Below, piece by piece: positions 1 through 64,000 of a stretch of DNA of 64,000 bases (positions within the stretch are counted from its first letter, which is position 1; the number at the start of each line of letters is the position of its first letter). This DNA comes from Marinobacter alexandrii. Its GTDB lineage: Bacteria > Bacteroidota > Bacteroidia > Cytophagales > Cyclobacteriaceae. The stretch covers positions 248,001 to 312,000 of the forward strand of contig JBDWTN010000006.1 in the NCBI GenBank assembly GCA_039984955.1, in the 5' to 3' direction. The position numbers and the translations under genes are program-made. The notes beneath the pieces were generated by a model that was not told the DNA's origin, made no database searches, and worked only from the letters and a program-made list of their open reading frames with translations.

Positions 1-458
1 ATGAATTTAGCATAAAGCTTTCTCCCTTGAGGGAACGTAAAGAGGACATTGTCTTGTTTGCTCGCTATTTCTTACAGGTCGCAAATGAGAAGCTAGAGAA
101 GAATGTGATAGATTTCGAAAGAGATGCCTTAAACCTCCTAAAGTCCTATCATTGGCATGGAAATCTGCGGGAACTTGGAAATGTGATTAAGCGATCAGTC
201 TTGTTATCTCAGAATGAAACTGTTTCAATTGGTCAGCTTCCGGAAGAAATCATACATCCTAATTTGCAAGTTACCAGCACTGATATAGATGCTTTATCAG
301 GCACTTCATTGAAAGAGGTTGCAGAGATGGCTGAGAAACGGGCGATCTTGCAGGCATTAAAGAAAACGAATAACAATAAATCCAAAACAGCAGAAATGCT
401 TGATGTGGATAGAAAGACATTATACAATAAATTAAAAAGTTACAACATTGATTTCTGA
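1..458 (+). CDS. Sigma-54-dependent response regulator, C-terminal part (5' end outside window)
   Basis: The reading frame is already open at base 3, so only the last ~150 residues are visible. They hold the end of the AAA+ sigma-54 interaction domain (LSPLRERKEDI, then the WHGNLRELGNV box that matches the family's sensor II region) and a C-terminal Fis-type helix-turn-helix (NKSKTAEMLDVDRKTLYNKL). Family knowledge: such NtrC-type activators hydrolyse ATP to open sigma-54 promoters. The histidine kinase that follows overlaps this gene by 11 bp, so the two form a translationally coupled two-component pair. The receiver domain is inferred, not seen. Its target promoters cannot be told from the window. 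Confidence 0.9.
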   Translation, partial: EFSIKLSPLRERKEDIVLFARYFLQVANEKLEKNVIDFERDALNLLKSYHWHGNLRELGNVIKRSVLLSQNETVSIGQLPEEIIHPNLQVTSTDIDALSGTSLKEVAEMAEKRAILQALKKTNNNKSKTAEMLDVDRKTLYNKLKSYNIDF

Positions 459-1884
459 TGGATCTAATGAACATCTTCTGAAGAGCATTTTAGATAGTGC
501 TTTCAATGGTATCATGACTTTTAAGTCAGTGCGAAGTGAAACCGATGAAATTATAGATTTCGAATGGACTTTTACCAATGATATAGCTAGTGATATGGTG
601 GGAATTCCATCAGATAAACTTATTGGATCAAGACTTTTGCAATTAATGCCTGGTAATGAAGAGGTAGGCCTGTTTGATAAATACAAAGAAGTAGTGAAAA
701 CTGGTAAGTTTTCAACTTTTGAGCAGTACTATCCAGGAGAGGAAGTTAACAAATGGTTTCGAGTTTCTGCCGTTAAATTAAACGATGGTTTCACTGTTAC
801 ATTTCAAGATGTATCTGACCTGAAACAAGCTGTTATGGAAGTAGAAACCAGGGGAAAAAAGTACAGGAAGCTCTTTGAAGAATCTATAGATCCTATTTTC
901 CTCGCGAACGATCAATTGGTATTTATTGATACTAATTTGGCGTTTCAAAGACTATTTGTCTATGCAGAAGATGAGTTAGTTTGTATGTCATTGGAAGGTT
1001 TGTTTGCTGACAGAGGTCATTTCAATTTATTTCAAAAGAAATTTCTCGAGCAAGGAAAAGTAGAAGAATTCGAAACTATTTTACTAGATAAAGAAGGACG
1101 AAAAAAGGATTGCTTGATCAACTGTGCTCGGCTAGAAGATGAGGAGACTCGTGAGAAATCATTCATAGGAGTAGTAAGAGACCTTACAAAAAGAAAGCGC
1201 GCAGATCGAGAACTCTTGGTTGCTGAAAAATTATCCATGACGGGCAAAATATCACGAACCATCGCTCATGAAGTGAGAAACCCACTCACCAATCTCACAT
1301 TGGCTATGGAACAGCTCAAAGAAGAAATACCTGAAGACGTAGAAGATGCCGAATTGTATTTTGATATCATCAAACGGAATGCAAATCGCATTGGAAAACT
1401 CATTTCCGACTTGCTAGATTCCTCGAAACCCAAAGAACTGAAACTAGAGACACAACCTCTTAATCAAACGGTGAAGGATGCACTTAATCTCGTGAGAGAT
1501 CGCATCAACCTACTCAATATGACTCTTAAAGAGGAGTACGAAGCGGACTTACCAGACATATCTCTCGACGCGGATCAATTAAAAGTAGCACTTCTCAATT
1601 TGATGATTAATGCTATTGAAGCAATGAAAAAGGGTAAGGGAATACTAACTATCAAAACCTATTCAGAGGATGGATATCTGCATCTGGAAATAATTGATAA
1701 TGGAAAGGGCATATCGATAGAAAACCTTGAAAAGCTTTTCGAACCGTTCTATACCTCAAAAGAAGAAGGTACCGGTTTAGGACTTGTAACTGTTCAAAAT
1801 ATCATACAAAGTCACAAAGGGGAGATCAAAGCAGAAAGTGAGGATGGCAAAGGCACTACTTTCAAGATCAACTTTCCTGTATGA
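448..1884 (+). CDS. PAS-domain sensor histidine kinase (NtrB-like)
   Basis: 478 residues. Two PAS domains (about 5-120 and 130-260), then a HisKA dimerisation domain with the phospho-accepting histidine in IAHEVRNPLTN (~272) and a HATPase domain with NLMINAIEAM (N box), DNGKGI (G1) and GTGLGLV (G2). There is no membrane segment, so it should act in the cytoplasm. It probably phosphorylates the sigma-54 activator encoded just upstream. The start taken is the TTG at 448, inside the previous gene; the next in-frame ATG is at residue 19 and would shorten the first PAS domain. The signal sensed by the PAS domains is unknown. Confidence 0.9.
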   Translation: MISDGSNEHLLKSILDSAFNGIMTFKSVRSETDEIIDFEWTFTNDIASDMVGIPSDKLIGSRLLQLMPGNEEVGLFDKYKEVVKTGKFSTFEQYYPGEEVNKWFRVSAVKLNDGFTVTFQDVSDLKQAVMEVETRGKKYRKLFEESIDPIFLANDQLVFIDTNLAFQRLFVYAEDELVCMSLEGLFADRGHFNLFQKKFLEQGKVEEFETILLDKEGRKKDCLINCARLEDEETREKSFIGVVRDLTKRKRADRELLVAEKLSMTGKISRTIAHEVRNPLTNLTLAMEQLKEEIPEDVEDAELYFDIIKRNANRIGKLISDLLDSSKPKELKLETQPLNQTVKDALNLVRDRINLLNMTLKEEYEADLPDISLDADQLKVALLNLMINAIEAMKKGKGILTIKTYSEDGYLHLEIIDNGKGISIENLEKLFEPFYTSKEEGTGLGLVTVQNIIQSHKGEIKAESEDGKGTTFKINFPV

Positions 1885-2051
1885 CTGGATTACTGAAGAA
1901 TGGAGTAATCCTGTGTTCAAATTTTTAGCAATAGAACCATTGTACATCATATGACCATGCTCTAAGTAATGAGTATAATTCCTCTTATCATTATGAATAA
2001 AAATGCCAGATGATCTACAACCACCTGGCATTTCCTCAATTGAGTAAAAGG

Positions 2052-2210
2052 CTATGAGAATACATCTGTCACCAAAGAAAGAATTAAGAGCACAATGAAT
2101 ATGAAAAAGAATATTCTCGCAACTCCTGCCGCTCCTCTTGCTACTTTAGTAAAGCCTAGAATTCCAGCAACGAATGCCACAATGATGAAAATAATTGTCC
2201 ATGTTAACAT
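2052..2210 (-). CDS. UPF0391 / DUF1328 small membrane protein
   Basis: A 52-residue protein (MLTWTIIFIIVAFVAGILGF start, then TKVARGAAGVARIFFF) with two hydrophobic helices joined by a short glycine/alanine-rich turn. This matches the UPF0391 (YtjA) family in length, in the LGF motif and in the GxAGxAxI-FF pattern. These proteins sit in the inner membrane and are often stress-induced; the biochemical role is unknown. It stands alone, facing left, and is shorter than most annotation cut-offs. The ATG at 2210 begins exactly where family members start. Confidence 0.85.
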   Translation of the reverse strand: MLTWTIIFIIVAFVAGILGFTKVARGAAGVARIFFFIFIVLLILSLVTDVFS

Positions 2211-2228
2211 AGTAATTGTGTTTAGTGA

Positions 2229-2651
2229 TTAAATTAACTTTATTGATTTTAGAGCCTTAGAAAGAGCTAGTCTCTTATTCTGGTCAAATACTTCTATCCA
2301 TTTCACTTCCATTGATTTCAAATATTCTTGACCAGCCAGAGGTGTACAAAAACCATAGATCTGAGCTATTTTTTACAGGAACTCTCTGTCTTGAGCACGA
2401 TCTCCACGTACTGTCTTTTGTATGTCTTGAAGCACCGTATCAGATTCTTTTACAAATGAATGACTGTGATCATTAGTAGAGAAAACAAATAATCCTTTAA
2501 AGTCATAGAATCTTCCCGTTTCATTAAGGAGTGTCTTGATTCCGTTTCCTTTTCTAAAGAAAACCTTGACCGGATAACCTCTGTTTTTCATTTTATGCTT
2601 CAATAATTTGATTTCAGAAAGAACAGATTGTTTTGCATAAGGAAATGACAT
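2229..2651 (-). pseudogene. Hypothetical reading frame interrupted by an in-frame TAA
   Basis: An unrecognised frame reads from ATG 2651 (or TTG 2678) to a TAA at 2373-2375 (about 92 residues, charged, with a central FYDFKGLFVFSTND segment). The same frame then continues for 47 more codons without a stop (KIAQIYGFCTPLAGQEYLKS... to 2229) and still looks like protein, with a balanced helix-like composition. Either a 140-residue gene has been cut by a nonsense mutation, or the real gene ends at 2373 and the rest is chance. It lies just behind the porin-like gene on the same strand. I do not recognise the family. Confidence 0.4.
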
Positions 2652-2667
2652 TCTTGATAGATTATAA

Positions 2668-3276
2668 TTAAAATCCAAGTGCGATATACACCTGTCCTAC
2701 AACATTTTTGGAATCCCCAAGAAGGTCTTGTGCTGAAGAGGATTTAGCTATTTCAGTCAAGCCAAGATTATACCTTAGCCCAATTTGCAGAGCGCTCAAA
2801 TTAACTCCTACTCCTGCCGCCACTCCAAAATCTAAGGACTCAAAATTATCTCTATCTAATTCCTGAAAACTGGATCCGAAATCTCCTTCAGAAGAAGTAT
2901 TTGCTCCTAGGAGTAGGGCAGCATAGCCACCGGCGTGTATCTCAAGGATATCAGCCACTTTAAAATTTAACAAGACGGGTAATTGCAGATAATTCAAATT
3001 AAAATCTACTTCGCCATCAAAAGGACCACTATTGTACGTTGTACGATTTCCTGCCGTGGTGTACAGTAACTCTGTTTGAAGAGCAGTTGCTTCACCTAAT
3101 GGTGTTTGGCCAAATACCCCGATATGAAATCCTGGCCTAATTTTTCGGTCTTCAACATCATCTACATATAAACTGCTATAGTTAAATCCGCCCTTTATAC
3201 CAGATCTAAAGTTTTGAGCATGTGCGCCGATCACTAGAACAAGGCAAGAAGTGAGTAAAAATAATTTTATTTTCAT
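2668..3276 (-). CDS. Outer-membrane beta-barrel protein (OMP_b-brl_2 type)
   Basis: 202 residues with a clear signal peptide (MKIKLFLLTSCLVLVIGAHAQ) and the barrel start FRSGIKGGFNYSS, followed by alternating aromatic/aliphatic strands and a terminal aromatic residue (YIALGF). This is the PF13568-like eight-stranded barrel common in Bacteroidota. The function is not assignable; members are usually small porin-like or structural proteins. The spacing to the following leftward frame (2651) suggests possible co-transcription. The length is typical. Confidence 0.8.
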   Translation of the reverse strand: MKIKLFLLTSCLVLVIGAHAQNFRSGIKGGFNYSSLYVDDVEDRKIRPGFHIGVFGQTPLGEATALQTELLYTTAGNRTTYNSGPFDGEVDFNLNYLQLPVLLNFKVADILEIHAGGYAALLLGANTSSEGDFGSSFQELDRDNFESLDFGVAAGVGVNLSALQIGLRYNLGLTEIAKSSSAQDLLGDSKNVVGQVYIALGF

Positions 3277-3502
3277 AACTAATTGTTTGGTTTTGCTAGT
3301 TGTATTGAGAAAACCATTCCAGAAGCTATATTCTCTCTCGGAGACCTATTTCAAGATCAATCTGTAGAGAATTCTACACACCTGTGTGGACAATTGACCT
3401 CAAAATATTTCAGATTAATGTGAATACTGCGAATTGGCAGTGTGGCATGAATATTCCACTGTACAAGAAGAATTTAATAATATTAATGCAACTAATAAAG
3501 CT

Positions 3503-3898
3503 ATGATTTTGAATAGAATGACAACAAGTTTTTCAGTGATTATGATGATTTTCATCTTCTCATGCTCTACCCAAAAGAAAAGTGATTTATCTGAAGAATT
3601 TCGACAACAAAAAGAAGAGATGGTAGAGGAATTTGAAAAATTAGAAGCCAACATTGATGATGCTATCGATGACATTGAAGATAAAATGAATATCAATGAA
3701 GGTCCGGTTGAGAGAAATCTGGAAGAAGCCAAAGAAGATCTGGAAGAAAAGAAAAAAGATATTCAACGCTCCTTGTCTAAAGCAAAGAATGCGACGGAAG
3801 AAAATTGGAAAGAAATAAAGAAAGAGACAGGTGATATTTTTAATGATATAGAGTCAGAATTCAATGAATTGAAGAAAAATATTGATTCAAAACTTTAA
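3503..3898 (+). CDS. Coiled-coil lipoprotein, hypothetical
   Basis: From ATG 3503 the protein has a hydrophobic leader ending in the lipobox IFSC, then about 110 strongly charged residues (repeated E/K/D heptads, DDIEDKMN, EEAKEDLEEKKKDIQ) that predict a long coiled coil. A longer in-frame start at 3434 would put 23 polar residues in front of the signal and is unlikely. It is probably a periplasmic or outer-membrane-anchored rod. It precedes csbD-like and mscS genes on the same strand, in a group with a cell-envelope or osmotic stress flavour. No named family was recognised. Confidence 0.7.
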   Translation: MILNRMTTSFSVIMMIFIFSCSTQKKSDLSEEFRQQKEEMVEEFEKLEANIDDAIDDIEDKMNINEGPVERNLEEAKEDLEEKKKDIQRSLSKAKNATEENWKEIKKETGDIFNDIESEFNELKKNIDSKL

Positions 3899-3957
3899 GA
3901 AATCACTGAATAATTCTTGCCTGCAAGTAAAAATATTTATAACAAAAATTGATAAAA

Positions 3958-4152
3958 ATGGATCTTACATTAAAAGGAAATTGGAACATTATACAGGGAA
4001 AATTGAAAGCTAAATATGGTGAACTCACCGATGATGATTTAGTTATGGTAAAGGGTGAAGAAGATCAAATGATTGGAAGACTACAAAAAAGACTCGGTAA
4101 AACCAAAGATGAAATTGTGAGAGAGTTGAGTAGTTTAATAGAAGTAAAATAA
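3958..4152 (+). CDS. CsbD-family stress protein
   Basis: 64 residues from ATG 3958: LKGNWNIIQGKLKAKYGELTDDDL followed by a second helix with KGEEDQMIGRLQKRLG. The paired patterns GNWN..GK.K..YG.LTD.DL and EDQ..G.LQ..LG are diagnostic for CsbD-like hydrophilic proteins, which accumulate under general stress; their molecular activity is unknown. The gene is 4 bp from mscS, so the two are very probably one transcript. A second, more divergent relative is encoded at 12434. Confidence 0.9.
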   Translation: MDLTLKGNWNIIQGKLKAKYGELTDDDLVMVKGEEDQMIGRLQKRLGKTKDEIVRELSSLIEVK

Positions 4153-4156
4153 TACC

Positions 4157-5065
4157 ATGAAATTCGATTTAAAAGAAGCTTGGAATATAGCAGTAGGCAA
4201 AATCGAAAATTGGTTTGAATCTTTAGCTGCCATGGTACCTAATTTGGTGGTGGCAGCTATCATATTCATTCTCTTCTTTATTCTAGCGCGTTTTGCGAGA
4301 AGACTCTCAGGGAAAGTTATAAGAAAGTTTTCTAACAGGACGGCCGTCAATGCTCTTGCCACAACAATATTTCAGATACTAATTCTCGGAGCTGGGCTAA
4401 TCATCGTCTTAAATGTTTTAGACTTGGAGCAAGCTGTCACCTCTTTGCTTGCAGGTGCCGGTATCATTGGATTAGCACTTGGTTTTGCTTTTCAGGACAT
4501 TGCTGCAAACTTTATTTCAGGTATTCTAATGGCATTCAGGCAGCCCATTAAGGTTGGAGATATTGTGGAAACCAATGACTATATGGGTGAGGTGGAGAAG
4601 ATTGATTTAAGGGTTACCACAATTCGTACTTTTCAGGGATTACATGTATTAATCCCCAATAAGGAAGTCTTTCAGAATCCATTAAAGAACTATACTAAAA
4701 CTCATGAGAGACGAATTGACTTATCAGTTGGTGTTTCATACGCTGATGATTTGGAAAAGGTCAGGGACATAGCCGAAAAGACAATTAAAAAACTTCCTTT
4801 CCTATTGGATGGAAAAGAGGTTAATCTTTTTTATAATGAATTTGGAGATAGTTCTATAAATTTTGAAATCATGTTCTGGATAAAATATCCAGGGCAAGCT
4901 GGGTTTCTCAAGGCCAGGAGTGAAGCGATCATCGCCATTAAGAAAGCATTTGATGAAAATCAAATTACAATTCCATTCCCCATCCGCACATTAGATTTTG
5001 GAATTAAAGGAGGTGAGAGGCTCTCAGAGATGGAAATTTTAAAAGAAAATCAAGAATCTTCATAA
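4157..5065 (+). CDS. mscS: Small-conductance mechanosensitive ion channel
   Basis: 302 residues. Three N-terminal membrane segments (about 25-48, 68-92, 97-120), the last being the pore-lining TM3 with alternating Gly/Ala (GAGIIGLALGFAFQDI), then the soluble beta domain (VGDIVETNDYMGEVEKIDLR, TTIRTFQGLHVLIPN) and an alpha/beta C-terminal domain. It should release solutes on hypo-osmotic shock from the inner membrane. Length and motif order match MscS. It is preceded by csbD at 4 bp and followed by a small unknown gene at 16 bp, so it is probably within a stress operon. Confidence 0.93.
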   Translation: MKFDLKEAWNIAVGKIENWFESLAAMVPNLVVAAIIFILFFILARFARRLSGKVIRKFSNRTAVNALATTIFQILILGAGLIIVLNVLDLEQAVTSLLAGAGIIGLALGFAFQDIAANFISGILMAFRQPIKVGDIVETNDYMGEVEKIDLRVTTIRTFQGLHVLIPNKEVFQNPLKNYTKTHERRIDLSVGVSYADDLEKVRDIAEKTIKKLPFLLDGKEVNLFYNEFGDSSINFEIMFWIKYPGQAGFLKARSEAIIAIKKAFDENQITIPFPIRTLDFGIKGGERLSEMEILKENQESS

Positions 5066-5081
5066 TTTCAATATTCGAGGT

Positions 5082-5477
5082 ATGGGAGAAATAAAAAAGG
5101 GAATCTTTCGATTAATCCTTGGTTTGTTAATTGCTAAATCTAGGTATACTGAAGTGATGACTCAAAGCAACGAAAATGATGGATTAAAGCCACTTTTAGA
5201 AGAGGCGAAAGACCAGAAAGATCTTCAAGCCCTTGAAATATGTCGTCTTTTTAATATCGATCAGTCTAAAGCTATATCCCCTGAAATGATCAAGCACGAA
5301 ATATCAAAAAAGGATAGTGAAGACTCTATAGAACAATTGATCATAGCGAATGAAGAGCTATTGAAAGATTTATATCAAGCTGCCTTAATGGATAACGAAA
5401 TGAATGCATTCGAATCTTTTGTGCTTTCCAATCATTTAAAAACTGAAGAGATTCTTTTAAAGAAAATAATTTCTTAG
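5082..5477 (+). CDS. Hypothetical helical protein in the mscS cluster
   Basis: 131 residues with no family I can name. The first ~20 residues are mildly hydrophobic (GIFRLILGLLIAKS). The remainder is predicted helical, with acidic, leucine-rich stretches (EQLIIANEELLKDLYQAALMDNEMNAF) reminiscent of a small helical bundle. An internal ATG at 5157 would remove the hydrophobic start. It lies 16 bp after mscS and 8 bp before the AI-2E-type permease, so it is likely co-transcribed with them. Confidence 0.6.
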   Translation: MGEIKKGIFRLILGLLIAKSRYTEVMTQSNENDGLKPLLEEAKDQKDLQALEICRLFNIDQSKAISPEMIKHEISKKDSEDSIEQLIIANEELLKDLYQAALMDNEMNAFESFVLSNHLKTEEILLKKIIS

Positions 5478-5485
5478 AATAAGCT

Positions 5486-6564
5486 ATGACTGTAGAAAAA
5501 TCAAACAAAGAACAATCGATGGATCTGTCTTTTCAGCAGATTTTTCTAGGTATAGGATGTATGGTGGGCATTGTCACCATTCTGTATTTTGGTAGTGCTA
5601 TTTTAATTCCCATTTCTATTGCTTTACTTATCTCTTTCATCTTGTATCCCATCTGTTTAAAAATAGAATCTTGGGGAATAAAGAGAATTTTGGCAACCAC
5701 ATTAACTATGGGCATTATCACTGCTGTGTTAGCAGGATTAGTATTTCTTCTGTCTTCTCAAATTGCCTCTATTGCTGAAGAACTCTCAAATTTTGAAGTG
5801 AAACTAAAAGAAGTTTTCAGTGCTACCGTCAAATATTTAAACAGAAATATTTCTCTTATTCCTGATATAAATCAAAAAAAATAATTGATCAGGGGGAGGA
5901 TTTGATGAAAGAGTCTGAGGGATCTATTGTGACCAGTACGTTGAGTCAAACAAGTACTATTTTCTCGGGAGCATTAATGTCTTTTGTTTATACGTTCTTG
6001 CTACTCATCTATCGTGGCGGGCTCAAGCAAGTCGCACAGCGGTTTGCGAAAAAAAACAACAAAGAGTTGGTAGGAAAAATGCTAGGTGAGATGCAAAAGG
6101 TAGGTCAATCATACTTATTTGGAATGGGTATCATGATCTCGATTTTAGGTGTAGCCAATACGATCATTCTATTATTATTTGGCTTAGATAACGCTATCTT
6201 TTTTGGTTTCCTAGCTGCTCTTTTAGCAATTATTCCTTACGTAGGAACCACTATTGGTGCGGCCATCCCAATTATCTATGCGCTCATGACCAATGATTCT
6301 TTATGGACTCCTATAGGTATCATGATATCTTTTTGGGCGGTCCAGGTAGTAGAAAGTAATTACCTAAGTCCTAAAATTGTTGGTGGTAACTTAAATGTCA
6401 ATGCATTAGCGGCAATTGTTAGCTTAATTATTGGAAATTCTCTATGGGGAGTTGCTGGTATGGCTCTATTTCTACCATTTACTGCCATATTTAGGGTTTT
6501 CTGTAGTTATCATCGCCCATTAAAATCCATTAGTCTTCTTCTAGATGAAAAATTGAAAGTTTAA
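5486..6564 (+). pseudogene. AI-2E family permease, split by a -1 frameshift at an A8 tract
   Basis: The first frame (5486-5884) encodes the N-terminal membrane helices of an AI-2E/PerM transporter and stops at TAA directly after eight consecutive A bases (5874-5881). The rest of the family (LYRGGLKQVAQRFAKKN, then IIPYVGTTIGAAIPI) continues in the -1 frame to 6564. Re-reading one A after CAA AAA AAA gives ATA ATT GAT and restores a protein of about 359 residues, the normal family length. It may be a genuine pseudogene, a sequencing error in a homopolymer, or functional slippage on the A-run. If functional it is an inner-membrane exporter of unknown substrate. Confidence 0.8.
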
Positions 6565-6865
6565 CAAAAGATATTGATATTTCTGCAGGCTGAATTTTTT
6601 TACATAAACTAAGATTACTTAGCATATTACAGAATATTCTTTCCCTTATAAATGTTACGTTTGTTTTCAAGTGACCTTGTTCTTCCAGATTGGCCCATAT
6701 AATAAAATTATATTTGATGTAATCTGTAAAATTCACCAGGTCTTTTCCCATATTTTCACTATCCCCATCTTTTCTATTTTTGTCAAAACAATCGGACTGT
6801 TTATTCAAAGTTATCTTGCTGCAGAATAGTTGTTTGCTACTCATAGTGTTGTTAAAAGAAATGTT
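6565..6865. other. 301-bp interval with no supported gene
   Basis: AT-rich sequence between the AI-2E permease and the DUF748-like gene, which face each other's ends. A leftward frame of 104 codons covers most of it but runs into the permease coding sequence, has no recognisable motif and is rich in Cys, Ile and Asn, as expected for chance frames. I saw no convincing hairpin terminator. Confidence 0.4.
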
Positions 6866-7936
6866 TCATACTTCTTCCTTTGCTTTTTCTTTCGAACCAA
6901 AATCAATTGTGCCATCAGTATTTTTCTTAAATGCTTCTATAAATGCATTGGAGAAAATATTCAATACAGTAGGAATAACTTTTGAATTGGGATTTTCAAC
7001 ACTTCCAGTCAATGGTACCTTTGTCGCAAATTGATTTTTCTTTTGATTTTCGAAAATTTCAATAATTAGTCCTGCAAATGATTCCCATATCAATTCAAGT
7101 GGTTGTTCCTTATCCTTTTGGAAATCAACCAGCTTAATGTCTCTAACGATTGGCTTTACGTATCCTTCTAGTTGACCATCGTTGACAACTATCTCACTAT
7201 ATAAATTGAACGTCCCTTCCTCTGCATCAATTTTTGCATAAGCCTTTAAGAAATCGTTTAAGTCCTTCAATTGTACATCTTCGAACTTTAATTCAATATC
7301 CATGTCAGGGGTCTGCTTTAATACATTCAAATCTCCAGAAAGACTCAGTCTACCATTTCCAATAGACACTGCTGAACCTTTAATCTTTGAAGGCAGTAAT
7401 TTTTCTTCAGAATCAGTATTAGAGAGATTTGTTGCTTCGATATTTACACTTTGCATATATAGATTTATCTGAGGCTCACTTTGAAAGTTTTTGAAAAAAA
7501 TGCGACTATCACTAACTGCCAATTTGTTAATCTGGAGAGGAATTAACTTCTTGAGCGGTACTGTCCAATCCACATCTTCACCGTATTGTGTTTCATTGGT
7601 ATTTTCTGCCCCCACCATGGTGAGTGTACTTTTAATCAAATCTACTTCTCCTACAATAGCTCCATCAAGTAATGCATTCCATTGAAGGGATAGTTCAATC
7701 CGATGTGAAGAAAAAAGAGGTACATGAACACTGCTATCAGATTTAAATATTTGTAAACTGTCTATAGCATAAGCTCCTTTATAAAGTTGTAGGTCCACAT
7801 CCTTTATTGAACCAGAATAGCCAGGCAAGTCATTCAAAACTTGATTAACATATCGTGTAAGGAAGTAAGGAAGAGAAATTCTAACCAGAATTAGAAAAAT
7901 GAAAATACTGAGTGTTATTTTAAATACCTTCTTCAT
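6866..7936 (-). CDS. DUF748 / AsmA-like membrane-anchored protein
   Basis: 356 residues with one N-terminal membrane anchor (FKITLSIFIFLILVRISLPYF, residues ~5-25) and a long periplasmic beta-rich region (VNQVLNDLPGYSGSIKDVDL, LSGDLNVLKQTPDMDIELKF). The pattern resembles DUF748/AsmA-like proteins, which form beta-taco folds and are linked to lipid or envelope homeostasis. The specific role here is unknown. A small lipoprotein gene precedes it by 10 bp on the same strand, suggesting one transcript. Confidence 0.75.
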   Translation of the reverse strand: MKKVFKITLSIFIFLILVRISLPYFLTRYVNQVLNDLPGYSGSIKDVDLQLYKGAYAIDSLQIFKSDSSVHVPLFSSHRIELSLQWNALLDGAIVGEVDLIKSTLTMVGAENTNETQYGEDVDWTVPLKKLIPLQINKLAVSDSRIFFKNFQSEPQINLYMQSVNIEATNLSNTDSEEKLLPSKIKGSAVSIGNGRLSLSGDLNVLKQTPDMDIELKFEDVQLKDLNDFLKAYAKIDAEEGTFNLYSEIVVNDGQLEGYVKPIVRDIKLVDFQKDKEQPLELIWESFAGLIIEIFENQKKNQFATKVPLTGSVENPNSKVIPTVLNIFSNAFIEAFKKNTDGTIDFGSKEKAKEEV

Positions 7937-7946
7937 TTGTTCAAAA

Positions 7947-8294
7947 TTATTGGGAATCTGAAGTTTCTAATTCTTGAAGTGATTTCATTAAGTCCTCACT
8001 TTTTTTAAGATTTCTTCTAAGGTCTCTAACAACCAATTTAAGTGAGTCAAGCTTTAGAGACTTTAAATCAAGTGCTTCTTCTTGCTTGTAAAGCAATCCA
8101 TCTTTTTCAAATTCCGTATTGGTCAACTTGTATTCCTGAAACGTGCTGTCAACACTTAAACGAGCAATCTCTTGAAGTGCTGCATCATATTTTTTCTGGC
8201 TGACACACCCTATAACTAAAACCAATAGAAAAAGGATAATAGAAATCGAAAAAAAAGTCGAACCAAAGAATTTTTTATATGTGTATTTCATCAT
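7947..8294 (-). CDS. Small coiled-coil lipoprotein
   Basis: 115 residues. Hydrophobic leader with lipobox VIGC at about residue 30, then CVSQKKYDAALQEIARL and leucine/lysine heptads. The CVSxKKYDxxL start is typical of the N-terminal part of OmpA-like or gliding-associated lipoproteins in Bacteroidota, here without the OmpA peptidoglycan-binding domain. It is probably an outer-membrane lipoprotein with a coiled coil, expressed together with the DUF748-like gene 10 bp downstream. Confidence 0.65.
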   Translation of the reverse strand: MMKYTYKKFFGSTFFSISIILFLLVLVIGCVSQKKYDAALQEIARLSVDSTFQEYKLTNTEFEKDGLLYKQEEALDLKSLKLDSLKLVVRDLRRNLKKSEDLMKSLQELETSDSQ

Positions 8295-8643
8295 TCAAAT
8301 GTTTTTAGCATCTAATGAAAAAAATAAGCCAAACAAAAATTGTCTTGAAATGAGATTATTTGTAGTTGAATTGGGGAATGAGTGTGTTCCTATTCCTCAA
8401 TGTGTAGAATTATTGCTACACATTCTTTTCTGTATTTGTTCATTGAATGTTTTTCATTATTAGTATCCTTTTTTCTACTTAATAAGGTAGATAGAACAAT
8501 TATGAAAAATCTATGTACGTATGAGTAATTCACTTTTTTCCGAAATAAGCAACCTTTCACTCGAAGATGTCATCTATTAGAGCGCAGCTCTATTTCAATT
8601 ATCGAATAGAGATCAATCGTCAGGACTAAAAAAAGGAAACCCA
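8295..8643. other. 349-bp intergenic region with a bidirectional hairpin at 8399-8424
   Basis: The region separates two divergent genes (the lipoprotein at 8294 and the permease at 8644). It contains a perfect 9-bp stem AATGTGTAG / CTACACATT (8399-8407 and 8416-8424) with an 8-nt loop, followed by a pyrimidine-rich stretch. Closer to the permease there is a weaker stem CTCTATT / AATAGAG near 8590. No gene longer than 60 codons looks real here. Confidence 0.45.
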
Positions 8644-11004
8644 ATGTTCAAAAACTACCTCAAAACCTCCCTAAGAAGCCTATTAAAAAATCCATTAAGC
8701 TCATTCATTAATTTATTTGGACTAGCCGTAGCAATAGGCGTATGTTTAATCGTCTACTCATTCATGGAATTCGATTATACCATCGATGACTTCCATGAAA
8801 ATAAGAATGAGGTTTATTTAACTACATTTTTTGTAGATCGAGATGGCACAGAGCGCCATTTGGGCTTATCTCCAACACCACTTGGCGCAATGCTTAAAGA
8901 AGACTTCACACATATCAAGAAAGTCTGCCGTGTTGAAGATTTTGGAACCGTCATAAAATATGAGGATAAAGTATTTAACCAAGGAGTTCGATTTGCCGAT
9001 CCTGAGTTCTTGGAAATGTTCACTTTCCCGCTAAAATGGGGACAGGCTAGTTCCCTAGCTGATATGAACAGCATCATTTTCAGTGAGAAAATGTCTATCA
9101 AGTACTTTGGAGACGAAAACCCTTTGGGAAAAAATGTTCTCTTAAAATTTGGAGACATACGAAAAACATTCACCATATCTGGAGTCGCTGAACCTTTTCC
9201 TCTAGCGCATGCTATTGACTTCAATTTTCTGGTAAATTTTGAAAATATTAGTACCACCCACCCTGATTATGATTTGAACAACTGGCGAGGGTTCGTCAAC
9301 GCCACCTTAATACAAGTAGAGCAGCCTTCTGATCTAGCTATCATCGAGAACGGCATGGAAAAATATCGTACGCTTCAGAATAGTGTGCGAGAAGACTGGG
9401 CTATTTCAAAGTTTGAGTTTATCAAGCTTGCTGATTTGCACAATAGGTCTGGAGATATCAGCAGTGATATTTCTTCGGGGGTTGAGGATGAGGCACGATT
9501 GATTCTACCCATCATCGGTTTGTTTATGCTTCTGTTGGCATGCTTCAATTATATCAATATCGCCATTGTCTCTGCATCTAAAAGGTTAAAGGAAATTGGT
9601 GTAAGAAAGGTAATAGGTGCTAACAGACGCTTGGTAATCATTCAATTTATTGCTGAAAATATCTTTATTACACTATTCGCTCTACTCTTTGGACTCCTCC
9701 TTGGTGCCTTTGTTTTTCTCCCTTGGTTTAACAACCTTTTTAACATCAACCTTGGTCTTCGACTCACCGATAGTAATCTCTGGTTATTCCTTGGATCAAT
9801 ACTTCTTTTTACTGGAGTTGCATCAGGGATCTACCCTGCTTTCTATATCGCCAAATTTGAAGTCGTCAGAATTTTCAAGGGATCTGTTCAGTTTGGAAAG
9901 AAAAATCCACTCACTAAGATATTCCTTGGCTTCCAGTTAATTCTGGCGTGCATCACAATCACTTGTGGAGTGATCTTCAGCCAAAACACGACCTACCAAT
10001 CCAATCGAAGCTGGGGATATGATCCATTAAAATCGATGTACGTCAGGGTGCCGGATCAGTCTGCGTATGAAAAAATGAGTGCGGCTATGTCACAAAATCC
10101 TAACGTTCAACAAGTTTTTGGATCACGGAATCATCTTGGAGAAAGTTCACTTACAAGAGTCATTGAAACCCCCGAACGTCAATATGAGGTTACAGAATTA
10201 GCTGTAGATGCTAACTATGTTGAATCAATGGGCCTGGAATTGTTGGAAGGTAGGTTATTCAGGGATCGATTTGAAAGCGATAAAAAGGCTATTGTAGCAA
10301 ATGAACTCATGGTTAAGAGTATGTCGCTTGAAGATCCAGTGGGTCAGTTCTTCAAAATAGATAGTGTCCAGTATGAAATCATCGGCGTGGTGAAAGACTT
10401 CCATATGTACAGCTTCTTCAATGAAATCAGACCTACCATGTTTAGAGTGGCAGAAAAAGAAGACTACCGCTATCTATCTATGAAAGTAATGGCTGGTACA
10501 GAAGAGGAGACGTATGACGCTCTTCAAGAAAAATGGGCTGAGTTATTCCCTGAAACACCTTTCAATGGTGGGCACCAGGAAGATGTATTTGGCAATTATT
10601 TCGAACAAATTGGAAATCATGCAAAATTCATGAAGGCGGTCGCTTTTATCGCCGTAATGTTGGCAGCTCTGGGCTTATATGGATTGGTCACGCTGAATGT
10701 AACAGGTAGAGTGAGAGAGTTTAGCATCAGGAAAGTCCTTGGTGCAGAGTTAAAGAACATTGCGTCTAATATCACGAAACAATATGTACTGTTGTTTGCA
10801 ATTTCTTTAACAATCGGTGGCCCGATCAGCTATTTTTTGATGGGAGCCCTGATGGATGAAGTGTATGAATATCACATACCAATGACCGTATCGGGTGTAA
10901 TGATTGCTGTTATACTTTTGATATTCGTGCTACTTGCCACCGTCTCAACTCAGGTCAGAAAGGTCTCAAAAGCCAATCCTGTAGTCGGCTTGAAGGTGGA
11001 ATAG
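8644..11004 (+). CDS. MacB-like ABC transporter permease (FtsX family)
   Basis: 786 residues. Arrangement: TM1 (~20-42), a large extracytoplasmic MacB core domain, three membrane segments (~285-400) with the FtsX coupling motif ASKRLKEIGVRKVIGA, a fourth segment near 430, a second extracytoplasmic domain, and a C-terminal trio (~670-780) with the repeated motif GRVREFSIRKVLGA. This duplicated 4+4 layout is typical of Bacteroidota ABC permeases that work with a separate ATPase, not seen nearby. The substrate is unknown; relatives export peptides, antibiotics or signals. It is followed by a strong hairpin. A second member with an extra prefix domain is at 25509. Confidence 0.88.
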   Translation: MFKNYLKTSLRSLLKNPLSSFINLFGLAVAIGVCLIVYSFMEFDYTIDDFHENKNEVYLTTFFVDRDGTERHLGLSPTPLGAMLKEDFTHIKKVCRVEDFGTVIKYEDKVFNQGVRFADPEFLEMFTFPLKWGQASSLADMNSIIFSEKMSIKYFGDENPLGKNVLLKFGDIRKTFTISGVAEPFPLAHAIDFNFLVNFENISTTHPDYDLNNWRGFVNATLIQVEQPSDLAIIENGMEKYRTLQNSVREDWAISKFEFIKLADLHNRSGDISSDISSGVEDEARLILPIIGLFMLLLACFNYINIAIVSASKRLKEIGVRKVIGANRRLVIIQFIAENIFITLFALLFGLLLGAFVFLPWFNNLFNINLGLRLTDSNLWLFLGSILLFTGVASGIYPAFYIAKFEVVRIFKGSVQFGKKNPLTKIFLGFQLILACITITCGVIFSQNTTYQSNRSWGYDPLKSMYVRVPDQSAYEKMSAAMSQNPNVQQVFGSRNHLGESSLTRVIETPERQYEVTELAVDANYVESMGLELLEGRLFRDRFESDKKAIVANELMVKSMSLEDPVGQFFKIDSVQYEIIGVVKDFHMYSFFNEIRPTMFRVAEKEDYRYLSMKVMAGTEEETYDALQEKWAELFPETPFNGGHQEDVFGNYFEQIGNHAKFMKAVAFIAVMLAALGLYGLVTLNVTGRVREFSIRKVLGAELKNIASNITKQYVLLFAISLTIGGPISYFLMGALMDEVYEYHIPMTVSGVMIAVILLIFVLLATVSTQVRKVSKANPVVGLKVE

Positions 11005-11029
11005 CTTTTGACATTGATGATTTAATATG

Positions 11030-11058
11030 AACTGAAGCTGCCTCGAGCAGCTTCAGTT
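11030..11058 (+). terminator. Strong hairpin after the MacB-like permease
   Basis: Perfect 12-bp stem AACTGAAGCTGC / GCAGCTTCAGTT with a 5-nt loop, 25 bp after the permease stop codon. Only a short T-poor tail follows, so it may act as a transcript-end stabiliser as much as an intrinsic terminator. Confidence 0.6.
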
Positions 11059-11246
11059 GTTCCAACACAAACAAATGAACCTTCGGTGAGAGGTCTTTAC
11101 AGTACTCATCTTTTAGCAAACCAATATCTGAGTAGCGGAGGCTAAAAGAGATACCTTTACTTTCTCGTATTCCTGTAAGACGTCACACTGTTCGAACGTC
11201 ATCAATACTTGACATCACTAGTTAGGTGTGTTTTAAAAGATTCTCA

Positions 11247-11807
11247 ATGAAGCTCTATATCAAATACATGGTCAGTCTGCGCTGCAAAATGATGGTGAGG
11301 GAAGAATTAAAAAAACTGGGACTTCAATATGTAACGGTGGATCTTGGCGTAGTAGAAATAATGGAAAACATTACATTGTCGCAGCGAGATCAATTGCGAA
11401 AAAATCTGCTTGTATCTGGATTAGAACTGCTTGATGACAAGAAGAGTATTTTAATTGAAAAAATCAAAAATGTAATTACGGAAATGATTCATTATTCAGA
11501 TGAAATTCCAAAAGTGAATTATTCGGATTACATAAGTGAAAAACTAGGGTATGATTATACTTATTTAGCCAATACTTTTTCAGAAGTCAAAGGTATTACG
11601 ATTCAACAGTTCATCATTATCAATAAAATTGAAAAGGTGAAAGAACTGTTGTTGTACGATGAATTAACTCTTTCAGAGATTGCCTTTAAACTTCATTATA
11701 GTAGCGTTGCTCATCTATCTAATCAGTTCAAAAAAATCACCGGACTAACACCAACCTTTTATAAGCAATTGAAGGAAAAACGAAAGGGAAACCTCGAAGA
11801 TCTATAA
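11247..11807 (+). CDS. AraC-family transcriptional regulator
   Basis: 186 residues from ATG 11247. The N-terminal ~65 residues (MKLYIKYMVSLRCKMMVREE, LKKLGLQYVTVDLGVVEI) have the beta-alpha-beta look of the HMA-like domain found in a Bacteroidota AraC subgroup, but only one cysteine remains of a possible metal motif. The C-terminal ~100 residues are a double helix-turn-helix of AraC type (LSEIAFKLHYSSVAHLSNQFKKITG). It is a likely DNA-binding regulator. The direct-repeat boxes in the next 2 kb are possible targets, which is an inference from proximity alone. Confidence 0.85.
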   Translation: MKLYIKYMVSLRCKMMVREELKKLGLQYVTVDLGVVEIMENITLSQRDQLRKNLLVSGLELLDDKKSILIEKIKNVITEMIHYSDEIPKVNYSDYISEKLGYDYTYLANTFSEVKGITIQQFIIINKIEKVKELLLYDELTLSEIAFKLHYSSVAHLSNQFKKITGLTPTFYKQLKEKRKGNLEDL

Positions 11808-11851
11808 ATCTATTAAGGATCAACTCAATAGTGCCTGGATGTTTAGAAACA

Positions 11852-11918
11852 TGAGATATATGTAATACTCTCTTGCGCTTATGTAACACAATTGAAGAGT
11901 GTGATTTCACCTTTGCAA
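11852..11918 (+). promoter_or_regulatory. Two-box stress promoter, copy 1
   Basis: Extended box TGAGATATATGTAAT (11852-11866), second box TGTAAC at 11882-11887, exactly 21 bp after the first TGTAAT, then CTTTGCAA at 11911-11918, 23 nt after the second box. The same order and distances recur at 13116 and 13551. It lies about 100 bp before the small membrane gene at 12022. Confidence 0.6.
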
Positions 11919-12021
11919 CTAAAGAAAATTTTCATGGATAATCAAGATATTGGCAATAATGCTCGTGCTCTGTCATCCTAACTGCTTTGATATTTTCAAC
12001 GTTTTTAACATTTAGGTGGTC

Positions 12022-12186
12022 ATGAGGTGGCTCTTATTCTATATGGGTTTGACCATGCTATGGACAATTGGCTTTCTAGATTATGGCGAGAGAGCTATTA
12101 CTCATATTCTTATCGTTACAGGATCGATTATTATCATGTTAATTGTGATACTCATACGAATTACAATAAGAAATAAATTTTTATAG
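12022..12186 (+). CDS. Small membrane protein, lmo0937 / DUF5670-like
   Basis: 54 residues: MRWLLFYMGLTMLWTIGFLD, then a loop YGERAITH and a second hydrophobic helix ILIVTGSIIIMLIVILIR with a basic tail. The length, the two-helix layout, the WxxGF motif and the H(I/L)LxV start of helix 2 agree with the lmo0937 family of stress-associated membrane peptides. The function is unknown. It is preceded by the two-box promoter at 11852-11918 and sits among other small stress-type genes. Confidence 0.75.
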   Translation: MRWLLFYMGLTMLWTIGFLDYGERAITHILIVTGSIIIMLIVILIRITIRNKFL

Positions 12187-12355
12187 AAAAACGACCTTAA
12201 CCAGATCAAGAAACCTTAGTTAGTGTTCTGGTGCTAGTTAATTATTGGATAGTCTTATCACAAGATTACCTGAATATCTTCGAGCAGTTGTTAGTATTTG
12301 ACTTCCTTGAAAAAAGCCAAATATGTGGGATATATATAAATATTTATCATGGTTA

Positions 12356-12394
12356 TGTAACGTACGATAATCACAACAGCTTCTCTTTTGTAAC
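12356..12394 (+). promoter_or_regulatory. Divergent TGTAAC pair upstream of the CsbD-like gene
   Basis: TGTAAC occurs at 12356-12361 and again at 12389-12394, 33 bp apart (three helical turns), ending 39 bp before the gene at 12434. The sequence of the boxes matches those at 11882, 13125 and 13581, but the spacing differs and no CTTtRCAA follows. It may be a variant operator of the same regulator. Confidence 0.35.
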
Positions 12395-12433
12395 CACCGT
12401 TTCAAACAAAAGCATCATTGACATACCAAAAAA

Positions 12434-12619
12434 ATGGAAATAACCAGAAGTTGGAGAGAACAAAAAGTAATGCTAAAACGAAGGTTCTCGATTTTGAGTG
12501 ATGAGGATTTCGAATTTCAAGAAGGACAGAAGGAACATATGTTGGACAAACTTTCTCTCAAACTTGACAAAACCAGAGCAGAGTTGAATTTACTTTTAGC
12601 CAAGCTACAAACCTATTGA
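12434..12619 (+). CDS. CsbD-like general stress protein
   Basis: 61 residues: MEITRSWREQKVMLKRRFSI, then LSDEDFEFQEGQKEHMLDKL and LDKTRAELNLLL. It has the two-part CsbD pattern (W..QK..LK..F..L.D.D, then EG....ML..L..KL.K...EL), more divergent than the copy at 3958. It is hydrophilic and probably cytoplasmic, of unknown biochemical role. It stands in a run of small stress-type genes under apparently shared promoter boxes. Confidence 0.75.
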   Translation: MEITRSWREQKVMLKRRFSILSDEDFEFQEGQKEHMLDKLSLKLDKTRAELNLLLAKLQTY

Positions 12620-12724
12620 GCTCAGAAAATCGATCTCATCATTAAAATCATTCTATTCTAGAAAGCAATTGGCACTATACCTTAATCAAGTCCATTAGAT
12701 AAGAATAGCAACTTGAATTAACAA

Positions 12725-13075
12725 ATGAAAAATATTGAGGAACTAGAAAAATCCAAAGTGTTTAACGTCAATGAGATCATTGATTACAAACCGAGTTCTA
12801 TCGGAATTAAAATTGTGATGAAGAAAAACACAGGAAGTGTAACCTTCGCCTCACTTGATTCAGGTGAAGCAATGTCTGAAAAAACTTCTCCATTTGATCA
12901 TTTTATCCAAGTGATCAGTGGAAGTGCTGAAATCTTGATAGGGGATCAGAAATATACGATTGAAAGTGGTCAGTGTATTGTCCTACCTGCTTATACCAGA
13001 AACAGCATCAAAGGGATCAGCAAATTCAAAATGATATCAGTAATAATCAAGAGTGGATACGAAGAGGTGATCTAA
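12725..13075 (+). CDS. Cupin-domain protein with degenerate metal site
   Basis: 116 residues forming a single cupin barrel: motif 1 LDSGEAMSEKTSPFDHFIQV..G and motif 2 ESGQCIVLPAYTRNSI. In the paralogue at 30749 the motif 1 and motif 2 positions carry histidines (EHTSPYD, IPHALEA); here they are Lys and Asn (SEKTSPFD, TRNSIKG). The metal site is therefore probably lost, and the protein may bind a ligand without catalysis. It lies 105 bp after the CsbD-like gene. Confidence 0.8.
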   Translation: MKNIEELEKSKVFNVNEIIDYKPSSIGIKIVMKKNTGSVTFASLDSGEAMSEKTSPFDHFIQVISGSAEILIGDQKYTIESGQCIVLPAYTRNSIKGISKFKMISVIIKSGYEEVI

Positions 13076-13115
13076 GATCATGTGACTAAGGCATTCTCGT
13101 CTTAATTTTTAAACA

Positions 13116-13182
13116 TGTGATATGTGTAACAATCTGTCAACTCAATGTAATGCTTCAAATCAGGAAAAACTCATCTTTACAA
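13116..13182 (+). promoter_or_regulatory. Two-box stress promoter, copy 2
   Basis: Extended box TGTGATATGTGTAAC (13116-13130), second box TGTAAT at 13146-13151 (21 bp from the first TGTAAC), then CTTTACAA at 13175-13182, 23 nt after the second box. It faces the hairpin terminator at 13225 and the lysine-rich gene at 13284. Confidence 0.6.
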
Positions 13183-13224
13183 AGAATTCTAACAGGTTCG
13201 TATCTCTTTAGGTTTAGATGATAC

Positions 13225-13258
13225 AGGGCAAGAATACTCAATCTTGCCCTTTTTAATT
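13225..13258 (+). terminator. Intrinsic terminator, possible end of a ~75-nt small RNA
   Basis: Perfect 9-bp stem AGGGCAAGA / TCTTGCCCT (13225-13233 and 13242-13250) followed by a T-rich tail. No open frame of useful size lies between the stress promoter at 13116-13182 and this terminator, so transcription starting near 13185 would give a short RNA. Alternatively it is an attenuator for the gene at 13284. Confidence 0.8.
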
Positions 13259-13283
13259 TTTACATTGTAAAGCAATTAGTAGA

Positions 13284-13403
13284 ATGTCAAAAGAAAGAGA
13301 GGGGAAAAAGAAAACAGGAAAGAAAGCTCCTGAAAAAACCCTAAAAGAAAAAAGAGCTGCAAAAGCCGCTAAACGTAAGGAGAAGGGGGAAAACGATGTT
13401 TGA
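13284..13403 (+). CDS. Lysine-rich 39-residue conserved hypothetical protein
   Basis: MSKEREGKKKTGKKAPEKTL then KEKRAAKAAKRKEKGENDV. It is almost entirely Lys/Glu/Ala, very basic and without hydrophobic core, so it is probably disordered and able to bind nucleic acid. I recall very similar short proteins from other Bacteroidota, which supports it as a real gene, but the function is unknown. It follows a promoter and terminator pair, so its expression may depend on read-through. Confidence 0.65.
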   Translation: MSKEREGKKKTGKKAPEKTLKEKRAAKAAKRKEKGENDV

Positions 13404-13550
13404 TCTTTAACTTAAAAGCTAAAGATCAATCTCTTTATTGGAGTCATCTCTTCAGATCTATTTCGTATTACCATGGGGATTCTCGTAGGTAATACTCGCT
13501 TCTTATTCATGATTTAAGTTATGCCTTTGTAACCCAAGGTCTCACAAACC

Positions 13551-13616
13551 TGTGATTTATGTAATCCTTATCCCTAGATGTGTAACACGAAGCATTAAGA
13601 ACTTCAGAACTTACAA
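13551..13616 (+). promoter_or_regulatory. Two-box stress promoter, copy 3, in a 376-bp gene-free interval
   Basis: Extended box TGTGATTTATGTAAT (13551-13565), second box TGTAAC at 13581-13586 (21 bp from the first), then CTTACAA at 13610-13616, 23 nt after the second box. A further TGTAAC lies upstream at 13528. The interval 13404-13779 also holds an 8-bp stem GTATTACC / GGTAATAC (13465-13472, 13488-13495). Nothing else was recognised in it. Confidence 0.6.
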
Positions 13617-13779
13617 GGTAGATAATAACCATAGTGAAATTTGAGGTACGCTGGATATTAAAAAATCCTCAATATACTGTTGTGTGATTCACTGTAGGCA
13701 TCTCCTTTCTCCTAAGTTGATCAGGTTCTTTGATGCAGTTTCTTTCAAATTTAAAACTACCAGATTTTAATCGAAAATT

Positions 13780-13962
13780 ATGGCCAGGATACTAAAACCA
13801 AACATTTACAAGGAAGGAGATACAGTATCCCCCAGATCAAATCTAGCATTAAGACTGATCATCAGAAGATACGTTGACAGAATTTACTATTGCCGGAATC
13901 CGGAGAATCCTTCAGGAAAAGAGTTTGCTTTTTTCGAAAGAGAGATCACTACTTCTCTCTAA
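13780..13962 (+). CDS. Conserved 60-residue hypothetical protein
   Basis: MARILKPNIYKEGDTVSPRS, then RLIIRRYVDRIYYCRNPENP and KEFAFFERE. The pattern of a basic helix (RLIIRRYVDRIYYC) with flanking beta-like segments resembles short unannotated proteins I recall from other Bacteroidota. No function is known. It is preceded by copy 3 of the two-box promoter, about 160 bp upstream, implying stress-linked expression. Confidence 0.65.
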   Translation: MARILKPNIYKEGDTVSPRSNLALRLIIRRYVDRIYYCRNPENPSGKEFAFFEREITTSL

Positions 13963-14040
13963 TTAAAGAACCACTTCCTTTAAAACCATCTCCTTCAAGA
14001 GTGGCTATATTTTTTTAATCCATAATTTAAAATCTGAGGC

Positions 14041-15129
14041 ATGAAAATGACTGCATTAGTATACAGCGAAGATGAGTTGGGAAAGATCGATGGAAAAGTC
14101 GCGAATGGTCTTGTCAGGCATTCTGAAAAATATGACATTGTTGGTGTCATTGATAGCTCAAAAAAAGGACTTGATGCCGGTGAATATCTAGATGGCATAA
14201 AGAACAACATTCAGGTTTTTGGCAATATCGATGAAGCAGTAGAATCTTTGAGTGAGATTCCAGAATACTTCATTTATGGCATTGCGCCACTAGAATCTTT
14301 TTTGAACGAAAGACAAAGGGGAGCAATCATCCGCGCAATGAAAATGGGTATGAACATTGTCAACGGGTTGCCTGAGTTCTTCTCGGAAGACAAAGAGTTT
14401 GTTCAAACAGCTAATAAATATGGTGTTAGTATAAGCGATATACGGAAACCACCGGCCAGAAAAGACCTGCATATTTTCACAGGACATATCAATGACATTA
14501 AAACTCCAGTAATTACCGTTTTTGGAACCGATTGTGCCGTAGGAAAAAGAACAACTGCAGTAAAGTTGGTGGAGGCACTTAAACAAGAAGGAAGAAACGC
14601 AGTATTCATTTCCACAGGTCAAACAGGCCTTCTACAAGGTTCAAAATATGGTATCGCAATTGACGTATTAAGTTCAGGTTTTTCAACCGGTGAAGTGGAA
14701 AATGCCATTTTACAAGCTGTAGAAAAGGAAGATCCAGATATTATCGTTGTAGAAGGACAGGGTGCGTTGAGCCATCCTGCATTTACTTCTTCATCTGCTA
14801 TCATTCGTGGAGCTATGCCCGATGCGTTCATTCTTCAACACCCACCTAAAAGAATCAATCATTGTGATTATCCACAAATACCTATGCCCTCGATTGAAAG
14901 TGAGATTAAATTGATCGAATCCTTTTCAAAATCGCGGGTCATTGCTATCACCCTTAATCATGAAGATATGACTGATGAAGAAGTGGACAATACGGTTTTA
15001 GAATATCAGAATAAATACATGCTTCCTACCTCAGATGTACTGAAGCATGGATGCGACAAGTTAGTAAAAGAGTTATTCAAAGTGTTTCCTGCACTTGCAC
15101 AGCAAAAGAGGCAACATGCCGACTCCTGA
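14041..15129 (+). CDS. DUF1611 protein, DgcN-like N-acyltransferase family
   Basis: 362 residues. The N-terminal Rossmann-like half (residues 1-140) is followed by a P-loop NTPase-like domain with GTDCAVGKRTT (~161-171), the switch-like VVEGQGALSHPAF and LQHPPKR. Family knowledge: DUF1611 includes DgcN, which acetylates D-glutamate before epimerisation in marine bacteria; other members are uncharacterised. It overlaps the racemase-like gene by 14 bp, and that gene overlaps a VanX-like dipeptidase, so the three are one translational unit. The inferred theme is D-amino-acid or cell-wall peptide metabolism; the substrate is unproven. Confidence 0.85.
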   Translation: MKMTALVYSEDELGKIDGKVANGLVRHSEKYDIVGVIDSSKKGLDAGEYLDGIKNNIQVFGNIDEAVESLSEIPEYFIYGIAPLESFLNERQRGAIIRAMKMGMNIVNGLPEFFSEDKEFVQTANKYGVSISDIRKPPARKDLHIFTGHINDIKTPVITVFGTDCAVGKRTTAVKLVEALKQEGRNAVFISTGQTGLLQGSKYGIAIDVLSSGFSTGEVENAILQAVEKEDPDIIVVEGQGALSHPAFTSSSAIIRGAMPDAFILQHPPKRINHCDYPQIPMPSIESEIKLIESFSKSRVIAITLNHEDMTDEEVDNTVLEYQNKYMLPTSDVLKHGCDKLVKELFKVFPALAQQKRQHADS

Positions 15130-16255
15130 AATAAGCATCGATCTCGAAAAGATCGCCCATAATGTCCGCACTCTTAAAAAAGGCTATGGTACTAAAGGAA
15201 TCCATATCATGGGTGTCACTAAAGTTATTTGTGGAGATCCACATTTAGCTAACATACTGATAACGAATGGGCTGAATCATCTCGCAGATTCCAGGATCAC
15301 CAATATCAAGAGAATGCAACGTGAAAATGTAGAAGCTAAATTTCTTCTGCTCAGAACACTATTAAGTGAAGTAGAGTCTGTGGTGAAATATGCAGACATA
15401 AGCTTAAACACAGAAATTTCGATCATTCAAGCACTTTCAAAGGCTGCAGAAAAAAATAACACTATTCATAAAATCATCTTAATGATTGAATTGGGTGATT
15501 TGCGAGAAGGGATAATGCCTATTGATCTCAACCGTACAGTTCGTAGTATTCTTAAGCTTCAAGGAATTCAATTGGCAGGGATTGGGACCAATTTAGCCTG
15601 TTTTGGTGGCATAAAGCCTAACGAACGAAAAATGAAACAGCTGTCTTCGATGGCAAATGATCTCGAAAAAAGATTCAAGATTTCACTGCCTATCGTTTCC
15701 GGAGGTAACTCTGCTAATTACAACTGGTTTGAGTCCACAGGTGACTTAGGAAGAATCAATAATCTACGTTTGGGGGAGTCTATATTTCTTGGGTGTGAAC
15801 CATTGGAAAAAGAGCCAATACCTGACCTATTTACTGATGCATTTATCTTGTATGCTGAGGTAATGGAGTCTGGAATCAAACCTTCTGTACCATATGGTGA
15901 AATAGGACTGGATGCTTTTGGGAATGAGCCCGCATTTAAGGACTATGGTCAAATACAGAGAGTCATTTTAGGGATCGGGAAACAGGATGTGAGAATCGAA
16001 GGCTTAATTCCTCCTTTTGAGATGACCATACTCGGAGCAAGTAGCGATCACTTGGTACTTAAAACAAACAAAACAAATCTTAAAGTAGGTGACACAGTAG
16101 CATTTGGTCTAAATTATGGCTCGCTGCTGTCCGCTATGAATTCCAATACTGTATCCAAAAAATATGTCCAAACAAATATCCACCGAAGAATATTGCCAAA
16201 TGGTAGAAGCGAAAGACCTTCAACACAAGGAGCTTTTCCCCACGGTGCAGATTAG
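15116..16255 (+). CDS. Ornithine/alanine racemase-family PLP enzyme
   Basis: 379 residues, fold-type III PLP barrel. The start is taken at ATG 15116 (MPTPEISIDLEKIAHNVRTL). The PLP-lysine is expected in MGVTKVICGDP; other family blocks are LADSRITNIKRM, LMIELGDLREGI, GTNLACFGG, VSGGNSANY and LRLGESIFLG. The order is that of Clostridium Orr (ornithine racemase) rather than of Alr, and the C-terminal beta domain is short. It probably interconverts an L and D amino acid. The physical coupling to DUF1611 and a D,D-dipeptidase suggests use of D-amino acids released from wall peptides. Confidence 0.85.
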   Translation: MPTPEISIDLEKIAHNVRTLKKGYGTKGIHIMGVTKVICGDPHLANILITNGLNHLADSRITNIKRMQRENVEAKFLLLRTLLSEVESVVKYADISLNTEISIIQALSKAAEKNNTIHKIILMIELGDLREGIMPIDLNRTVRSILKLQGIQLAGIGTNLACFGGIKPNERKMKQLSSMANDLEKRFKISLPIVSGGNSANYNWFESTGDLGRINNLRLGESIFLGCEPLEKEPIPDLFTDAFILYAEVMESGIKPSVPYGEIGLDAFGNEPAFKDYGQIQRVILGIGKQDVRIEGLIPPFEMTILGASSDHLVLKTNKTNLKVGDTVAFGLNYGSLLSAMNSNTVSKKYVQTNIHRRILPNGRSERPSTQGAFPHGAD

Positions 16256-16871
16256 AGAGAATAATGCTCCTATGAAGAGCCTCCGAGACACTGCATTTAA
16301 TTTGATTTATGAGCCCTCCATCAAGAAAGATTACAGATATCTTGTGAGAGAGCCGATCTTCGAAAAGATAGGGAGAATAAGCAAGGCTTTGGATAAAGAA
16401 AGCAAAAGATTGATCATTCGATCAGTCTGGAGATCCTTTGATCATCAACGAATGTTATGGGATGACTGTGTAGATCTCCAAAGAAAGAAGCACCCTGAAA
16501 TGCGAATGGATGAAATTCATAAAATTGTATCTTATTTCATTGCTCCCGAAAAGGAATCAACCCATACCACAGGAGGAGCAGTAGATGCGTTAATATTCGA
16601 TATGAAGGCGAACCAAGTAATGGATTTTGGAACAAATGACGGGCTGAAAATTGATCTTAATAAGAAATGTTATCCCTATCACCCAGAGATATCCAGTGAG
16701 GCAAAAAAGAATAGAGCCCTACTTATGGGCTTGTTTGAAAAAGAAGATTTTGTGGTCGATCTAAAAGAATATTGGCATTTCGATTACGGAAATGCAGGGT
16801 GGGCACTGGAAAAGGGGAAAGATCATGCCATGTATGGAATTGTTGAAAATGAGCCTGTAATCATTCTATAA
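16164..16871 (+). CDS. VanX-like D-Ala-D-Ala dipeptidase (M15 family)
   Basis: 235 residues from ATG 16164, overlapping the racemase gene by 92 bp. Later starts at 16200 and 16272 exist; the last avoids the overlap and has a purine-rich stretch in front, but loses the conserved FPTVQIRENN part. The zinc and catalytic motifs of the VanX/DdpX group are intact: STHTTGGAVD (SxHxxGxAxD) and EYWHFDYG (ExxH). RSVWRSFDHQ matches the conserved arginine region. No signal peptide is visible, so it should be cytoplasmic, acting on imported D,D-dipeptides. It is unlikely to be a resistance gene as there is no vanHA context. Confidence 0.85.
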   Translation: MSKQISTEEYCQMVEAKDLQHKELFPTVQIRENNAPMKSLRDTAFNLIYEPSIKKDYRYLVREPIFEKIGRISKALDKESKRLIIRSVWRSFDHQRMLWDDCVDLQRKKHPEMRMDEIHKIVSYFIAPEKESTHTTGGAVDALIFDMKANQVMDFGTNDGLKIDLNKKCYPYHPEISSEAKKNRALLMGLFEKEDFVVDLKEYWHFDYGNAGWALEKGKDHAMYGIVENEPVIIL

Positions 16872-16912
16872 CATTTCAGGTTCTCAAAATCAAGTTTTTT
16901 TCAGGTATCCTT

Positions 16913-17191
16913 TTACTTATGCCCCCCTTGTTCCGCTGGGGCTGATGTAGTATGCTTATTCAATGTGATCCAGTCTGTTCGCTTATTACAATCGTGACAG
17001 AGGGGGACGATACGCCAAGTATTATCCCCAGACTTACGCTTCACATGTGCACCAACTTTTGAGGGATTGGTACAGCTCTTCGTTCTACAGGTGCCCACAT
17101 CTTCTTTGGTGATCTTTTCCCAATGCTTAAGCCAGGAACTGCAACACTCGCAAGCCCTAGCCGAATTTCTGTGTATAACTTTTACTTCCAT
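16913..17191 (-). CDS. HNH-like / zinc-ribbon protein
   Basis: 92 residues from ATG 17191. The sequence has CECCSSWLKHW, a central TCRTKSCTNP, then GAHVKRKSGDNTW and VPLCHDCNKRTD: paired cysteines flanking a His/Asn motif in the manner of small HNH nucleases (treble-clef zinc fold). The core H-N-H residues would be AHV...CHDCN. Lone genes like this are widespread; whether it cuts DNA is untested. It lies convergent to the dipeptidase gene. Confidence 0.6.
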   Translation of the reverse strand: MEVKVIHRNSARACECCSSWLKHWEKITKEDVGTCRTKSCTNPSKVGAHVKRKSGDNTWRIVPLCHDCNKRTDWITLNKHTTSAPAEQGGHK

Positions 17192-17341
17192 AGCGAGACT
17201 AAGATACATTGGAAAGTGATATGTACCCACAATTATTCTTTCATTATTGCGGGTGGTATGTGATAGCTCTAAAACATTTTCTTTTATCCTTAATATCTTC
17301 CCTATTAGTCTCTATTTTGCTTTATTAAAATAGAGACTCGA

Positions 17342-19126
17342 GTGAATAAAAGACATACTTACGACTATGGTGTAATTGGCAATTGTGCCTTCACTGCTCA
17401 TATCCATAAAAATTCATCTATCGACTGGATGTGCTGGCCAAGATTTGATAGTAGTTTCATCTTTGGAAATCTTTTGGATAATGATAAAGGCGGTGATTTT
17501 TCGATTTTACCCGTGGATGGAATAAAACATTCCAATCAATATTATCTCGAAAATACCAATGTGTTATGTACAGAAATTACAAGCGCATCGGGCACCTACA
17601 AAATCACTGACTTTGCTCCTCGCTTTTATCAACAAGATCGATACTTCAAGCCTCTAATGCTCATTAGAAAGGTGGAATGCATCTCTGGAACACCTAGACT
17701 GTCTGTCACATGCCAGCCCAAAGGGGATTACGGACAGGTTGTGCCTGAACCAAGTCTAGGAAGTAATCACATTCGATTTTTGGGACTGGATGCTTCTGTT
17801 CGTCTCACCACAAATATCTCGCTAACCAATGTTCTGAACTCACAAAGTTTCGTTTTAAACGAAACCAAATATCTGGTTTTGACATGGGGACCTCCACTAG
17901 AGGCTGCCCTGGAGGAAACCTGCGATATCTTCCTTTCCAAAACCACTAAATATTGGCAGAACTGGATCAAATCTGCCAACATTTCAAATTTCTACCAACG
18001 CGAAGCTATTAGATCGGCATTGATTTTAAAGATTCACCAATATGAAGATACTGGAGCTATCGTGGCTGCTACTACCACAAGTCTTCCTGAAAGCCCTGGG
18101 AGTACCAGAAATTGGGATTATCGCTTTTGTTGGATGAGGGATACATACTATACCCTCAATGCTTTTAATAACATTGGCCATTTTGAGGAGTCAGAAAAGT
18201 ACTTTCATTACATTCTGAATACAACCATTGAAGAGTCCAAAAGGTATCAACCTCTTTATGGCATAGATGGCAAGAAAGCCCTTGTAGAAAAAGAATTAGA
18301 TCTAAAAGGGTACCAGGATAATCAGCCCGTTCGGATTGGCAATGATGCCTACACTCATATTCAGAACGATGTGTATGGTCAAGTGCTGGTGTCACTGCTC
18401 CCTTTGTTCAATGATCAACGTATTATTTTCAATGAACGATTCGATGCTCCAGAATTGATTTTCAAAACGTTAAAAATGATTGAGCGAACTTTTGATGAGC
18501 AAGATGCCGGGTTGTGGGAGTTCAGGAATCTTGCGCAGCACCATTGCTATACTTATCTATTTCACTGGGCAGGAAGTAGTGCAGCCATCAAGATTGCAAA
18601 AACACTAAAAGATGAAAAAATTGGTGAATTGGCAACCACTTTGAAGGAAAAATCCAGAAAAGTTATTGAACAATGTTATGTGAGTTCCAAAAAAGGATAT
18701 GCTCAAGCCAAAGGCGTAGATCGGATGGATGCGAGTAACCTACAGCTTATTCTGATGAATTATTTACCAGGGAATTCTGAACGAGCAAAAGATCACTTAA
18801 AAGCCATGGAAAAAGAACTTCACGCAGGTGATGGTCTATTCTATAGATATAAACATCAGGATGATTTTGGCACACCTGAAACTACATTTCTTATCTGTGC
18901 TTTTTGGTATGTGGAAGCGTTGGCTTGTGTAGGTCGAGTAGATGAAGCTGTTCGGCACTTTGAAAAAATTGCGAGTTACAGTAATCATGTCGGGTTGTTG
19001 AGTGAAGATATCCTCGCTACAGATGGAAGTATGTGGGGCAATTTCCCGCAAGCTTACAGTCATGTAGGACTGCTGAATGCTAGTAGCAGAATCTCCAGAA
19101 AACTAGACTTACCAGATTTCTATTGA
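17342..19126 (+). CDS. GH15 family glycoside hydrolase (glucoamylase/trehalase type)
   Basis: 594 residues from a GTG start. N-terminal beta-sandwich (about 1-220) opening with DYGVIGNCAFTAHIHKNSSI and IDWMCWPRFDS, then the (alpha/alpha)6 barrel with NWDYRFCWMRD, YGIDG and a carboxylate near FGTPETTFLICAFW. No signal peptide is present, so the enzyme is cytoplasmic. In actinobacteria and others, cytoplasmic GH15 proteins of this length hydrolyse trehalose. The gene converges with, and overlaps by 7 bp, the trehalose synthase gene, which supports a trehalose role. Confidence 0.88.
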   Translation: MNKRHTYDYGVIGNCAFTAHIHKNSSIDWMCWPRFDSSFIFGNLLDNDKGGDFSILPVDGIKHSNQYYLENTNVLCTEITSASGTYKITDFAPRFYQQDRYFKPLMLIRKVECISGTPRLSVTCQPKGDYGQVVPEPSLGSNHIRFLGLDASVRLTTNISLTNVLNSQSFVLNETKYLVLTWGPPLEAALEETCDIFLSKTTKYWQNWIKSANISNFYQREAIRSALILKIHQYEDTGAIVAATTTSLPESPGSTRNWDYRFCWMRDTYYTLNAFNNIGHFEESEKYFHYILNTTIEESKRYQPLYGIDGKKALVEKELDLKGYQDNQPVRIGNDAYTHIQNDVYGQVLVSLLPLFNDQRIIFNERFDAPELIFKTLKMIERTFDEQDAGLWEFRNLAQHHCYTYLFHWAGSSAAIKIAKTLKDEKIGELATTLKEKSRKVIEQCYVSSKKGYAQAKGVDRMDASNLQLILMNYLPGNSERAKDHLKAMEKELHAGDGLFYRYKHQDDFGTPETTFLICAFWYVEALACVGRVDEAVRHFEKIASYSNHVGLLSEDILATDGSMWGNFPQAYSHVGLLNASSRISRKLDLPDFY

Positions 19127-21300
19127 CCCGTAAGGTCTATTAAGATTTTTCGAACATCTCTGAAGCTTTCCACTCTGTATTTTGCTGTGGAAGATGAGGA
19201 ACCAACTTTGATAGTATGAGCCTGATCAGGCATTGCTTTGAACGTATCCTCATCCGTCCAGTCATCCCCTGCAGCAAAGAAAAAATCATAAGGTTGTCTC
19301 TTCAGCCAAGAGGCTGCAGCCGTACCCTTGTTGACACTAGAGTTCTTGATTTCAATAACCATATCTCCTTCCTGCACTTGCAAGTCTCGCTCTGCAGAAA
19401 GGTACTTCAGATGGCTGGTTAGCTCTCTGGATCGCAAATCACCCAGCCCTGTTTCTACTTTTCGATAGTGCCATACCAACGAATAGTCTTTCTTTTCAAT
19501 GAATGAACCTGGTGTTCTATCCACATACATTTCCAGCACCTTATGAAATTCATCTTGCCAGCTATTGTCAAGATCCACGAAGCGTTTCCATTCTTCTCCT
19601 CTCTGTTTGTGCCAAACTCCATGCTCAGCAATGAAGTCAATTTTAAACTTGGAAAGCCATTCTTCCAGTGTGTCTTTTCCTCTTCCACTTATCACGACGA
19701 CATGGTTGCGTTCATCCTTCGTCAACTTTGTGAGTATTTGTTCCAGTTCTGCATCAGGCTTAGAGTCATTGGGATTGGCATGAAATCCGACCAAAGTACC
19801 ATCATAGTCAAGGAGAATGATTCGCTTATTTGATTTTGAATATGCATCGAGGAGTTCCTCTCTCACATCCACAGTAAAAGGCTTAGTTTGTAAGTTTTCC
19901 TGCTCTTGTTTTACTGAATTTAATTGCTGCATGAACAAGCTTACCCATGAATGAATATTGTAACGCTTAATGGAGTTTTGCATGATATCCATTCTTGCTT
20001 GTTGCTCTTCGATTGGCATAGTCAATGCCTCTTTTAATGCAGAAACCAATTGATTTTTATCATTAGGGTTGATCAGGATAGCATCTGATAATTCTTTGGA
20101 TGACCCGGCCATTTCACTCAAGATCAACACGCCTTTTTGATCAAGTTTACTTGCTATGAATTCTTTGCATACTAAATTCATCCCGTCCCTCATTGGTGTG
20201 ACCAATGCCACATTAGCCATGCGATAAAAAGCACTTAGAGCGCTGAGCGGAAAGCTTCTGTAGAAGTAGTGAATGGGCGTCCAATTGATCCGACCAAACC
20301 GACCGTTAATACGGCCCACGAGTAGCTCTATCTCTGCTTTTAAAGAAGCATACATTGGTACTGTATCACGTGATGGAACTACGATCATCAATAGGGATAC
20401 TTTACCAATAAACGATTTGTTTTCTTCGAAAAAAAGCTCGAATGCTTTGAGTCTTTCAGGTATTCCCTTTGAGTAATCAAGTCGATCGATAGAGAGTATC
20501 AACTTCACATCTCCTAAGGATGTTCTGTAACGAACTTCTCGATCTAATGTCTCTGGTGCCGATGCAGAACTTGCGTACTTGTCATAGTCTATTCCCATAG
20601 GTAAAGCATCAGCTTTGACCAATCGGTTGCCCACGTTCATTTGACCATTTGTATTTCCGATACCAGCAAGCCTATTTACCGAGGATAAGAAATGCCTCAT
20701 ATCATCGTAGGTATGGAAACCAATAAAATCAGCGCCAAGCATTCCATTCAAGAGCTCACGCCTCCACGGGAGCAAGCGAAATGATTCATAAGATGGAAAT
20801 GGAATATGTAGGAAAAAACCAATACTACTATTGGGGTGCGTCTCCCGTACAAGCGCTGGCAGGAGTAATAGCTGATAGTCATGGATCCAAATGGTATCGC
20901 CATCTTCCATAACCCCCTCTAATTCTTTCGCGAATTTCTTATTTACCTTTTTATATGCGATCCAAAAATCTTCATTATAAACAGCATGCTGATTGAAGTA
21001 ATGAAAATTTGGCCACAAGGTTTCGTTGCTAAATCCCTCGTAGTATTCTTCAATTTCATTTTTGGTGAGGAATACAGGTCGCATGTTCTCCTCTGACAGT
21101 TTAGAGGTGATTTCTTCTTTCGCTTCTATTTTATTTACTGCTAACCCAGGCCAACCTAGCCAAACGTTGTTCCCCTCCTTGTAGATTGATCCAAGGCCGG
21201 TTGCAAGGCCACCTTCGCTTGTCTTATATTCAAAAGTCCCAGAGGATGTCTTTTCTATTTTGACTGGAAGTCTATTGGATACAATAATGATTTTTGACAT
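19120..21300 (-). CDS. otsA-otsB fusion: Fused trehalose-6-phosphate synthase / trehalose-phosphatase
   Basis: 726 residues from ATG 21300 (a TTG two codons earlier is less likely). Residues 1-470 are a GT20 synthase: IIIVSNRLPVKIEK, GGLATGLGSIY, WIHDYQLLLLP, SIDRLDYSKGIPERL, VTPMRDGMNLVCKEF. Residues 490-726 are a HAD phosphatase: LLDYDGTLVGF, VVISGRG, GDDWTDEDTF. It makes trehalose from UDP-glucose and glucose-6-phosphate in two steps within one polypeptide. Trehalose protects against salt and drying. The oppositely oriented GH15 gene could recycle the product. Confidence 0.95.
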   Translation of the reverse strand: MSKIIIVSNRLPVKIEKTSSGTFEYKTSEGGLATGLGSIYKEGNNVWLGWPGLAVNKIEAKEEITSKLSEENMRPVFLTKNEIEEYYEGFSNETLWPNFHYFNQHAVYNEDFWIAYKKVNKKFAKELEGVMEDGDTIWIHDYQLLLLPALVRETHPNSSIGFFLHIPFPSYESFRLLPWRRELLNGMLGADFIGFHTYDDMRHFLSSVNRLAGIGNTNGQMNVGNRLVKADALPMGIDYDKYASSASAPETLDREVRYRTSLGDVKLILSIDRLDYSKGIPERLKAFELFFEENKSFIGKVSLLMIVVPSRDTVPMYASLKAEIELLVGRINGRFGRINWTPIHYFYRSFPLSALSAFYRMANVALVTPMRDGMNLVCKEFIASKLDQKGVLILSEMAGSSKELSDAILINPNDKNQLVSALKEALTMPIEEQQARMDIMQNSIKRYNIHSWVSLFMQQLNSVKQEQENLQTKPFTVDVREELLDAYSKSNKRIILLDYDGTLVGFHANPNDSKPDAELEQILTKLTKDERNHVVVISGRGKDTLEEWLSKFKIDFIAEHGVWHKQRGEEWKRFVDLDNSWQDEFHKVLEMYVDRTPGSFIEKKDYSLVWHYRKVETGLGDLRSRELTSHLKYLSAERDLQVQEGDMVIEIKNSSVNKGTAAASWLKRQPYDFFFAAGDDWTDEDTFKAMPDQAHTIKVGSSSSTAKYRVESFRDVRKILIDLTGQ

Positions 21301-21479
21301 TGACAAGCGTGTTTAATAATTCCAGATGAATGTAAGGCAAATACTTACTTATTTGTTCTCGCAAGAAGTTAGTATGAAAGAAGTAATTTTCTAAGAGTTT
21401 TCTTGCAAAACCAAATGAGTATGAAAATCTCCAAGGTTAACTTCCAAACGATTTGGTAATCTTTCTTGTTGACTCGATA

Positions 21480-22082
21480 ATGAATGAAGTTGAAAATCAG
21501 GAAGCATACTGGACTAACAGATATCGTGAGAATCTTACCGGGTGGGACATTGGTAACCCATCTTTCCCTTTGCAATCGTACATTGATCAATTGACAGATA
21601 AAGATCTCAAAATCTTAATTCCAGGTGCGGGAAATGCTTATGAAGCTGAGTATCTGTTTCATCAGGGGTTTACCAATGTTTTTGTACTGGATATATCCAA
21701 CGTTCCGCTTCAACAATTCAAAGAACGAGTTACTGATTTTCCTGAATCACATTTGATTCATGGTGATTTTTTTGACTTAAATGACACCTACGATCTGATC
21801 TTTGAACAAACCTTTTTTTGTTCATTTGAACCTACTCCCAAGAACAGATCTGCTTATAGCAACCAAATGCATAAACTACTAAATCCGGAAGGAAAACTTG
21901 TGGGTGTATGGTTTAAACATCCATTGGCAAAAGATTCTAAGCGACCTTTTGGAGGAACCAAAGATGAATACCTCAGCTACCTCACTCCTCACTTTGAAAT
22001 ACACGTTTTTGAGGATTGCTATAACTCAATTCCTCCTCGCATGAGCAATGAACTTTTTGGGATTTTTAGAAGAAACTCGTAA
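21480..22082 (+). CDS. TPMT-family SAM-dependent methyltransferase
   Basis: 200 residues from ATG 21480 (MNEVENQEAYWTNRYRENLT). SAM motif ILIPGAGNAYEAEYL, the WDIGNPSFPLQSYI substrate region, FVLDIS and the acidic HGDFFDL block are those of the thiopurine S-methyltransferase-like family. Members methylate thiols, selenium or halide compounds; the natural substrate here is unknown. It is a monocistronic gene; a TAATCTTT element at 21457 resembles a -7 box. Confidence 0.85.
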   Translation: MNEVENQEAYWTNRYRENLTGWDIGNPSFPLQSYIDQLTDKDLKILIPGAGNAYEAEYLFHQGFTNVFVLDISNVPLQQFKERVTDFPESHLIHGDFFDLNDTYDLIFEQTFFCSFEPTPKNRSAYSNQMHKLLNPEGKLVGVWFKHPLAKDSKRPFGGTKDEYLSYLTPHFEIHVFEDCYNSIPPRMSNELFGIFRRNS

Positions 22083-22100
22083 CTGAAAGCAAAAAGACTT

Positions 22101-24836
22101 CTAGTTAAAGTTTCGAATCTGATAGGTGAAGGTCAACATAAAATAACGTTGCAATACTTGTGTCTGGCTCTCCTGCACATACTGGGGTGTAACCGTTTGA
22201 CTAAAGCTTTGATTTCTCCCTAACAGATCAAAAACAGACAACTCCAATTCTCCTCTATTCTTTTTTAAGAATTTCTTTGCTACCGCCATGTTCCAAAGTG
22301 TATAGCTAGTATCGAATGAATCATTAAGGCCAACGTATTTCTGAAAGTAGGTTTCGTTTCTGAACACAATTCCTTTCCCAAATATCAAGTTTAGTTTGGT
22401 TCCGATTGTCTGAGTATAATATTTATTGTTAGTCTCTGATTGGATGGAATTAGATACTCGACTCCCGTTTATCTGATAGTAGACATTATAATCCACCTTT
22501 TCACTAATGTTACTAACAAGGCCTAATTTCAAATTAGCCGAATACGTACTGGAGATGTTTAGAATATCATTTGTTAAACCTGGCAATCTTTGATAGGTCA
22601 ATCCTAAAGAGGCATTCAAATTGTTTTTGATTGATGGAATCAGTATTCCATAGGTTGAGTTGTTTCTCACGGACCAAAATCCATCTAAATTAACAGGAGT
22701 ATTTACCTGTGCTCCTTCTACAAAAGTGACACCTCCTTGTGCTACTGAGTCTGCTGCAATAATTGATGTCCCGGTGGTAATGTAATCACTACTGGCCTGC
22801 ACACGCGTCAGGTTTGAAAATGTGATGTTTTTGTCAAGATTATTTTTCTGCAATCGCATGGTCAGTGAATGCGAGTACGTTTGGCCCAGATTGGGATTTC
22901 CTAGCGACAAAAAGAGTGGGTTACTATTATCAATCACATTCTGCAATTGACTAACGGATGGTTCTGTGGTTGATGCAGCATATCTAAAGAAAAAATTGCC
23001 GCTTTTAGATAATTCAAATCTTCCAGAAATAGAAGGAAGAAGGTTTCCGAAATTTCTATTAAAACTACCTGTTTCAGGAAGTACCTGATTATTATTCAAC
23101 TGGGCATTTTGATATGCCATCGAAACGTCGAAATGATTTCCGAATTGATTATTAGAATAACGAATGGAAGGCGTGTGTTTGGTGTAGCCGCTTTCGAACG
23201 TATTGGATAAGGACTCATTCAGCGTCATTAGTCCATTAGTCCCCTCCAGTACAAATGTTTCCTTTTCTGATTCCCTAGCTGTGTGGCTTACTTCATATCG
23301 TACCGCAACTTGACCTGATATGCCAACAGGCTCGGTAAAGGTCGCTGTTGATCCTATAGTAAACTGATCTTCATTCGTATAATAATCAATCAACGAATCT
23401 AATTCAAGATCCTCATAGAAACTCTCTCTTGTAGTTGGGTTTATCCTTGTATTCAAGTCTAAAGAAAGTGTTCTCCCGACCTTTTCAAATTTGTGTTGAA
23501 AGATGAAATTATTACTAAAGTTCAGTGCTCGATTTAGGCTGTTGTATTGATTAAACGTGCTATTCAACACCTCATTAGTCGATCGAGTGGTTTGTCCTGT
23601 GGTTACTTCATCGCCTTGATTGTCTTGATAGCTTACTGACGTTCGCACCAAAAGATTGTTATTGTCATTGATTTTATAACCAATCCTCATGTTCAATCGA
23701 TGGTTGAAATTATCCGTGGTTGATTGCTGATCTTCTTCGTATAACTGACTACCATTTGCTAAAAACGATTCTCTAGTAAGCAATTGATCGTTGTTGTTAT
23801 TCGATTGATTGAAGAAATAGCTTCCTTCAAATGTTGCTTTGGTTCCCCATTCATCAGTAAAGTTGGTGCCTATTGAATTTGTCTTCGTGATTCCATCTTG
23901 TGTACCAGTAATAAAATTCTGATTTCCTCCTCTTCTAAATCCACCTCGACCACCCCCTCCACTTATACCGATTAGGTCCTCACTCCCAAAGTTTTGCTGA
24001 TTTATGTTATTACTCATTCCTAGAACGGTGAGTCTCTTTTCTTTACTAAATGAGTTTAATGCGACACCAGATTTGTACAATTCATTTTCTCCAAGTCCGG
24101 CATAAACCTTCCCAAATTGCCCATTACGTTTGTCTTCTTTAGTGATCACGTTCATGGTTTTGGTTGTATTGCCATCATCAAAACCTGTAAATTGGGACTG
24201 ATCACTTTCTTCGTCATAAACTTGCACTTTATCAACCACATCCGCAGGGATTGTATTTAAGGACAATAACGGATCTTGCCCGAAGAAACGCTTTCCATCA
24301 AGCAACACTTGCTCTACATTTTCTCCATTAGCAGTGACTCCATCGCTATCCACTACAATGCCTGGCATCTTACTTACTAAATCACTTGCTGAAGCATCTG
24401 GGTTAGTTTTAAATGCCGCTGCATTGTATTGAGTCGTATCTCCTATTTGCTGAACAGCTATCACTTCACCCTCTACTGTCACTTGCTCTAGCAGGGTTAG
24501 ATCAGGCTTAATAGAAATAGTCCCTAGGTTGATTTCTGGAATACTAACTCTCATGAGTTTGGTGTACGAGATATATCCTACACTGGAAACTCTAAGCTTA
24601 TAAAATGCACGTTCCAGCTTGTCAATGATGAATTTTCCATCTCCATCTGCTACGGCAAATTGTGAGCGGGTAGAATCCTTAATGTTTACCATAATCACAG
24701 TGGCACCTACTAAAGGAGACATATCTGAGTTGTCAATCAAAATTCCTTCTACTCTGTATACTGGCTCTTGCCCAAAAGAATAGAATGTGATAATTAAAAA
24801 GCTGAGTACTAAAAGAGTGCTTGCAATGTTTTTCAT
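22101..24836 (-). CDS. Outer-membrane barrel with carboxypeptidase-like regulatory domain
   Basis: 911 residues. Signal peptide to about residue 22 (LIITFYSFGQ), a CarboxypepD_reg beta-sandwich (YRVEGILIDNSDMSPLVGAT), a plug-like region (VSKMPGIVVDSDGV, NVEQVLLDGKRFFG) and a long beta-barrel of the OMP_b-brl_3 (PF14905) type with a glycine/arginine-rich loop GGGGRGGFRRGGNQ. It is TonB-receptor-like but of the group without an SusD partner; the substrate is unknown. The Spy-like gene upstream ends 4 bp inside its start (ATGA overlap), so the pair is coupled. Confidence 0.85.
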   Translation of the reverse strand: MKNIASTLLVLSFLIITFYSFGQEPVYRVEGILIDNSDMSPLVGATVIMVNIKDSTRSQFAVADGDGKFIIDKLERAFYKLRVSSVGYISYTKLMRVSIPEINLGTISIKPDLTLLEQVTVEGEVIAVQQIGDTTQYNAAAFKTNPDASASDLVSKMPGIVVDSDGVTANGENVEQVLLDGKRFFGQDPLLSLNTIPADVVDKVQVYDEESDQSQFTGFDDGNTTKTMNVITKEDKRNGQFGKVYAGLGENELYKSGVALNSFSKEKRLTVLGMSNNINQQNFGSEDLIGISGGGGRGGFRRGGNQNFITGTQDGITKTNSIGTNFTDEWGTKATFEGSYFFNQSNNNNDQLLTRESFLANGSQLYEEDQQSTTDNFNHRLNMRIGYKINDNNNLLVRTSVSYQDNQGDEVTTGQTTRSTNEVLNSTFNQYNSLNRALNFSNNFIFQHKFEKVGRTLSLDLNTRINPTTRESFYEDLELDSLIDYYTNEDQFTIGSTATFTEPVGISGQVAVRYEVSHTARESEKETFVLEGTNGLMTLNESLSNTFESGYTKHTPSIRYSNNQFGNHFDVSMAYQNAQLNNNQVLPETGSFNRNFGNLLPSISGRFELSKSGNFFFRYAASTTEPSVSQLQNVIDNSNPLFLSLGNPNLGQTYSHSLTMRLQKNNLDKNITFSNLTRVQASSDYITTGTSIIAADSVAQGGVTFVEGAQVNTPVNLDGFWSVRNNSTYGILIPSIKNNLNASLGLTYQRLPGLTNDILNISSTYSANLKLGLVSNISEKVDYNVYYQINGSRVSNSIQSETNNKYYTQTIGTKLNLIFGKGIVFRNETYFQKYVGLNDSFDTSYTLWNMAVAKKFLKKNRGELELSVFDLLGRNQSFSQTVTPQYVQESQTQVLQRYFMLTFTYQIRNFN

Positions 24837-25243
24837 TGCCCATCTCCATTGGGATTGCCTTCTTGATTCCTTAGCCCCCTTCGTGGAGCACGAATACTTG
24901 TATAAATCTTGTACTGTTCCTCGTTGAGTACATCTTTGACTAAATCATCTTTTTCCTTTCTTAACGCCAGCATTTTTTCTCTTCGTCCCTCACGATCATT
25001 GCTTGCTCTCAGTTCTTCTATTGATTCCTTGAGCGTAATGGTGAACTCATCATAGATGCCATCTAACAACAGTTTTTGGTCTTCGCTTAAGTCTGTGATT
25101 TTTTTGTAGAGCGTTTGCTTTTCCCTTTTCACCATTTCTTCTGGACCTCCTCCATTTCTCCTCCCTCCTGGTGGCTGGCTAAATGAGATCAATGTGATCA
25201 TGATTAAGGAAGCATAGAGTGAAATTCTAAATGTATTCTTCAT
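24833..25243 (-). CDS. Spy/LTXXQ-like periplasmic helical protein
   Basis: 136 residues with a signal peptide (LIMITLISFSQP), a glycine-rich stretch PPGGRRNGGGPEE and a helical region ITDLSEDQKLLLDGIYDEF ending in VLNEEQYKIYTSI. The LSxxQ...LxxEQ pattern is that of Spy/CpxP-like and heavy-metal-resistance helical proteins that bind unfolded or metal-stressed proteins. It overlaps the barrel gene by 4 bp. In Bacteroidota such pairs are common, and the helper may aid barrel folding. A related protein is encoded at 62196. Confidence 0.75.
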   Translation of the reverse strand: MKNTFRISLYASLIMITLISFSQPPGGRRNGGGPEEMVKREKQTLYKKITDLSEDQKLLLDGIYDEFTITLKESIEELRASNDREGRREKMLALRKEKDDLVKDVLNEEQYKIYTSIRAPRRGLRNQEGNPNGDGQ

Positions 25244-25388
25244 AACAATTTTGATTTCCTCTTTAGACTCGGTTTCTCATTAAATCCCTCATTCATCATG
25301 AAATTTCTCTAAGTGATAGGGAACTACGCTATTGTAGATCTTGGGATCAATCCATTTAGGTAGTAATCAGAATGATTCCATCCATTTT

Positions 25389-25452
25389 ACTTACAAAAGT
25401 GAAACTTTATCTTAGTAATTTCGATATAATACTTACAATTGTGAAATTTATA
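25389..25452. promoter_or_regulatory. Direct repeat, 42-bp period, before a MacB-like permease
   Basis: ACTTACAAAAGTGAAACTTT at 25389 and ACTTACAATTGTGAAATTTA at 25431 match at most positions and are exactly 42 bp apart (four helical turns). The second contains the palindromic core ACAATTGT. They sit 57 bp before the permease ATG in a 265-bp divergent intergenic region. Prefix-domain permeases are often controlled by PadR-type repressors, so operators are the likeliest role. Confidence 0.5.
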
Positions 25453-25508
25453 ATAGAATTGACCTTTAAAGACATCTTTTCTTAGGTTGTTAAATCAAAA
25501 ACCACTAG

Positions 25509-28118
25509 ATGAGCATTAATTCGAAACCTCAGCCACCTGAATTGGCTGTCCGTGTATTCCGATGGTATTGCAATGCTGATAGACTGGAAGAACTGGAAGG
25601 CGATCTTGAGGAATTATTCTATTCAAGACTTAGAAAGGGCAATTCATCCTGGAACGCTAAACTCTTCTTTTGGTGGAATGTTCTGCGCTGCTATAGAGCA
25701 TATTCCAAGTCACAAACTCAAAAAACACCAAACACTATGATCCCTCTTTTCAAATCATACTTCAAGCTAGCTTTGCGTCATTCATGGAAAAATAAAGGTC
25801 CTGTTGCAATCAACATCGTGGGACTTGGGGTAGCTCTTAGTATGTGCATGTTTGTATACATGCTTTATGCCTTCAATCTGGAATACGACTCATTCTACAA
25901 AGACACTGGTAATTCATATAGAGTACATGCTGTCACTTTACACAATGGAAAGGAAAAACGAAACGAATTTTCACCAATCGCATTAGATGATAAACTGCGA
26001 AATGAGATAAGTGGGATTAATCAGGTGAGCAGCTACTTTTCGGAAGGAATCACTATAAAAAAAGATTCAGAATTTTTCAAAGAAAGGTTGGGTGTCGCAT
26101 CATCTGATTTTTCTGAAATGTTTGAGCTGCCTCTCTGGTATGGTTCATTTGCTGAATTTGGCAATAAGCCTGTCGTATATCTTACCAAACCACTTGCTAT
26201 TAAATACTTCGGAGATAAAGTGGCCCTAGGTGAAAAGCTCACTTTGTATTTAACCGATGAAAATAAAATTGAGGTGACTGTAGGTGGAGTTTTCGAGAAA
26301 ATTCCTTCTAATTCAAGTTTTAGATTTCAACTATTGATAAGTCAAGGTGATTATTTAAGAACACTAAAGATTGACCCAAATGATTGGTCAAGTGAAAGGC
26401 TAGTAGGTCATTACCTAAACCTCTCAGCTTTACAAAAAGATCGTATCACATCTGAGATTAATCGTCATATTGCTCGTCAAAATGAAAGCCGTAAGGAATT
26501 GCGAATTAAACGCTTTGAATTGGTTCCCTTCTCTTCTCCAATGCCAACGGACCTTATCATTGGTGCCACCTATGTTGGCCGACGTGCTGGTACTGAGGTA
26601 TTGATCATTTTTACCACACTTGCTCTTATGGTATTTCTGATAGCATGTTTCAATCTTGCGAATACTTCAATGGCCTTAATTGCTCGCCGACTCAAAGAAA
26701 TTGGCATTAGAAAAACACTAGGATCTGGAAAAAATCAGATCCTGATTCAATTCTTGTTCGAAATGAGTATCGTAAGTTTCTTTGCTTTCATCATTGCCAT
26801 ATCTACAGCTAACCTCACTTCGAAATCCATCATGGGTCTTTTCGGTTCCAGTTTCCTTTTGCAGGATATTGACCTTATCGGTATTATCCTTTTTGTTGCT
26901 GGATTTTTGGTTTTCACAACGCTTGTTGCGGGTTTGTTACCTGCTTTATATGCTTGGAAATTTCAGCCTGTAGCTATCATGCGCAAGTCTGTTAAATTGA
27001 AAGGAATAAACTGGCTCAATAAAGGGCTGACCATTGCTCAGTATAGCTTTTCAATAGTTGTATTGATGCTAGGAGTAACTTTTTCGCAAAATGCAGACTT
27101 CTTAAGTGAACTAGATCTGGGATATCAGGAAGAAGGAATTTTTGACATCCCGATAGAAAATGAATATTTCACTCAGGTGAAAGGAGAAGTAGATCAACTT
27201 CCCGGTGTAGTCACAGCAGGGGCAACAAATCATCTTGGAAATTTCGGTCAATATAGCAGGCAAGTTTCACTTCAGATTGATACTTCACTACATGAGGTAA
27301 GGTACTACGCCGTTGGAGAAAATTATTTGGATCTTATGGAAGTTAGAATTGTTGCTGGAAGGAATTTCCTCAAAGGAGGTGGTAACGAGAAAGGCACCAT
27401 CCTGGTGAGTCAGTCATTTGCAAATCAATACTTTGAGGGTGAAAACCCCATAAACAAGGTGGTGAAAATTGAGGGGGAACGTAAAACCATCGTGGGGATT
27501 ACAGTAGATGTAATCGACGATGTAGTCAAAGCAGCAGAACTTCTACCCACCGTCGTTGCGCTTTCTGCAGAAGAAGATTTTAGACATCTGATTGTCAGAA
27601 CCTCTAATGAAGACCTGAATGAAGTAGAGGATCAAATAAAAACGATTTGGAAACAGTACATTGATCAACCTTACACTGGAGTGCTTCAAGCGGACTTTGC
27701 ACTGGGGACGGCTGGACAGGAATCCAAGAATCTTCAGAAAGTGTTTCTTGTCATGGCAAGCTTGAGTGGATTACTCAGCATTATTGGAATTTTCTCTTTA
27801 GCCAAACTCAATGTAGCCAAACGAATCAAAGAGATCAGTATCCGAAAAGTTCTTGGTTCTTCTTTGAGCGATTTGTTACTCACAATCAATAAATCTTTCA
27901 CGATTACACTAGTTCTCGCATTGACATTGGGAACGGGATTAGGCTACTTAATTACAAATGCTGTTTTAGATCTCATATATAAATATCATGTAGAAGCCTC
28001 TTTGCTGACTAGTTTATTGAGTGCCACTTTCATCATTGTGGTTTCATTGATTATGATCTCAAGTATTGCGCTGGTTCCTGCAAATTCGAATCCGATCAAT
28101 GGATTGAAAGATGAATAG
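25509..28118 (+). CDS. MacB-like ABC permease with N-terminal permease-prefix domain
   Basis: 869 residues. The first ~75 residues (PPELAVRVFRWYCNADRLEE, LEGDLEELFYSRLRKG) are the prefix domain 2 found in front of Bacteroidota permeases and linked to PadR regulation. Then comes the 4+4 FtsX layout: TM1 near 105-130, MacB core, RRLKEIGIRKTLGSG, second core, and KRIKEISIRKVLGSS near the C-terminus. It needs a partner ATPase encoded elsewhere. The substrate is unknown. The duplicated operator-like repeats upstream suggest tight control. It is a paralogue of the permease at 8644, which lacks the prefix. Confidence 0.88.
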   Translation: MSINSKPQPPELAVRVFRWYCNADRLEELEGDLEELFYSRLRKGNSSWNAKLFFWWNVLRCYRAYSKSQTQKTPNTMIPLFKSYFKLALRHSWKNKGPVAINIVGLGVALSMCMFVYMLYAFNLEYDSFYKDTGNSYRVHAVTLHNGKEKRNEFSPIALDDKLRNEISGINQVSSYFSEGITIKKDSEFFKERLGVASSDFSEMFELPLWYGSFAEFGNKPVVYLTKPLAIKYFGDKVALGEKLTLYLTDENKIEVTVGGVFEKIPSNSSFRFQLLISQGDYLRTLKIDPNDWSSERLVGHYLNLSALQKDRITSEINRHIARQNESRKELRIKRFELVPFSSPMPTDLIIGATYVGRRAGTEVLIIFTTLALMVFLIACFNLANTSMALIARRLKEIGIRKTLGSGKNQILIQFLFEMSIVSFFAFIIAISTANLTSKSIMGLFGSSFLLQDIDLIGIILFVAGFLVFTTLVAGLLPALYAWKFQPVAIMRKSVKLKGINWLNKGLTIAQYSFSIVVLMLGVTFSQNADFLSELDLGYQEEGIFDIPIENEYFTQVKGEVDQLPGVVTAGATNHLGNFGQYSRQVSLQIDTSLHEVRYYAVGENYLDLMEVRIVAGRNFLKGGGNEKGTILVSQSFANQYFEGENPINKVVKIEGERKTIVGITVDVIDDVVKAAELLPTVVALSAEEDFRHLIVRTSNEDLNEVEDQIKTIWKQYIDQPYTGVLQADFALGTAGQESKNLQKVFLVMASLSGLLSIIGIFSLAKLNVAKRIKEISIRKVLGSSLSDLLLTINKSFTITLVLALTLGTGLGYLITNAVLDLIYKYHVEASLLTSLLSATFIIVVSLIMISSIALVPANSNPINGLKDE

Positions 28119-28188
28119 TGATGGTCTGTCTTGCAAAAAACAAAGGCTAGGGTATATACAAGATAATCATTAAGGAAAAGCAAAAAAT

Positions 28189-28247
28189 GAGCCTTCAGGT
28201 TTAAAAATCGTTGAATGAAGAAGAACGGGGAACTAGTCAGAAGGCTC
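28189..28247. repeat. Inverted repeat behind the permease
   Basis: GAGCCTTC (28189-28196) and GAAGGCTC (28240-28247) form an 8-bp perfect stem with a 43-nt loop between the permease stop and the end of the converging universal stress gene. It may be a weak bidirectional terminator. Confidence 0.4.
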
Positions 28248-28274
28248 TAAAAATCACTAAAAGCTTGAAATCAA

Positions 28275-29117
28275 TCAATCCCAAATTTTATATACCAGAA
28301 TAGGGATCTTTGATTCGTTAACCACATCTTCTGCAATTGATCCTCCAATAAGATGAGCAATCCCCTTCTTTCCATGTGTTCCTAAAACGATTAGACCTGC
28401 TCCTACTCCTTCTGCAAACTTAATGGCTCCTTCATCTGCAAAGTCTGCTTCGATCGAATTGAGCGTAAAATCTTTTAGGTGGTTTCGTTCTGCAAAATGA
28501 TCAAGCTGTTTTTTTACCTGAACTTCATCAAGCCAATTGTAAGGAGTTTTAACTTTCACAACATGCATATTCAACTCCAGCATGTCTTGCATATCTTTTA
28601 CATGATCAGCTATCAAATCTTGTTCCTCGCTAAGGTCTGTTGCAAAGGCTAAGCTTTTCATATCATTTAAATGGGTCTCTCCTTTAACTATTATTACTGG
28701 ACACTTTGCAAAGCGAATCATTCGTTCAGCATTAGACCCTATAAAAACCTCTCGTAAACCAGACGATCCTTTAGATCCCATGACGATCCAGTTTGCTTTT
28801 TCCTCGGAAATCAGTTTACTGATATTCGTAAATGCATTTCCGTACTTCATATGCATTGAAACTTTCTGACCTGCATCAATCACTCTTTTGGACCACTCAT
28901 CGAGCTTATTGTGAGTCGCTTTCACAAACTCACCTGTATAGAAGGTCTCCATACTTGAAGTGTTTACCTCACCTGAAAAGCTTAGATGACCTACAGGTAG
29001 CTCAATTACATGTATGAGGACAATTTCGCCTTTCACTTTTTCATTAAACTCAACAGCGAAATTGAGTGCATCAGATGCTTGATCTGAAAAATCTACAGGA
29101 ACTAATATTTTTTTCAT
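28275..29117 (-). CDS. Universal stress protein, tandem UspA domains
   Basis: 280 residues made of two UspA domains. The first carries the ATP-site signature MGSKGSSGLREVFIGSNAE (G-x2-G-x9-G-S); the second ends GTHGKKGIAHLIGGSIAED with the shortened GxxG...G form. It is cytoplasmic. Tandem USPs of this kind are often induced by oxygen limitation or stasis and sense ATP. The gene lies 14 bp downstream of a second USP gene on the same strand, so both should be read from the promoter at 30075-30139. Confidence 0.92.
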   Translation of the reverse strand: MKKILVPVDFSDQASDALNFAVEFNEKVKGEIVLIHVIELPVGHLSFSGEVNTSSMETFYTGEFVKATHNKLDEWSKRVIDAGQKVSMHMKYGNAFTNISKLISEEKANWIVMGSKGSSGLREVFIGSNAERMIRFAKCPVIIVKGETHLNDMKSLAFATDLSEEQDLIADHVKDMQDMLELNMHVVKVKTPYNWLDEVQVKKQLDHFAERNHLKDFTLNSIEADFADEGAIKFAEGVGAGLIVLGTHGKKGIAHLIGGSIAEDVVNESKIPILVYKIWD

Positions 29118-29131
29118 CTTATTCTTTTTAG

Positions 29132-30046
29132 CTAATCAACCGTTAAAACTTCTATCTTTTTATATTCAGGTTTACCGTGTGCATTTCTCACACTATTCAG
29201 TACGATCGGTTTCTCTTTTTTATCCAGCTTAAATGTCCAAACAGGAATGTCTATATGATTGACAGTATCTTCGGTAAGGCTTCCTGAAAACCAATGTGAG
29301 AGTCCTCTTCTTGCATGTGTAGCCATCGCTATCATATCAGCCTTAATATCATCAGCATGCCAGATAATACCATCCGATGGAAACACACTATTTTCTATTG
29401 TCAGTGTTGATCTTTTTATGCCATAGGAAGCAATAATCTTTGACAATTCTTTTGACACAACTTCTTCATTTTCAATGTTATGTGGTGTTTTTACCCACAG
29501 GAAATCAAATGTCGCATCGAACTTCTCCTGGAGCTTGGCTACTTCTTTCAAGAAAGAATCTTTGATCTCTCTGATGTCAATTGGAACCATGATTTTTTCA
29601 ATCTTTTTTAATGAAGATTCCTTAGGAACAGAAATCACAGGACATGGAGCGTGTCTCACAATCTTTTCCGTGTTAGAACCAATGAATACTTCTTCAAGTC
29701 CTGAGCAACCGCTGGTTCCTATCACCACAAGATCATACCCTTGATTATTCACCATCTCCTTAACAGCTGTAACCAGGTATATCGAATCGACTACTGTATT
29801 GATTTTTATTTTGGCATCTAAACTTTCTACAAGCTTCTCCATCTTTTCTTCCATGGCATCTTTCACATCTTCGAGTAGTGATTTTGCAGCAGAAAATGAT
29901 GCAAATTGGTAATCCACGGAATAGTTAAAATGAACACTATTCAACAATGTTACTTCGGCATCATTCCTCTCGGCAATGTCAAGAGCAAACTGTGCTGCTT
30001 TCACACTTACATCTGAGAAATCAACGGGTACAAGAATCTTTTTCAT
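29132..30046 (-). CDS. Universal stress protein, tandem UspA domains
   Basis: 304 residues, two UspA domains: first with IGTSGCSGLEEVFIGSNTEK, second with ATHARRGLSHWFSGSLTED. The C-terminal ~25 residues (LDKKEKPIVLNSVRNAHGKP) extend beyond the domain. It is first in a two-gene unit with the USP at 28275. It has the best-formed promoter in the group: TACTTTTG at 30075-30082 and a TGATTTTCATCA palindrome centred exactly 55 bp upstream, so CRP/FNR-type control is likely. Confidence 0.92.
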   Translation of the reverse strand: MKKILVPVDFSDVSVKAAQFALDIAERNDAEVTLLNSVHFNYSVDYQFASFSAAKSLLEDVKDAMEEKMEKLVESLDAKIKINTVVDSIYLVTAVKEMVNNQGYDLVVIGTSGCSGLEEVFIGSNTEKIVRHAPCPVISVPKESSLKKIEKIMVPIDIREIKDSFLKEVAKLQEKFDATFDFLWVKTPHNIENEEVVSKELSKIIASYGIKRSTLTIENSVFPSDGIIWHADDIKADMIAMATHARRGLSHWFSGSLTEDTVNHIDIPVWTFKLDKKEKPIVLNSVRNAHGKPEYKKIEVLTVD

Positions 30047-30074
30047 GGCTTTATCTCCTTTTGGTTGAATATCT

Positions 30075-30139
30075 CAAAAGTATTTCTACCCTTTCATCAG
30101 TCTTATGACAAACGAAAGCTAGCCACTTGATTTTCATCA
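30075..30139 (-). promoter_or_regulatory. -7 box plus CRP/FNR-type site at 55 bp, usp promoter
   Basis: On the leftward strand TACTTTTG (complement of 30075-30082, a perfect TAnnTTTG -7 box) precedes the USP start at 30046. The palindrome TGATTTTCATCA occupies 30128-30139. Centre-to-centre distance is 55 bp, the same as at five other promoters in this window. Confidence 0.7.
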
Positions 30140-30145
30140 TTCTAC

Positions 30146-30210
30146 TGACTTAAATCAGTCTGATCACTGTTAACGATCAACATGAAGAATGGGTAGAGAC
30201 GCTACCTTGA
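30146..30210 (+). promoter_or_regulatory. CRP/FNR-type site and imperfect -7 box, cdo-like promoter
   Basis: TGACTTAAATCA at 30146-30157 and TACCTTGA at 30203-30210 (imperfect TAnnTTTG) are 55 bp apart centre to centre, reading towards the cysteine-dioxygenase-like gene at 30222. The element places the true start at 30222 and not at the earlier ATG at 30189, which would lie upstream of the -7 box. Confidence 0.55.
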
Positions 30211-30221
30211 AATCAAAAATC

Positions 30222-30752
30222 ATGGATATAATAGTTACAGTAAATCAGTTGGTATCTGCATTAGATGAGTGTACAAGAAACAAGTCGCATATACTTGATG
30301 TGATGAGTAAAACTGCAATTCAACGAACAGAATTTGAGCGCTACTATTCATGGAATGATGATAGATATACACGGAATGTACTTGCTAGAAATAAGGAATT
30401 TGAGGTTTTATTAGTTTGTTGGGAGAGAGGTCAATCTTCTCCTATCCATGATTTCAATGCACAGGAAGCATGGATTCATCCAATAGAAGGAATGCTGAGG
30501 GAAGAAAGGTACAAAATCAATTTTGACGATGAAAAATTAGAAAAAGTAAGCAGTGTACTACTTGGCACAAATGAGTTTTCCTATATGAAGCAAGTAGGCA
30601 TTCATAAATATTCGAATGCCTATAGTAACAGATCAGTGACTTTGAATATTTACAGAAAGCCTGTAACTCAATGGCATGTATACAAAGAAACTAGCTCAGA
30701 CAGTACTCTGATGAAAACATGGGAAGATAAAAATCATAATTTACTGGATTAA
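30222..30752 (+). CDS. Cysteine dioxygenase-like cupin with altered iron ligands
   Basis: 176 residues from ATG 30222. The alignment to type I cysteine dioxygenase is clear: YTRN (substrate Arg51), LLVCWERGQSSPIHDF, EGMLREE, VGIHKYSN and SVTLNIY. In the enzyme the iron is held by two histidines in S-x-HDH and a third in SLHLY. Here H76 is kept, but the second is Phe78 (HDF) and the third is Asn142 (LNIY); the Cys of the Cys-Tyr cofactor is also absent. The protein is therefore probably not a normal cysteine dioxygenase. Its promoter shares the 55-bp architecture of the microaerobic genes. Confidence 0.8.
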   Translation: MDIIVTVNQLVSALDECTRNKSHILDVMSKTAIQRTEFERYYSWNDDRYTRNVLARNKEFEVLLVCWERGQSSPIHDFNAQEAWIHPIEGMLREERYKINFDDEKLEKVSSVLLGTNEFSYMKQVGIHKYSNAYSNRSVTLNIYRKPVTQWHVYKETSSDSTLMKTWEDKNHNLLD

Positions 30753-31081
30753 AATTCAGCATCCTTGACCATTATGAGCATCATCTTAAAAGCCTCAATG
30801 GCTTCTAAAGCATGAGGAATTGTTGCTGGCATAAGGATCATTTGTCCCTCTTCAAGCTCAAAATTTTTACCATCAATCGTAATGCGACACCTACCATCTA
30901 CAATGGAAGCTATAGCATCATATGGTGAGGTGTGCTCGGCCAAACCTTGTCCCTTATCAAAAGCAAAAAGTGTGGTGCTCCCATTCTTATTTTTAGTTAG
31001 TGTTTTACTAACCACAGCATCATTTGCATAGCTGATGTACTCCTTGATAGTAAACACACTGGAAGGTTTGATTGAATCCAT
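30749..31081 (-). CDS. Cupin-domain protein at the end of the nos operon
   Basis: 110 residues, single cupin: FDKGQGLAEHTSPYD as motif 1 and EEGQMILMPATIPHALEA as motif 2, both with histidine ligands, so metal binding is likely. It lies 7 bp after nosY on the same strand and is thus the last gene of the nitrous oxide operon; its stop overlaps the end of the cdo-like gene by 4 bp. A related cupin at 12725 has lost the histidines. The role in N2O respiration is unknown. Confidence 0.8.
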   Translation of the reverse strand: MDSIKPSSVFTIKEYISYANDAVVSKTLTKNKNGSTTLFAFDKGQGLAEHTSPYDAIASIVDGRCRITIDGKNFELEEGQMILMPATIPHALEAIEAFKMMLIMVKDAEF

Positions 31082-31088
31082 AATATTA

Positions 31089-31871
31089 TTAAAAATCTTT
31101 CTGAGCAGCTTTTCTAAGTATTAATCCAAATGGGATAGCTATCCAAACCACAAGAATCCCAACAGATGCAAAAAAACCTAGATTTGTTCCAAAGAACTTC
31201 TGAAAAAGGGCACCAGTATAGCCTAACAGAGCTGAGATCTCAAGTTTCAATAGAATCATTATTCTACTGAGGTCAATTGGATTAAAAAGCGATGCGCCTA
31301 ATGCAAACTTATCCAAAGGATAATCTCCAAATACTACCAAAGAAATCATAAACAAACCATCATAGATCACTGCGAAGAAAAGCCAGAGCAAAATGGCATA
31401 ACCGAAACCCTTGATTTTGTTTGAATTGCTGAGGCCGATATTGAGCGACAATGCAACGAAAATGAAGGTTAGGAAGGTTCCTGACATGAGTAAGGTGACA
31501 AAGTTGCCAACAGCATCAGATTGACCAATACCATACACAAGGAATGGAATACCTAGTCCTACAATCAAGCTCATAGATAATGAAAGCGAGAGTCCTAGGT
31601 ATTGTCCTGCAAAAATGGTCGACCGTTTAATTGGTTGTGAAAGAAGTAGTTCTGTAAACTCTCTGGAGTTGTAGAAATACATGATGCCGAAGATGGTACC
31701 GATCATAGGTGTGAGTACCACAATAATATTCATTAGGGTAATGGTCGCTTTGGATAAGTCTGAATTGAGGAAGAGTAAAACAAATCCTAAAAGCATATAG
31801 AAAGCGAGATAAACGTAGCTCCACCTACTCCTGATCAAATCATAAAAGCTATATTTTAGAATCTTAATCAT
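31089..31871 (-). CDS. nosY: NosY-type ABC transporter permease
   Basis: 260 residues with six hydrophobic segments and no large soluble domain; NSREFTELLLSQPIKRSTIF after the second segment is the typical ABC-2 coupling region of NosY. Family knowledge: NosFY with NosD deliver sulfur or support CuZ-site assembly of nitrous oxide reductase. It overlaps nosF by 4 bp and follows nosD-nosF in the standard order. Confidence 0.9.
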   Translation of the reverse strand: MIKILKYSFYDLIRSRWSYVYLAFYMLLGFVLLFLNSDLSKATITLMNIIVVLTPMIGTIFGIMYFYNSREFTELLLSQPIKRSTIFAGQYLGLSLSLSMSLIVGLGIPFLVYGIGQSDAVGNFVTLLMSGTFLTFIFVALSLNIGLSNSNKIKGFGYAILLWLFFAVIYDGLFMISLVVFGDYPLDKFALGASLFNPIDLSRIMILLKLEISALLGYTGALFQKFFGTNLGFFASVGILVVWIAIPFGLILRKAAQKDF

Positions 31872-32566
31872 TGCTTTAGCATTGCTGCGATTGCGTGTTC
31901 CAAATTTGTCTCGTTGGTCTGCTTAGTTAGCTCATCAATCGATCCCTGAAAATGGATTTTTCCGTCAAGCAAAAAAATTATCTGCTCGGAGAGCTCTTCC
32001 ACTAAACTCATAATGTGAGTAGTGATTAGAATGACCTTTCCCTTCTGTCTTTCTTCCTCTATCAATTGCTTAAGTTCAATAAGAGCTACAGGATCTAATC
32101 CCGCTGTTGGCTCATCTAAGATGCAGATCTTTGCATCAAACATAAAAGCAAGTACAATATTTACTTTCTGTCTTGTACCTCCTGAAAGATCCGAGAGCTT
32201 TTTATCTAAAAATTTCTCCAGCCCAAAGCGTTTAATCAGTTCTGCCTCTCTTCCCTTCTGATTACGAATATCTAAGATCATGTTGATCAATTCATTCACT
32301 GTTAGGTTATCAGGAAAGCGTGCGATTTGCGGAAGGTATGCGATATCCTTCCGATACTCCCAGCTCTTTTTGATAGTCTCACCATTTACCATTAAATCAC
32401 CACTATTAGGCATCACCATTCCAAGAATAATCTTTAGCATGGTAGTTTTACCTGAGCCATTGTGACCAAGTATGGCGAACACCCCAGGTCTGTCTACTGA
32501 AAAGCTTACTCCTTTAAGTACTTCAAGCTTTCCAAAGCTTTTATTCAGGTTGGCTACTTGTATCAT
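31868..32566 (-). CDS. nosF: NosF-type ABC transporter ATPase
   Basis: 232 residues. Walker A GHNGSGKTT (~35-43), Q-loop LPQIARFPD, signature LSGGTRQKVN, Walker B ICILDEPTAGLD and switch histidine ITTHIMSLVEE are all intact. It drives the NosDFY complex needed for maturation of the NosZ copper centre. Start and stop overlap nosD and nosY by 4 bp each, so translation is coupled. Confidence 0.93.
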   Translation of the reverse strand: MIQVANLNKSFGKLEVLKGVSFSVDRPGVFAILGHNGSGKTTMLKIILGMVMPNSGDLMVNGETIKKSWEYRKDIAYLPQIARFPDNLTVNELINMILDIRNQKGREAELIKRFGLEKFLDKKLSDLSGGTRQKVNIVLAFMFDAKICILDEPTAGLDPVALIELKQLIEEERQKGKVILITTHIMSLVEELSEQIIFLLDGKIHFQGSIDELTKQTNETNLEHAIAAMLKQ

Positions 32567-33789
32567 TTAAAGGATTTCATTGATGGTGATTGATCCACCA
32601 GATTATCGGGTGTAAAAACTGGAGAGACCCTCTCTGAAAAATTCATGATATCTACAAACAAGCTTCTGAGTAAGATGATCGTCTCGGGCGTTTTATTGAC
32701 TATGTATGAAAACAGTTTTACCGGACGATAAGGTACATCTCCTACTCCATCCTTGTCTAGGTCATAGCCTGTATAGTCTCCCCAGTAGTTTCCGTCAAAC
32801 GTGTTGTCATTCATTTTTGAATTGTAGGATACATCGAAGGAATTACCTAAGAAATCATTACCATAAATACGATTGGCATAGCATCCACCTGATACTTTGA
32901 TAGCCCAGCCATTTCGCTTGAAAACATTCTCAGTGTAGTTGATTCGTGTAGTGCCATCAATGAAAACGGCCATCGTGTTTTCAATAAATTCATTGTCGAT
33001 TACCTCTGCATCATAAATTTCCTTTAAAAGCAACCCGTAACTAGCTGGCCCCCAGTTATTGACAAATTGATTCTGCTTCATCACAATGAACTTAGAAAAC
33101 ATCACTGCCACACCTGCCCCATTCCTCTCAAATCTATTGTTCAAGTATTGATCATGATTTGAAAACATGAAGTGCAGACCGTAGCGAATATTATTATGTG
33201 AGTGATTGCTTTTGATTTCGCTTTCATCTACAAACTCGAGGTAAATCCCATCTCGCATATTATAGATTTCATTGCTATATATCTGAAGGTCCGAGCAATG
33301 CCATCCATGAATGCCATTCCCGGTTTCATCTTCTTTAACAGAGGTACCATAGACCACATTATTCCTGACTATTCCATGTTTTGACTTCTCAATGAGCAAA
33401 CCAAAGAATGGATCTACTATTACGTTATCTTCTATCAAGAAATGATTAGCTCTGAAAGTATAGATAGCAGCAAAATCTTTCGTATAGCTCCTTCCTGCAT
33501 TAATGATTTTCACTCCGGAGATGGTAATGCTGTCAGCTAACAACTTTAGTACATAGCCAGTCATATTTCCATCCAACACAGCTCCTTCTTCACCAATGAT
33601 TACCAGTTTTTTGGTCAGCTCTAGGTTTTCGCATAGATAGGTACCCTTTTCAATGAATATGGTATCTCCAGAAATTGTAGCAGCTACTGCTTGCTCTATG
33701 CTAAGATCACAGCTTTCACAAACACGAATGGTCTTTGCATTTCCTAAACTGAACCATACTAGCAATATAGAAACAAACAATAATCGCAT
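32563..33789 (-). CDS. nosD: NosD, periplasmic copper-site maturation protein
   Basis: 408 residues. Signal peptide (FVSILLVWFSLGNAK) then a right-handed parallel beta-helix built from carbohydrate-binding (CASH) repeats, seen as repeated N-rich turns (EDNVIVDPFFG, VRNNVVYG, YSNEIYNMRDG, SNHSHNN). The C-terminal section (YWGDYTGYDLDKDGVGDVPY) is a conserved NosD landmark. It acts in the periplasm with NosF and NosY to build the CuZ site. It starts 1 bp after the stop of the NosL-barrel gene. Confidence 0.93.
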   Translation of the reverse strand: MRLLFVSILLVWFSLGNAKTIRVCESCDLSIEQAVAATISGDTIFIEKGTYLCENLELTKKLVIIGEEGAVLDGNMTGYVLKLLADSITISGVKIINAGRSYTKDFAAIYTFRANHFLIEDNVIVDPFFGLLIEKSKHGIVRNNVVYGTSVKEDETGNGIHGWHCSDLQIYSNEIYNMRDGIYLEFVDESEIKSNHSHNNIRYGLHFMFSNHDQYLNNRFERNGAGVAVMFSKFIVMKQNQFVNNWGPASYGLLLKEIYDAEVIDNEFIENTMAVFIDGTTRINYTENVFKRNGWAIKVSGGCYANRIYGNDFLGNSFDVSYNSKMNDNTFDGNYWGDYTGYDLDKDGVGDVPYRPVKLFSYIVNKTPETIILLRSLFVDIMNFSERVSPVFTPDNLVDQSPSMKSFK

Positions 33790-33790
33790 G

Positions 33791-35182
33791 TCAAATAGAG
33801 TACCGTAACCCTGCAGTCAAAGTATTTTTTTGCTTCATTTGAATCCCTTCCATTTTTTGATAGATCGGCATTCCATATGATATGCCTGCCTTGAAAGCAC
33901 GTAAGATTGGGCTATCTCCAAAAGAAAAGTTTAGCGCCAAATTAGAATTAATTGTTGTGAAACCCGTATTCCTTGCATCTGCTGTGGTTACCATCATTGG
34001 ATTAAGCATTTCATCACTTCCTGTCATGATTGCTTGATTTTTTCCACTTATCTGAATTGCTGTACTTACCCAATCAGTGAGTTTGTAACCTACCCATGAA
34101 TTTATTGTGAATTCATTACCCCATCTATAATCTTCTGAGGACTCTCCTGTTCGTATGGTAAAAAGTGGTTGTGCTCCCCAACTGACTGCTTCAAAGGTTC
34201 CTTTATAGGTTCCTCCTACAGTAAAGTCTATTGTCCCGCTACCAAGCTGCATTGGATAAGGTAATCTTATTCCTTCAGCCATAGGGGTATCGTCTTGACT
34301 CTTGATGCTCCCCGTTGGAAAACTCACTTTTGCATTCAAATGCAAAGAGGAATTTGATTCACTAATAATTCCATACAAAGCACTCACCTTTAGATCGCCT
34401 ATGCCTTCGCTTTTCGTACTGAAATTCATCCCCATTCTGGTACGTAGATCCATTTCATTTCGCCTGAAATTTTGCATAATCATGAGTGTCAAGCGATCTG
34501 AAGGGGCGTACATCACACCAATCATCAACATGTCCATGCGCATTGCTTGGGGTGCCACCATATAGCTTTCGAAAATTGTAGCATTATCAATGTCATTCGA
34601 TCCCTGAAGATTCCCTTCCATTTCCATTCGCATATATCTGGTAGAAAGCATGAATCCGCCCTTATGATGGAGGTGATCGCCCATAATACCAATAGGTGCA
34701 TAAGCATCTGGTCGATTATGATGATGGGTTGGGTGATCGAGTAGTCCAAACTTTGAGTCTTTGAAAAGTTTTTTTAGTTCATCCCAATCATATAAATCAC
34801 CACCTTGCGTTTTTTGGACTCTCTCTGCAACTTCTCTTGTAGAATAAGCAGACAGGTATGCCCCCATTGGACTAGCGATGTTCTTACTTTTTAGGTAGAC
34901 TGCTGATTGAGCCTTTATCAGGGAACCATTTTTTTCATAATCCGCTACCAACAACTTGCTGAAAGTAGATTCATCTTCCTCTTTTAAATAATTAACCAAG
35001 CATTCAATGGCGTCAAACTTTTGAGATGAGTTATTTTGATCGACAGCTACTGCTACAAACTGTTGATCTTTGATATACATATTACAATGAGCGCAGGCAT
35101 CCTTTCCAAGGTTTATAACATCTTGAGCCAAAACTGACCCACACATTACTAGACAGGTGATTAGAGAAATAAAAGATTTCAT
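33791..35182 (-). CDS. NosL domain fused to an outer-membrane beta-barrel
   Basis: 463 residues from ATG 35182. Signal peptide (LITCLVMCGSVLAQ), then a NosL copper-chaperone domain to about residue 150: DACAHCNMYIKDQQF with its CxxCxM motif, KFDAIECLVNYL and ASPMGAYLSAYS. From residue ~165 a histidine-rich linker (DHPTHHHNRPDAYAPI) leads into a ~290-residue barrel with strands such as GGTYKGTFEAVSWGAQP and the terminal TLTAGLRYSI. It may pass copper across or store it at the outer membrane. The next gene upstream also ends in a NosL domain. Confidence 0.82.
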   Translation of the reverse strand: MKSFISLITCLVMCGSVLAQDVINLGKDACAHCNMYIKDQQFVAVAVDQNNSSQKFDAIECLVNYLKEEDESTFSKLLVADYEKNGSLIKAQSAVYLKSKNIASPMGAYLSAYSTREVAERVQKTQGGDLYDWDELKKLFKDSKFGLLDHPTHHHNRPDAYAPIGIMGDHLHHKGGFMLSTRYMRMEMEGNLQGSNDIDNATIFESYMVAPQAMRMDMLMIGVMYAPSDRLTLMIMQNFRRNEMDLRTRMGMNFSTKSEGIGDLKVSALYGIISESNSSLHLNAKVSFPTGSIKSQDDTPMAEGIRLPYPMQLGSGTIDFTVGGTYKGTFEAVSWGAQPLFTIRTGESSEDYRWGNEFTINSWVGYKLTDWVSTAIQISGKNQAIMTGSDEMLNPMMVTTADARNTGFTTINSNLALNFSFGDSPILRAFKAGISYGMPIYQKMEGIQMKQKNTLTAGLRYSI

Positions 35183-35195
35183 ATCAATATTTTTT

Positions 35196-36230
35196 TTATT
35201 GTAATTCAAATTCAGACTTGAGTTCTGTCCAATCCAGTGATCGCCCTGAAACATCCTTCATTATTTTATTTCGTTCTTCATCGCTACTAAATGCTGTCAA
35301 GAACTCCCCCATTGGGCTGGGGATCGATTGAGATATGAGATATGAAGCAGCTGTTGCATCTGATAGTTGTCCTGGGTTCATATAGTCAGCCACCAAATAA
35401 TGTCTCACTTCCGGATGCTCCCATTCTTTTAAGTCATTCAACATGCATTCGATGGCATCATACTTAAAAGCTTTTCCTGTTTCAGTGACCAATTGACCGG
35501 AATGCTGCTTGTCCACAATAGTCATCATACAAAAAGCACATGCATCTTGTCCATAATTGATCGGTTGCGGACCAGAGGAACAACCCGTAACTAACCCGAC
35601 TATAAGTAATGCTGTAGCCATTTGTATGGTTGGTTGTTGTATGGCTATTCGCTCCTTTTTCGCCTGTATAAAGGCGAGTACCGATAGTCCCATTCCAAGA
35701 AACATCAAGTAAGCACCGAGTCTAGGCATAGAGATTGCCTTGAAATTCAGAATCATTTTAGCGCCAATCAACGGTGGTTGATACGCCATAGGTTGACCTT
35801 TATCGTCCGTGAATTTGATGGCCGCATTTTCTTTAAGGTCATGACCATAATCGTACTCCCATTGATAAAAATCATACATGGCAATAGTTCCTAAAACTAG
35901 CATTATTGCAAACCAACTTATGTATAGTGATCTCCTTCCAATAAAGGCGATAATTATCCCAAAGACTATCATACCTATTGCCACTTTGGGGAAGATGCTA
36001 AACTCAGGAATGGTCTCAGGGATATCTTTCATCCCCACATAGTGATTCATGATATTGATATTCTTAATATCATTAGGGTTGGCATCCTCAAACTTATTGA
36101 TATGAATATCCATCCCTATTGCATCTGGATACTGCGGTGCTTCAAGTGTGATATTCCAAAGTGGCCACACAAAGAGCCCTCCAAGCAGGATCGCTCCCAC
36201 CAACATATATAGTTGAGATCGTTTCATCAT
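35196..36230 (-). CDS. Membrane protein with C-terminal NosL domain
   Basis: 344 residues. N-terminal half: four membrane segments (about 8-26, 82-100, 104-122, 172-192) with a periplasmic stretch after the first. Near residue 205-222 there is a further hydrophobic segment ending VTGCSSG, a lipobox-like sequence now internal. The C-terminal ~130 residues are a NosL domain: DACAFCMMTIVDKQHSG (CxxCMM), KYDAIECMLNDLK and PSPMGEFLTAFSS. It looks like a clade II nos membrane protein fused to a former NosL lipoprotein. It lies 13 bp before the next NosL gene. Confidence 0.8.
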   Translation of the reverse strand: MMKRSQLYMLVGAILLGGLFVWPLWNITLEAPQYPDAIGMDIHINKFEDANPNDIKNINIMNHYVGMKDIPETIPEFSIFPKVAIGMIVFGIIIAFIGRRSLYISWFAIMLVLGTIAMYDFYQWEYDYGHDLKENAAIKFTDDKGQPMAYQPPLIGAKMILNFKAISMPRLGAYLMFLGMGLSVLAFIQAKKERIAIQQPTIQMATALLIVGLVTGCSSGPQPINYGQDACAFCMMTIVDKQHSGQLVTETGKAFKYDAIECMLNDLKEWEHPEVRHYLVADYMNPGQLSDATAASYLISQSIPSPMGEFLTAFSSDEERNKIMKDVSGRSLDWTELKSEFELQ

Positions 36231-36255
36231 ATTTTCTACTTTAATGGAAATGGTG

Positions 36256-36282
36256 GGCTGCCTTACGAATCGTAAGGCAGCC
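36256..36282 (-). repeat. Hairpin between nosZ and the next gene
   Basis: A 27-bp near-perfect palindrome: 13-base arms (GGCTGCCTTACGA and its complement) around one central base, 17 bp after the nosZ stop on the transcribed strand. There is no T-run, so it more likely stabilises the nosZ mRNA end or partly attenuates than ends transcription. Confidence 0.75.
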
Positions 36283-36299
36283 TCATTAAAACCTAACTG

Positions 36300-38261
36300 C
36301 TACTCTCCGTCCAGACTCCACTTCAATGGTACGTCTGCACCTTTTGCAGAAACCCTGACGTATCCCTGCATTTCCTGGTGCAGAGCAGAGCAGAAGTCAG
36401 TACAGTAGAAAGGCCAAACGCCTTCTTTTTTCGGCTCCCAGATAAACGTCTCTGTTTGCCCCGGCATAATTAGAAGCTCAGAAGTGTTCGCTCCAATCAT
36501 ACTCACCCCATGAGGTACATCATAATCTTGCTCTAGGTTGGTTACATGAAAGTAAACTTTATCTCCAGTTTTGATTCCCTCAATATTATCCGGAGCAAAG
36601 TGACTTCTAATCATTGTCATATAGATGTGTACTTCATCGCCATCTCTCTCTACACGTGCTTCTTTCTCATTCTTAGCTGCATATGGATGCATGTTTTCCT
36701 CCAGCTTGTAAAACTTGGTTTGATTTGGTTTGATCAAATCGGCCGGCGCGCCTGCTGCATAGTGAGGCTCTCCAATAGTTGGGAAATCAAGGATCAATTC
36801 CATTTTGTCCCCAGAGATGTCATAGAGCTGAGCTGAGTGTGCAAGCTCTGGTCCTGTTGGCAAGTATCTATCTTTTGTAATCTTGTTCATGGCTACCAAG
36901 TATTTACCAAAAGGCTCCTGAGAGTTTCCTCCAGGTATCATCAAGTGGCCTACTGAGTAATAGGTAGGTTGACGATCTAGTACTTCCCACGTACCTAATT
37001 TCCATTTCACTACCTCAGAACTAATAAAGAACGTGGTGTACGCATTTCCTTTGGCGTCAAATTCTGTATGCAATGGACCTAAACCAGCTCCTTGAACCAC
37101 TCCAGCTACTACATCTTCATAGTTTAGTACTGGAATACCGTAAGCTTCACCATCAAATTTCTCATTCTCAATTGCATCCAACATTTTAGTAAATGAGTGA
37201 GCTGTCAATGCGGCAGCAAGCTTACCACTACCGATGATGTATTCTCCTGATGGGTCTACATCGCATCCATGAGGTGACTTTGGTGTAGGTAGAAAATAAA
37301 CTAGTCCTGGATACTTAGAAGGGTCTAGAATCTTCACTTCCTTCTTCATGGTCGTTGTAGCCATGTGAGTAGACTCACTGTAGATGTTATGTGCATACTC
37401 TGTTTCCATTGTTTCGAATTGACCACTCGCGATTAGCTCCTCTGCTTTTTTCCAGTTAATCGCAGCGATGTAATCCTTATCATTTTGAGAGGCGTTTACT
37501 TCCAATAGTGAATTTGCTTCTTCCGTATTGTAGGTAGAGAAGAACATCCATCCATGAGATTTTTTTCTTCCAGGGTGAGCCAAATCAAAATTAAAACCAG
37601 GCATCATTACTTGAAATGCCAGATCCATTTCACCACTTTCCTGATCTACGCTCAAGAATGTTAATGCTCCTTTGAAATTGCCTTTATATTCATCGATCGG
37701 TAAATCTCGCTGAGGTACGGGAACAGAAAATCTAGTTCCTGCCACAACATATTCGGTATTTTCAGTTACAAAAGATGAACTGTGATTACCAGCACTATTC
37801 GGAATTTCAATGATCTCTTCTGTCTCAAAAGATGACAGACTAATCCGCGCGATACGTGGCGTGTTGTTGCCATTGATAAAACACCATCTACCGTCCACTT
37901 TACCTTTGGTTTGAGAAAGGTCAGGGTGATGGGCATCATCCCATGGCACAGGGCCAAAGGAAGTGTTTAGCATTGGCTTGGTTTCTTCATTGAAACCGTA
38001 CCCTTTTTCTGCATCCACAGAGAATACAGGAACAACTCTGAAAAGTCGTCCTGATGGAAGTCCATATATGGAAAGTTGGCCGCTGTAACCACCAGAGATG
38101 AATGCATAAAACTCATCATGCTCACCTGGAGGGACAAAAGATCGCTCAGCCATGTTGCTACTTAGTGCTCCTGACTGATTACCACCCTGGCCACATGATG
38201 TGACAATAAACAGCGTGGCGATCACCAATGCTTTTAATAAAATATGCATCTTAATCTTCAT
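36300..38261 (-). CDS. nosZ: Nitrous oxide reductase, Sec-type (clade II) lipoprotein form
   Basis: 653 residues. It starts with a Sec-type signal that ends in a lipobox (LFIVTSCGQGG) and lacks a Tat twin-arginine, as in clade II enzymes. A seven-bladed propeller holds the CuZ ligands (DDAHHPDLSQ, SPHGCDVDP, THM/H residues) and a C-terminal cupredoxin has the CuA motif CTDFCSALHQEMQGY. It reduces N2O to N2 outside the cytoplasmic membrane with electrons from cytochrome c. The fasciclin, cytochrome and regulator genes precede it and the maturation genes follow. The lipobox implies membrane anchoring, which is inferred. Confidence 0.95.
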   Translation of the reverse strand: MKIKMHILLKALVIATLFIVTSCGQGGNQSGALSSNMAERSFVPPGEHDEFYAFISGGYSGQLSIYGLPSGRLFRVVPVFSVDAEKGYGFNEETKPMLNTSFGPVPWDDAHHPDLSQTKGKVDGRWCFINGNNTPRIARISLSSFETEEIIEIPNSAGNHSSSFVTENTEYVVAGTRFSVPVPQRDLPIDEYKGNFKGALTFLSVDQESGEMDLAFQVMMPGFNFDLAHPGRKKSHGWMFFSTYNTEEANSLLEVNASQNDKDYIAAINWKKAEELIASGQFETMETEYAHNIYSESTHMATTTMKKEVKILDPSKYPGLVYFLPTPKSPHGCDVDPSGEYIIGSGKLAAALTAHSFTKMLDAIENEKFDGEAYGIPVLNYEDVVAGVVQGAGLGPLHTEFDAKGNAYTTFFISSEVVKWKLGTWEVLDRQPTYYSVGHLMIPGGNSQEPFGKYLVAMNKITKDRYLPTGPELAHSAQLYDISGDKMELILDFPTIGEPHYAAGAPADLIKPNQTKFYKLEENMHPYAAKNEKEARVERDGDEVHIYMTMIRSHFAPDNIEGIKTGDKVYFHVTNLEQDYDVPHGVSMIGANTSELLIMPGQTETFIWEPKKEGVWPFYCTDFCSALHQEMQGYVRVSAKGADVPLKWSLDGE

Positions 38262-38281
38262 GATTGATAATTGTTATTTGT

Positions 38282-38848
38282 TTAGTTAGGTAAAATCACT
38301 TTGTCCACTACATTGATCACTCCGTTGGAGGTTTGTATGGTGCCAATCACTTTGGCTCCTCCCACGGTAATCTCATCGCCATTAACGACTACTTCCAGAT
38401 AGTCTCCGGTAGCCATATAGAGTTTCCTTCCTTTTCTTGCTTCCTTCTTCAGCCCTTCTACATCATATGATCCAGGAGCTGCATGACGGGTAATGATTGT
38501 GGCCAGATCGCTTTTATTCTCTGGCTTCAAAAGGTTCTCTAGTACACCTTCAGGTAGCGCATCGAAAGCATCGTTTGTTGGTGCAAAAACAGTTAGCGGT
38601 CCTGCATTAACCAGTACATTTTCTATCTCTGCTGCCTGAACACCTGCAACAAGTGTTGTATGTGCGTCTGACGACATGGCTACTTGTAAGATGTTTTTTG
38701 CTGATTCGTCATCCTGAACTGAAGCTTGCCCCATTGGGTGGCTAGATGGTTGTTCTTCGGTGCTCGCCGTATCGTCTGACGGTGTGGTACATGATCCTAT
38801 CATGACTGTCATGAATAGAATCATCATTAGGTTATTGAAGTATTTCAT
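38282..38848 (-). CDS. Fasciclin-domain lipoprotein
   Basis: 188 residues: lipobox MIGSC, a Ser/Thr/Glu-rich linker, then one fasciclin (FAS1) domain with LVAGVQAAEIENVL, GPLTVFAPTNDAFDALPEG and NGVINVVDKVILP. Family members mediate protein or surface contacts. In Bacteroidota nos clusters fasciclin proteins often neighbour nosZ, but the role is unknown. It lies between cytochrome c and nosZ with 18-20 bp spacing, in the same operon. Confidence 0.88.
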   Translation of the reverse strand: MKYFNNLMMILFMTVMIGSCTTPSDDTASTEEQPSSHPMGQASVQDDESAKNILQVAMSSDAHTTLVAGVQAAEIENVLVNAGPLTVFAPTNDAFDALPEGVLENLLKPENKSDLATIITRHAAPGSYDVEGLKKEARKGRKLYMATGDYLEVVVNGDEITVGGAKVIGTIQTSNGVINVVDKVILPN

Positions 38849-38866
38849 ATTCCTGGTGTTTGGTTG

Positions 38867-39331
38867 CTAAAGGGTTCGGAAGTATTCGAGAACTGCTCGT
38901 GCCTCATCCTCCGTTAAGTTCTGGTTGGCCATTGGTGATCCATTGAAATCTATCAAGAGCTGTTTAGCCATTGGATCATTCTTTACCATTTCTTCCGGGT
39001 TTAAGATCATATTCATCGTCCACGCAGGAGTCCTTCTTTCAAGAATTCCCTTTGGAGACGGTCCTATGAAACGCTTTTCTGCTTTATGACAAGCTGTACA
39101 CTTGGCGTCATACACTTCTTGTCCTTTTAGGGCAAGGTCTTGATCAATTTCTGTCGGGAGAGTAAACGCTTTGATTGGTCCAACGCCATGGTTTTCCTTC
39201 CAGTTTTCATAGGGATCAGCAGGTTCCATTTTCGACTGTTCCTTGATTTGATCGATTTTACTTTTACCATCACCTCCCCCGCATGAAAACAGAAAAGATG
39301 AGATTATTGAGATATAAAGTAGTTTTTTCAT
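38867..39331 (-). CDS. Lipoprotein cytochrome c
   Basis: 154 residues: lipobox LFSCGGG, then one class I cytochrome domain with the heme motif CTACHKA (~81-85) and probable Met ligand in GSPMANQNLTEDEA. It is anchored to a membrane by lipid and is the most likely electron donor to NosZ, which is two genes downstream in the same operon. Its gene starts 44 bp after the Rrf2 regulator. Confidence 0.9.
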   Translation of the reverse strand: MKKLLYISIISSFLFSCGGGDGKSKIDQIKEQSKMEPADPYENWKENHGVGPIKAFTLPTEIDQDLALKGQEVYDAKCTACHKAEKRFIGPSPKGILERRTPAWTMNMILNPEEMVKNDPMAKQLLIDFNGSPMANQNLTEDEARAVLEYFRTL

Positions 39332-39375
39332 ATTAAAGATATTAAGATCATTTTATCCGTTATTAGTTTAAAAAA

Positions 39376-39798
39376 TTAAGCTTTTAGCTTACTTATGTCC
39401 TTTAATAAATTCTCATCTCTCAAATCTGTTGATAGTAGGGTTTCTTTTAATTGGTTTCTTATTAAAAGAAACTTATCATGTACTGGGCAAGGATTTCTGC
39501 TCGAACATGAAGGCAATCCTAAAACACACTCTTCTAGCAATTTCTCTCCATCAACCGCAATGACAATATCTATCAATCGTATCTCCTGATTCTGCGCCAA
39601 CTCAAAGCCTCCTGCAGGCCCTTTGAAAGAATTTAATAATTTACTTTTCACTAACTGCTGCAAAATTTTTGCTGTAAATGCCTCTGGTGAATCAATTGCC
39701 TCAGTGACTTCTTTAAGTCCTGTGCGCCTACCCTCCAGTTCTTTTGCTGCTATATAAATCATAATTTTTATAGCGTATTCGCAAGCTCTTGAAAACAT
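39376..39798 (-). CDS. Rrf2-family Fe-S transcriptional regulator
   Basis: 140 residues. Winged-helix start YAIKIMIYIAAKEL, recognition helix FTAKILQQLVKSKLL and wing GPAGGFELAQ. The cluster-binding segment is ECVLGLPSC-SSRNPCPVH, giving Cys91, Cys98, Cys104 and His107, closely like the 92/98/104/107 set of IscR. It is therefore likely a redox- or NO-sensing [Fe-S] regulator. As the first gene of the nos operon, it probably regulates that operon and itself. A CRP/FNR-type palindrome lies upstream. Confidence 0.9.
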   Translation of the reverse strand: MFSRACEYAIKIMIYIAAKELEGRRTGLKEVTEAIDSPEAFTAKILQQLVKSKLLNSFKGPAGGFELAQNQEIRLIDIVIAVDGEKLLEECVLGLPSCSSRNPCPVHDKFLLIRNQLKETLLSTDLRDENLLKDISKLKA

Positions 39799-39844
39799 TC
39801 CTACCCTTTAATTTCTGCTAATTTACTATTTAAATAATATCGGA

Positions 39845-39881
39845 CAAAAATATCCTTTATTATTTATTATGATTTAAATCA
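39845..39881 (-). promoter_or_regulatory. nos operon promoter with FNR-type palindrome
   Basis: Leftward TATTTTTG (complement of 39845-39852) is a perfect TAnnTTTG box. TGATTTAAATCA at 39870-39881 is a perfect palindrome with the CRP/FNR core TGAT-N4-ATCA. The centre distance is 27 bp, not the 55 bp seen elsewhere, so the site would overlap the -33 region. This could mean a class II-like activator site or a repressor site. Confidence 0.5.
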
Positions 39882-39894
39882 GTCAAACACTCAT

Positions 39895-41238
39895 TTACAC
39901 AGCTTTGCTAAATTGATGTTCTCTCTTACTACTATTCATGCGAGCGTCTAGTGCAGAGCAAATCACTCGAATTACTTCTTTTCCTTCAGGTAGTACCATC
40001 ATTCCTTCATCGCTATAAGTGATTAGCCCTTCATCTTGAAGTTGATCAAGCATTTCATAATTCAATAAGATGCCATACTCCAGAAACTCTGCCTCGTGCC
40101 ATCTGGTCTTAAAATCACACATGAGATGGAGTATATGCTTCCTGAAAAATAAATCTGCTTTCGTGTGAATATGTCCTCTTTCAATTGGAAGTTGGCCTTT
40201 ATCCAGAATCTCATAGTATTTAGGAATACTCTTTTCATTTTGAGCAAAACCAGACCAGCTATCGCTAATCGCGCTAACTCCCAAGCCGACCAAAAGCTTA
40301 CTGGTGAATGGTGTATAGCCCATAAAGTTTCTATGTAACTCTCCTTCCTCTCGTGCTTCTAAAAGCTCGTCACCAGGCAATACATAATGATCCATACCTA
40401 CTTCTTCGTATCCAGCTGCTTTAAAAGCTTCTTTACCCAGTTGCATAAACTCCCATTTTTCATCAGCGTTAGGCAGATGGGATTCATATGATTTTTGAGC
40501 AGGTCGTAATACTGGTACATGCGCATAACTATAATAAGCAATACGCTCTGGTTTTAGCTCAATGATTTGATCGAGTGTATTTTGAACAGACTCAGGTGTC
40601 TGACCAGGAAGGCCATAGACTACATCGTAATTCACAGACGTGTAACCAATTTCTCTAGCTTTTTCAGTAATTGCTTTTACCTGCTCAAAAGATTGCATAC
40701 GATTGATGAGCTTTTGTACATTCAAGTCAAAATCCTGAATACCAAAACTTACGCGATTGAATCCAATGGCATGCAAAGTCTCCAGATGGCTGGTTCTGGT
40801 ATTTGCAGGATGTCCTTCAAAACTCATTTGAAATTCTTTTGACAAAGTTGCTTTGCTGATGATGCCTGACAGCAGCTTATTCAAATTTTCAGAAGCAAAG
40901 AATGTGGGGGTTCCTCCTCCCAGGTGAATCTCCCGGATCAATGGTTTTTCCGGCAACATTTCAAGATACAGCTCCCATTCTTTCAATACATGATCCAAGT
41001 ATGGACCTTCAACCTGATGGTTTTTGGTGATACGTGTATTGCAGGCACAATAGGTACACAAACTTTCGCAAAATGGAAGGTGTATGTAGATACTTACTTC
41101 TTTACTGCTCTCCCAATAGGCAGACTGAAGTGTTTTTTTGTAGGCTTCTATGGTGAAGCTTTCTGGCTCCCAAAAAGGAACTGTCGGGTAACTTGTATAT
41201 CTAGGAACAGGCTGATTGTATTTCTTTAGGTCTTGCAT
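39895..41238 (-). CDS. hemN: Oxygen-independent coproporphyrinogen III oxidase
   Basis: 447 residues. Radical-SAM cluster motif CESLCTYCAC (CxxxCxxC plus the HemN-specific extra Cys), GGGTPTF for SAM binding, SFEGHPANT and SFGIQDFD blocks, and the HemN C-terminal domain (FRKHILHLMCDF). It oxidises coproporphyrinogen to protoporphyrinogen without oxygen, providing heme under low oxygen for the cbb3 oxidase encoded next to it. The promoter at 41255-41319 has a CRP/FNR-type palindrome. Confidence 0.94.
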   Translation of the reverse strand: MQDLKKYNQPVPRYTSYPTVPFWEPESFTIEAYKKTLQSAYWESSKEVSIYIHLPFCESLCTYCACNTRITKNHQVEGPYLDHVLKEWELYLEMLPEKPLIREIHLGGGTPTFFASENLNKLLSGIISKATLSKEFQMSFEGHPANTRTSHLETLHAIGFNRVSFGIQDFDLNVQKLINRMQSFEQVKAITEKAREIGYTSVNYDVVYGLPGQTPESVQNTLDQIIELKPERIAYYSYAHVPVLRPAQKSYESHLPNADEKWEFMQLGKEAFKAAGYEEVGMDHYVLPGDELLEAREEGELHRNFMGYTPFTSKLLVGLGVSAISDSWSGFAQNEKSIPKYYEILDKGQLPIERGHIHTKADLFFRKHILHLMCDFKTRWHEAEFLEYGILLNYEMLDQLQDEGLITYSDEGMMVLPEGKEVIRVICSALDARMNSSKREHQFSKAV

Positions 41239-41254
41239 TGATCGAAATTTGACC

Positions 41255-41319
41255 CAAAGCTAGAGGGATAAAGAAGGGTGTGGTTTGATGAATGGAAGGG
41301 GTGAAGATGACTTATGTCA
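41255..41319 (-). promoter_or_regulatory. hemN promoter: -7 box plus CRP/FNR-type site at 55 bp
   Basis: Leftward TAGCTTTG (complement of 41255-41262) is a perfect TAnnTTTG, 17 bp before the hemN ATG. ATGACTTATGTCAT (41307-41320) is a palindrome with core TGAC-N4-GTCA. The centre-to-centre distance is 55 bp. Confidence 0.7.
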
Positions 41320-41335
41320 TGAAAACTTATTTATG

Positions 41336-41402
41336 TGTCATCCTGAGTGAACGAAGGATCTCTTACCCATCGCTCAAATGCTTCGATAGACTCAGCATGA
41401 CA
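41336..41402. repeat. REP-like hairpin element of the TGTCATCCTGAG type
   Basis: TGTCATCCTGAGT (41336-41348) pairs with ACTCAGCATGACA (41390-41402) with one mismatch; the loop holds GAACGAAGGATCTCTT. The element belongs to a dispersed repeat family widespread in Bacteroidota intergenic regions. A relative is nested within the repeat at 62615-62755. Confidence 0.7.
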
Positions 41403-41418
41403 GCCAACTCACGAGCAC

Positions 41419-42099
41419 CTACAATCCACATACGGTGATCAAACCTGCAGCATTGGCCTGCACCATCTGATTGAACTGAGGAAAAGTGGTCAGCAATCCT
41501 CTCATGATAAGCAGCGAACCAGAAAGAATAGCAATGATTGAAACCGATCGTGGGATTAGCGATTTTAGTTTTTGCGAAAATATGTTTCCTGCAAAAGATA
41601 AAGTAACGAGAGCCGGCAATGTACCCAAACCAAATAGTATCATGAATAAAGCCCCTTCCACAGGGTTAGCCAAAGCAACAGCTCCAGCAGCCGCAACATA
41701 GGTGAGGCCACATGGGAAAAAGCCATTTGCCACTCCACTTAAAAACCAGCGCTTTCTCATGGAAAGATTTCTGGACATGAATGATTTCAGGATTTGATAG
41801 AATCTGGATTCATAATAGAATTTCTCCAAACTATGGCGAACGGATGGAATTCCGTAAAGAAGTATAAGTCCAAAACCCAAAACAAAAGCCATGATCTTTT
41901 GAACTTGAAAGAGAGCTGCTGTAGCTCCGATTAATCCAAGTAAGGTTCCAATCAAAACGTAGGTTAGAATTCTCCCTAAATGATAAAGAGCAAACCCGGA
42001 TTTGGGCTGTCTGGGTCCCATGAATGCCATCATCACCGGTCCACACATGCCAACGCAATGTAGACTACCGAACAACCCGATGATGAAAGCTCCAATCAT
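41419..42099 (-). CDS. SafE/TauE-like membrane protein of the cbb3 cluster
   Basis: 226 residues, six hydrophobic segments, opening with IGLFGSLHCVGMCGPVMMAF. The HCVGMCGP motif (His and two Cys in the first helix) and the NGFFPCGLTYVAAAGA block are typical of the copper-linked protein found beside ccoGH in Bacteroidota. It may handle copper or reducing power for cbb3 assembly. It overlaps fixH by 4 bp. Confidence 0.88.
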   Translation of the reverse strand: MIGAFIIGLFGSLHCVGMCGPVMMAFMGPRQPKSGFALYHLGRILTYVLIGTLLGLIGATAALFQVQKIMAFVLGFGLILLYGIPSVRHSLEKFYYESRFYQILKSFMSRNLSMRKRWFLSGVANGFFPCGLTYVAAAGAVALANPVEGALFMILFGLGTLPALVTLSFAGNIFSQKLKSLIPRSVSIIAILSGSLLIMRGLLTTFPQFNQMVQANAAGLITVCGL

Positions 42100-42518
42100 T
42101 GGATATAAATACTTGACTGTTGATAGAAATCTTGCTCATCTGTTTGCCAGGTAATATTCACACGATAGTTACCTGCAACAAGCTCAGAACGATCTATTTT
42201 TTGTACTTGATCAGTCAGGGAGATTTCAAATGTGCGATCAAAAATCTTTCTTGAAGGGTGATAGAAATGGATATTACCTGTTGCTTCCTGATCCGGAAAA
42301 GTCAATAAAATTTCTCCCCCTTTTTGTTTCACGAGTACAATCTTTTCTGCTTCTACTGCATTTGAAAGCTTATTGAGCTTTTGTTGATAGTTGATTTCCT
42401 GTGCATAGTAGTCCTCTGCAACCAAATCAAAGTCTTCTTGAAATGCTCTGACTACCATATACCCAATGAATGTTGCAAAGAGTATAAATGCTATTACGAT
42501 TTTATGTCCCCAGTTCAT
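42096..42518 (-). CDS. ccoH: FixH/CcoH family protein
   Basis: 140 residues with one N-terminal membrane helix (KIVIAFILFATFIGYMVVRA) and an extracytoplasmic beta domain (ITWQTDEQDFYQQSSIYI). DFDLVAEDYYAQEINYQQKL is the conserved FixH segment. It is needed for assembly of cbb3 oxidase, probably by stabilising subunit interactions. It lies between ccoG and the SafE-like gene. Confidence 0.9.
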   Translation of the reverse strand: MNWGHKIVIAFILFATFIGYMVVRAFQEDFDLVAEDYYAQEINYQQKLNKLSNAVEAEKIVLVKQKGGEILLTFPDQEATGNIHFYHPSRKIFDRTFEISLTDQVQKIDRSELVAGNYRVNITWQTDEQDFYQQSSIYIQ

Positions 42519-42618
42519 GTTTTAAGTATTTAGGAGTCAGGATTTTTGCTCTTGTTTCCAAATGCTAACCCTTTACTCATTTTGTCTTTTTAACTATTCA
42601 TTGTCAATTGCCAATTGA

Positions 42619-44055
42619 CTAGTTGGTTGGTCCTAAAAATTTAGTTTCTACAGTCTCTACCAATTCATCTCCTGAATACACACCAACGGAGATCATTGTA
42701 CTCATTTTTGAAATATCAGATGGATCTATGATCACAAAAAAAGCGCCTTCTCCTATGCCCTGTTCAGCTAAATCAATTTCACCGCCTACCATTTCTATCT
42801 GCCCCTTAGGTTCCAAAAGCTCAAACCTTACATCCATAGCATTATTGGTCTTATTCACCATTTTCACCTGATATAGGTTAGTGATCATACCATCATCTCG
42901 CTCTTGATAGAGAATACCAGGAGTTCTCAATATGGTAGTTTCAAAATCTGAACGTACAAGTAATAGTGTAATAAGTACACCAACCAATACAATCAATACA
43001 CCTGTATAAGCCTTCATCCTTGTTGTGAACTCAAAAGGCTTTTTCTCTGCAATATTTTCTTCTGAGGCGTAACGTACCAAGCCTCTGGGTTTACCAATCC
43101 GATCCATGATGGAATCACACGCATCTATACAAGCAGTACAGTTCACACATTCTAGCTGAGTTCCGTTTCGAATATCTATGCCGGTTGGACACACAAATAC
43201 ACATTGCTTACAGTCAATACAATCTCCTTTATCTAATGCCTCGCGATCTTCATCTTTTCTGAATTTACCACGCTCTTCTCCTCGCACGTGATCATAAGCC
43301 ACAACCACACTTTGCTTATCTAGCAAAACACCCTGAAGCCTTCCATACGGGCAAATGGTTGTGCATACCTGCTCTCGCATCTTGCTGAATACACCATAAA
43401 AGAGACCTGTAAAAACGACCATGGCTATAAACCCACCCGTATTCTCCGCTGGACCGCCCTGAATAATACTCCAGACTTCATTAACCCCAACCAAATAAGC
43501 CATGAAGGTGTGCATGATAATTATGCTGACGAAAACAAAGAGTGTATGCTTGATTGTTTTCTTAGTCACCTTTTCTTTATTCCATGGCTGCTTATCTAGC
43601 TTTTTTTGAGCCATATAATCTCCCTCTATCCAATACTCAATTTGGCGAAAAACACCTTCCATGAAGATGGTCTGTGGACAAATCCACCCACAAAAAATGC
43701 GTCCAAAAACAACTGTAAATAGAATAATGAAAACCAAAGAGGTTAACATTCCTATTACGAACAGGAAGAAATCCTGAGGCCAGAATACCTGACCAAAGAT
43801 GATGAACTTTCGTTCGAAAATATTGAATAATAAGAATGGTTGTCCATCAATCTTAATGAATGGTGCACCTAATAAAAATAAGAGCAGTAAGTAGCTCACA
43901 AGTGAGCGATAGTTGGTAAATCTACCTTTTGGTTTCTTAGGATACACCCACACCCGCTTTCCATCCTTATCTACTGTTGACAGGTGATCACGAAAGGTCT
44001 CCTCAGCACTTTCTTGCTCCTGATATATGTCTTTTACATCTGTCATGCTAAACAT
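42619..44055 (-). CDS. ccoG: Cytochrome c oxidase accessory protein, copper reductase
   Basis: 478 residues. Several membrane segments with the polyferredoxin motif FGRIFCGWICPQTIFMEGVF and VCTTICPYGRLQG, then two 4Fe-4S sites (CIDCKQCVFVCPTGID and CVNCTACIDACDSI) and a C-terminal Ig-like domain (FixG_C). Family knowledge: CcoG reduces Cu(II) for insertion into the CcoN active site. An alternative ATG lies at 44046. It is 82 bp downstream of ccoP. Confidence 0.94.
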   Translation of the reverse strand: MFSMTDVKDIYQEQESAEETFRDHLSTVDKDGKRVWVYPKKPKGRFTNYRSLVSYLLLLFLLGAPFIKIDGQPFLLFNIFERKFIIFGQVFWPQDFFLFVIGMLTSLVFIILFTVVFGRIFCGWICPQTIFMEGVFRQIEYWIEGDYMAQKKLDKQPWNKEKVTKKTIKHTLFVFVSIIIMHTFMAYLVGVNEVWSIIQGGPAENTGGFIAMVVFTGLFYGVFSKMREQVCTTICPYGRLQGVLLDKQSVVVAYDHVRGEERGKFRKDEDREALDKGDCIDCKQCVFVCPTGIDIRNGTQLECVNCTACIDACDSIMDRIGKPRGLVRYASEENIAEKKPFEFTTRMKAYTGVLIVLVGVLITLLLVRSDFETTILRTPGILYQERDDGMITNLYQVKMVNKTNNAMDVRFELLEPKGQIEMVGGEIDLAEQGIGEGAFFVIIDPSDISKMSTMISVGVYSGDELVETVETKFLGPTN

Positions 44056-44137
44056 CAGCCATCTAAATTCTCATCAGAATTGGCATTAATGAATTTAGGT
44101 TAACTATTATCTCAACTATTTAATCCCAAATATGCAG

Positions 44138-45115
44138 TTAGCAACATTCACCATCTTCTAGTGCAGCTTCATCATCTACAAAATCAGGATTAGATTCTGC
44201 GTCTTCTTCACTATGTTCTTCATCTACTTCCACGCGTTCAAATAGCTCCCCTTGTGAATCCTTCGGATTTGCAGCTGTGTTGCCTTCCATCATGTAGATA
44301 TAGCTAGCTACTTGCTGCATTTTCTTAGGCGAAAGTTGAGTTTCCCAGGCAATCATACCTTTTGCCGGAACACCATACTTAATAGTCTTAAAGATGGATG
44401 CCATATCGCCACCATGCAGCCAGTACTGATCGGTGAAGTTTGGGCCTACCCCGCCACCTCCATCTGCAGCATGACATACAGAGCAATTTGATTCATAAAT
44501 AGCCTTTCCTGCATTTATATCTGCAGTTTCTGTTGCAAGCGTCACATTACTTTCATCAATTAGATCACCCAGAGATGCTAAGTATACTTTTACGTCTTCT
44601 TCAGCTTGCATCATCTCAGCTTGAAACTCCTCATCTTGATGTTGTCCTGTACCAAGAACTTCATAGTTAATCAGGTAGACAACACCGAATAAAATAGAAG
44701 CATAAAATCCATAAAGCCACCATGGAGGTAACCTATTATCAAGCTCACGAATACCATCATACTCATGATCAGTCGCAACTTCATGTTCTTTAGCAACGGG
44801 TACAGAATCATTAAATCTGTTCCAGAATTTCCTCCAGAACCCCATGCCTTCTTCACCTTCGATAGCAGGAATTAACTCTTTCTCTTCCTCCTCTATCCCC
44901 ATTTCGGCACGTTTGAGCTTAAGCACTACTTTTAGTGCAATCAATAGCACGTACATCGCTGATACAGCAATAATGCTTATGAGAACAGTCAACCCCAATA
45001 CAATCTCCACTTTGTATTGTTCAAAAAAACTCTGTTGTTCTGCTGCTTCTTGCCCGAATGAAAGTACAGGTAAAGCAACTATTAAGGCTATAATAATATA
45101 CTTAAGCTTCGTCAT
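44138..45115 (-). CDS. ccoP: cbb3 oxidase cytochrome subunit, single-heme type
   Basis: 325 residues. Signal peptide or first helix, a second membrane helix near 35-60, the CcoP N-terminal block DNRLPPWWLYGFYASILFGV (~130-150), then one cytochrome c domain with CSVCHAADGGG (~215) and GMIAWETQLSPKKMQ carrying the Met ligand. Canonical CcoP has two hemes; one is usual in Bacteroidota. An acidic tail ends in GECC, two adjacent cysteines at the very C-terminus. It overlaps the ccoQ-like gene by 14 bp. It transfers electrons to CcoO/N. Confidence 0.93.
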   Translation of the reverse strand: MTKLKYIIIALIVALPVLSFGQEAAEQQSFFEQYKVEIVLGLTVLISIIAVSAMYVLLIALKVVLKLKRAEMGIEEEEKELIPAIEGEEGMGFWRKFWNRFNDSVPVAKEHEVATDHEYDGIRELDNRLPPWWLYGFYASILFGVVYLINYEVLGTGQHQDEEFQAEMMQAEEDVKVYLASLGDLIDESNVTLATETADINAGKAIYESNCSVCHAADGGGGVGPNFTDQYWLHGGDMASIFKTIKYGVPAKGMIAWETQLSPKKMQQVASYIYMMEGNTAANPKDSQGELFERVEVDEEHSEEDAESNPDFVDDEAALEDGECC

Positions 45116-45293
45116 GGTCAGTATCGTTTGAGTCTAGAGGAATGTTTGAAATGTCATTGAATAATTTCTTATCTACCTTAAGAACATACACTGTCAGTGC
45201 AATAAAGAAGACAAAGAATATGACAAAGGAGATCACAGGAAAGATTTCTATCCCTGCGATGGTCTCCATATGATGTTTAATAAATTTCAGCAT
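45102..45293 (-). CDS. ccoQ: CcoQ-like small subunit
   Basis: 63 residues with one membrane helix (EIFPVISFVIFFVFFIALTV) and a charged C-terminal tail (DKKLFNDISNIPLDSNDTDH). Position between ccoNO and ccoP, size and the single helix fit the FixQ/CcoQ-like subunit that stabilises cbb3 oxidase. The sequence itself is weakly conserved, so the name rests on context. Confidence 0.8.
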   Translation of the reverse strand: MLKFIKHHMETIAGIEIFPVISFVIFFVFFIALTVYVLKVDKKLFNDISNIPLDSNDTDHDEA

Positions 45294-45304
45294 AGTTGTA
45301 TGTT

Positions 45305-47473
45305 TTAGTTCCCTTCGGCTACTCCTTCTACATTCTTAATATCAGTTCCAAGTCTTTGCAGGTAAGCAATCAAGGCTATGATTTCAGCATCACTCGCCAT
45401 CTTGATTCCTTCCAGCTCTAGCCCTTTGGAAATCAATGCTGCCTGATTTTCCGCATCTGTTACGGCTTGTTCATCATATCCTTCTGGGTATGGCACACCT
45501 AGCGTCTGCATAGCTCGGATCTTCTTTGGAGTTCGTGCTTTATCCCACTCCTGCTCAAAGAGCCAAGGGTATGGTGGCATAATTGATCCTGGCGACATAC
45601 TCGTTGGGTCAAGCATGTGATAGAAATGCCAGCTATCCGGGTACTTCTTACCTACTCTGTGAAGATCTGGCCCTGTTCTCTTAGATCCCCATTGAAATGG
45701 ATGATCGTATACGAACTCGCCTGCCTTGGAGTATTCTAAATCCACAGGATCATATCTCATCACCTCTGATCTAAAAGGTCTAATCATTTGTGAGTGACAG
45801 GTATAACAGCCTTCTCTCACATAGATATCACGTCCGTTTAATTCAAGTGGTGTATAAGGTTTTACTGTTGAAATTGTAGGAACGTTGCTCTGAATAAGGA
45901 ATGTAGGCACAATCTCAATGACGCCACCAATAGCTACCAGAACCAAACTCCAAACTAGCATTCGCATCGGTTTCCATTCAAATATTCTTCTATGCCAGTG
46001 TTCGCTCTTCTCTGGCTTGTAATCTTTCATCAACGGTGCTGCTTGAGCCTCAGTTGTTGGTTGGAAGCTACCAGCCCGTGCTGTTTTCACCAGGTTATAT
46101 ACCATTACAAACACACCAGATAAATATAACAGTCCACCAAATGCTCTCAATGCATACATTGGCATGATCTGAGTGACTGTTTCCAGGAAGTTGCTGTAAA
46201 CAAGTGTCCCATCAGGATTGAATTGTTTCCACATTAAACTTTGAGTGAAACCAGCCCAATACAATGGAATCGCATAGAAAAGGATGCCCATGGTTCCGAT
46301 CCAGAAGTGAACATTAGCGAGTTTCTGTGAGTGAAGCTTTGTTTTGTATAGCTTAGGAATAAGGTAGTAAAGCATCGCGAACGTCAGGAAGCCATTCCAT
46401 CCCAATCCCCCTATGTGCACATGACCTACAATCCAATCCGTAAAGTGACCGATCGCATTTACGTTTTTAAGTGACAGCATCGGACCTTCAAATGTGGCCA
46501 TACCATAACAAGTGATTGCCACTACCATGAATTTCAGGATAGCATCTTCTCTAACCTTGTCCCAAGCTCCTCTTAATGTCAATAATCCGTTCAGCATACC
46601 ACCCCATGATGGAGCAATCAGCATTACAGAAAATACCACCCCTAAAGATTGCGCCCAATCCGGTAGTGAATTGTACAATAAGTGATGTGGACCTGCCCAG
46701 ATGTAGATAAAGATTAGGGCCCAGAAATGAATGATTGAAAGCCTGTATGAATAAATGGGACGACCAGATGCCTTAGGGATGAAGTAGTACATCAAACCTA
46801 AGTATGGAGTGGTGAGAAAGAACGCTACTGCATTGTGTCCATACCACCATTGTACCAATGCGTCCTGCACTCCAGCATACCATGAGTAGCTTTTCATGAA
46901 GTCAATGGGAAGCTCAAATGAATTTACAATGTGTAGCATAGCTACCGTCACAAACGTGGCAATGTAGAACCAGATGGCTACATAAAGATGACGCTCTCGT
47001 CGTTTGATGATAGTCATGAACATGTTTAAGCCGAATACTACCCAGATCAAAGCGATCGCAATATCAATAGGCCATTCAAGCTCAGCATACTCTTTGCCGG
47101 ATGTCATCCCCAATGGGAGTGTTATAGCAGCTGAAAGAATGATTAGCTGCCATCCCCAGAAGTGAATCTTACTGAGAAGGTCACTATACATACGCGTTTT
47201 ACACAATCGCTGAAGAGAGTAGTATACTCCAGCAAAAATCCCGTTCCCTACAAATGCGAAAATCACTGCATTGGTATGCAATGGTCTCACACGCCCAAAG
47301 GTGGTATACTGTAATCCGAAATTGGCTTCTGGCCACACAAACTGACATGCAACAAGAAGCCCCACCGACATACCGATAATTCCAAAAATCGTGGTAGCGA
47401 TCAGGAAGTTTCGGACCGTGGTGTTGTCATAATGAAAGGTCTCAAGACCTACTTTTTGGTTGTTTTCTGACAT
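45305..47473 (-). CDS. ccoNO: cbb3 cytochrome c oxidase, fused subunits I and II
   Basis: 722 residues. The first ~480 are CcoN: twelve membrane helices with heme and CuB histidines (RPLHTNAVIF, WWYGHNAVAFFL, AGPHHLLYN, VGHVHIGGLGWNGF). From ~500 on it is CcoO, a membrane-anchored cytochrome with REGCYTCHSQMIRPF and GSIMPPYPWLF. Fusion of the two is usual in Bacteroidota. It is the catalytic core of the high-affinity terminal oxidase, reducing oxygen to water and pumping protons. It overlaps ccoS by 25 bp. Confidence 0.96.
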   Translation of the reverse strand: MSENNQKVGLETFHYDNTTVRNFLIATTIFGIIGMSVGLLVACQFVWPEANFGLQYTTFGRVRPLHTNAVIFAFVGNGIFAGVYYSLQRLCKTRMYSDLLSKIHFWGWQLIILSAAITLPLGMTSGKEYAELEWPIDIAIALIWVVFGLNMFMTIIKRRERHLYVAIWFYIATFVTVAMLHIVNSFELPIDFMKSYSWYAGVQDALVQWWYGHNAVAFFLTTPYLGLMYYFIPKASGRPIYSYRLSIIHFWALIFIYIWAGPHHLLYNSLPDWAQSLGVVFSVMLIAPSWGGMLNGLLTLRGAWDKVREDAILKFMVVAITCYGMATFEGPMLSLKNVNAIGHFTDWIVGHVHIGGLGWNGFLTFAMLYYLIPKLYKTKLHSQKLANVHFWIGTMGILFYAIPLYWAGFTQSLMWKQFNPDGTLVYSNFLETVTQIMPMYALRAFGGLLYLSGVFVMVYNLVKTARAGSFQPTTEAQAAPLMKDYKPEKSEHWHRRIFEWKPMRMLVWSLVLVAIGGVIEIVPTFLIQSNVPTISTVKPYTPLELNGRDIYVREGCYTCHSQMIRPFRSEVMRYDPVDLEYSKAGEFVYDHPFQWGSKRTGPDLHRVGKKYPDSWHFYHMLDPTSMSPGSIMPPYPWLFEQEWDKARTPKKIRAMQTLGVPYPEGYDEQAVTDAENQAALISKGLELEGIKMASDAEIIALIAYLQRLGTDIKNVEGVAEGN

Positions 47474-47658
47474 TGGTCACTAGGTTTAGTACTTGAATCG
47501 TTTGCAGAAATCTGCGCCTCTTCCTCGTCGAAGAGGATACGGACCGATGGTGTATAGTCATCCTCAAACTGCCCCGAACGAGACGCCCAAAGGAATGCTC
47601 CTAGGAAGCTGCCTGCTAGCAGTAAACTGCACGCGATAAGGATAAAAATGACACTCAT
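47449..47658 (-). CDS. ccoS: cbb3 oxidase assembly protein CcoS
   Basis: 69 residues: one membrane helix (MSVIFILIACSLLLAGSFLG), then AFLWASRSGQFEDDYTPSVR, the CcoS signature with GQFDD-type motif, and a short acidic/lysine-rich tail. It is required for cofactor insertion into cbb3 oxidase. It is the first gene of the oxidase operon, read from the promoter at 47669-47733. Confidence 0.92.
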   Translation of the reverse strand: MSVIFILIACSLLLAGSFLGAFLWASRSGQFEDDYTPSVRILFDEEEAQISANDSSTKPSDQCQKTTKK

Positions 47659-47668
47659 AATCCGAAGA

Positions 47669-47733
47669 CAAGATTAGTGGAGCATCGTAGGTTGGCTAAT
47701 GAGAGGTGTTAGTGGGAAGGATGATTTTTGTCA
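47669..47733 (-). promoter_or_regulatory. cco operon promoter: -7 box plus CRP/FNR-type site at 55 bp
   Basis: Leftward TAATCTTG (complement of 47669-47676, one mismatch to TAnnTTTG) lies 11 bp before ccoS. TGATTTTTGTCA spans 47722-47733; centre distance is exactly 55 bp. Just beyond it TGATCT (47739) and AGATCA (47751) form another inverted repeat with a 6-bp spacer. Confidence 0.65.
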
Positions 47734-47931
47734 GGTAATGATCTGTGGCAAGATCATGAATTGAGACATCTCTTATAAAAAGGACTACTTTGAAACCTTG
47801 GCAGAAAGAACATTAGTGTGGAACATAAACCTTAGTTTAAGGTCATCAAATATCAGCTGGTCTGCTGATGAATGTCATTCAAGGTTGAAATAGGAATTGA
47901 GACATTTGATACAATCAAAATTCACGTAATC

Positions 47932-48315
47932 ATGGATGTCTCGATCATTATCGCACGAGTTATTTGCATTTTATACCTTTCACTAGGAACAGGTTTTGCC
48001 TTTAGCACTTCGTATTATAATTCTGCTTTTAAGAAAATTGTAAATGATACCACTTATCTTTTTTTAGGGGGATGGATTGCTACCTGCTTAGGTGCTCTAC
48101 TTGTTCATATTCATAATTTGTGGGTTAATGATTGGCGGTTGATGATTACCTTAATTAGTTGGAGCATTTTATTAAAAGGTATCGCCCTTCTTGCATTTCC
48201 GCGAGTCATCAACGTTTTTGAAGAATGGTTTACTCCCAAAGGGATTCAGAATTATTTTTTACCCATGGTTATAGCCCTGGGGATGATTTTCGGATATTAC
48301 GGATTCTTCGCTTAA
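47932..48315 (+). CDS. Four-helix integral membrane protein, hypothetical
   Basis: 127 residues from ATG 47932 (MDVSIIIARVICILYLSLGT); an upstream in-frame ATG at 47872 would add a polar stretch. Four membrane helices are predicted, with HIHNLWVNDWRLMIT between helices 2 and 3. I do not recognise a named family. It is divergent from the cco operon and precedes thioredoxin by 69 bp. Confidence 0.65.
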   Translation: MDVSIIIARVICILYLSLGTGFAFSTSYYNSAFKKIVNDTTYLFLGGWIATCLGALLVHIHNLWVNDWRLMITLISWSILLKGIALLAFPRVINVFEEWFTPKGIQNYFLPMVIALGMIFGYYGFFA

Positions 48316-48384
48316 AGACATAGAGCTATCCATTTACATATAAGAAACAAGAACTAAATAAGCTATCATTAGTGTTATATCGAT

Positions 48385-48678
48385 ATGTCTAAGTTCGATG
48401 AATTAATTAATAGTGATCAACCGGTTTTGGTTGATTTTCATGCTACCTGGTGTGGCCCATGTCATACAATGGCTCCTATTCTTGAAGAGTTAAAAGCAGA
48501 GATTGGGAGCAAGGCTCGGATCATTAAGGTAGATATCGATAAGAATCAAGCTGCAGCTCGAAAGTTCAATGTAAGAGGTGTGCCTACCTTTATTTTATTT
48601 AAGAACGGTCAGCAGCTTTGGAGGCAGTCGGGTGCTATTCCTAAGCATATGCTAGAGCAGGCTATTGAAAGTGCCTAA
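48385..48678 (+). CDS. trxA: Thioredoxin
   Basis: 97 residues, a complete thioredoxin fold with active site TWCGPCHTM, the cis-proline VPTFILF and the buried Asp equivalent in LVDFHATW. No signal peptide is present, so it is cytoplasmic. It reduces protein disulfides. It is followed after 9 bp by a sulfurtransferase gene, suggesting a shared role in sulfane sulfur or thiol metabolism. Confidence 0.92.
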
Positions 48679-48687
48679 TTTGCAGGT

Positions 48688-49524
48688 ATGTCAATACCTT
48701 CCATCGTATCTCCAGAGTGGCTCCATGAAAACTTAGAAAAACCAAAGTTTATTGTTTTAGACGCTACACTTGCAAAACCTAAAGCTGCCGGTGAGGTACC
48801 CTATGAGAATGTGCAGATTCCAGGAGCTCAGTTTTTTGATATTGATGGTGCCTTCTCAGATGCCTCTATTGATCTTCCTCATATGATGTGTAACGCTGAT
48901 CAGTTTGAAAGAGAAGCTCGAAAGCTTGGAATAAATCAAGATAGCCTGATCATTGTCTATGATAGCCACGGAGTGTATTCTGCTCCTCGTGCTTGGTGGA
49001 TGCTGAAATCCATAGGTCTTGAAAATGTAGCCGTACTAAATGGTGGATTGCCGAAGTGGATTGAAAAGGGATTTCAAATAGAAAAGAAGAAGAAATCTCT
49101 CCTAAGAGAAGGTGAGTTCACATCCAACGTTGAATCAACTTGCTTTGTGGATTCAGCATATGTTTTAAATCACATCAATGATAACAAGGTTATTGTCTTG
49201 GATGCAAGATCTGAAGGACGATTTATGGCGACCGAACCTGAACCACGACATGGACTCAGAGGTGGACATATCCCGAATTCCATTAACCTTCCTTTTACAG
49301 AAGTGATTGATGGTCAACAGGTAAAAGATCATTCCGAGTTAAAAAAAGTCTTTGATCGACTCAACATAAAAGACAAAAAACTAGTCTTTTCTTGTGGCTC
49401 TGGGTTAACTGCATGCATCATTCTTTTTGCTGCACACTTGGCGGGTTATATAAACCATGCCGTGTATGACGGTTCCTGGAGTGAATGGGGACAGCCGTCT
49501 GATTTGCCTGTAGAAACTAATTAA
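48688..49524 (+). CDS. Two-domain sulfurtransferase (rhodanese / 3-mercaptopyruvate type)
   Basis: 278 residues, two rhodanese domains. The inactive N-terminal domain has IPGAQFFDIDGAFSD and MLKSIGLENVAVLNGG; the C-terminal domain carries the active loop SCGSGLTACI (CGSGxT type, favouring 3-mercaptopyruvate) and GGHIPNSINLPF. It transfers sulfur from mercaptopyruvate or thiosulfate to thiols such as thioredoxin, encoded 9 bp upstream. The stop overlaps the converging copper ATPase by 8 bp. Confidence 0.92.
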   Translation: MSIPSIVSPEWLHENLEKPKFIVLDATLAKPKAAGEVPYENVQIPGAQFFDIDGAFSDASIDLPHMMCNADQFEREARKLGINQDSLIIVYDSHGVYSAPRAWWMLKSIGLENVAVLNGGLPKWIEKGFQIEKKKKSLLREGEFTSNVESTCFVDSAYVLNHINDNKVIVLDARSEGRFMATEPEPRHGLRGGHIPNSINLPFTEVIDGQQVKDHSELKKVFDRLNIKDKKLVFSCGSGLTACIILFAAHLAGYINHAVYDGSWSEWGQPSDLPVETN

Positions 49525-51889
49525 TTCTACGCCCTACCCATGCCACCATCAAGGTAACGAAACCAACGACGGTCACAGAGCTGATTGGCATCAGTATAGC
49601 CGAAATAAGTGGAGTAAGATGCCCGCTCATCGCAAAGGATAAACCCACAATGTTGTACAGAAACGAGATACCGAATGCGATGAAAACTATATTTATTACC
49701 CGCTTGGAAAACGAAAGGACCTTTGGAAGGTCCGTTACTTTATCCGAAGTAAGAATAGCATCACAAGCAGGAGAAAATTGATGTATATCCTCAGACACTG
49801 CAATACCTACAGATGCCTCTTTTAAAGCGCCTGCATCATTTAATCCATCTCCCACCATCAACTGATTCCAATCACTATTTTTGAGATAATCTAGTTTATC
49901 CATTGGTTTTTGCGCAAAGTGAACTTCATCAAAATGAGGCTCAAGCTTAGTTTTTTCAGCCGCGTTATCTCCCGACAATAGCGTCAATAGATAATTTACT
50001 TTCAAGCTTTTAAGCATTTCAAAAATGCCTTTTCTATAAGAAGACTTGATTGTAAATCGTCCAAGCTTACTACCTACTTTCACATAAACGTTAGATTCAT
50101 TGATGGCTGAATTATTGTCAGTGATTTGAAGAAATTCAGCTGAACCTATTTTGAGCAAAATACTATTTATCTCTGCAGTAAATCCTCTTCCTGTCTCTTC
50201 TTGAAAATTGACAATCGGAAATTTTTCACACGCTGGAAGTTCATGGTGAATCATTCTACTTAAAGGGTGAGCCGAATTGCCAATAGCCGATTTAAGATAT
50301 GATAGATCTATTTCACTTAAGACATCACCTTCATATCTAAGTCCAGCTTCAGTAGATGTAAGCGTTCCGGTTTTATCAAAAACGATGGAATCAACATGAG
50401 CCAATGATTCAATTACTTCAGCATTTTTTAGATATAGTCCCTCTTTGCCTAGCTTTCTCATTGCATGACCGTAGGTAAATGGAAGGACAAGTGCTAGTGC
50501 ACATGGGCATGCAACGATTAAAACAGCGGTGACCGAATTCCATACGAGTGTTGGGTCATTGATCCACCAATAAAGTGCAGTATATCCTGCTAGTAGGATA
50601 ATTGTCAGCGTAAAGTATTTGCTTATTTTATCAACCCAGGTGTGTAAGTCCGCATTTGTCTTTTTCTTGAATGAATCAGTATTCCAAAGTCTCGTAAGTT
50701 CACTATTATCAACAGTTTGTATAAGTTCAATTTCTAACTCCCCTCCTTTCTGTCTCCCTCCTGCATATACCTGCTGTCCTATCTCTCTATACTCTGGCTT
50801 AGATTCTCCGGTAACAAAACTGTAGTCAATGTTTCCTTTTCCTCCTCTAATGACGCCATCAGCAGGGATTAATTCATCATTATGAGTAAGCACTAAATCT
50901 CCTTTTTTCAATTCTTTTAGAGGTCTTTGGATTTCTTCACGCTCTACTTTACATGTCACAGAGACCGGAAAATACGAGGAGAAATCACGATCAAAAGAAA
51001 GCGCCTGATAAGTCTTGCTTTGATACCATTTTCCTATTAGAAGGAAGAAAACCAAACCAGCGAGTGAATCCACATATCCCATTCCCAATCCTGAAATAAT
51101 CTCATAAACACTTCTCCCAAACAACGTAAGAATTCCTAAAGCAATGGGTACATCAATATTTAGATTTCCATACCTGATGCCTTTGCAGGCTTTTGTGAAA
51201 TAATCGTTAGCTGAATAAAAAACCACTGGAAAAGCCAGTATAAGGTTTATCCAGTTAAATACTGTTTTGAAATCTTTGGTAAGCAGAAAATTCTGATCCA
51301 GATACTCAGGCATGCTCATCAGCATGGCATTACCAAAACAAAAACCAGCCACCGCTATTTTTGTCCCAATATTAGATTTAGAAATCTGTTTTTTGGTTTT
51401 ATCTAAACTATCAAGCGAAATTCCAGGTGGGTAACCCAACTGAGACAGTAGGATTACAAGCTCTTTAAGTGACTTTTGCTTGTGATCAAATGTGATCACT
51501 ACTTCTCTTTTCACAAAGTTTACTTCTGAACGAAGCGCTGCTTTCTCCAGTTTTGGTAGATGCTCAAGTAAATAAATACATGAACTACAGTGAATTCCTG
51601 GTAAAAACAATTTCACCACGGATACTTCTTCACTTTTGAATCTCAATAGCTGCTTTTGAATATCCTCATTATCCAGGAAAGCATATTTTCGCTCCGCCTT
51701 TATTTCAGATAATGATCTATTCTCTTGGGAAGTTTCAGAGTAGTATTGATTCAAATTGCTTTGATCCAAAAGCTCGTAAACAGCTCTGCAGCCATAGCAA
51801 CAAAAAAGATGATCCTCGATAGCTATAGAGTCATCACATACATCACCACAATGATGGCATTTCAGTTCTTCAGCTTGCAATAGCTCCAT
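49517..51889 (-). CDS. ccoI: Copper-exporting P-type ATPase for cbb3 assembly (CcoI/FixI type)
   Basis: 790 residues from ATG 51889 (a TTG at 51910 is less likely). An N-terminal cysteine-rich domain (CHHCGDVCDD and CCYGCRAVYELL) and an HMA domain (PGIHCSSCIYLLEHL) are followed by the P1B core: TGESKPEY, membrane CPC in ACPCALALVLPF, DKTGTLTS phosphorylation site, NSAHPLSR and GDGLNDAGAL. The layout is CopA2/CcoI, which exports copper slowly to the periplasm for oxidase assembly. The start overlaps the universal stress gene by 20 bp, so both share the promoter at 52337. Confidence 0.93.
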   Translation of the reverse strand: MELLQAEELKCHHCGDVCDDSIAIEDHLFCCYGCRAVYELLDQSNLNQYYSETSQENRSLSEIKAERKYAFLDNEDIQKQLLRFKSEEVSVVKLFLPGIHCSSCIYLLEHLPKLEKAALRSEVNFVKREVVITFDHKQKSLKELVILLSQLGYPPGISLDSLDKTKKQISKSNIGTKIAVAGFCFGNAMLMSMPEYLDQNFLLTKDFKTVFNWINLILAFPVVFYSANDYFTKACKGIRYGNLNIDVPIALGILTLFGRSVYEIISGLGMGYVDSLAGLVFFLLIGKWYQSKTYQALSFDRDFSSYFPVSVTCKVEREEIQRPLKELKKGDLVLTHNDELIPADGVIRGGKGNIDYSFVTGESKPEYREIGQQVYAGGRQKGGELEIELIQTVDNSELTRLWNTDSFKKKTNADLHTWVDKISKYFTLTIILLAGYTALYWWINDPTLVWNSVTAVLIVACPCALALVLPFTYGHAMRKLGKEGLYLKNAEVIESLAHVDSIVFDKTGTLTSTEAGLRYEGDVLSEIDLSYLKSAIGNSAHPLSRMIHHELPACEKFPIVNFQEETGRGFTAEINSILLKIGSAEFLQITDNNSAINESNVYVKVGSKLGRFTIKSSYRKGIFEMLKSLKVNYLLTLLSGDNAAEKTKLEPHFDEVHFAQKPMDKLDYLKNSDWNQLMVGDGLNDAGALKEASVGIAVSEDIHQFSPACDAILTSDKVTDLPKVLSFSKRVINIVFIAFGISFLYNIVGLSFAMSGHLTPLISAILMPISSVTVVGFVTLMVAWVGRRIN

Positions 51890-52316
51890 TCTCAGAACGA
51901 TTTGGGACAATCATGACTGGAACTCCGCTTTCTTTAATCACACTGACAGTATGACTTCCAAGCTCATTATTTCTTCCATTACTATTGATTCCTACAATGA
52001 CTAAATCAAATTGATGTTCCTTGATAAACCGAAGTGTTGTATTTTCCACATTCCCTGATAAAACCACATTCCGGATTTTTTCTTCCGCACGATCCAATAA
52101 GTTCTGTGCCAATTGGTTCATACGATCTTCTACTTCCTTAATTTTTGAATCATGAGATATGAGTTCGTTTGTATATGCATATTTTGCTGATACGGGGAAT
52201 ACATGAAGAAATGATATGATAGCCTCATCATTTAATCTTGATATCTCCAACCCAAATTGGGCGGCACTCCAAGAGGCTGGGGAAAAATCTGTAGGGATAA
52301 GTATACTCGAGATCAC
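51870..52316 (-). CDS. Universal stress protein, single domain
   Basis: 148 residues from a GTG start. UspA fold: ISSILIPTDFSPASWSAAQF at the N-terminus and VIVGINSNGRNNELGSHTVSVI near the end, where the usual G-x2-G ATP motif is altered (GINSNGRNNELGS). It overlaps ccoI by 20 bp. Pairing of a stress protein with the cbb3 copper ATPase recalls the USP genes of FNR regulons in other bacteria. Confidence 0.88.
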   Translation of the reverse strand: MISSILIPTDFSPASWSAAQFGLEISRLNDEAIISFLHVFPVSAKYAYTNELISHDSKIKEVEDRMNQLAQNLLDRAEEKIRNVVLSGNVENTTLRFIKEHQFDLVIVGINSNGRNNELGSHTVSVIKESGVPVMIVPNRSENGAIAS

Positions 52317-52336
52317 AGGTATTCTAGTTTAAACAT

Positions 52337-52401
52337 CAAAAGTAGATATGACCTACATGCTGTAAATTGACATTTGTCAATTGCGCTATTGAATTTTGTC
52401 A
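52337..52401 (-). promoter_or_regulatory. usp-ccoI promoter: -7 box plus CRP/FNR-type site at 55 bp
   Basis: Leftward TACTTTTG (complement of 52337-52344) is a perfect TAnnTTTG, 21 bp before the GTG start. TGAATTTTGTCA at 52390-52401 is centred exactly 55 bp away; one half-site deviates (TGAA). Confidence 0.6.
52365..52382. promoter_or_regulatory. Strong palindrome between usp-ccoI and the FixL-like kinase gene
   Basis: AATTGACATTTGTCAATT: 8-base arms AATTGACA / TGTCAATT around two bases, containing TTGAC-N4-GTCAA. It is centred 33 bp from the usp -7 box and about 65 bp before the kinase ATG at 52439. It is the best palindrome of this class in the window and may serve either direction. Confidence 0.6.
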
Positions 52402-52438
52402 CTATAGCTATGCTTGGCTTACTTTGAGCGATAATACT

Positions 52439-53719
52439 ATGAACAAATCAGATTCAGTGGAAGGATTAGAGGTCCTTGAAAAACTATTCCAAAGCTCAGG
52501 TGAAGGAATCATGCTTTTTAACGGGCAGGGAGAAGTTGTAATGGTGAATCCTCGAGCACGAGAGATGTTTGGCTACTCAGATGGTGAGCTTTTGGGCCAA
52601 AAAGTAGAAAAATTTGTCCCTAAAGAGGTACAGCCTAATCATGAAAACTATCGAAACGAATACCTAAAAAAACCTGAACCGAGGCGTATGGGTATAGGAC
52701 GAGATCTATCTGGTCTGAAGAAGGATGGAAGCACTTTTCCATTAGAGATTAGCTTAAGCTACATGCAGCATAACGATAAGAAACTCGTAGTTGCCTTTAT
52801 CACAGATATCTCCGTAAGAAAGGAGAATGAGAAGAAACTTGAGGAGCAACGAAAAAAACTCGAAGAATACACATCTAAGCTTGAGAAGAATGTGAAAGCC
52901 AGAACGAGTGAGCTTGAACATATGAATCTTGGTCTTCAAAGTCAAATCCAAGAAAGAAAACTAGCAGAGGAAGCTCTCAAAAAAAGCTTGGAGGATCTAA
53001 AAAAAGCGGAACAAGAAATACTTAAGTCATTGGAGAAAGAAAAAGAACTTGGAGAACTGAAATCCAGATTTGTTTCTATGGCCAGCCATGAGTTCAGAAC
53101 ACCTCTAACAACTGTACTCTCCTCAGCAAACCTCATTGCGAAATATACAGAGTCTGAACAGCAAGGGGCGAGAGACAAACATATAGAGCGCATAAAAAAT
53201 AGTGTTCAAAATCTAACCAACATTTTGAATGATTTCCTTTCTTTGGAGAAGCTGGAAAGCGGCGCAGAAAGGGTTAACTTGACCCAAGTCGACATTCAAT
53301 CGCTTTTAGAGGAAGTCATTGAAGAAATGAGTCAGAGCCTAAAGAATGGTCAGAAAATCATGTTTGAAGGACAAGCACCTTCAGTTCGCACAGATGCTCA
53401 TATCCTGAAGAATATTCTAATCAATTTGATTTCAAATGCAAGTAAATATTCCAATGAAAATGATCGAATAGAGATACTTGTAGACAGTCAAGATGCGCTA
53501 AACATTCATATTGTAGATCATGGAATAGGCATTCCAAAAGATGAGCAACAAAATCTATTTGAACGTTTCTTCAGGGCAGGTAACGCCATCAATATTCAAG
53601 GGACAGGTTTAGGGCTCAATATTGTAAGGAAGTATACTCAACTGCTTGAAGGGCAAATTCAATTTAAGAGTGAAGAAGGAATAGGAAGTACGTTTAGTCT
53701 TTCGCTTCCTTTGAATTAG
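52439..53719 (+). CDS. FixL-like PAS histidine kinase without the heme histidine
   Basis: 426 residues from ATG 52439; codons upstream overlap the palindrome and are not coding. One PAS domain (about 10-125) closely resembles the FixL heme PAS (GEGIMLFNGQGEVVMVN, FGYSDGELLGQKV, MGIGRDLSGLKKDGSTFPLE). The FixL heme ligand His before GIGR is Arg here (EPRRMGIGR). A coiled coil (~130-210) leads to HisKA (ASHEFRTPLTTVLSS) and HATPase (NLISNASKYSNE, DHGIGI, GTGLGLNIV). It is soluble. The receiver-CRP gene at 54018 is the obvious partner. Confidence 0.9.
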   Translation: MNKSDSVEGLEVLEKLFQSSGEGIMLFNGQGEVVMVNPRAREMFGYSDGELLGQKVEKFVPKEVQPNHENYRNEYLKKPEPRRMGIGRDLSGLKKDGSTFPLEISLSYMQHNDKKLVVAFITDISVRKENEKKLEEQRKKLEEYTSKLEKNVKARTSELEHMNLGLQSQIQERKLAEEALKKSLEDLKKAEQEILKSLEKEKELGELKSRFVSMASHEFRTPLTTVLSSANLIAKYTESEQQGARDKHIERIKNSVQNLTNILNDFLSLEKLESGAERVNLTQVDIQSLLEEVIEEMSQSLKNGQKIMFEGQAPSVRTDAHILKNILINLISNASKYSNENDRIEILVDSQDALNIHIVDHGIGIPKDEQQNLFERFFRAGNAINIQGTGLGLNIVRKYTQLLEGQIQFKSEEGIGSTFSLSLPLN

Positions 53720-53897
53720 CTTCGATAGCAGTCTTACTGAAAAGATATACCAAAGGTCCCAGAATAGGAATCAGGGCAACAATGGCAAACCATACCATCT
53801 TTTTATTAATAGAAAAACTTGCCATAAGAATGTTTATCATCGAATAAACAGCAATTGCAGCGGCAAAAACAGCCAAATATGTCCAGTTACTCATCAT
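53694..53897 (-). CDS. Small PLDc_N-like membrane protein
   Basis: 67 residues from ATG 53897 (MMSNWTYLAVFAAAIAVYSM). Two membrane helices; the second with MVWFAIVALIPILGPLVYLF matches the PLDc_N motif (W..I....P..GP..Y) found at the N-terminus of cardiolipin synthases and as short stand-alone proteins. The function is unknown. Its end overlaps the kinase gene by 26 bp. The promoter at 53910-53974 shares the 55-bp architecture. Confidence 0.75.
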   Translation of the reverse strand: MMSNWTYLAVFAAAIAVYSMINILMASFSINKKMVWFAIVALIPILGPLVYLFSKTAIEANSKEAKD

Positions 53898-53909
53898 TGA
53901 TATTTTTAT

Positions 53910-53974
53910 CAAATTGACTCAGATTGACATTCATATCCGATGATATTCATTAGACTTAACAGTGATTATCATCA
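53910..53974 (-). promoter_or_regulatory. CRP/FNR-type site 55 bp from a -7-like box, PLDc_N gene
   Basis: Leftward TCAATTTG (complement of 53910-53917, one mismatch to TAnnTTTG) lies 13 bp before the ATG. TGATTATCATCA at 53963-53974 is centred exactly 55 bp away, and also lies about 44 bp before the receiver-CRP gene, where it could mediate autoregulation. Confidence 0.55.
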
Positions 53975-54017
53975 TACATTTTTACTAATTTGGCCAAAAC
54001 GAAGAACACCCATCAAA

Positions 54018-55064
54018 ATGAATAAATATCAGATCTTAGTCATCGAGGATCAGGAAGATGTAAGAGAAAACATCGTCGAATTGCTGGAACTCTCCAACTA
54101 TCAGGTAACATCAGCACCTAATGGGAAAGAAGGTGTGAAAAGTGCCTTAGCGTCTCCTCCACATCTTATTCTGTGTGACATCATGATGCCGGAGATGGAT
54201 GGCTATGAAGTGCTCTATTTGATCTCAAAGAATCCAATGACAGCCTCACTTCCTTTTATATTTCTAACAGCAAAAGCTGAAAAAAGCGATTTCAGAAAGG
54301 GTATGAATATGGGAGCAGATGATTATATAACCAAGCCTTTTGAAGAAATGGAACTTTTAGGGGCCATAGAAAGAAGGTTGAAAAAGTACGACGAACTGTC
54401 AAAAGTATCTGAGGTAGATGAATTGATTCAACAAGCGGCTAAGTATCAAAACATTGAAGAACTTGAGGAAAAACGCAAGTCGCAGGTTTTTAAAAAGAAA
54501 GAGACTATTTACAGAGAAGGAGATCTGGGATCATTCGTCTATAAAATCAAAAAGGGCAAAGTAAAGACCTATCGAATCAATGAAGACGGAAAAGAATTTA
54601 TACATGATGTGAAAAAACAAGGTGATTTTCTAGGAGAGCGAGCAATGATCCAAGATACCGCAAGAACAGAGTTTGCTGAAGCTATGGAAGATGCTGAGCT
54701 CATTCTAATTCCAAAAAGTGATTTTCAAGAGCTTATTTTCAAGAACAGAGAAGTATCAGGTCAGTTTATAAAGATGCTTTCAAATGATCTTTCTCAACGT
54801 GAGCATGAGTTAATGGAAATGGCTTACAATACCGTGAGAAAGCGAACCGCAGATTCACTAATCAAGCTTTATGAAACCTATCCAGAATCAGATCAAAAAG
54901 TTACCATTGATATTTCAAGAGCTGATTTGGCAGGGATGGTAGGAACCGCTACTGAATCTGTAATCAGAATTCTATCTGAGTTCAAGAAAGATCATTGGAT
55001 TGAGATCAACGGCAGTGCTATCTCTATCCTCGAACCTGAAAAAATTAAGAAAGTAAGATTCTGA
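54018..55064 (+). CDS. Receiver-CRP/FNR fusion transcription factor
   Basis: 348 residues from ATG 54018. Residues 1-125 are a receiver: ILVIEDQEDVRENI, phospho-acceptor Asp in LCDIMMPEMDG, FLTAKAEKSD and DDYITKPFEE. Residues ~150-270 are a cyclic-nucleotide-binding-like beta roll (VYKIKKGKVKTYR, DFLGERAMIQDTARTEFA, which keeps the Glu and Arg-Thr of the ligand cassette). Residues ~275-348 are a CRP winged helix with ADLAGMVGTATESVIRIL, keeping the Glu and Arg that in FNR/CRP read TGA half-sites. It has no cysteine cluster. It is a FixJ and FixK in one chain, probably controlled by the kinase at 52439. Confidence 0.92.
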   Translation: MNKYQILVIEDQEDVRENIVELLELSNYQVTSAPNGKEGVKSALASPPHLILCDIMMPEMDGYEVLYLISKNPMTASLPFIFLTAKAEKSDFRKGMNMGADDYITKPFEEMELLGAIERRLKKYDELSKVSEVDELIQQAAKYQNIEELEEKRKSQVFKKKETIYREGDLGSFVYKIKKGKVKTYRINEDGKEFIHDVKKQGDFLGERAMIQDTARTEFAEAMEDAELILIPKSDFQELIFKNREVSGQFIKMLSNDLSQREHELMEMAYNTVRKRTADSLIKLYETYPESDQKVTIDISRADLAGMVGTATESVIRILSEFKKDHWIEINGSAISILEPEKIKKVRF

Positions 55065-55081
55065 TTTTAACTCATATAGTT

Positions 55082-55116
55082 AAAAAAACCTTCCGTCGGT
55101 ATGTACGAACTGAAGG
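55082..55116 (-). terminator. Terminator of the SnoaL-like gene
   Basis: Reading leftwards, CCTTC (complement of 55112-55116) and GAAGG (complement of 55089-55093) can pair and are followed by a run of seven T. It ends the gene at 55129 and separates it from the converging regulator gene. Confidence 0.5.
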
Positions 55117-55128
55117 CTAATCAGCTTA

Positions 55129-55497
55129 TCAAAACATACTGTTATTATGAGCAGAAGTGCCAGGCACTTGCTGAATGGAATCCCAATGCTCAACTATTCT
55201 TCCATTATCATCGAAACGGAAAAAGTCCATCGTCACATATTGGTCGTTTCCAGGCCAGGTTTGATGTGTGTGCAAGGCAACAAGGTCTTCCTCTTCAACT
55301 GATCTTAGAAATTCAATTTCCTTATTAGGATATTCTTTTTTCATTCTTTCAAAATATTCGATAAAGCCCTCCGGACCATCCTCTACATCAGGATTATGTT
55401 GAATGTATTGATCTCCCACGTAAAGCTCAACTGCTTTCCTGGGCTCACCCATGTACGCCATGCGATAAAATTCGATTGCAGATTTAGTTTTATTCAT
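55129..55497 (-). CDS. SnoaL-like / NTF2-fold protein
   Basis: 122 residues of the cystatin-like NTF2 fold: AIEFYRMAYMGEPRKAVELY, YIQHNPDVEDGPEGFIEYF, VALHTHQTWPGNDQYVTMDF and GRIVEHWDSIQQVP. The HNPxxxDGxxxF and EHWD motifs are those of the SnoaL-like group that includes predicted hydroxylase or isomerase partners; the natural substrate is unknown. It is a stand-alone gene. Confidence 0.85.
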   Translation of the reverse strand: MNKTKSAIEFYRMAYMGEPRKAVELYVGDQYIQHNPDVEDGPEGFIEYFERMKKEYPNKEIEFLRSVEEEDLVALHTHQTWPGNDQYVTMDFFRFDDNGRIVEHWDSIQQVPGTSAHNNSMF

Positions 55498-55677
55498 AAC
55501 TACTGTCTATTTCATTTACTTTCGATTTCAAGCAGAAAAATATCAGTATTGAAGATGACATCAACTACCATATCTTCTTTGCTAAGATCGTCATTTCCAG
55601 ACTCAGTAGCACAGTTGTCAGAGTACTTATTTAAAGTAATTGGTTTTAAATTACGATGATAAGAATCCTGACTACAA

Positions 55678-58290
55678 ATGAAGTATCTGAAAAAAATATA
55701 CGCCGTTATTTTTGTTGTTCTTTTATTTTCTTGTGACAAACAGACTCAAGTAGAGGTCACCGACTTAAATGATGGTTGGGAATATAGAAGTGTCAATGAT
55801 TCAAGCTGGCGCTCAGCCTCAGTGCCCGGAACAGTCCACACAGATTTACTTCAGAATGGTGAAATTGAAGATCCATTTTACCGATTAAATGAGCATGACC
55901 TACAGTGGATAGACAAGCGTGATTGGGAGTATCGAACGGTGTTTGATGTGAAAAAAACCGACATGAATGCAGATCGTGTCGAACTGGAATTTTTAGGGTT
56001 GGACACCTACAGTAAGATATACTTGAATGATAGCCTGATCCTCGAAACCGACAACATGTTTCGAACCTACAAAATTGATGTAAAGTCTCTCCTGAAGAGC
56101 CGTGACAACTTGCTTGTAGTCACCTTGGAATCCCCAATCAAAAAAGGGATAGAAAAGTATGATGCGTTGGGTTTTACCATCCCAGTATCTAATAACGACC
56201 TGGCTGAGATTGGTCAAGTAGAAGAAAATAAGCAAGTCAGTATTTTCACCAGAAAAGCAGGGTACCACTTTGGTTGGGACTGGGGTCCTCGGCTGGTTTC
56301 CTCTGGAATTTGGAGACCTGTTCGTCTTAGAACATGGAATAATCATAAAATCAAGGATCTTTTTATTCAGCAGAAATCTCTTAATGAACAGTCTGCCAGT
56401 ATGATGGCACAAATTGACCTAGAGGTGGAAGAATCTGATTCCGAGGTAGTTATCGATCTTTTGCTGGAAGATGAAATAATTCAATCAAAAACCTTAGAAG
56501 TAACACAAGCATCCAGCCTTATAACCATTCCTTTTACCATCGATAATCCCAAACGATGGTGGCCTAATGGCATGGGTGATCAGCACCTGTATGAGATTAC
56601 AGCGAGAGTTTCGACGGAAAGCAGCAGTGATACAAAAACCCGCCGGGTAGGTTTACGGACCATTGAGGTAGTTCAGGAGAAAGACAGCATTGGAGCTTCT
56701 TTTTATTTCAAAGTGAATGGGATCCCCACTTTCATGAAAGGAGCGAATTACATTCCTCAAGATGTATTCCTTTCTCGAGTTGATGAGCAAGATTATGATC
56801 GTGTATTGAAAGCGGCGAAAGATGCGAATATGAATATGCTACGAGTATGGGGTGGTGGAATTTATGAAAATGATGAATTCTACGATAAATGCGATGAGCT
56901 TGGCCTTTTAGTTTGGCAGGATTTCATGTTTGCATGTGCGATGTTCCCAGGTGATCCTGCTTTTCTTGAAAATATTCGCCAGGAAGCGATCGACAATGTC
57001 ATTCGAATTCGAAACCATCCTTCTGTAGCATTGTGGTGTGGAAACAATGAAGTCCTTTCTGCTTGGGAAAACTGGGGTTGGAAGAATCAGGTAATTTCAG
57101 AGCAGTCTGAAGAGGTAGCCAACACCATTTGGAAAGCATATGACGATATTTTTCATCAGATACTTCCTGAGGTGGTAAGCGAATATGATGGAGAAAGATT
57201 TTACTGGCCATCATCTCCCGGAAGCGAGTTTGGAAAAAAGGAAAACCTTGTGGCAGGTGATGCGCATTACTGGATGGTTTGGTGGGGGAAAGAGCCTTTT
57301 GACAATTACAATAAAGCTATCCCACGTTTCATGTCGGAGTTTGGGTTTCAATCCTTCCCAAATATGCCTACAATAAACAAGTACACCACATCCGAGGATC
57401 ATGATATTTATTCAGAGGTAATGAAGTCACATCAGCGCTCAAGCATTGGTAATGTGACCATCGATGAATATATGAAGCGTCATTATCGTCAGCCCAAGAA
57501 TTTTGAAAGTTTCATTTACGCCAGCCAGGTATTGCAAGCACACGGTATTCAAGTGGGCATTGAAGCTCATAGAAGAAATAGAGCAAGATGCATGGGAAGC
57601 TTATATTGGCAGATCAACGATTGCTGGCCGGTAGCTTCCTGGTCTAGCATTGATTACTTTGGTAATTGGAAAGCACTACATTATCAGGTGAAAAGATCAT
57701 TTCAGAACGTTATCATGAGCTTTGAGCAAACAGATCAGAAACTGAATATTCATATCGTTTCTGATTCCTTAAAAAATCTGGATGCTGAATTGAAACTTGA
57801 ATTGATTGATTTAAACGGAAATACACAAAAAACCTGGAATGAATCTCTAATTGTAAGAGCAAATACATCAGATGTTTATTATTCCATACCTGCCGATGAA
57901 CTGGATATCAATACAAAAAATACCTTATTGACAGGTGAATTGAAAGTTGGGAATAAGATTTTGGCTTCTGGTAACTTGAACTTCATTCCTTTTAAAGAAA
58001 TGGAATTAATAGACCCTGAGCTTACCTATAAAACTACGGTTACCAAAGATGAAATCATTATCGAACTGAGTACCAAAAACTTTGCTAAGAGTATTTATAT
58101 GACTGATGGGACCGTCAACAATTTCTCTGATAACTACTTCGATCTGCTTCCAAATACCAACAAACGGGTAAGCATCCCAAATAATGAAAATTATGACCTT
58201 GCGAGCTTTGAGGAAAAATTCAAAGTAGTCACTCTTTTCGATTCCTATGAGACAGAGGTAGATTCATTGATTAATGATGAAGTTCAATAA
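55678..58290 (+). CDS. Beta-mannosidase, GH2 lipoprotein
   Basis: 870 residues with lipobox LLFSCDKQ. N-terminal sugar-binding domain (WRSASVPGTVHTDLL, LEFLGLDTYSKIYLN), an Ig-like domain, then the TIM barrel with RVWGGGIYENDEFYD, acid/base Glu in LWCGNNEV and nucleophile Glu in MSEFGFQSFP, and C-terminal beta domains. It cleaves terminal beta-mannose from mannans or N-glycan cores at the cell surface or periplasm. The GH20 and CutC genes converge on it from the right, suggesting glycan use. Confidence 0.93.
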   Translation: MKYLKKIYAVIFVVLLFSCDKQTQVEVTDLNDGWEYRSVNDSSWRSASVPGTVHTDLLQNGEIEDPFYRLNEHDLQWIDKRDWEYRTVFDVKKTDMNADRVELEFLGLDTYSKIYLNDSLILETDNMFRTYKIDVKSLLKSRDNLLVVTLESPIKKGIEKYDALGFTIPVSNNDLAEIGQVEENKQVSIFTRKAGYHFGWDWGPRLVSSGIWRPVRLRTWNNHKIKDLFIQQKSLNEQSASMMAQIDLEVEESDSEVVIDLLLEDEIIQSKTLEVTQASSLITIPFTIDNPKRWWPNGMGDQHLYEITARVSTESSSDTKTRRVGLRTIEVVQEKDSIGASFYFKVNGIPTFMKGANYIPQDVFLSRVDEQDYDRVLKAAKDANMNMLRVWGGGIYENDEFYDKCDELGLLVWQDFMFACAMFPGDPAFLENIRQEAIDNVIRIRNHPSVALWCGNNEVLSAWENWGWKNQVISEQSEEVANTIWKAYDDIFHQILPEVVSEYDGERFYWPSSPGSEFGKKENLVAGDAHYWMVWWGKEPFDNYNKAIPRFMSEFGFQSFPNMPTINKYTTSEDHDIYSEVMKSHQRSSIGNVTIDEYMKRHYRQPKNFESFIYASQVLQAHGIQVGIEAHRRNRARCMGSLYWQINDCWPVASWSSIDYFGNWKALHYQVKRSFQNVIMSFEQTDQKLNIHIVSDSLKNLDAELKLELIDLNGNTQKTWNESLIVRANTSDVYYSIPADELDINTKNTLLTGELKVGNKILASGNLNFIPFKEMELIDPELTYKTTVTKDEIIIELSTKNFAKSIYMTDGTVNNFSDNYFDLLPNTNKRVSIPNNENYDLASFEEKFKVVTLFDSYETEVDSLINDEVQ

Positions 58291-58326
58291 CAAATTTATG
58301 GAGAACTTGTGATTTTAAGGGGTGTG

Positions 58327-59073
58327 CTACCCAGTGCTGTTATCCAGTATTTTCTTTGCCCTCAAAATTTTCACAGGGTCTGAAACATAAATCTCACCTT
58401 CTGGGATGTCTTTTGATCCATTCATAGGAATTGTTGAATCAACTTTAGTCTGCCCTTTTGTTAAAGATTTTGCTGAAAAGTGAAATTCCCGACATCCTAT
58501 CTCATACAACCTTGAGATATTCTTTTCATCCACACCTCCTCCGGGTAAGATTTGAATTCTTTCTTGCGCCAAGTCAATTAAACTTTTGATCGTCTCCAAT
58601 CCCGCATTTACATTCATCTGCTGTCCAGAAGTGAGTATTCTCTTAACTCCACAATCAATAATTTCCTCTAAGGCTCTTCCGTAATCAGGAGTGAGATCAA
58701 AGGCTCTATGGAAGGTGAATGGTAATGGATCCGTAAGGTGGATCAATTCCTTCGTTCTATTAATATCGACATTTCCATCAGGTGTTAATACCCCTGAGAC
58801 AATTCCTTTTGCACCTGCAATTTTAGCATGTTCAATGTCTCTTTTCATTACTTCGAACTCGTTCTCAGCGTATACAAAATCTCCTCCTCTTGGCCGGATC
58901 AATACAAAAACTGGGATACTAAGTTTATCACAAGCTAATTCGATAGCTCCCAAACTTGGTGTCGTGCCTCCCTCCCAGAGGTTATCGCATAGTTCAATTC
59001 TATCAGCTTCTCCTTTTTCCGCGTTCAAAGCCGACTGAATGTTACCTGCACAAATTTCTATCTGATAATCCAT
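58327..59073 (-). CDS. cutC: CutC family protein
   Basis: 248 residues, a TIM-barrel with the family blocks EICAGNIQSALNAEKGEADR, LCDNLWEGGTTPSLG, VLIRPRGGDFVY, FHRAFD, ILTSGQ and ILPGGGV. CutC was named for copper tolerance but its enzymatic role is unsettled. It lies 2 bp after a GH20 hexosaminidase gene, as in many Bacteroidota, where a function linked to sugar catabolism is more plausible. Full length. Confidence 0.92.
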   Translation of the reverse strand: MDYQIEICAGNIQSALNAEKGEADRIELCDNLWEGGTTPSLGAIELACDKLSIPVFVLIRPRGGDFVYAENEFEVMKRDIEHAKIAGAKGIVSGVLTPDGNVDINRTKELIHLTDPLPFTFHRAFDLTPDYGRALEEIIDCGVKRILTSGQQMNVNAGLETIKSLIDLAQERIQILPGGGVDEKNISRLYEIGCREFHFSAKSLTKGQTKVDSTIPMNGSKDIPEGEIYVSDPVKILRAKKILDNSTG

Positions 59074-59075
59074 GG

Positions 59076-61274
59076 CTACTTCACACTAAATTCATCAATA
59101 AAGAGCCATGCCTTACTTCCAGCCGCATCATGCCAAGCTGGACATATACCAATGTTTTGGGCTTTGAGTTTAATATATCTAGTATTCAAAGGTTCTTCTA
59201 GCTTAAGGACAAACTCTTGTGTTTGTTGTTCTTTCTCCTTGATAGAATGTTGATTTAGGACTGTTCCAAGCTTCTCAAAAGTGACTCCATCATCGGACTT
59301 CAAGTATGACACTTCAGTCGGAAAGAAAATCCAGGCATTATTGTATTGTAAAAATCCTGAAGATAGCTCTGAAACTAATCGATCCTCTCCGAGATCAATC
59401 ATTACCTCTACATCATCTCCCCAGTATCCTTGCCAGTTTCCGTCTCTAAATTGATTACTTCCTTTAAGTCCATTGGTAAGTCCAGTGTCACCTCCCGCAG
59501 CATAGTTCTCATTGTAATCAGAAGCAATCGTAGGTTCTATTCCATTTGCAAAATGAGGTTTAAACCGCTGAAAAATAGTATCGCTAAAGGTGGATTTACC
59601 GCTTTTAAAAGTGATTTTCCATACTGATTCCATACTTTGATGAACAGGTCTTTCGTATAATGCCCTTTCGCCTTTTGACGTGTAAAATACTTGAATGGAT
59701 GAATCATAAGCCTCTAGATTCACCATCAATCGACCATCTTCATTTTTTGTAAAAACCTTTACTGGAACAGTTTCAAATCCATAATTAACACCCAACTCAT
59801 CCAACACTTTATAATTCCCCCTCACTCTACCTTTAAACATTTCAAAATCTCGATCAGCCGGGTTATTCCATAAAACTTCCGCCATAGCAAGTAATCGAGG
59901 AAATACTTTGGAATCTATTTTTGACTGTGGCGCTTGCTCACTCCACATATTACACTCTCCACCAAGAATTAATTGTTCGGCTTCTTGTGATATACTCTCG
60001 GGAATGGGATTGAATGAATATACTTTTTCTAAATCAATGTCATTCAGACCATAATCAAAATAGGCGTGAGAGGTTGGTGATAAAATAGCTTCATTGCCTG
60101 ATTTTACAGCCTCAATAGCTCCATCAAATCCTCTCCAACTTTGAACAATCGCTCCTTGTGGCAAGCCCCCTTCAAGAATCTCATCCCAGCCAATCATCCT
60201 CCTGTTTTTAGATTCCAGAAAATTTCCGATTCTAGTTATAAAATAACTTTGTAGCTCATGCTCATCAGTAAGTCCTTCTATTTCCATTCTTCTCTGACAT
60301 TTATGACAGTGCTCCCAACGAAATTTAGGCACTTCGTCACCACCTATATGGATGTATTCCGAAGGGAATAATTCAATTACTTCGGATAAAACATCCTCTA
60401 AAAAAATGAAGGTTGAATCATTACCTGCACAATAGATTTCCTTAAAAACTCCCCATTCAGTCTCTACCTCAAATGGACCTCCCGTACAAGAGAGTTGAGG
60501 GTATGCGGCAAGTGCTGCTTGTGAATGTCCGGGAAGTTCAATTTCCGGCACTACAGTAACTCCTCTTTCAGTGGCATAGGCCACTATTTCACGAATATCT
60601 TCTTTCGAATAAAATCCTCCGTATCTCCCTCCCTCTCCATCATCACGCCAGGCCCCAATTTCAGTGAGCTTAGGATATTTATCTATTTCTATTCTCCACC
60701 CTTGGTCTTCAGTCAAATGCCAATGCAAAACATTCATTTTGTATAAAGCTAGAAGGTCAATGTAGCGTTTGACAAAATCTCTCTCCATGAAATGGCGGGA
60801 GCAATCCAGAAGTAATCCTCTCCATTCAAATTTTGACTGATCAATAATATGGACAGAAGGAATAGTCTTTCCATCTCCTAGTAATAGTACTTGTCTCAAA
60901 GATTGAAAAGCATAAAGAATGGCCTGATTGCTACCCCCCTTGACTTCTACTCGATCAGGGGAACTTCTGATTTCATATTCCTCCCCGGGTCTATCATCTA
61001 ACATAAAAACGATCGTATTTCGATCACTTTCGTCACTTAAACCTAAGTTGAAACCCGTAATAGAATTCAGATAATCCTTGAAAAGGTCCGAGTTTAATTT
61101 AGTTTCAGAACCAAATGATAATTGAGTTCTTTCATTGATCAGAAACTTTCCCGATCCCTGTTTTAAAAATTTAGGTTTGGGAATAATAGAAATAGAAACT
61201 TTTTCAATATTGCTATCACAAGAAATCAAGCTGAATAATAACAGAATTGATACAACAAATATTTTTATTCTCAC
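59076..61274 (-). CDS. Beta-N-acetylhexosaminidase, GH20 lipoprotein
   Basis: 732 residues from a GTG start with lipobox LISCDSN. GH20b domain (~25-140), then the catalytic TIM barrel opening FEWRGLLLDCSRHFM, with MNVLHWHLTEDQGWRIEI and the catalytic Asp-Glu pair in HIGGDEVPK, and SWRGFDGAIEA. A C-terminal part (~600-732) is a discoidin-like carbohydrate-binding domain (YLKSDDGVTFEKLGTVL). It removes terminal GlcNAc or GalNAc from chitin fragments or glycans. It is cotranscribed with cutC. Confidence 0.93.
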   Translation of the reverse strand: MRIKIFVVSILLLFSLISCDSNIEKVSISIIPKPKFLKQGSGKFLINERTQLSFGSETKLNSDLFKDYLNSITGFNLGLSDESDRNTIVFMLDDRPGEEYEIRSSPDRVEVKGGSNQAILYAFQSLRQVLLLGDGKTIPSVHIIDQSKFEWRGLLLDCSRHFMERDFVKRYIDLLALYKMNVLHWHLTEDQGWRIEIDKYPKLTEIGAWRDDGEGGRYGGFYSKEDIREIVAYATERGVTVVPEIELPGHSQAALAAYPQLSCTGGPFEVETEWGVFKEIYCAGNDSTFIFLEDVLSEVIELFPSEYIHIGGDEVPKFRWEHCHKCQRRMEIEGLTDEHELQSYFITRIGNFLESKNRRMIGWDEILEGGLPQGAIVQSWRGFDGAIEAVKSGNEAILSPTSHAYFDYGLNDIDLEKVYSFNPIPESISQEAEQLILGGECNMWSEQAPQSKIDSKVFPRLLAMAEVLWNNPADRDFEMFKGRVRGNYKVLDELGVNYGFETVPVKVFTKNEDGRLMVNLEAYDSSIQVFYTSKGERALYERPVHQSMESVWKITFKSGKSTFSDTIFQRFKPHFANGIEPTIASDYNENYAAGGDTGLTNGLKGSNQFRDGNWQGYWGDDVEVMIDLGEDRLVSELSSGFLQYNNAWIFFPTEVSYLKSDDGVTFEKLGTVLNQHSIKEKEQQTQEFVLKLEEPLNTRYIKLKAQNIGICPAWHDAAGSKAWLFIDEFSVK

Positions 61275-61342
61275 AACGCTAATTTAATCTGTCATTGAGA
61301 TTTAGTAATGAATATCTCGATGATAGGCTCCACATGTTATCC

Positions 61343-61350
61343 TACCTTTG
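61343..61350 (+). promoter_or_regulatory. -7 box giving a leaderless or near-leaderless transcript
   Basis: TACCTTTG is a perfect TAnnTTTG only 6 bp before the ATG at 61357. Transcription would start at or within a few bases of the start codon, typical of a leaderless mRNA. The TTG at 61348 used as a start would lie within this box, which supports ATG 61357. Confidence 0.6.
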
Positions 61351-61356
61351 CATTCT

Positions 61357-62130
61357 ATGAATACAAAAAACGAAATTGTAGAAAACTGGCTTCCACGATA
61401 CACAGGAACTGAGCTTAACGAATTTGGTCAATATATACTCCTCACTAATTTCAAGAACTATGTAGAACTCTTTGCAAAGCGTTTTGGCGTAGAGACTAAA
61501 GGCAAGGCTGGCGCGATGCAAACCGCTACCCACAAAGATATTACGATTATCAATTTCGGTATGGGAAGTGCTATGGCAGCCACTATCATGGATTTACTTT
61601 CTGCAATCACTCCCAAAGCAGTGCTCTTCCTTGGAAAATGTGGCGGACTAAAATCTCAAAACAAGCTTGGTGATCTGATTCTTCCAATAGCTGCGATTCG
61701 TGGAGAAGGTGCTTCAGATGATTACATGCCCGCCGAGGTTCCTGCCTTACCTTCTTTCCGACTTCAAAGAGCAATCTCGCACGTTATCAAAGCAAAAGGA
61801 TTCGATTATTGGACTGGCTCTGTATTCACCACCAATAGAAGAGTATGGGAACATGACGAAGATTTCAAAGAATACCTTCGATCCATTAGAGCTTCTGCCA
61901 TAGATATGGAAACTGCCACTCTTTTCACTGTAGGTTTTGCTAATAAGATTCCAAGAGGAGCACTACTACTTGTATCAGATAATCCTATGGAGCCAGATGG
62001 AGTAAAAACCTCTAAGAGTGACAAAAAGGTAACTGCTCAATTTGTAGACAATCATTTAGATATAGGAATTGATGCACTATCCGAACTCATCAACTCAGGT
62101 GAATCTGTAAAGCACATGCGCTTCGAATAA
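61357..62130 (+). CDS. amn: AMP nucleosidase (phosphorylase-fold)
   Basis: 257 residues from ATG 61357. The nucleoside-phosphorylase fold is visible: INFGMGSAMAATIMDLL, AVLFLGKCGGL, GDLILPIAAIRGEGASD, AIDMETATLFTVG and LLVSDNPMEPDGVKTSKSD. Short Bacteroidota proteins with these blocks are AMP nucleosidases, splitting AMP into adenine and ribose-5-phosphate, and lack the extra N-terminal domain of E. coli Amn. It is monocistronic, with the promoter next to the start codon. Confidence 0.9.
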   Translation: MNTKNEIVENWLPRYTGTELNEFGQYILLTNFKNYVELFAKRFGVETKGKAGAMQTATHKDITIINFGMGSAMAATIMDLLSAITPKAVLFLGKCGGLKSQNKLGDLILPIAAIRGEGASDDYMPAEVPALPSFRLQRAISHVIKAKGFDYWTGSVFTTNRRVWEHDEDFKEYLRSIRASAIDMETATLFTVGFANKIPRGALLLVSDNPMEPDGVKTSKSDKKVTAQFVDNHLDIGIDALSELINSGESVKHMRFE

Positions 62131-62195
62131 TTTTTTTTAACTACGATTAAACCTTTTGCAATCTGCATGATCTAAGAATAAACTAAATTTTTTAG

Positions 62196-62588
62196 ATGAT
62201 GAGAAAAACTGCATTAATAATCGGACTAATGGTAGCGGCTAATATTCTCTTTGCTCAAGGCAAAAGAGATGCTATGAAGGAAAAGGCGCAAGTGAAAATT
62301 GAGGAATATAAGGATCGTTTGAACCTCACACCTGATCAAGTAGCTGAGCTTAAAAAGATGAGAGAATCTACGAAACCAGAAATTGAAGCGATTCGCAATG
62401 ATGAATCTAAATCAAGAAGTGAGAAAATGAGAGCTCATGCTGATGTCGTGGAGAAAAGAGAAATGGAAGTAGCCAAAATCCTCAATGAGGATCAAATGGC
62501 TGAATTGAAAGTGATAAAAAAAGAAGTAAAGGCAAAAAGAGGAGAGCGGAGAGATAAAAGAAAAGAACGCCGTGATGGTGGCCGATAG
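62196..62588 (+). CDS. Spy-like periplasmic helical protein, basic C-terminus
   Basis: 130 residues: signal peptide (LIIGLMVAANILFAQG), helix RLNLTPDQVAELKKMRESTK, helix DVVEKREMEVAKILNEDQMA and a strongly basic tail (KAKRGERRDKRKERRDGGR). LTxxQ and LNxxQ motifs match the Spy/LTXXQ and DUF4890-like group. It is probably a periplasmic chaperone or metal-stress protein, a distant relative of the gene at 24833. A long inverted repeat follows. Confidence 0.75.
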   Translation: MMRKTALIIGLMVAANILFAQGKRDAMKEKAQVKIEEYKDRLNLTPDQVAELKKMRESTKPEIEAIRNDESKSRSEKMRAHADVVEKREMEVAKILNEDQMAELKVIKKEVKAKRGERRDKRKERRDGGR

Positions 62589-62614
62589 GCTTTCGGTAAA
62601 AACTTTACGCTAAA

Positions 62615-62755
62615 GAGAGTGTCTCAAAAGATCTTTCTGTTGCTAGAATGTCATTCGGACGAAGGGAGAATCCTTATTATATATTTAGTTAAACTCAAAT
62701 TATTAGTATGAAATCCTTCATGAATTCAGGATGACAGGCCTTTTGAGACACCCTC
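62615..62755. repeat. Composite inverted repeat (nested REP-like element)
   Basis: Outer arms GAGAGTGTCTCAAAAG (62615-62630) and CTTTTGAGACACCCTC (62740-62755) pair with one mismatch. Inside, TGTCATTCGGACGAAGG (62649) and CCTTCATGAATTCAGGATGACA-type sequence ending 62736 form the same TGTCATCCTGAG family as the element at 41336-41402. The size and nesting resemble non-autonomous mobile repeats; no flanking duplication was identified by eye. Confidence 0.65.
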
Positions 62756-62774
62756 TTTTGCTTTCTACGTGAAA

Positions 62775-62945
62775 AACGTATTCTTTCAAAATAGGCATCT
62801 CACTCATGCATGGCTACACCAAGCCCCCTAGCTTAGCATCATAATAAAACAAAAACATATAAAGTAAAATCCTCATAGTGTAAAATAAGTTAGGTTAATT
62901 AGGTTATCGAAAACTCCAGCTCATCCTGGAGTTTTTTTTGTTTAA
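62775..62945 (+). ncRNA. Candidate small transcript, copy A
   Basis: It begins with a -7-like TATTCTTT (62779), followed by ATCTCACTCATGCATG, a block CCCCTAGCTTAGCATCATAA, then TTAGGTTAATTAGGTTATC and a clear intrinsic terminator (AACTCCAG / CTGGAGTT plus T8) ending near 62940. A second copy with the same order follows 274 bp later. Either a small RNA or a very short coding unit (12 codons at 62806-62844) is possible. Confidence 0.6.
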
Positions 62946-63049
62946 AAAAGAGAAATGATTGTAAAGAATCTTATGCCGATGAACTTGATATGACTATTTT
63001 TTTTAAGAATAATAAACCATTCGTATCAAACTCAAACAACTATGTAAAT

Positions 63050-63212
63050 AACGTAATCTTTTAAATACGTATCTCGCTCATGCATGAGTCTATCCATACC
63101 CCTAGCTTAGCATTATAATAAAACAAAAACATATGAAGTAAAATCCTCAAGTGTTAATAAAGTTAGGTTAATTAGGTTATCAAAAACTCCGACTCATCCC
63201 GGAGTTTTTTGT
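63050..63212 (+). ncRNA. Candidate small transcript, copy B
   Basis: Second copy of the unit at 62775: -7-like TAATCTTT (63054), ATCTCGCTCATGCATGAG (with the perfect palindrome CTCATGCATGAG), CCCCTAGCTTAGCATTATAA, TTAGGTTAATTAGGTTATC, and a terminator with stem ACTCCG / CGGAGT and T6 (63186-63210). Identity is high in the promoter, middle and 3' parts and low in a 12-nt segment after the ATG whose length is kept. It ends next to the converging DUF72 gene. Confidence 0.6.
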
Positions 63213-63214
63213 TT

Positions 63215-64000
63215 TTAGAACAGGCTAGCCTGATCCTGACCTACAGGAATGGTCAAGTTTAATCCTAATTCCTTATTTAGTTTTTGTGTGAAGTAAGCTG
63301 ACAAGACTGGTGATTCCTTCTCCAGATTCTGATGAACGAAAAAATACAAGTTTTCCATTCCTCCATCAGTCCAATTTTTCACTCGTTTCATCCAGGTATC
63401 CAATCTTGAATAATCGCTTTCGTGATTTGCTCCCACATATCTTACAAATACATTGGGAGAAGTTAGTCTCATATGTAATAGATCCCTTCGTCCTGCTGTA
63501 TCCGTCACAATGTTAGAGATCCCATTTTCTTCAAAAAGAGCATAGACTTCATTCGCAACTTCAGCATCATTAAACCACTCCGTATTTCTGAGTTCGATTC
63601 CCAAAGGAACGTCTTTTGGCCAATACTCAACTGCTGTTACCAGACGTTCCATATTTTGAGGTTTGAAGTTATCATGCAGCTGTAAAAAACACATACCTAG
63701 TTTATCTCCAAATGCCCGGATATTAGTTACATAGCGCTCGATTGGCTCTTCTACATTATTTAGGCGCTTTATGTGACTCACCATCTGATGAACTTTAGGA
63801 AAGAACTTGAAGTTGTCCGGCGTTTTTTCAACCCATTTTTCAATTTGTTCAATCTTGAAGTGGTTATAAAAAGTGGCATTGAGTTCAATAGAGTTGAACT
63901 GAGTTGAATAATACGCTAGTTCATCCTTTGTACCTCTAGGATAAAATTTCTTTAAATCCTGCTTGTTCCATTTCGCACATCCAACAAAAACATCCTTTAG
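63215..64000 (-). CDS. DUF72 (YecE) family protein, start outside window
   Basis: The frame is open to the right edge, giving at least 261 residues; the N-terminal few residues are missing. TIM-barrel landmarks: VFVGCAKWN near the start, FNSIELNATFYNH, FKFFPKVHQMVSHIKR, LGMCFLQLHDNFKP, GIELRNTEWFN and VTDTAGRRDLLHMRLTSPNVFVRY split by usual loops. The family is widespread and of unknown activity. It converges on the duplicated small transcripts. Confidence 0.9.
   Translation of the reverse strand, partial: LKDVFVGCAKWNKQDLKKFYPRGTKDELAYYSTQFNSIELNATFYNHFKIEQIEKWVEKTPDNFKFFPKVHQMVSHIKRLNNVEEPIERYVTNIRAFGDKLGMCFLQLHDNFKPQNMERLVTAVEYWPKDVPLGIELRNTEWFNDAEVANEVYALFEENGISNIVTDTAGRRDLLHMRLTSPNVFVRYVGANHESDYSRLDTWMKRVKNWTDGGMENLYFFVHQNLEKESPVLSAYFTQKLNKELGLNLTIPVGQDQASLF

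What the first reader, a model, noticed from the sequence alone, without database searches (positions are those of the whole stretch)
30075..53974. Six promoters share a CRP/FNR-type palindrome exactly 55 bp from the -7 box
Seen directly: hemN (TGACTTATGTCA), ccoS (TGATTTTTGTCA), usp at 30046 (TGATTTTCATCA), cdo-like at 30222 (TGACTTAAATCA), usp-ccoI at 52316 (TGAATTTTGTCA) and the PLDc_N gene at 53897 (TGATTATCATCA). In each, the centre of the 12-mer is 55 bp from the centre of a TAnnTTTG-like box placed 11-29 bp before the start codon. Three -7 boxes are perfect, two have one mismatch, one (cdo-like) is weaker. Equal distance means equal face of the helix, as for a class I CRP/FNR activator. 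The gene set (anaerobic heme synthesis, cbb3 oxidase, its copper ATPase, stress proteins) is a classic low-oxygen regulon. Caveat: boxes were chosen by eye.
Basis: partly seen in the sequence, partly recalled or inferred. Interest (0 to 1): 0.87.

Follow-up and report, generated by a model that had tools for sequence, protein, structure and literature searches.

The report
Tandem-site low-oxygen regulon with receiver-CRP regulator
Six bacterial genes, several of them typical of life at low oxygen, share a switch of two evenly spaced protein-binding sites, probably worked by an unusual regulator encoded beside them; the layout recurs in related bacteria, so it can be tested directly.

Summary
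In all six promoters the palindrome lies exactly 55 bp (centre to centre) from a -7-like box. Its TCA half is present in all six, though it was not used to pick them. If the box covers -12 to -5, the sites are centred near -63.5 and -41.5: a tandem activator promoter, not simple class I.

Both spacings recur elsewhere. Gap 45 leads in 13 relatives (35 of 149). The 22-bp distance leads without using the box (29 of 73). A second island in the same genome repeats both. Orthologous promoters keep them.

The likely regulator is in the window: a receiver-cNMP-HTH_Crp fusion (54018-55064) near a FixL-like PAS histidine kinase (52439-53719). Of 247 genomes sampled from the phylum, 19 have a strict tandem promoter and 16 of these have the fusion (38 of 247 overall); 7 of the 25 tandem sites in those 16 genomes lie 4-27 bp downstream of its gene.

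Binding, phosphorylation, oxygen sensing and activation are inferred. I call it a new variant of a known kind (FixL/FixJ/FixK, FNR).

The parts
41308..41319 (-). hemN promoter, site 1 (TGACATAAGTCA)
41286..41297 (-). hemN promoter, site 2 (TTCCATTCATCA, 4/6)
   Evidence: TCA half kept in orthologues
41255..41262 (-). hemN -7 box TAGCTTTG
39895..41238 (-). hemN, oxygen-independent coproporphyrinogen III oxidase
   Evidence: TIGR00538
47722..47733 (-). ccoS promoter, site 1 (TGACAAAAATCA)
47700..47711 (-). ccoS promoter, site 2 (TAACACCTCTCA, 5/6)
47669..47676 (-). ccoS -7 box TAATCTTG (5/6)
47449..47658 (-). ccoS (FixS, 69 aa), with ccoNO behind it
30128..30139 (-). usp30046 promoter, site 1 (TGATGAAAATCA)
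30106..30117 (-). usp30046 promoter, site 2 (TTTCGTTTGTCA, 4/6)
30075..30082 (-). usp30046 -7 box TACTTTTG
29132..30046 (-). universal stress protein, two Usp stretches
   Evidence: PF00582
30146..30157 (+). cdo promoter, site 1 (TGACTTAAATCA)
30168..30179 (+). cdo promoter, site 2 (TGTTAACGATCA, 5/6)
30203..30210 (+). cdo box TACCTTGA (4/6 to TAnnTTTG)
   Evidence: three of four orthologues TAnnTTG
30222..30752 (+). cysteine dioxygenase-like gene
52390..52401 (-). usp52316 promoter, site 1 (TGACAAAATTCA)
52368..52379 (-). usp52316 promoter, site 2 (TGACAAATGTCA, 6/6)
52337..52344 (-). usp52316 -7 box TACTTTTG
51870..52316 (-). universal stress protein
   Evidence: PF00582
49517..51910 (-). 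heavy-metal P-type ATPase (ccoI-like by position and copper-type matches)
   Evidence: TIGR01525 and TIGR01511 matches, both below the curated cut-offs
53963..53974 (-). PLDc_N promoter, site 1 (TGATGATAATCA); also upstream of the fusion regulator
53941..53952 (-). PLDc_N promoter, site 2 (TAATGAATATCA, 5/6)
53910..53917 (-). PLDc_N -7 box TCAATTTG (5/6)
53694..53897 (-). PLDc_N protein, 67 aa
   Evidence: PF13396
52439..53719 (+). PAS histidine kinase, FixL-like PAS (ORF opens at 52367; start chosen by eye)
54018..55064 (+). candidate regulator: receiver - cNMP_binding - HTH_Crp_2 (ORF opens at 53940; start chosen by eye and by homologues)

Best explanation
The six promoters are tandem CRP/FNR-type activator promoters. 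Two dimers of one regulator bind on the same face of the helix, 22 bp apart, centred near -63.5 and -41.5, upstream of a -7 box (shown: the sequence architecture; inferred: binding and activation). The most likely regulator is the receiver-cNMP-HTH_Crp fusion at 54018-55064, phosphorylated by the PAS histidine kinase at 52439-53719. Together they would do in two proteins what FixL, FixJ and FixK do in three: sense low oxygen, and through a phosphorylated CRP-type factor switch on cbb3 oxidase assembly (ccoS operon), copper supply (usp and the P-type ATPase), oxygen-independent haem synthesis (hemN) and Usp stress proteins. Palindromes in the kinase-usp and regulator-PLDc_N intergenic regions may also give feedback on the system's own genes. 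A paralogous fusion probably runs a second 80-kb stress island in the same genome.
For: Architecture: 6 of 6 promoters have TCA at the exact second-site offset. In 49 relative sequences with gap 45, TCA is there in 25 (other offsets mean 1.2, maximum 4) and TGA at its partner offset in 17 (mean 0.9, maximum 3). Box-free: 29 of 73 palindrome pairs are 22 bp apart; distances other than 22 and 23 have mean 1.4. Orthologues: usp52316 18/18 in 8 of 8, ccoS 16/18 in 4 of 4, hemN 16-17 and usp30046 15-17 in 4 of 4 each, cdo 14-16 in 4 of 4, PLDc_N 16 in 2 of 2 found, one of these with the box 1 bp off. Regulator: Pfam Response_reg + cNMP_binding + HTH_Crp_2; D54, T84, K106 invariant in 13 homologues. 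Association: 16 of 19 tandem genomes have it against 38 of 247 overall, Fisher P 3e-12; of 25 tandem sites in those 16 genomes, 16 lie within 20 kb of its gene and 7 lie 4-27 bp downstream of it. Kinase: its PAS is nearest FixL in PDB by sequence (E 7.5e-18); a kinase match ends within 41 bp before the fusion match in 12 of 13 named full-length loci; the Arcticibacter PAS matches FixL at E 8.7e-31 with the pocket residues kept.
Against: No transcription start, binding or expression datum was seen for this genome; -63.5/-41.5 rests on box numbering from Flavobacterium psychrophilum (PMC9723704, passages). In the window's own kinase the FixL histidine and distal arginine are kept but pocket positions 206 and 215 are changed (R to E, I to R), so haem binding is uncertain. 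Of 38 genomes with the fusion 22 have no strict tandem promoter, and inside the own class the association is only P 0.008. G045 has a fusion but no gap-45 hit; G040 has fusions, no gap-45 hit, and four of its ten pairs 31 bp apart. G056, without the fusion at the cut-off, has four gap-45 hits, none with the second site. Genomes without the fusion (G010, G075, G206) use the layout, probably through a short FNR-like protein, so it is not exclusive to the fusion. In five of six window promoters the upstream half of site 2 departs from TGA (by one base in three, by two in two). The fusion's own upstream region scores only 12 of 18 in the window, 16-17 in G001, G003, G004 and G006 with a box 1 bp off, and 9 and 11 in G002 and G009. 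The two-mismatch scan of the own genome gave 57 matches against 26 for the reversed pattern.
Confidence: 0.72

Rival explanations
1. Same tandem promoters, but the regulator in this genome is another CRP/FNR-type protein: the paralogous fusion at C7:370389-371540, or the 207-aa protein of L019 whose helix (AREVISR) has the FNR-type E..SR.
For: The paralogue is 47% identical over residues 5-344 and sits among 22-bp tandem sites. L019 has E and R at the contact positions. Short FNR-like proteins serve the layout in genomes without the fusion.
Against: The window fusion and kinase sit inside the cluster with four of the six promoters within 14 kb, and tandem sites abut fusion genes in other genomes. 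No FNR-like protein of the CxxC kind was found in G000: its two matches to a relative's FNR are the two fusions.
Confidence: 0.19
2. Simple class I promoters with one working site at about -62; the second site is a relic or chance.
For: Site 1 is perfect in 6 of 6 and site 2 is degenerate in five of six. Of 49 relative gap-45 sequences 17 have neither half of site 2 at its offset, although some of these lie in coding frames.
Against: TCA at the exact offset in 6 of 6; 29 of 73 box-free pairs at 22 bp; 18/18 kept in 8 of 8 usp52316 orthologues.
Confidence: 0.06
3. The outer or the inner site works as a repressor site, so the tandem limits expression instead of raising it (as tandem FNR sites can do; recalled).
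For: Some sites also lie near the regulator's and the kinase's own genes, where feedback repression would be natural.
Against: The inner site is at the activating class II position by the borrowed numbering, both sites are on one face, and the gene set is one that rises at low oxygen in a phylum relative (PMC9723704, passages).
Confidence: 0.03

Closest known systems
FixL/FixJ/FixK cascade of rhizobia (family facts recalled; listings)
   Same: PAS histidine kinase nearest FixL, a receiver protein, a CRP/FNR-type DNA-binding part, and targets that include cbb3 oxidase genes.
   Different: Receiver and CRP output are one protein; no LuxR-type FixJ step is needed; the kinase pocket in this genus departs from FixL; promoters carry two sites 22 bp apart.
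FNR and Anr promoters of Proteobacteria (recalled)
   Same: TGA-N6-TCA palindrome family, low-oxygen genes such as hemN, site near -41.5.
   Different: The candidate has one cysteine and no FNR-type cluster at its N terminus; a second site is placed at fixed distance; a Bacteroidota -7 box.
E. coli Crp class I, II and III promoters (PMC5957442, passages)
   Same: Site positions near -41.5 and -61.5; promoters with two Crp dimers exist.
   Different: There class III sites are near -93.5 and combine with other factors; here the two sites are nearly adjacent, 22 bp apart.
MalR-like CRP/FNR proteins of Bacteroidota (PMC8510549, passages)
   Same: CRP/FNR family in the same phylum, studied in Flavobacteriales and Saprospiraceae metagenome genomes.
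   Different: Linked there to carbon use; no receiver domain or tandem layout in the passages seen.
DosS/DosR of mycobacteria (recalled)
   Same: Haem kinase and response regulator; a low-oxygen regulon rich in Usp and an Hsp20 protein.
   Different: DosR has a LuxR-type output, not CRP.

Membership tests
Class I CRP/FNR promoter | One activator site centred near -61.5, none at -41.5 | tested here: not met
   Second site 22 bp downstream, TCA in 6 of 6
Class II (or tandem) CRP/FNR promoter | A site centred near -41.5 from the start of transcription | tested here: inconclusive
   Centre is 33 bp from the box centre, -41.5 only by borrowed box numbering; starts not mapped
Response regulator | Receiver domain with phospho-acceptor Asp, Thr and Lys | tested here: met
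   PF00072; D54, T84, K106 invariant in 13
CRP/FNR superfamily | cNMP_binding domain followed by a CRP-type HTH | tested here: met
   PF00027 and PF13545; Foldseek matches to CRP and FNR structures on a model of moderate quality
FNR proper | Cysteines for a [4Fe-4S] cluster | tested here: not met
   One cysteine, in the receiver domain, in the protein printed
FixK | Stand-alone CRP/FNR protein without receiver | tested here: not met
   Receiver fused in front
FixJ | Receiver with LuxR-type output | tested here: not met
   HTH_Crp_2 output
FixL haem PAS | Proximal His200, distal Arg220, hydrophobic pocket with Ile215, Arg206 | tested here: inconclusive
   His and Arg220 kept in the window kinase, 206 is E and 215 is R; positions 200, 206, 215 and 220 all kept in Arcticibacter
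FixL haem PAS | Haem and O2 binding | not testable with these tools
   Needs purified protein

The most novel reading that the evidence does not exclude
A family of response regulators with a CRP/FNR output, each paired with a FixL-like kinase, acts as the main low-oxygen and stress-survival switch of a large part of the class to which this genome belongs. It works through an obligatory tandem of two dimers at -63.5 and -41.5 that takes the place of the -33 element of the Bacteroidota promoter, so the oxygen signal reaches cbb3, haem and Usp genes in one phosphotransfer step instead of the FixL-FixJ-FixK cascade.
Probability: 0.45. Interest if true: 0.76.

Novelty: new variant of a known kind. 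Interest (0 to 1): 0.64.

Why it matters
Activator rules for Bacteroidota promoters, which use a -7 TAnnTTTG box, are poorly known (recalled). Here is a promoter grammar with base-pair precision (two palindromes 22 bp apart, the outer one 55 bp from the -7 box) that can be scanned in genomes of the group and predicts a regulon gene by gene. It comes with a candidate regulator and kinase, so how these bacteria sense low oxygen becomes testable with one deletion and one reporter set. A receiver-CRP fusion would also be a shortcut of the classic FixL/FixJ/FixK cascade.

Tried and rejected
(b) A single class I site as the whole story: TCA of the second site is found in 6 of 6. (c) A CxxC FNR-like protein as regulator in this genome: the two matches in G000 to a relative's FNR are the two fusions. 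(d) The 241-aa CRP (L017): its helix GTSRQTVTT differs. L019 was not excluded.

Weak or empty: the perfect-box gap-45 hits of the own genome outside the window (six) look mostly like chance. The structure model of the fusion is of moderate quality (mean pLDDT 74.6, pTM 0.42); the Foldseek matches shown are CRP/FNR structures, nothing beyond what the sequence said. Of 13 named full-length loci, six showed no tandem site of 16 or more (L052, L053, L060, L061, L062, L063), seven did, two of these only at 16. One protein behind a tandem promoter that I first took for a Usp (G021, L265) has no Pfam match.

Literature: ten searches; no listed title or abstract beginning describes a receiver-CRP regulator or this tandem layout in Bacteroidota. 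Two of the ten returned no paper at all, the lists of the others were cut to 10-15 rows or shorter, and the library holds open-access papers only, so absence there is weak evidence. Beyond listings I saw passages of PMC9723704, PMC8510549 and PMC5957442, and no whole paper.

Rows dropped: the match lists were cut by the tool. One search used the 13 completely listed of 59 genomes and left out partly listed G007. One search used 11 genomes and left out one listed pair each of G007 and G002. The 58-sequence set holds nine own sequences: the six window promoters (three with imperfect boxes) and three of the six other own hits; the three left out are not TGAY-N4-RTCA. Its other 49 are the gap-45 rows. 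Of the 49, 45 were fetched with their downstream genes, together with all six own hits outside the window; the four of G056 were not. In one search I kept tblastn matches of 40% identity or more that begin by residue 25 of the query.
Full report
What was checked. The window is part of a 4.88-Mb genome (G000:C6:248001-312000) whose -7 boxes and gene content fit Bacteroidota (my inference; no name was given). All six promoters are as described: TGAN6TCA, 45 nt, then a TAnnTTTG-like box, with boxes at 6/6 (three), 5/6 (two) and 4/6 (cdo). Genes by profile: hemN (TIGR00538), ccoS (FixS), Usp at 30046 and 52316, cysteine dioxygenase-like cdo, PLDc_N. Downstream of usp52316 is a heavy-metal P-type ATPase; ccoNO lies behind ccoS, then FixP-, FixG- and FixH-type proteins and a DsbD_2 protein.

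The spacing is not an accident of the window. With TGAY-N4-RTCA, gaps of 38-52 and a perfect box, the 13 completely listed relatives of the 59 searched gave gap 45 in 35 of 149 matches, mean 7.7 at the 13 gaps other than 45 and 46 (Poisson P about 6e-13). Nine same-genus genomes gave 14 of 55, with 7 at gap 46 (P 2.6e-6). In the own genome outside the window the perfect-box test is weak: six hits, four in long open frames, none with TCA at the second-site offset.

The second site. Aligning 58 gap-45 sequences showed TCA at offset 31 in 31 of them and TGA at offset 22 in 19: a second palindrome exactly 22 bp nearer the gene. For the 49 sequences from relatives alone the figures are 25 and 17, against means of 1.2 and 0.9 at other offsets; 32 of the 49 have at least one of the two halves. 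All six window promoters have the TCA. Without any use of the box, distances between TGAY-N4-RTCA pairs in 11 relatives peak at 22 bp: 29 of 73, mean 1.4 at distances other than 22 and 23. Scored with both palindromes and the box at these distances, the six are exactly the first six of the 56 window gene starts listed. In F. psychrophilum the box covers -12 to -5 (PMC9723704, passages); then the sites are centred near -63.5 and -41.5. E. coli Crp sites cluster at -41.5 and -61.5 for class II and class I (PMC5957442, passages). The spacer columns show no clear TTG where a -33 element (recalled) would be.

Conservation at orthologous genes. In stretches of eight same-genus genomes, usp52316 keeps 18 of 18 positions in 8 of 8, ccoS 16 in 4 of 4, hemN 16-17 in 4 of 4, usp30046 15-17 in 4 of 4, cdo 14-16 in 4 of 4 with TAnnTTG-type boxes in three, PLDc_N 16 in the 2 of 2 found (one with the box 1 bp off); ccoNO, inside the operon, reaches at most 12. 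The kinase upstreams have both palindromes in full in 8 of 8 but box matches of only 2-4 of 6; the fusion upstreams score 16-17 in four genomes with a box 1 bp off, 15 and 13 in G005 and G007, and 11 and 9 in G009 and G002. Gap-45 sites of relatives precede Usp genes by Pfam in G010, G024 and G028, and Hsp20, pyruvate phosphate dikinase-type and phosphate acetyltransferase genes; hemN-like starts in G001 and G002 and Usp-like starts in G001 and G026 are by eye.

A second island in the same genome. A two-mismatch scan for the tandem layout gave 57 matches against 26 for the reversed pattern; of the 12 with at most one mismatch five are in the window and five in C7:349-419 kb. In 80 kb there, 23 palindrome pairs are 22 bp apart; other distances from 14 to 40 give 0-3, except 39 bp with 9. 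Genes behind sites there include Hsp20, DnaJ, an FtsH-type protease, Usp, a pyruvate phosphate dikinase-type enzyme, VIT1 and an acetyl-CoA hydrolase/transferase. A paralogous fusion regulator lies in the island (C7:370389-371540).

The regulator. ORF 54018-55064 is receiver, cNMP-binding and HTH_Crp_2, with invariant D54, T84 and K106 in 13 homologues and the helix GTATESVIRILSEF. A homologue at E <= 1e-50 is in 38 of 247 phylum genomes. The strict tandem plus box is in 19 of 247 (29 matches; reversed-pattern control 0), and 16 of the 19 have the fusion (Fisher 2.9e-12; within the own class, counted by me from the two tables, 16 of 18 against 22 of 43, P 0.008). Of 25 tandem sites in those 16 genomes, 16 lie within 20 kb of the fusion gene and 7 are 4-27 bp downstream of it. 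Named examples just behind the gene: Mucilaginibacter psychrotolerans, Arcticibacter svalbardensis, Sphingobacterium corticibacter; of 13 named full-length loci seven have a site of 16 or more within the fetched stretch and six do not, the three Flavobacteriaceae among them. Tandem genomes without the fusion at the cut-off (G075, G206), and G010 with many gap-45 sites, have a short FNR-like protein; in G010 it has an N-terminal CxxC and the helix GTATETVIRLLSEF, nearly that of the fusion. So the layout seems to belong to a recognition-helix group; in this genome the members found by HTH_Crp_2 are the two fusions and one fragment.

The kinase. A PAS histidine kinase stands upstream in the window, and a kinase match ends within 41 bp before the fusion match in 12 of 13 named loci (not found in Chitinophaga filiformis at that cut-off). 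The FixL haem histidine is present in 24 of 24 PAS sequences aligned, the distal arginine in 13 of 24, and isoleucine at 215 only in Arcticibacter, Mucilaginibacter and Sphingobacterium. The histidine is also common in PAS domains not known to bind haem (recalled), so it proves little alone. The Arcticibacter PAS matches FixL at E 8.7e-31, the window's at 7.5e-18. An O2-sensing haem kinase is thus well founded for the former and open for the window.

Shown and inferred. Shown: spacing, second site, conservation, association with the fusion gene. Inferred: binding by the fusion, its phosphorylation by the kinase, activation at low oxygen. Support from outside: cbb3 oxidase and haem genes rise on oxygen limitation in F. 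psychrophilum (PMC9723704, passages); that paper's text does not mention Fnr or Crp.

Novelty. FNR, FixK and CRP promoters with sites at -41.5 or -61.5 are textbook (recalled); FixL/FixJ/FixK is the closest system. The combination of receiver-CRP fusion, FixL-like partner and a fixed 22/55-bp tandem appeared in none of the listings of ten literature searches of an open-access library, which is weak evidence of absence. I rate it a new variant of a known kind.

Noticed in passing
G000:C7:340001-420000 (L320-L323), outside the window: A second island with 23 palindrome pairs 22 bp apart, a paralogous fusion regulator and stress genes (Hsp20, DnaJ, FtsH-type, Usp).
   Followed up: partly
G000:C7:340001-420000: Pairs 39 bp apart are also in excess there (9, other distances except 22 bp at most 3), unexplained.
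   Followed up: no
G000:C7:362544-362672 (L020): A fragment like the end of a third fusion regulator, in an open frame of 80 aa.
   Followed up: no
window 39376-39881: An Rrf2-type regulator gene with a palindrome TGATTTAAATCA only 17 nt from a perfect TATTTTTG box, a spacing unlike the six.
   Followed up: no
window 33791-38261: A nos_propeller protein and two NosL-type proteins, suggesting nitrous oxide reduction genes next to the regulon.
   Followed up: no
G001, G003, G004, G005, G006 (gap 46) and G007 (gap 45): Look-alike sites with gap 46, or 45 in G007 where they precede a ferredoxin-reductase-type gene (L274); the G007 site lacks both halves of the second site.
   Followed up: partly
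G040:C1:144703-148534: Four palindrome pairs 31 bp apart (three turns) close to one of its fusion genes: perhaps the same system with another spacing.
   Followed up: no
G000:C7:2424598 (L288) and G002:C368:9955 (L281): A gap-45 site conserved before a 62-aa Cys-rich small ORF without Pfam match, without the second site.
   Followed up: no
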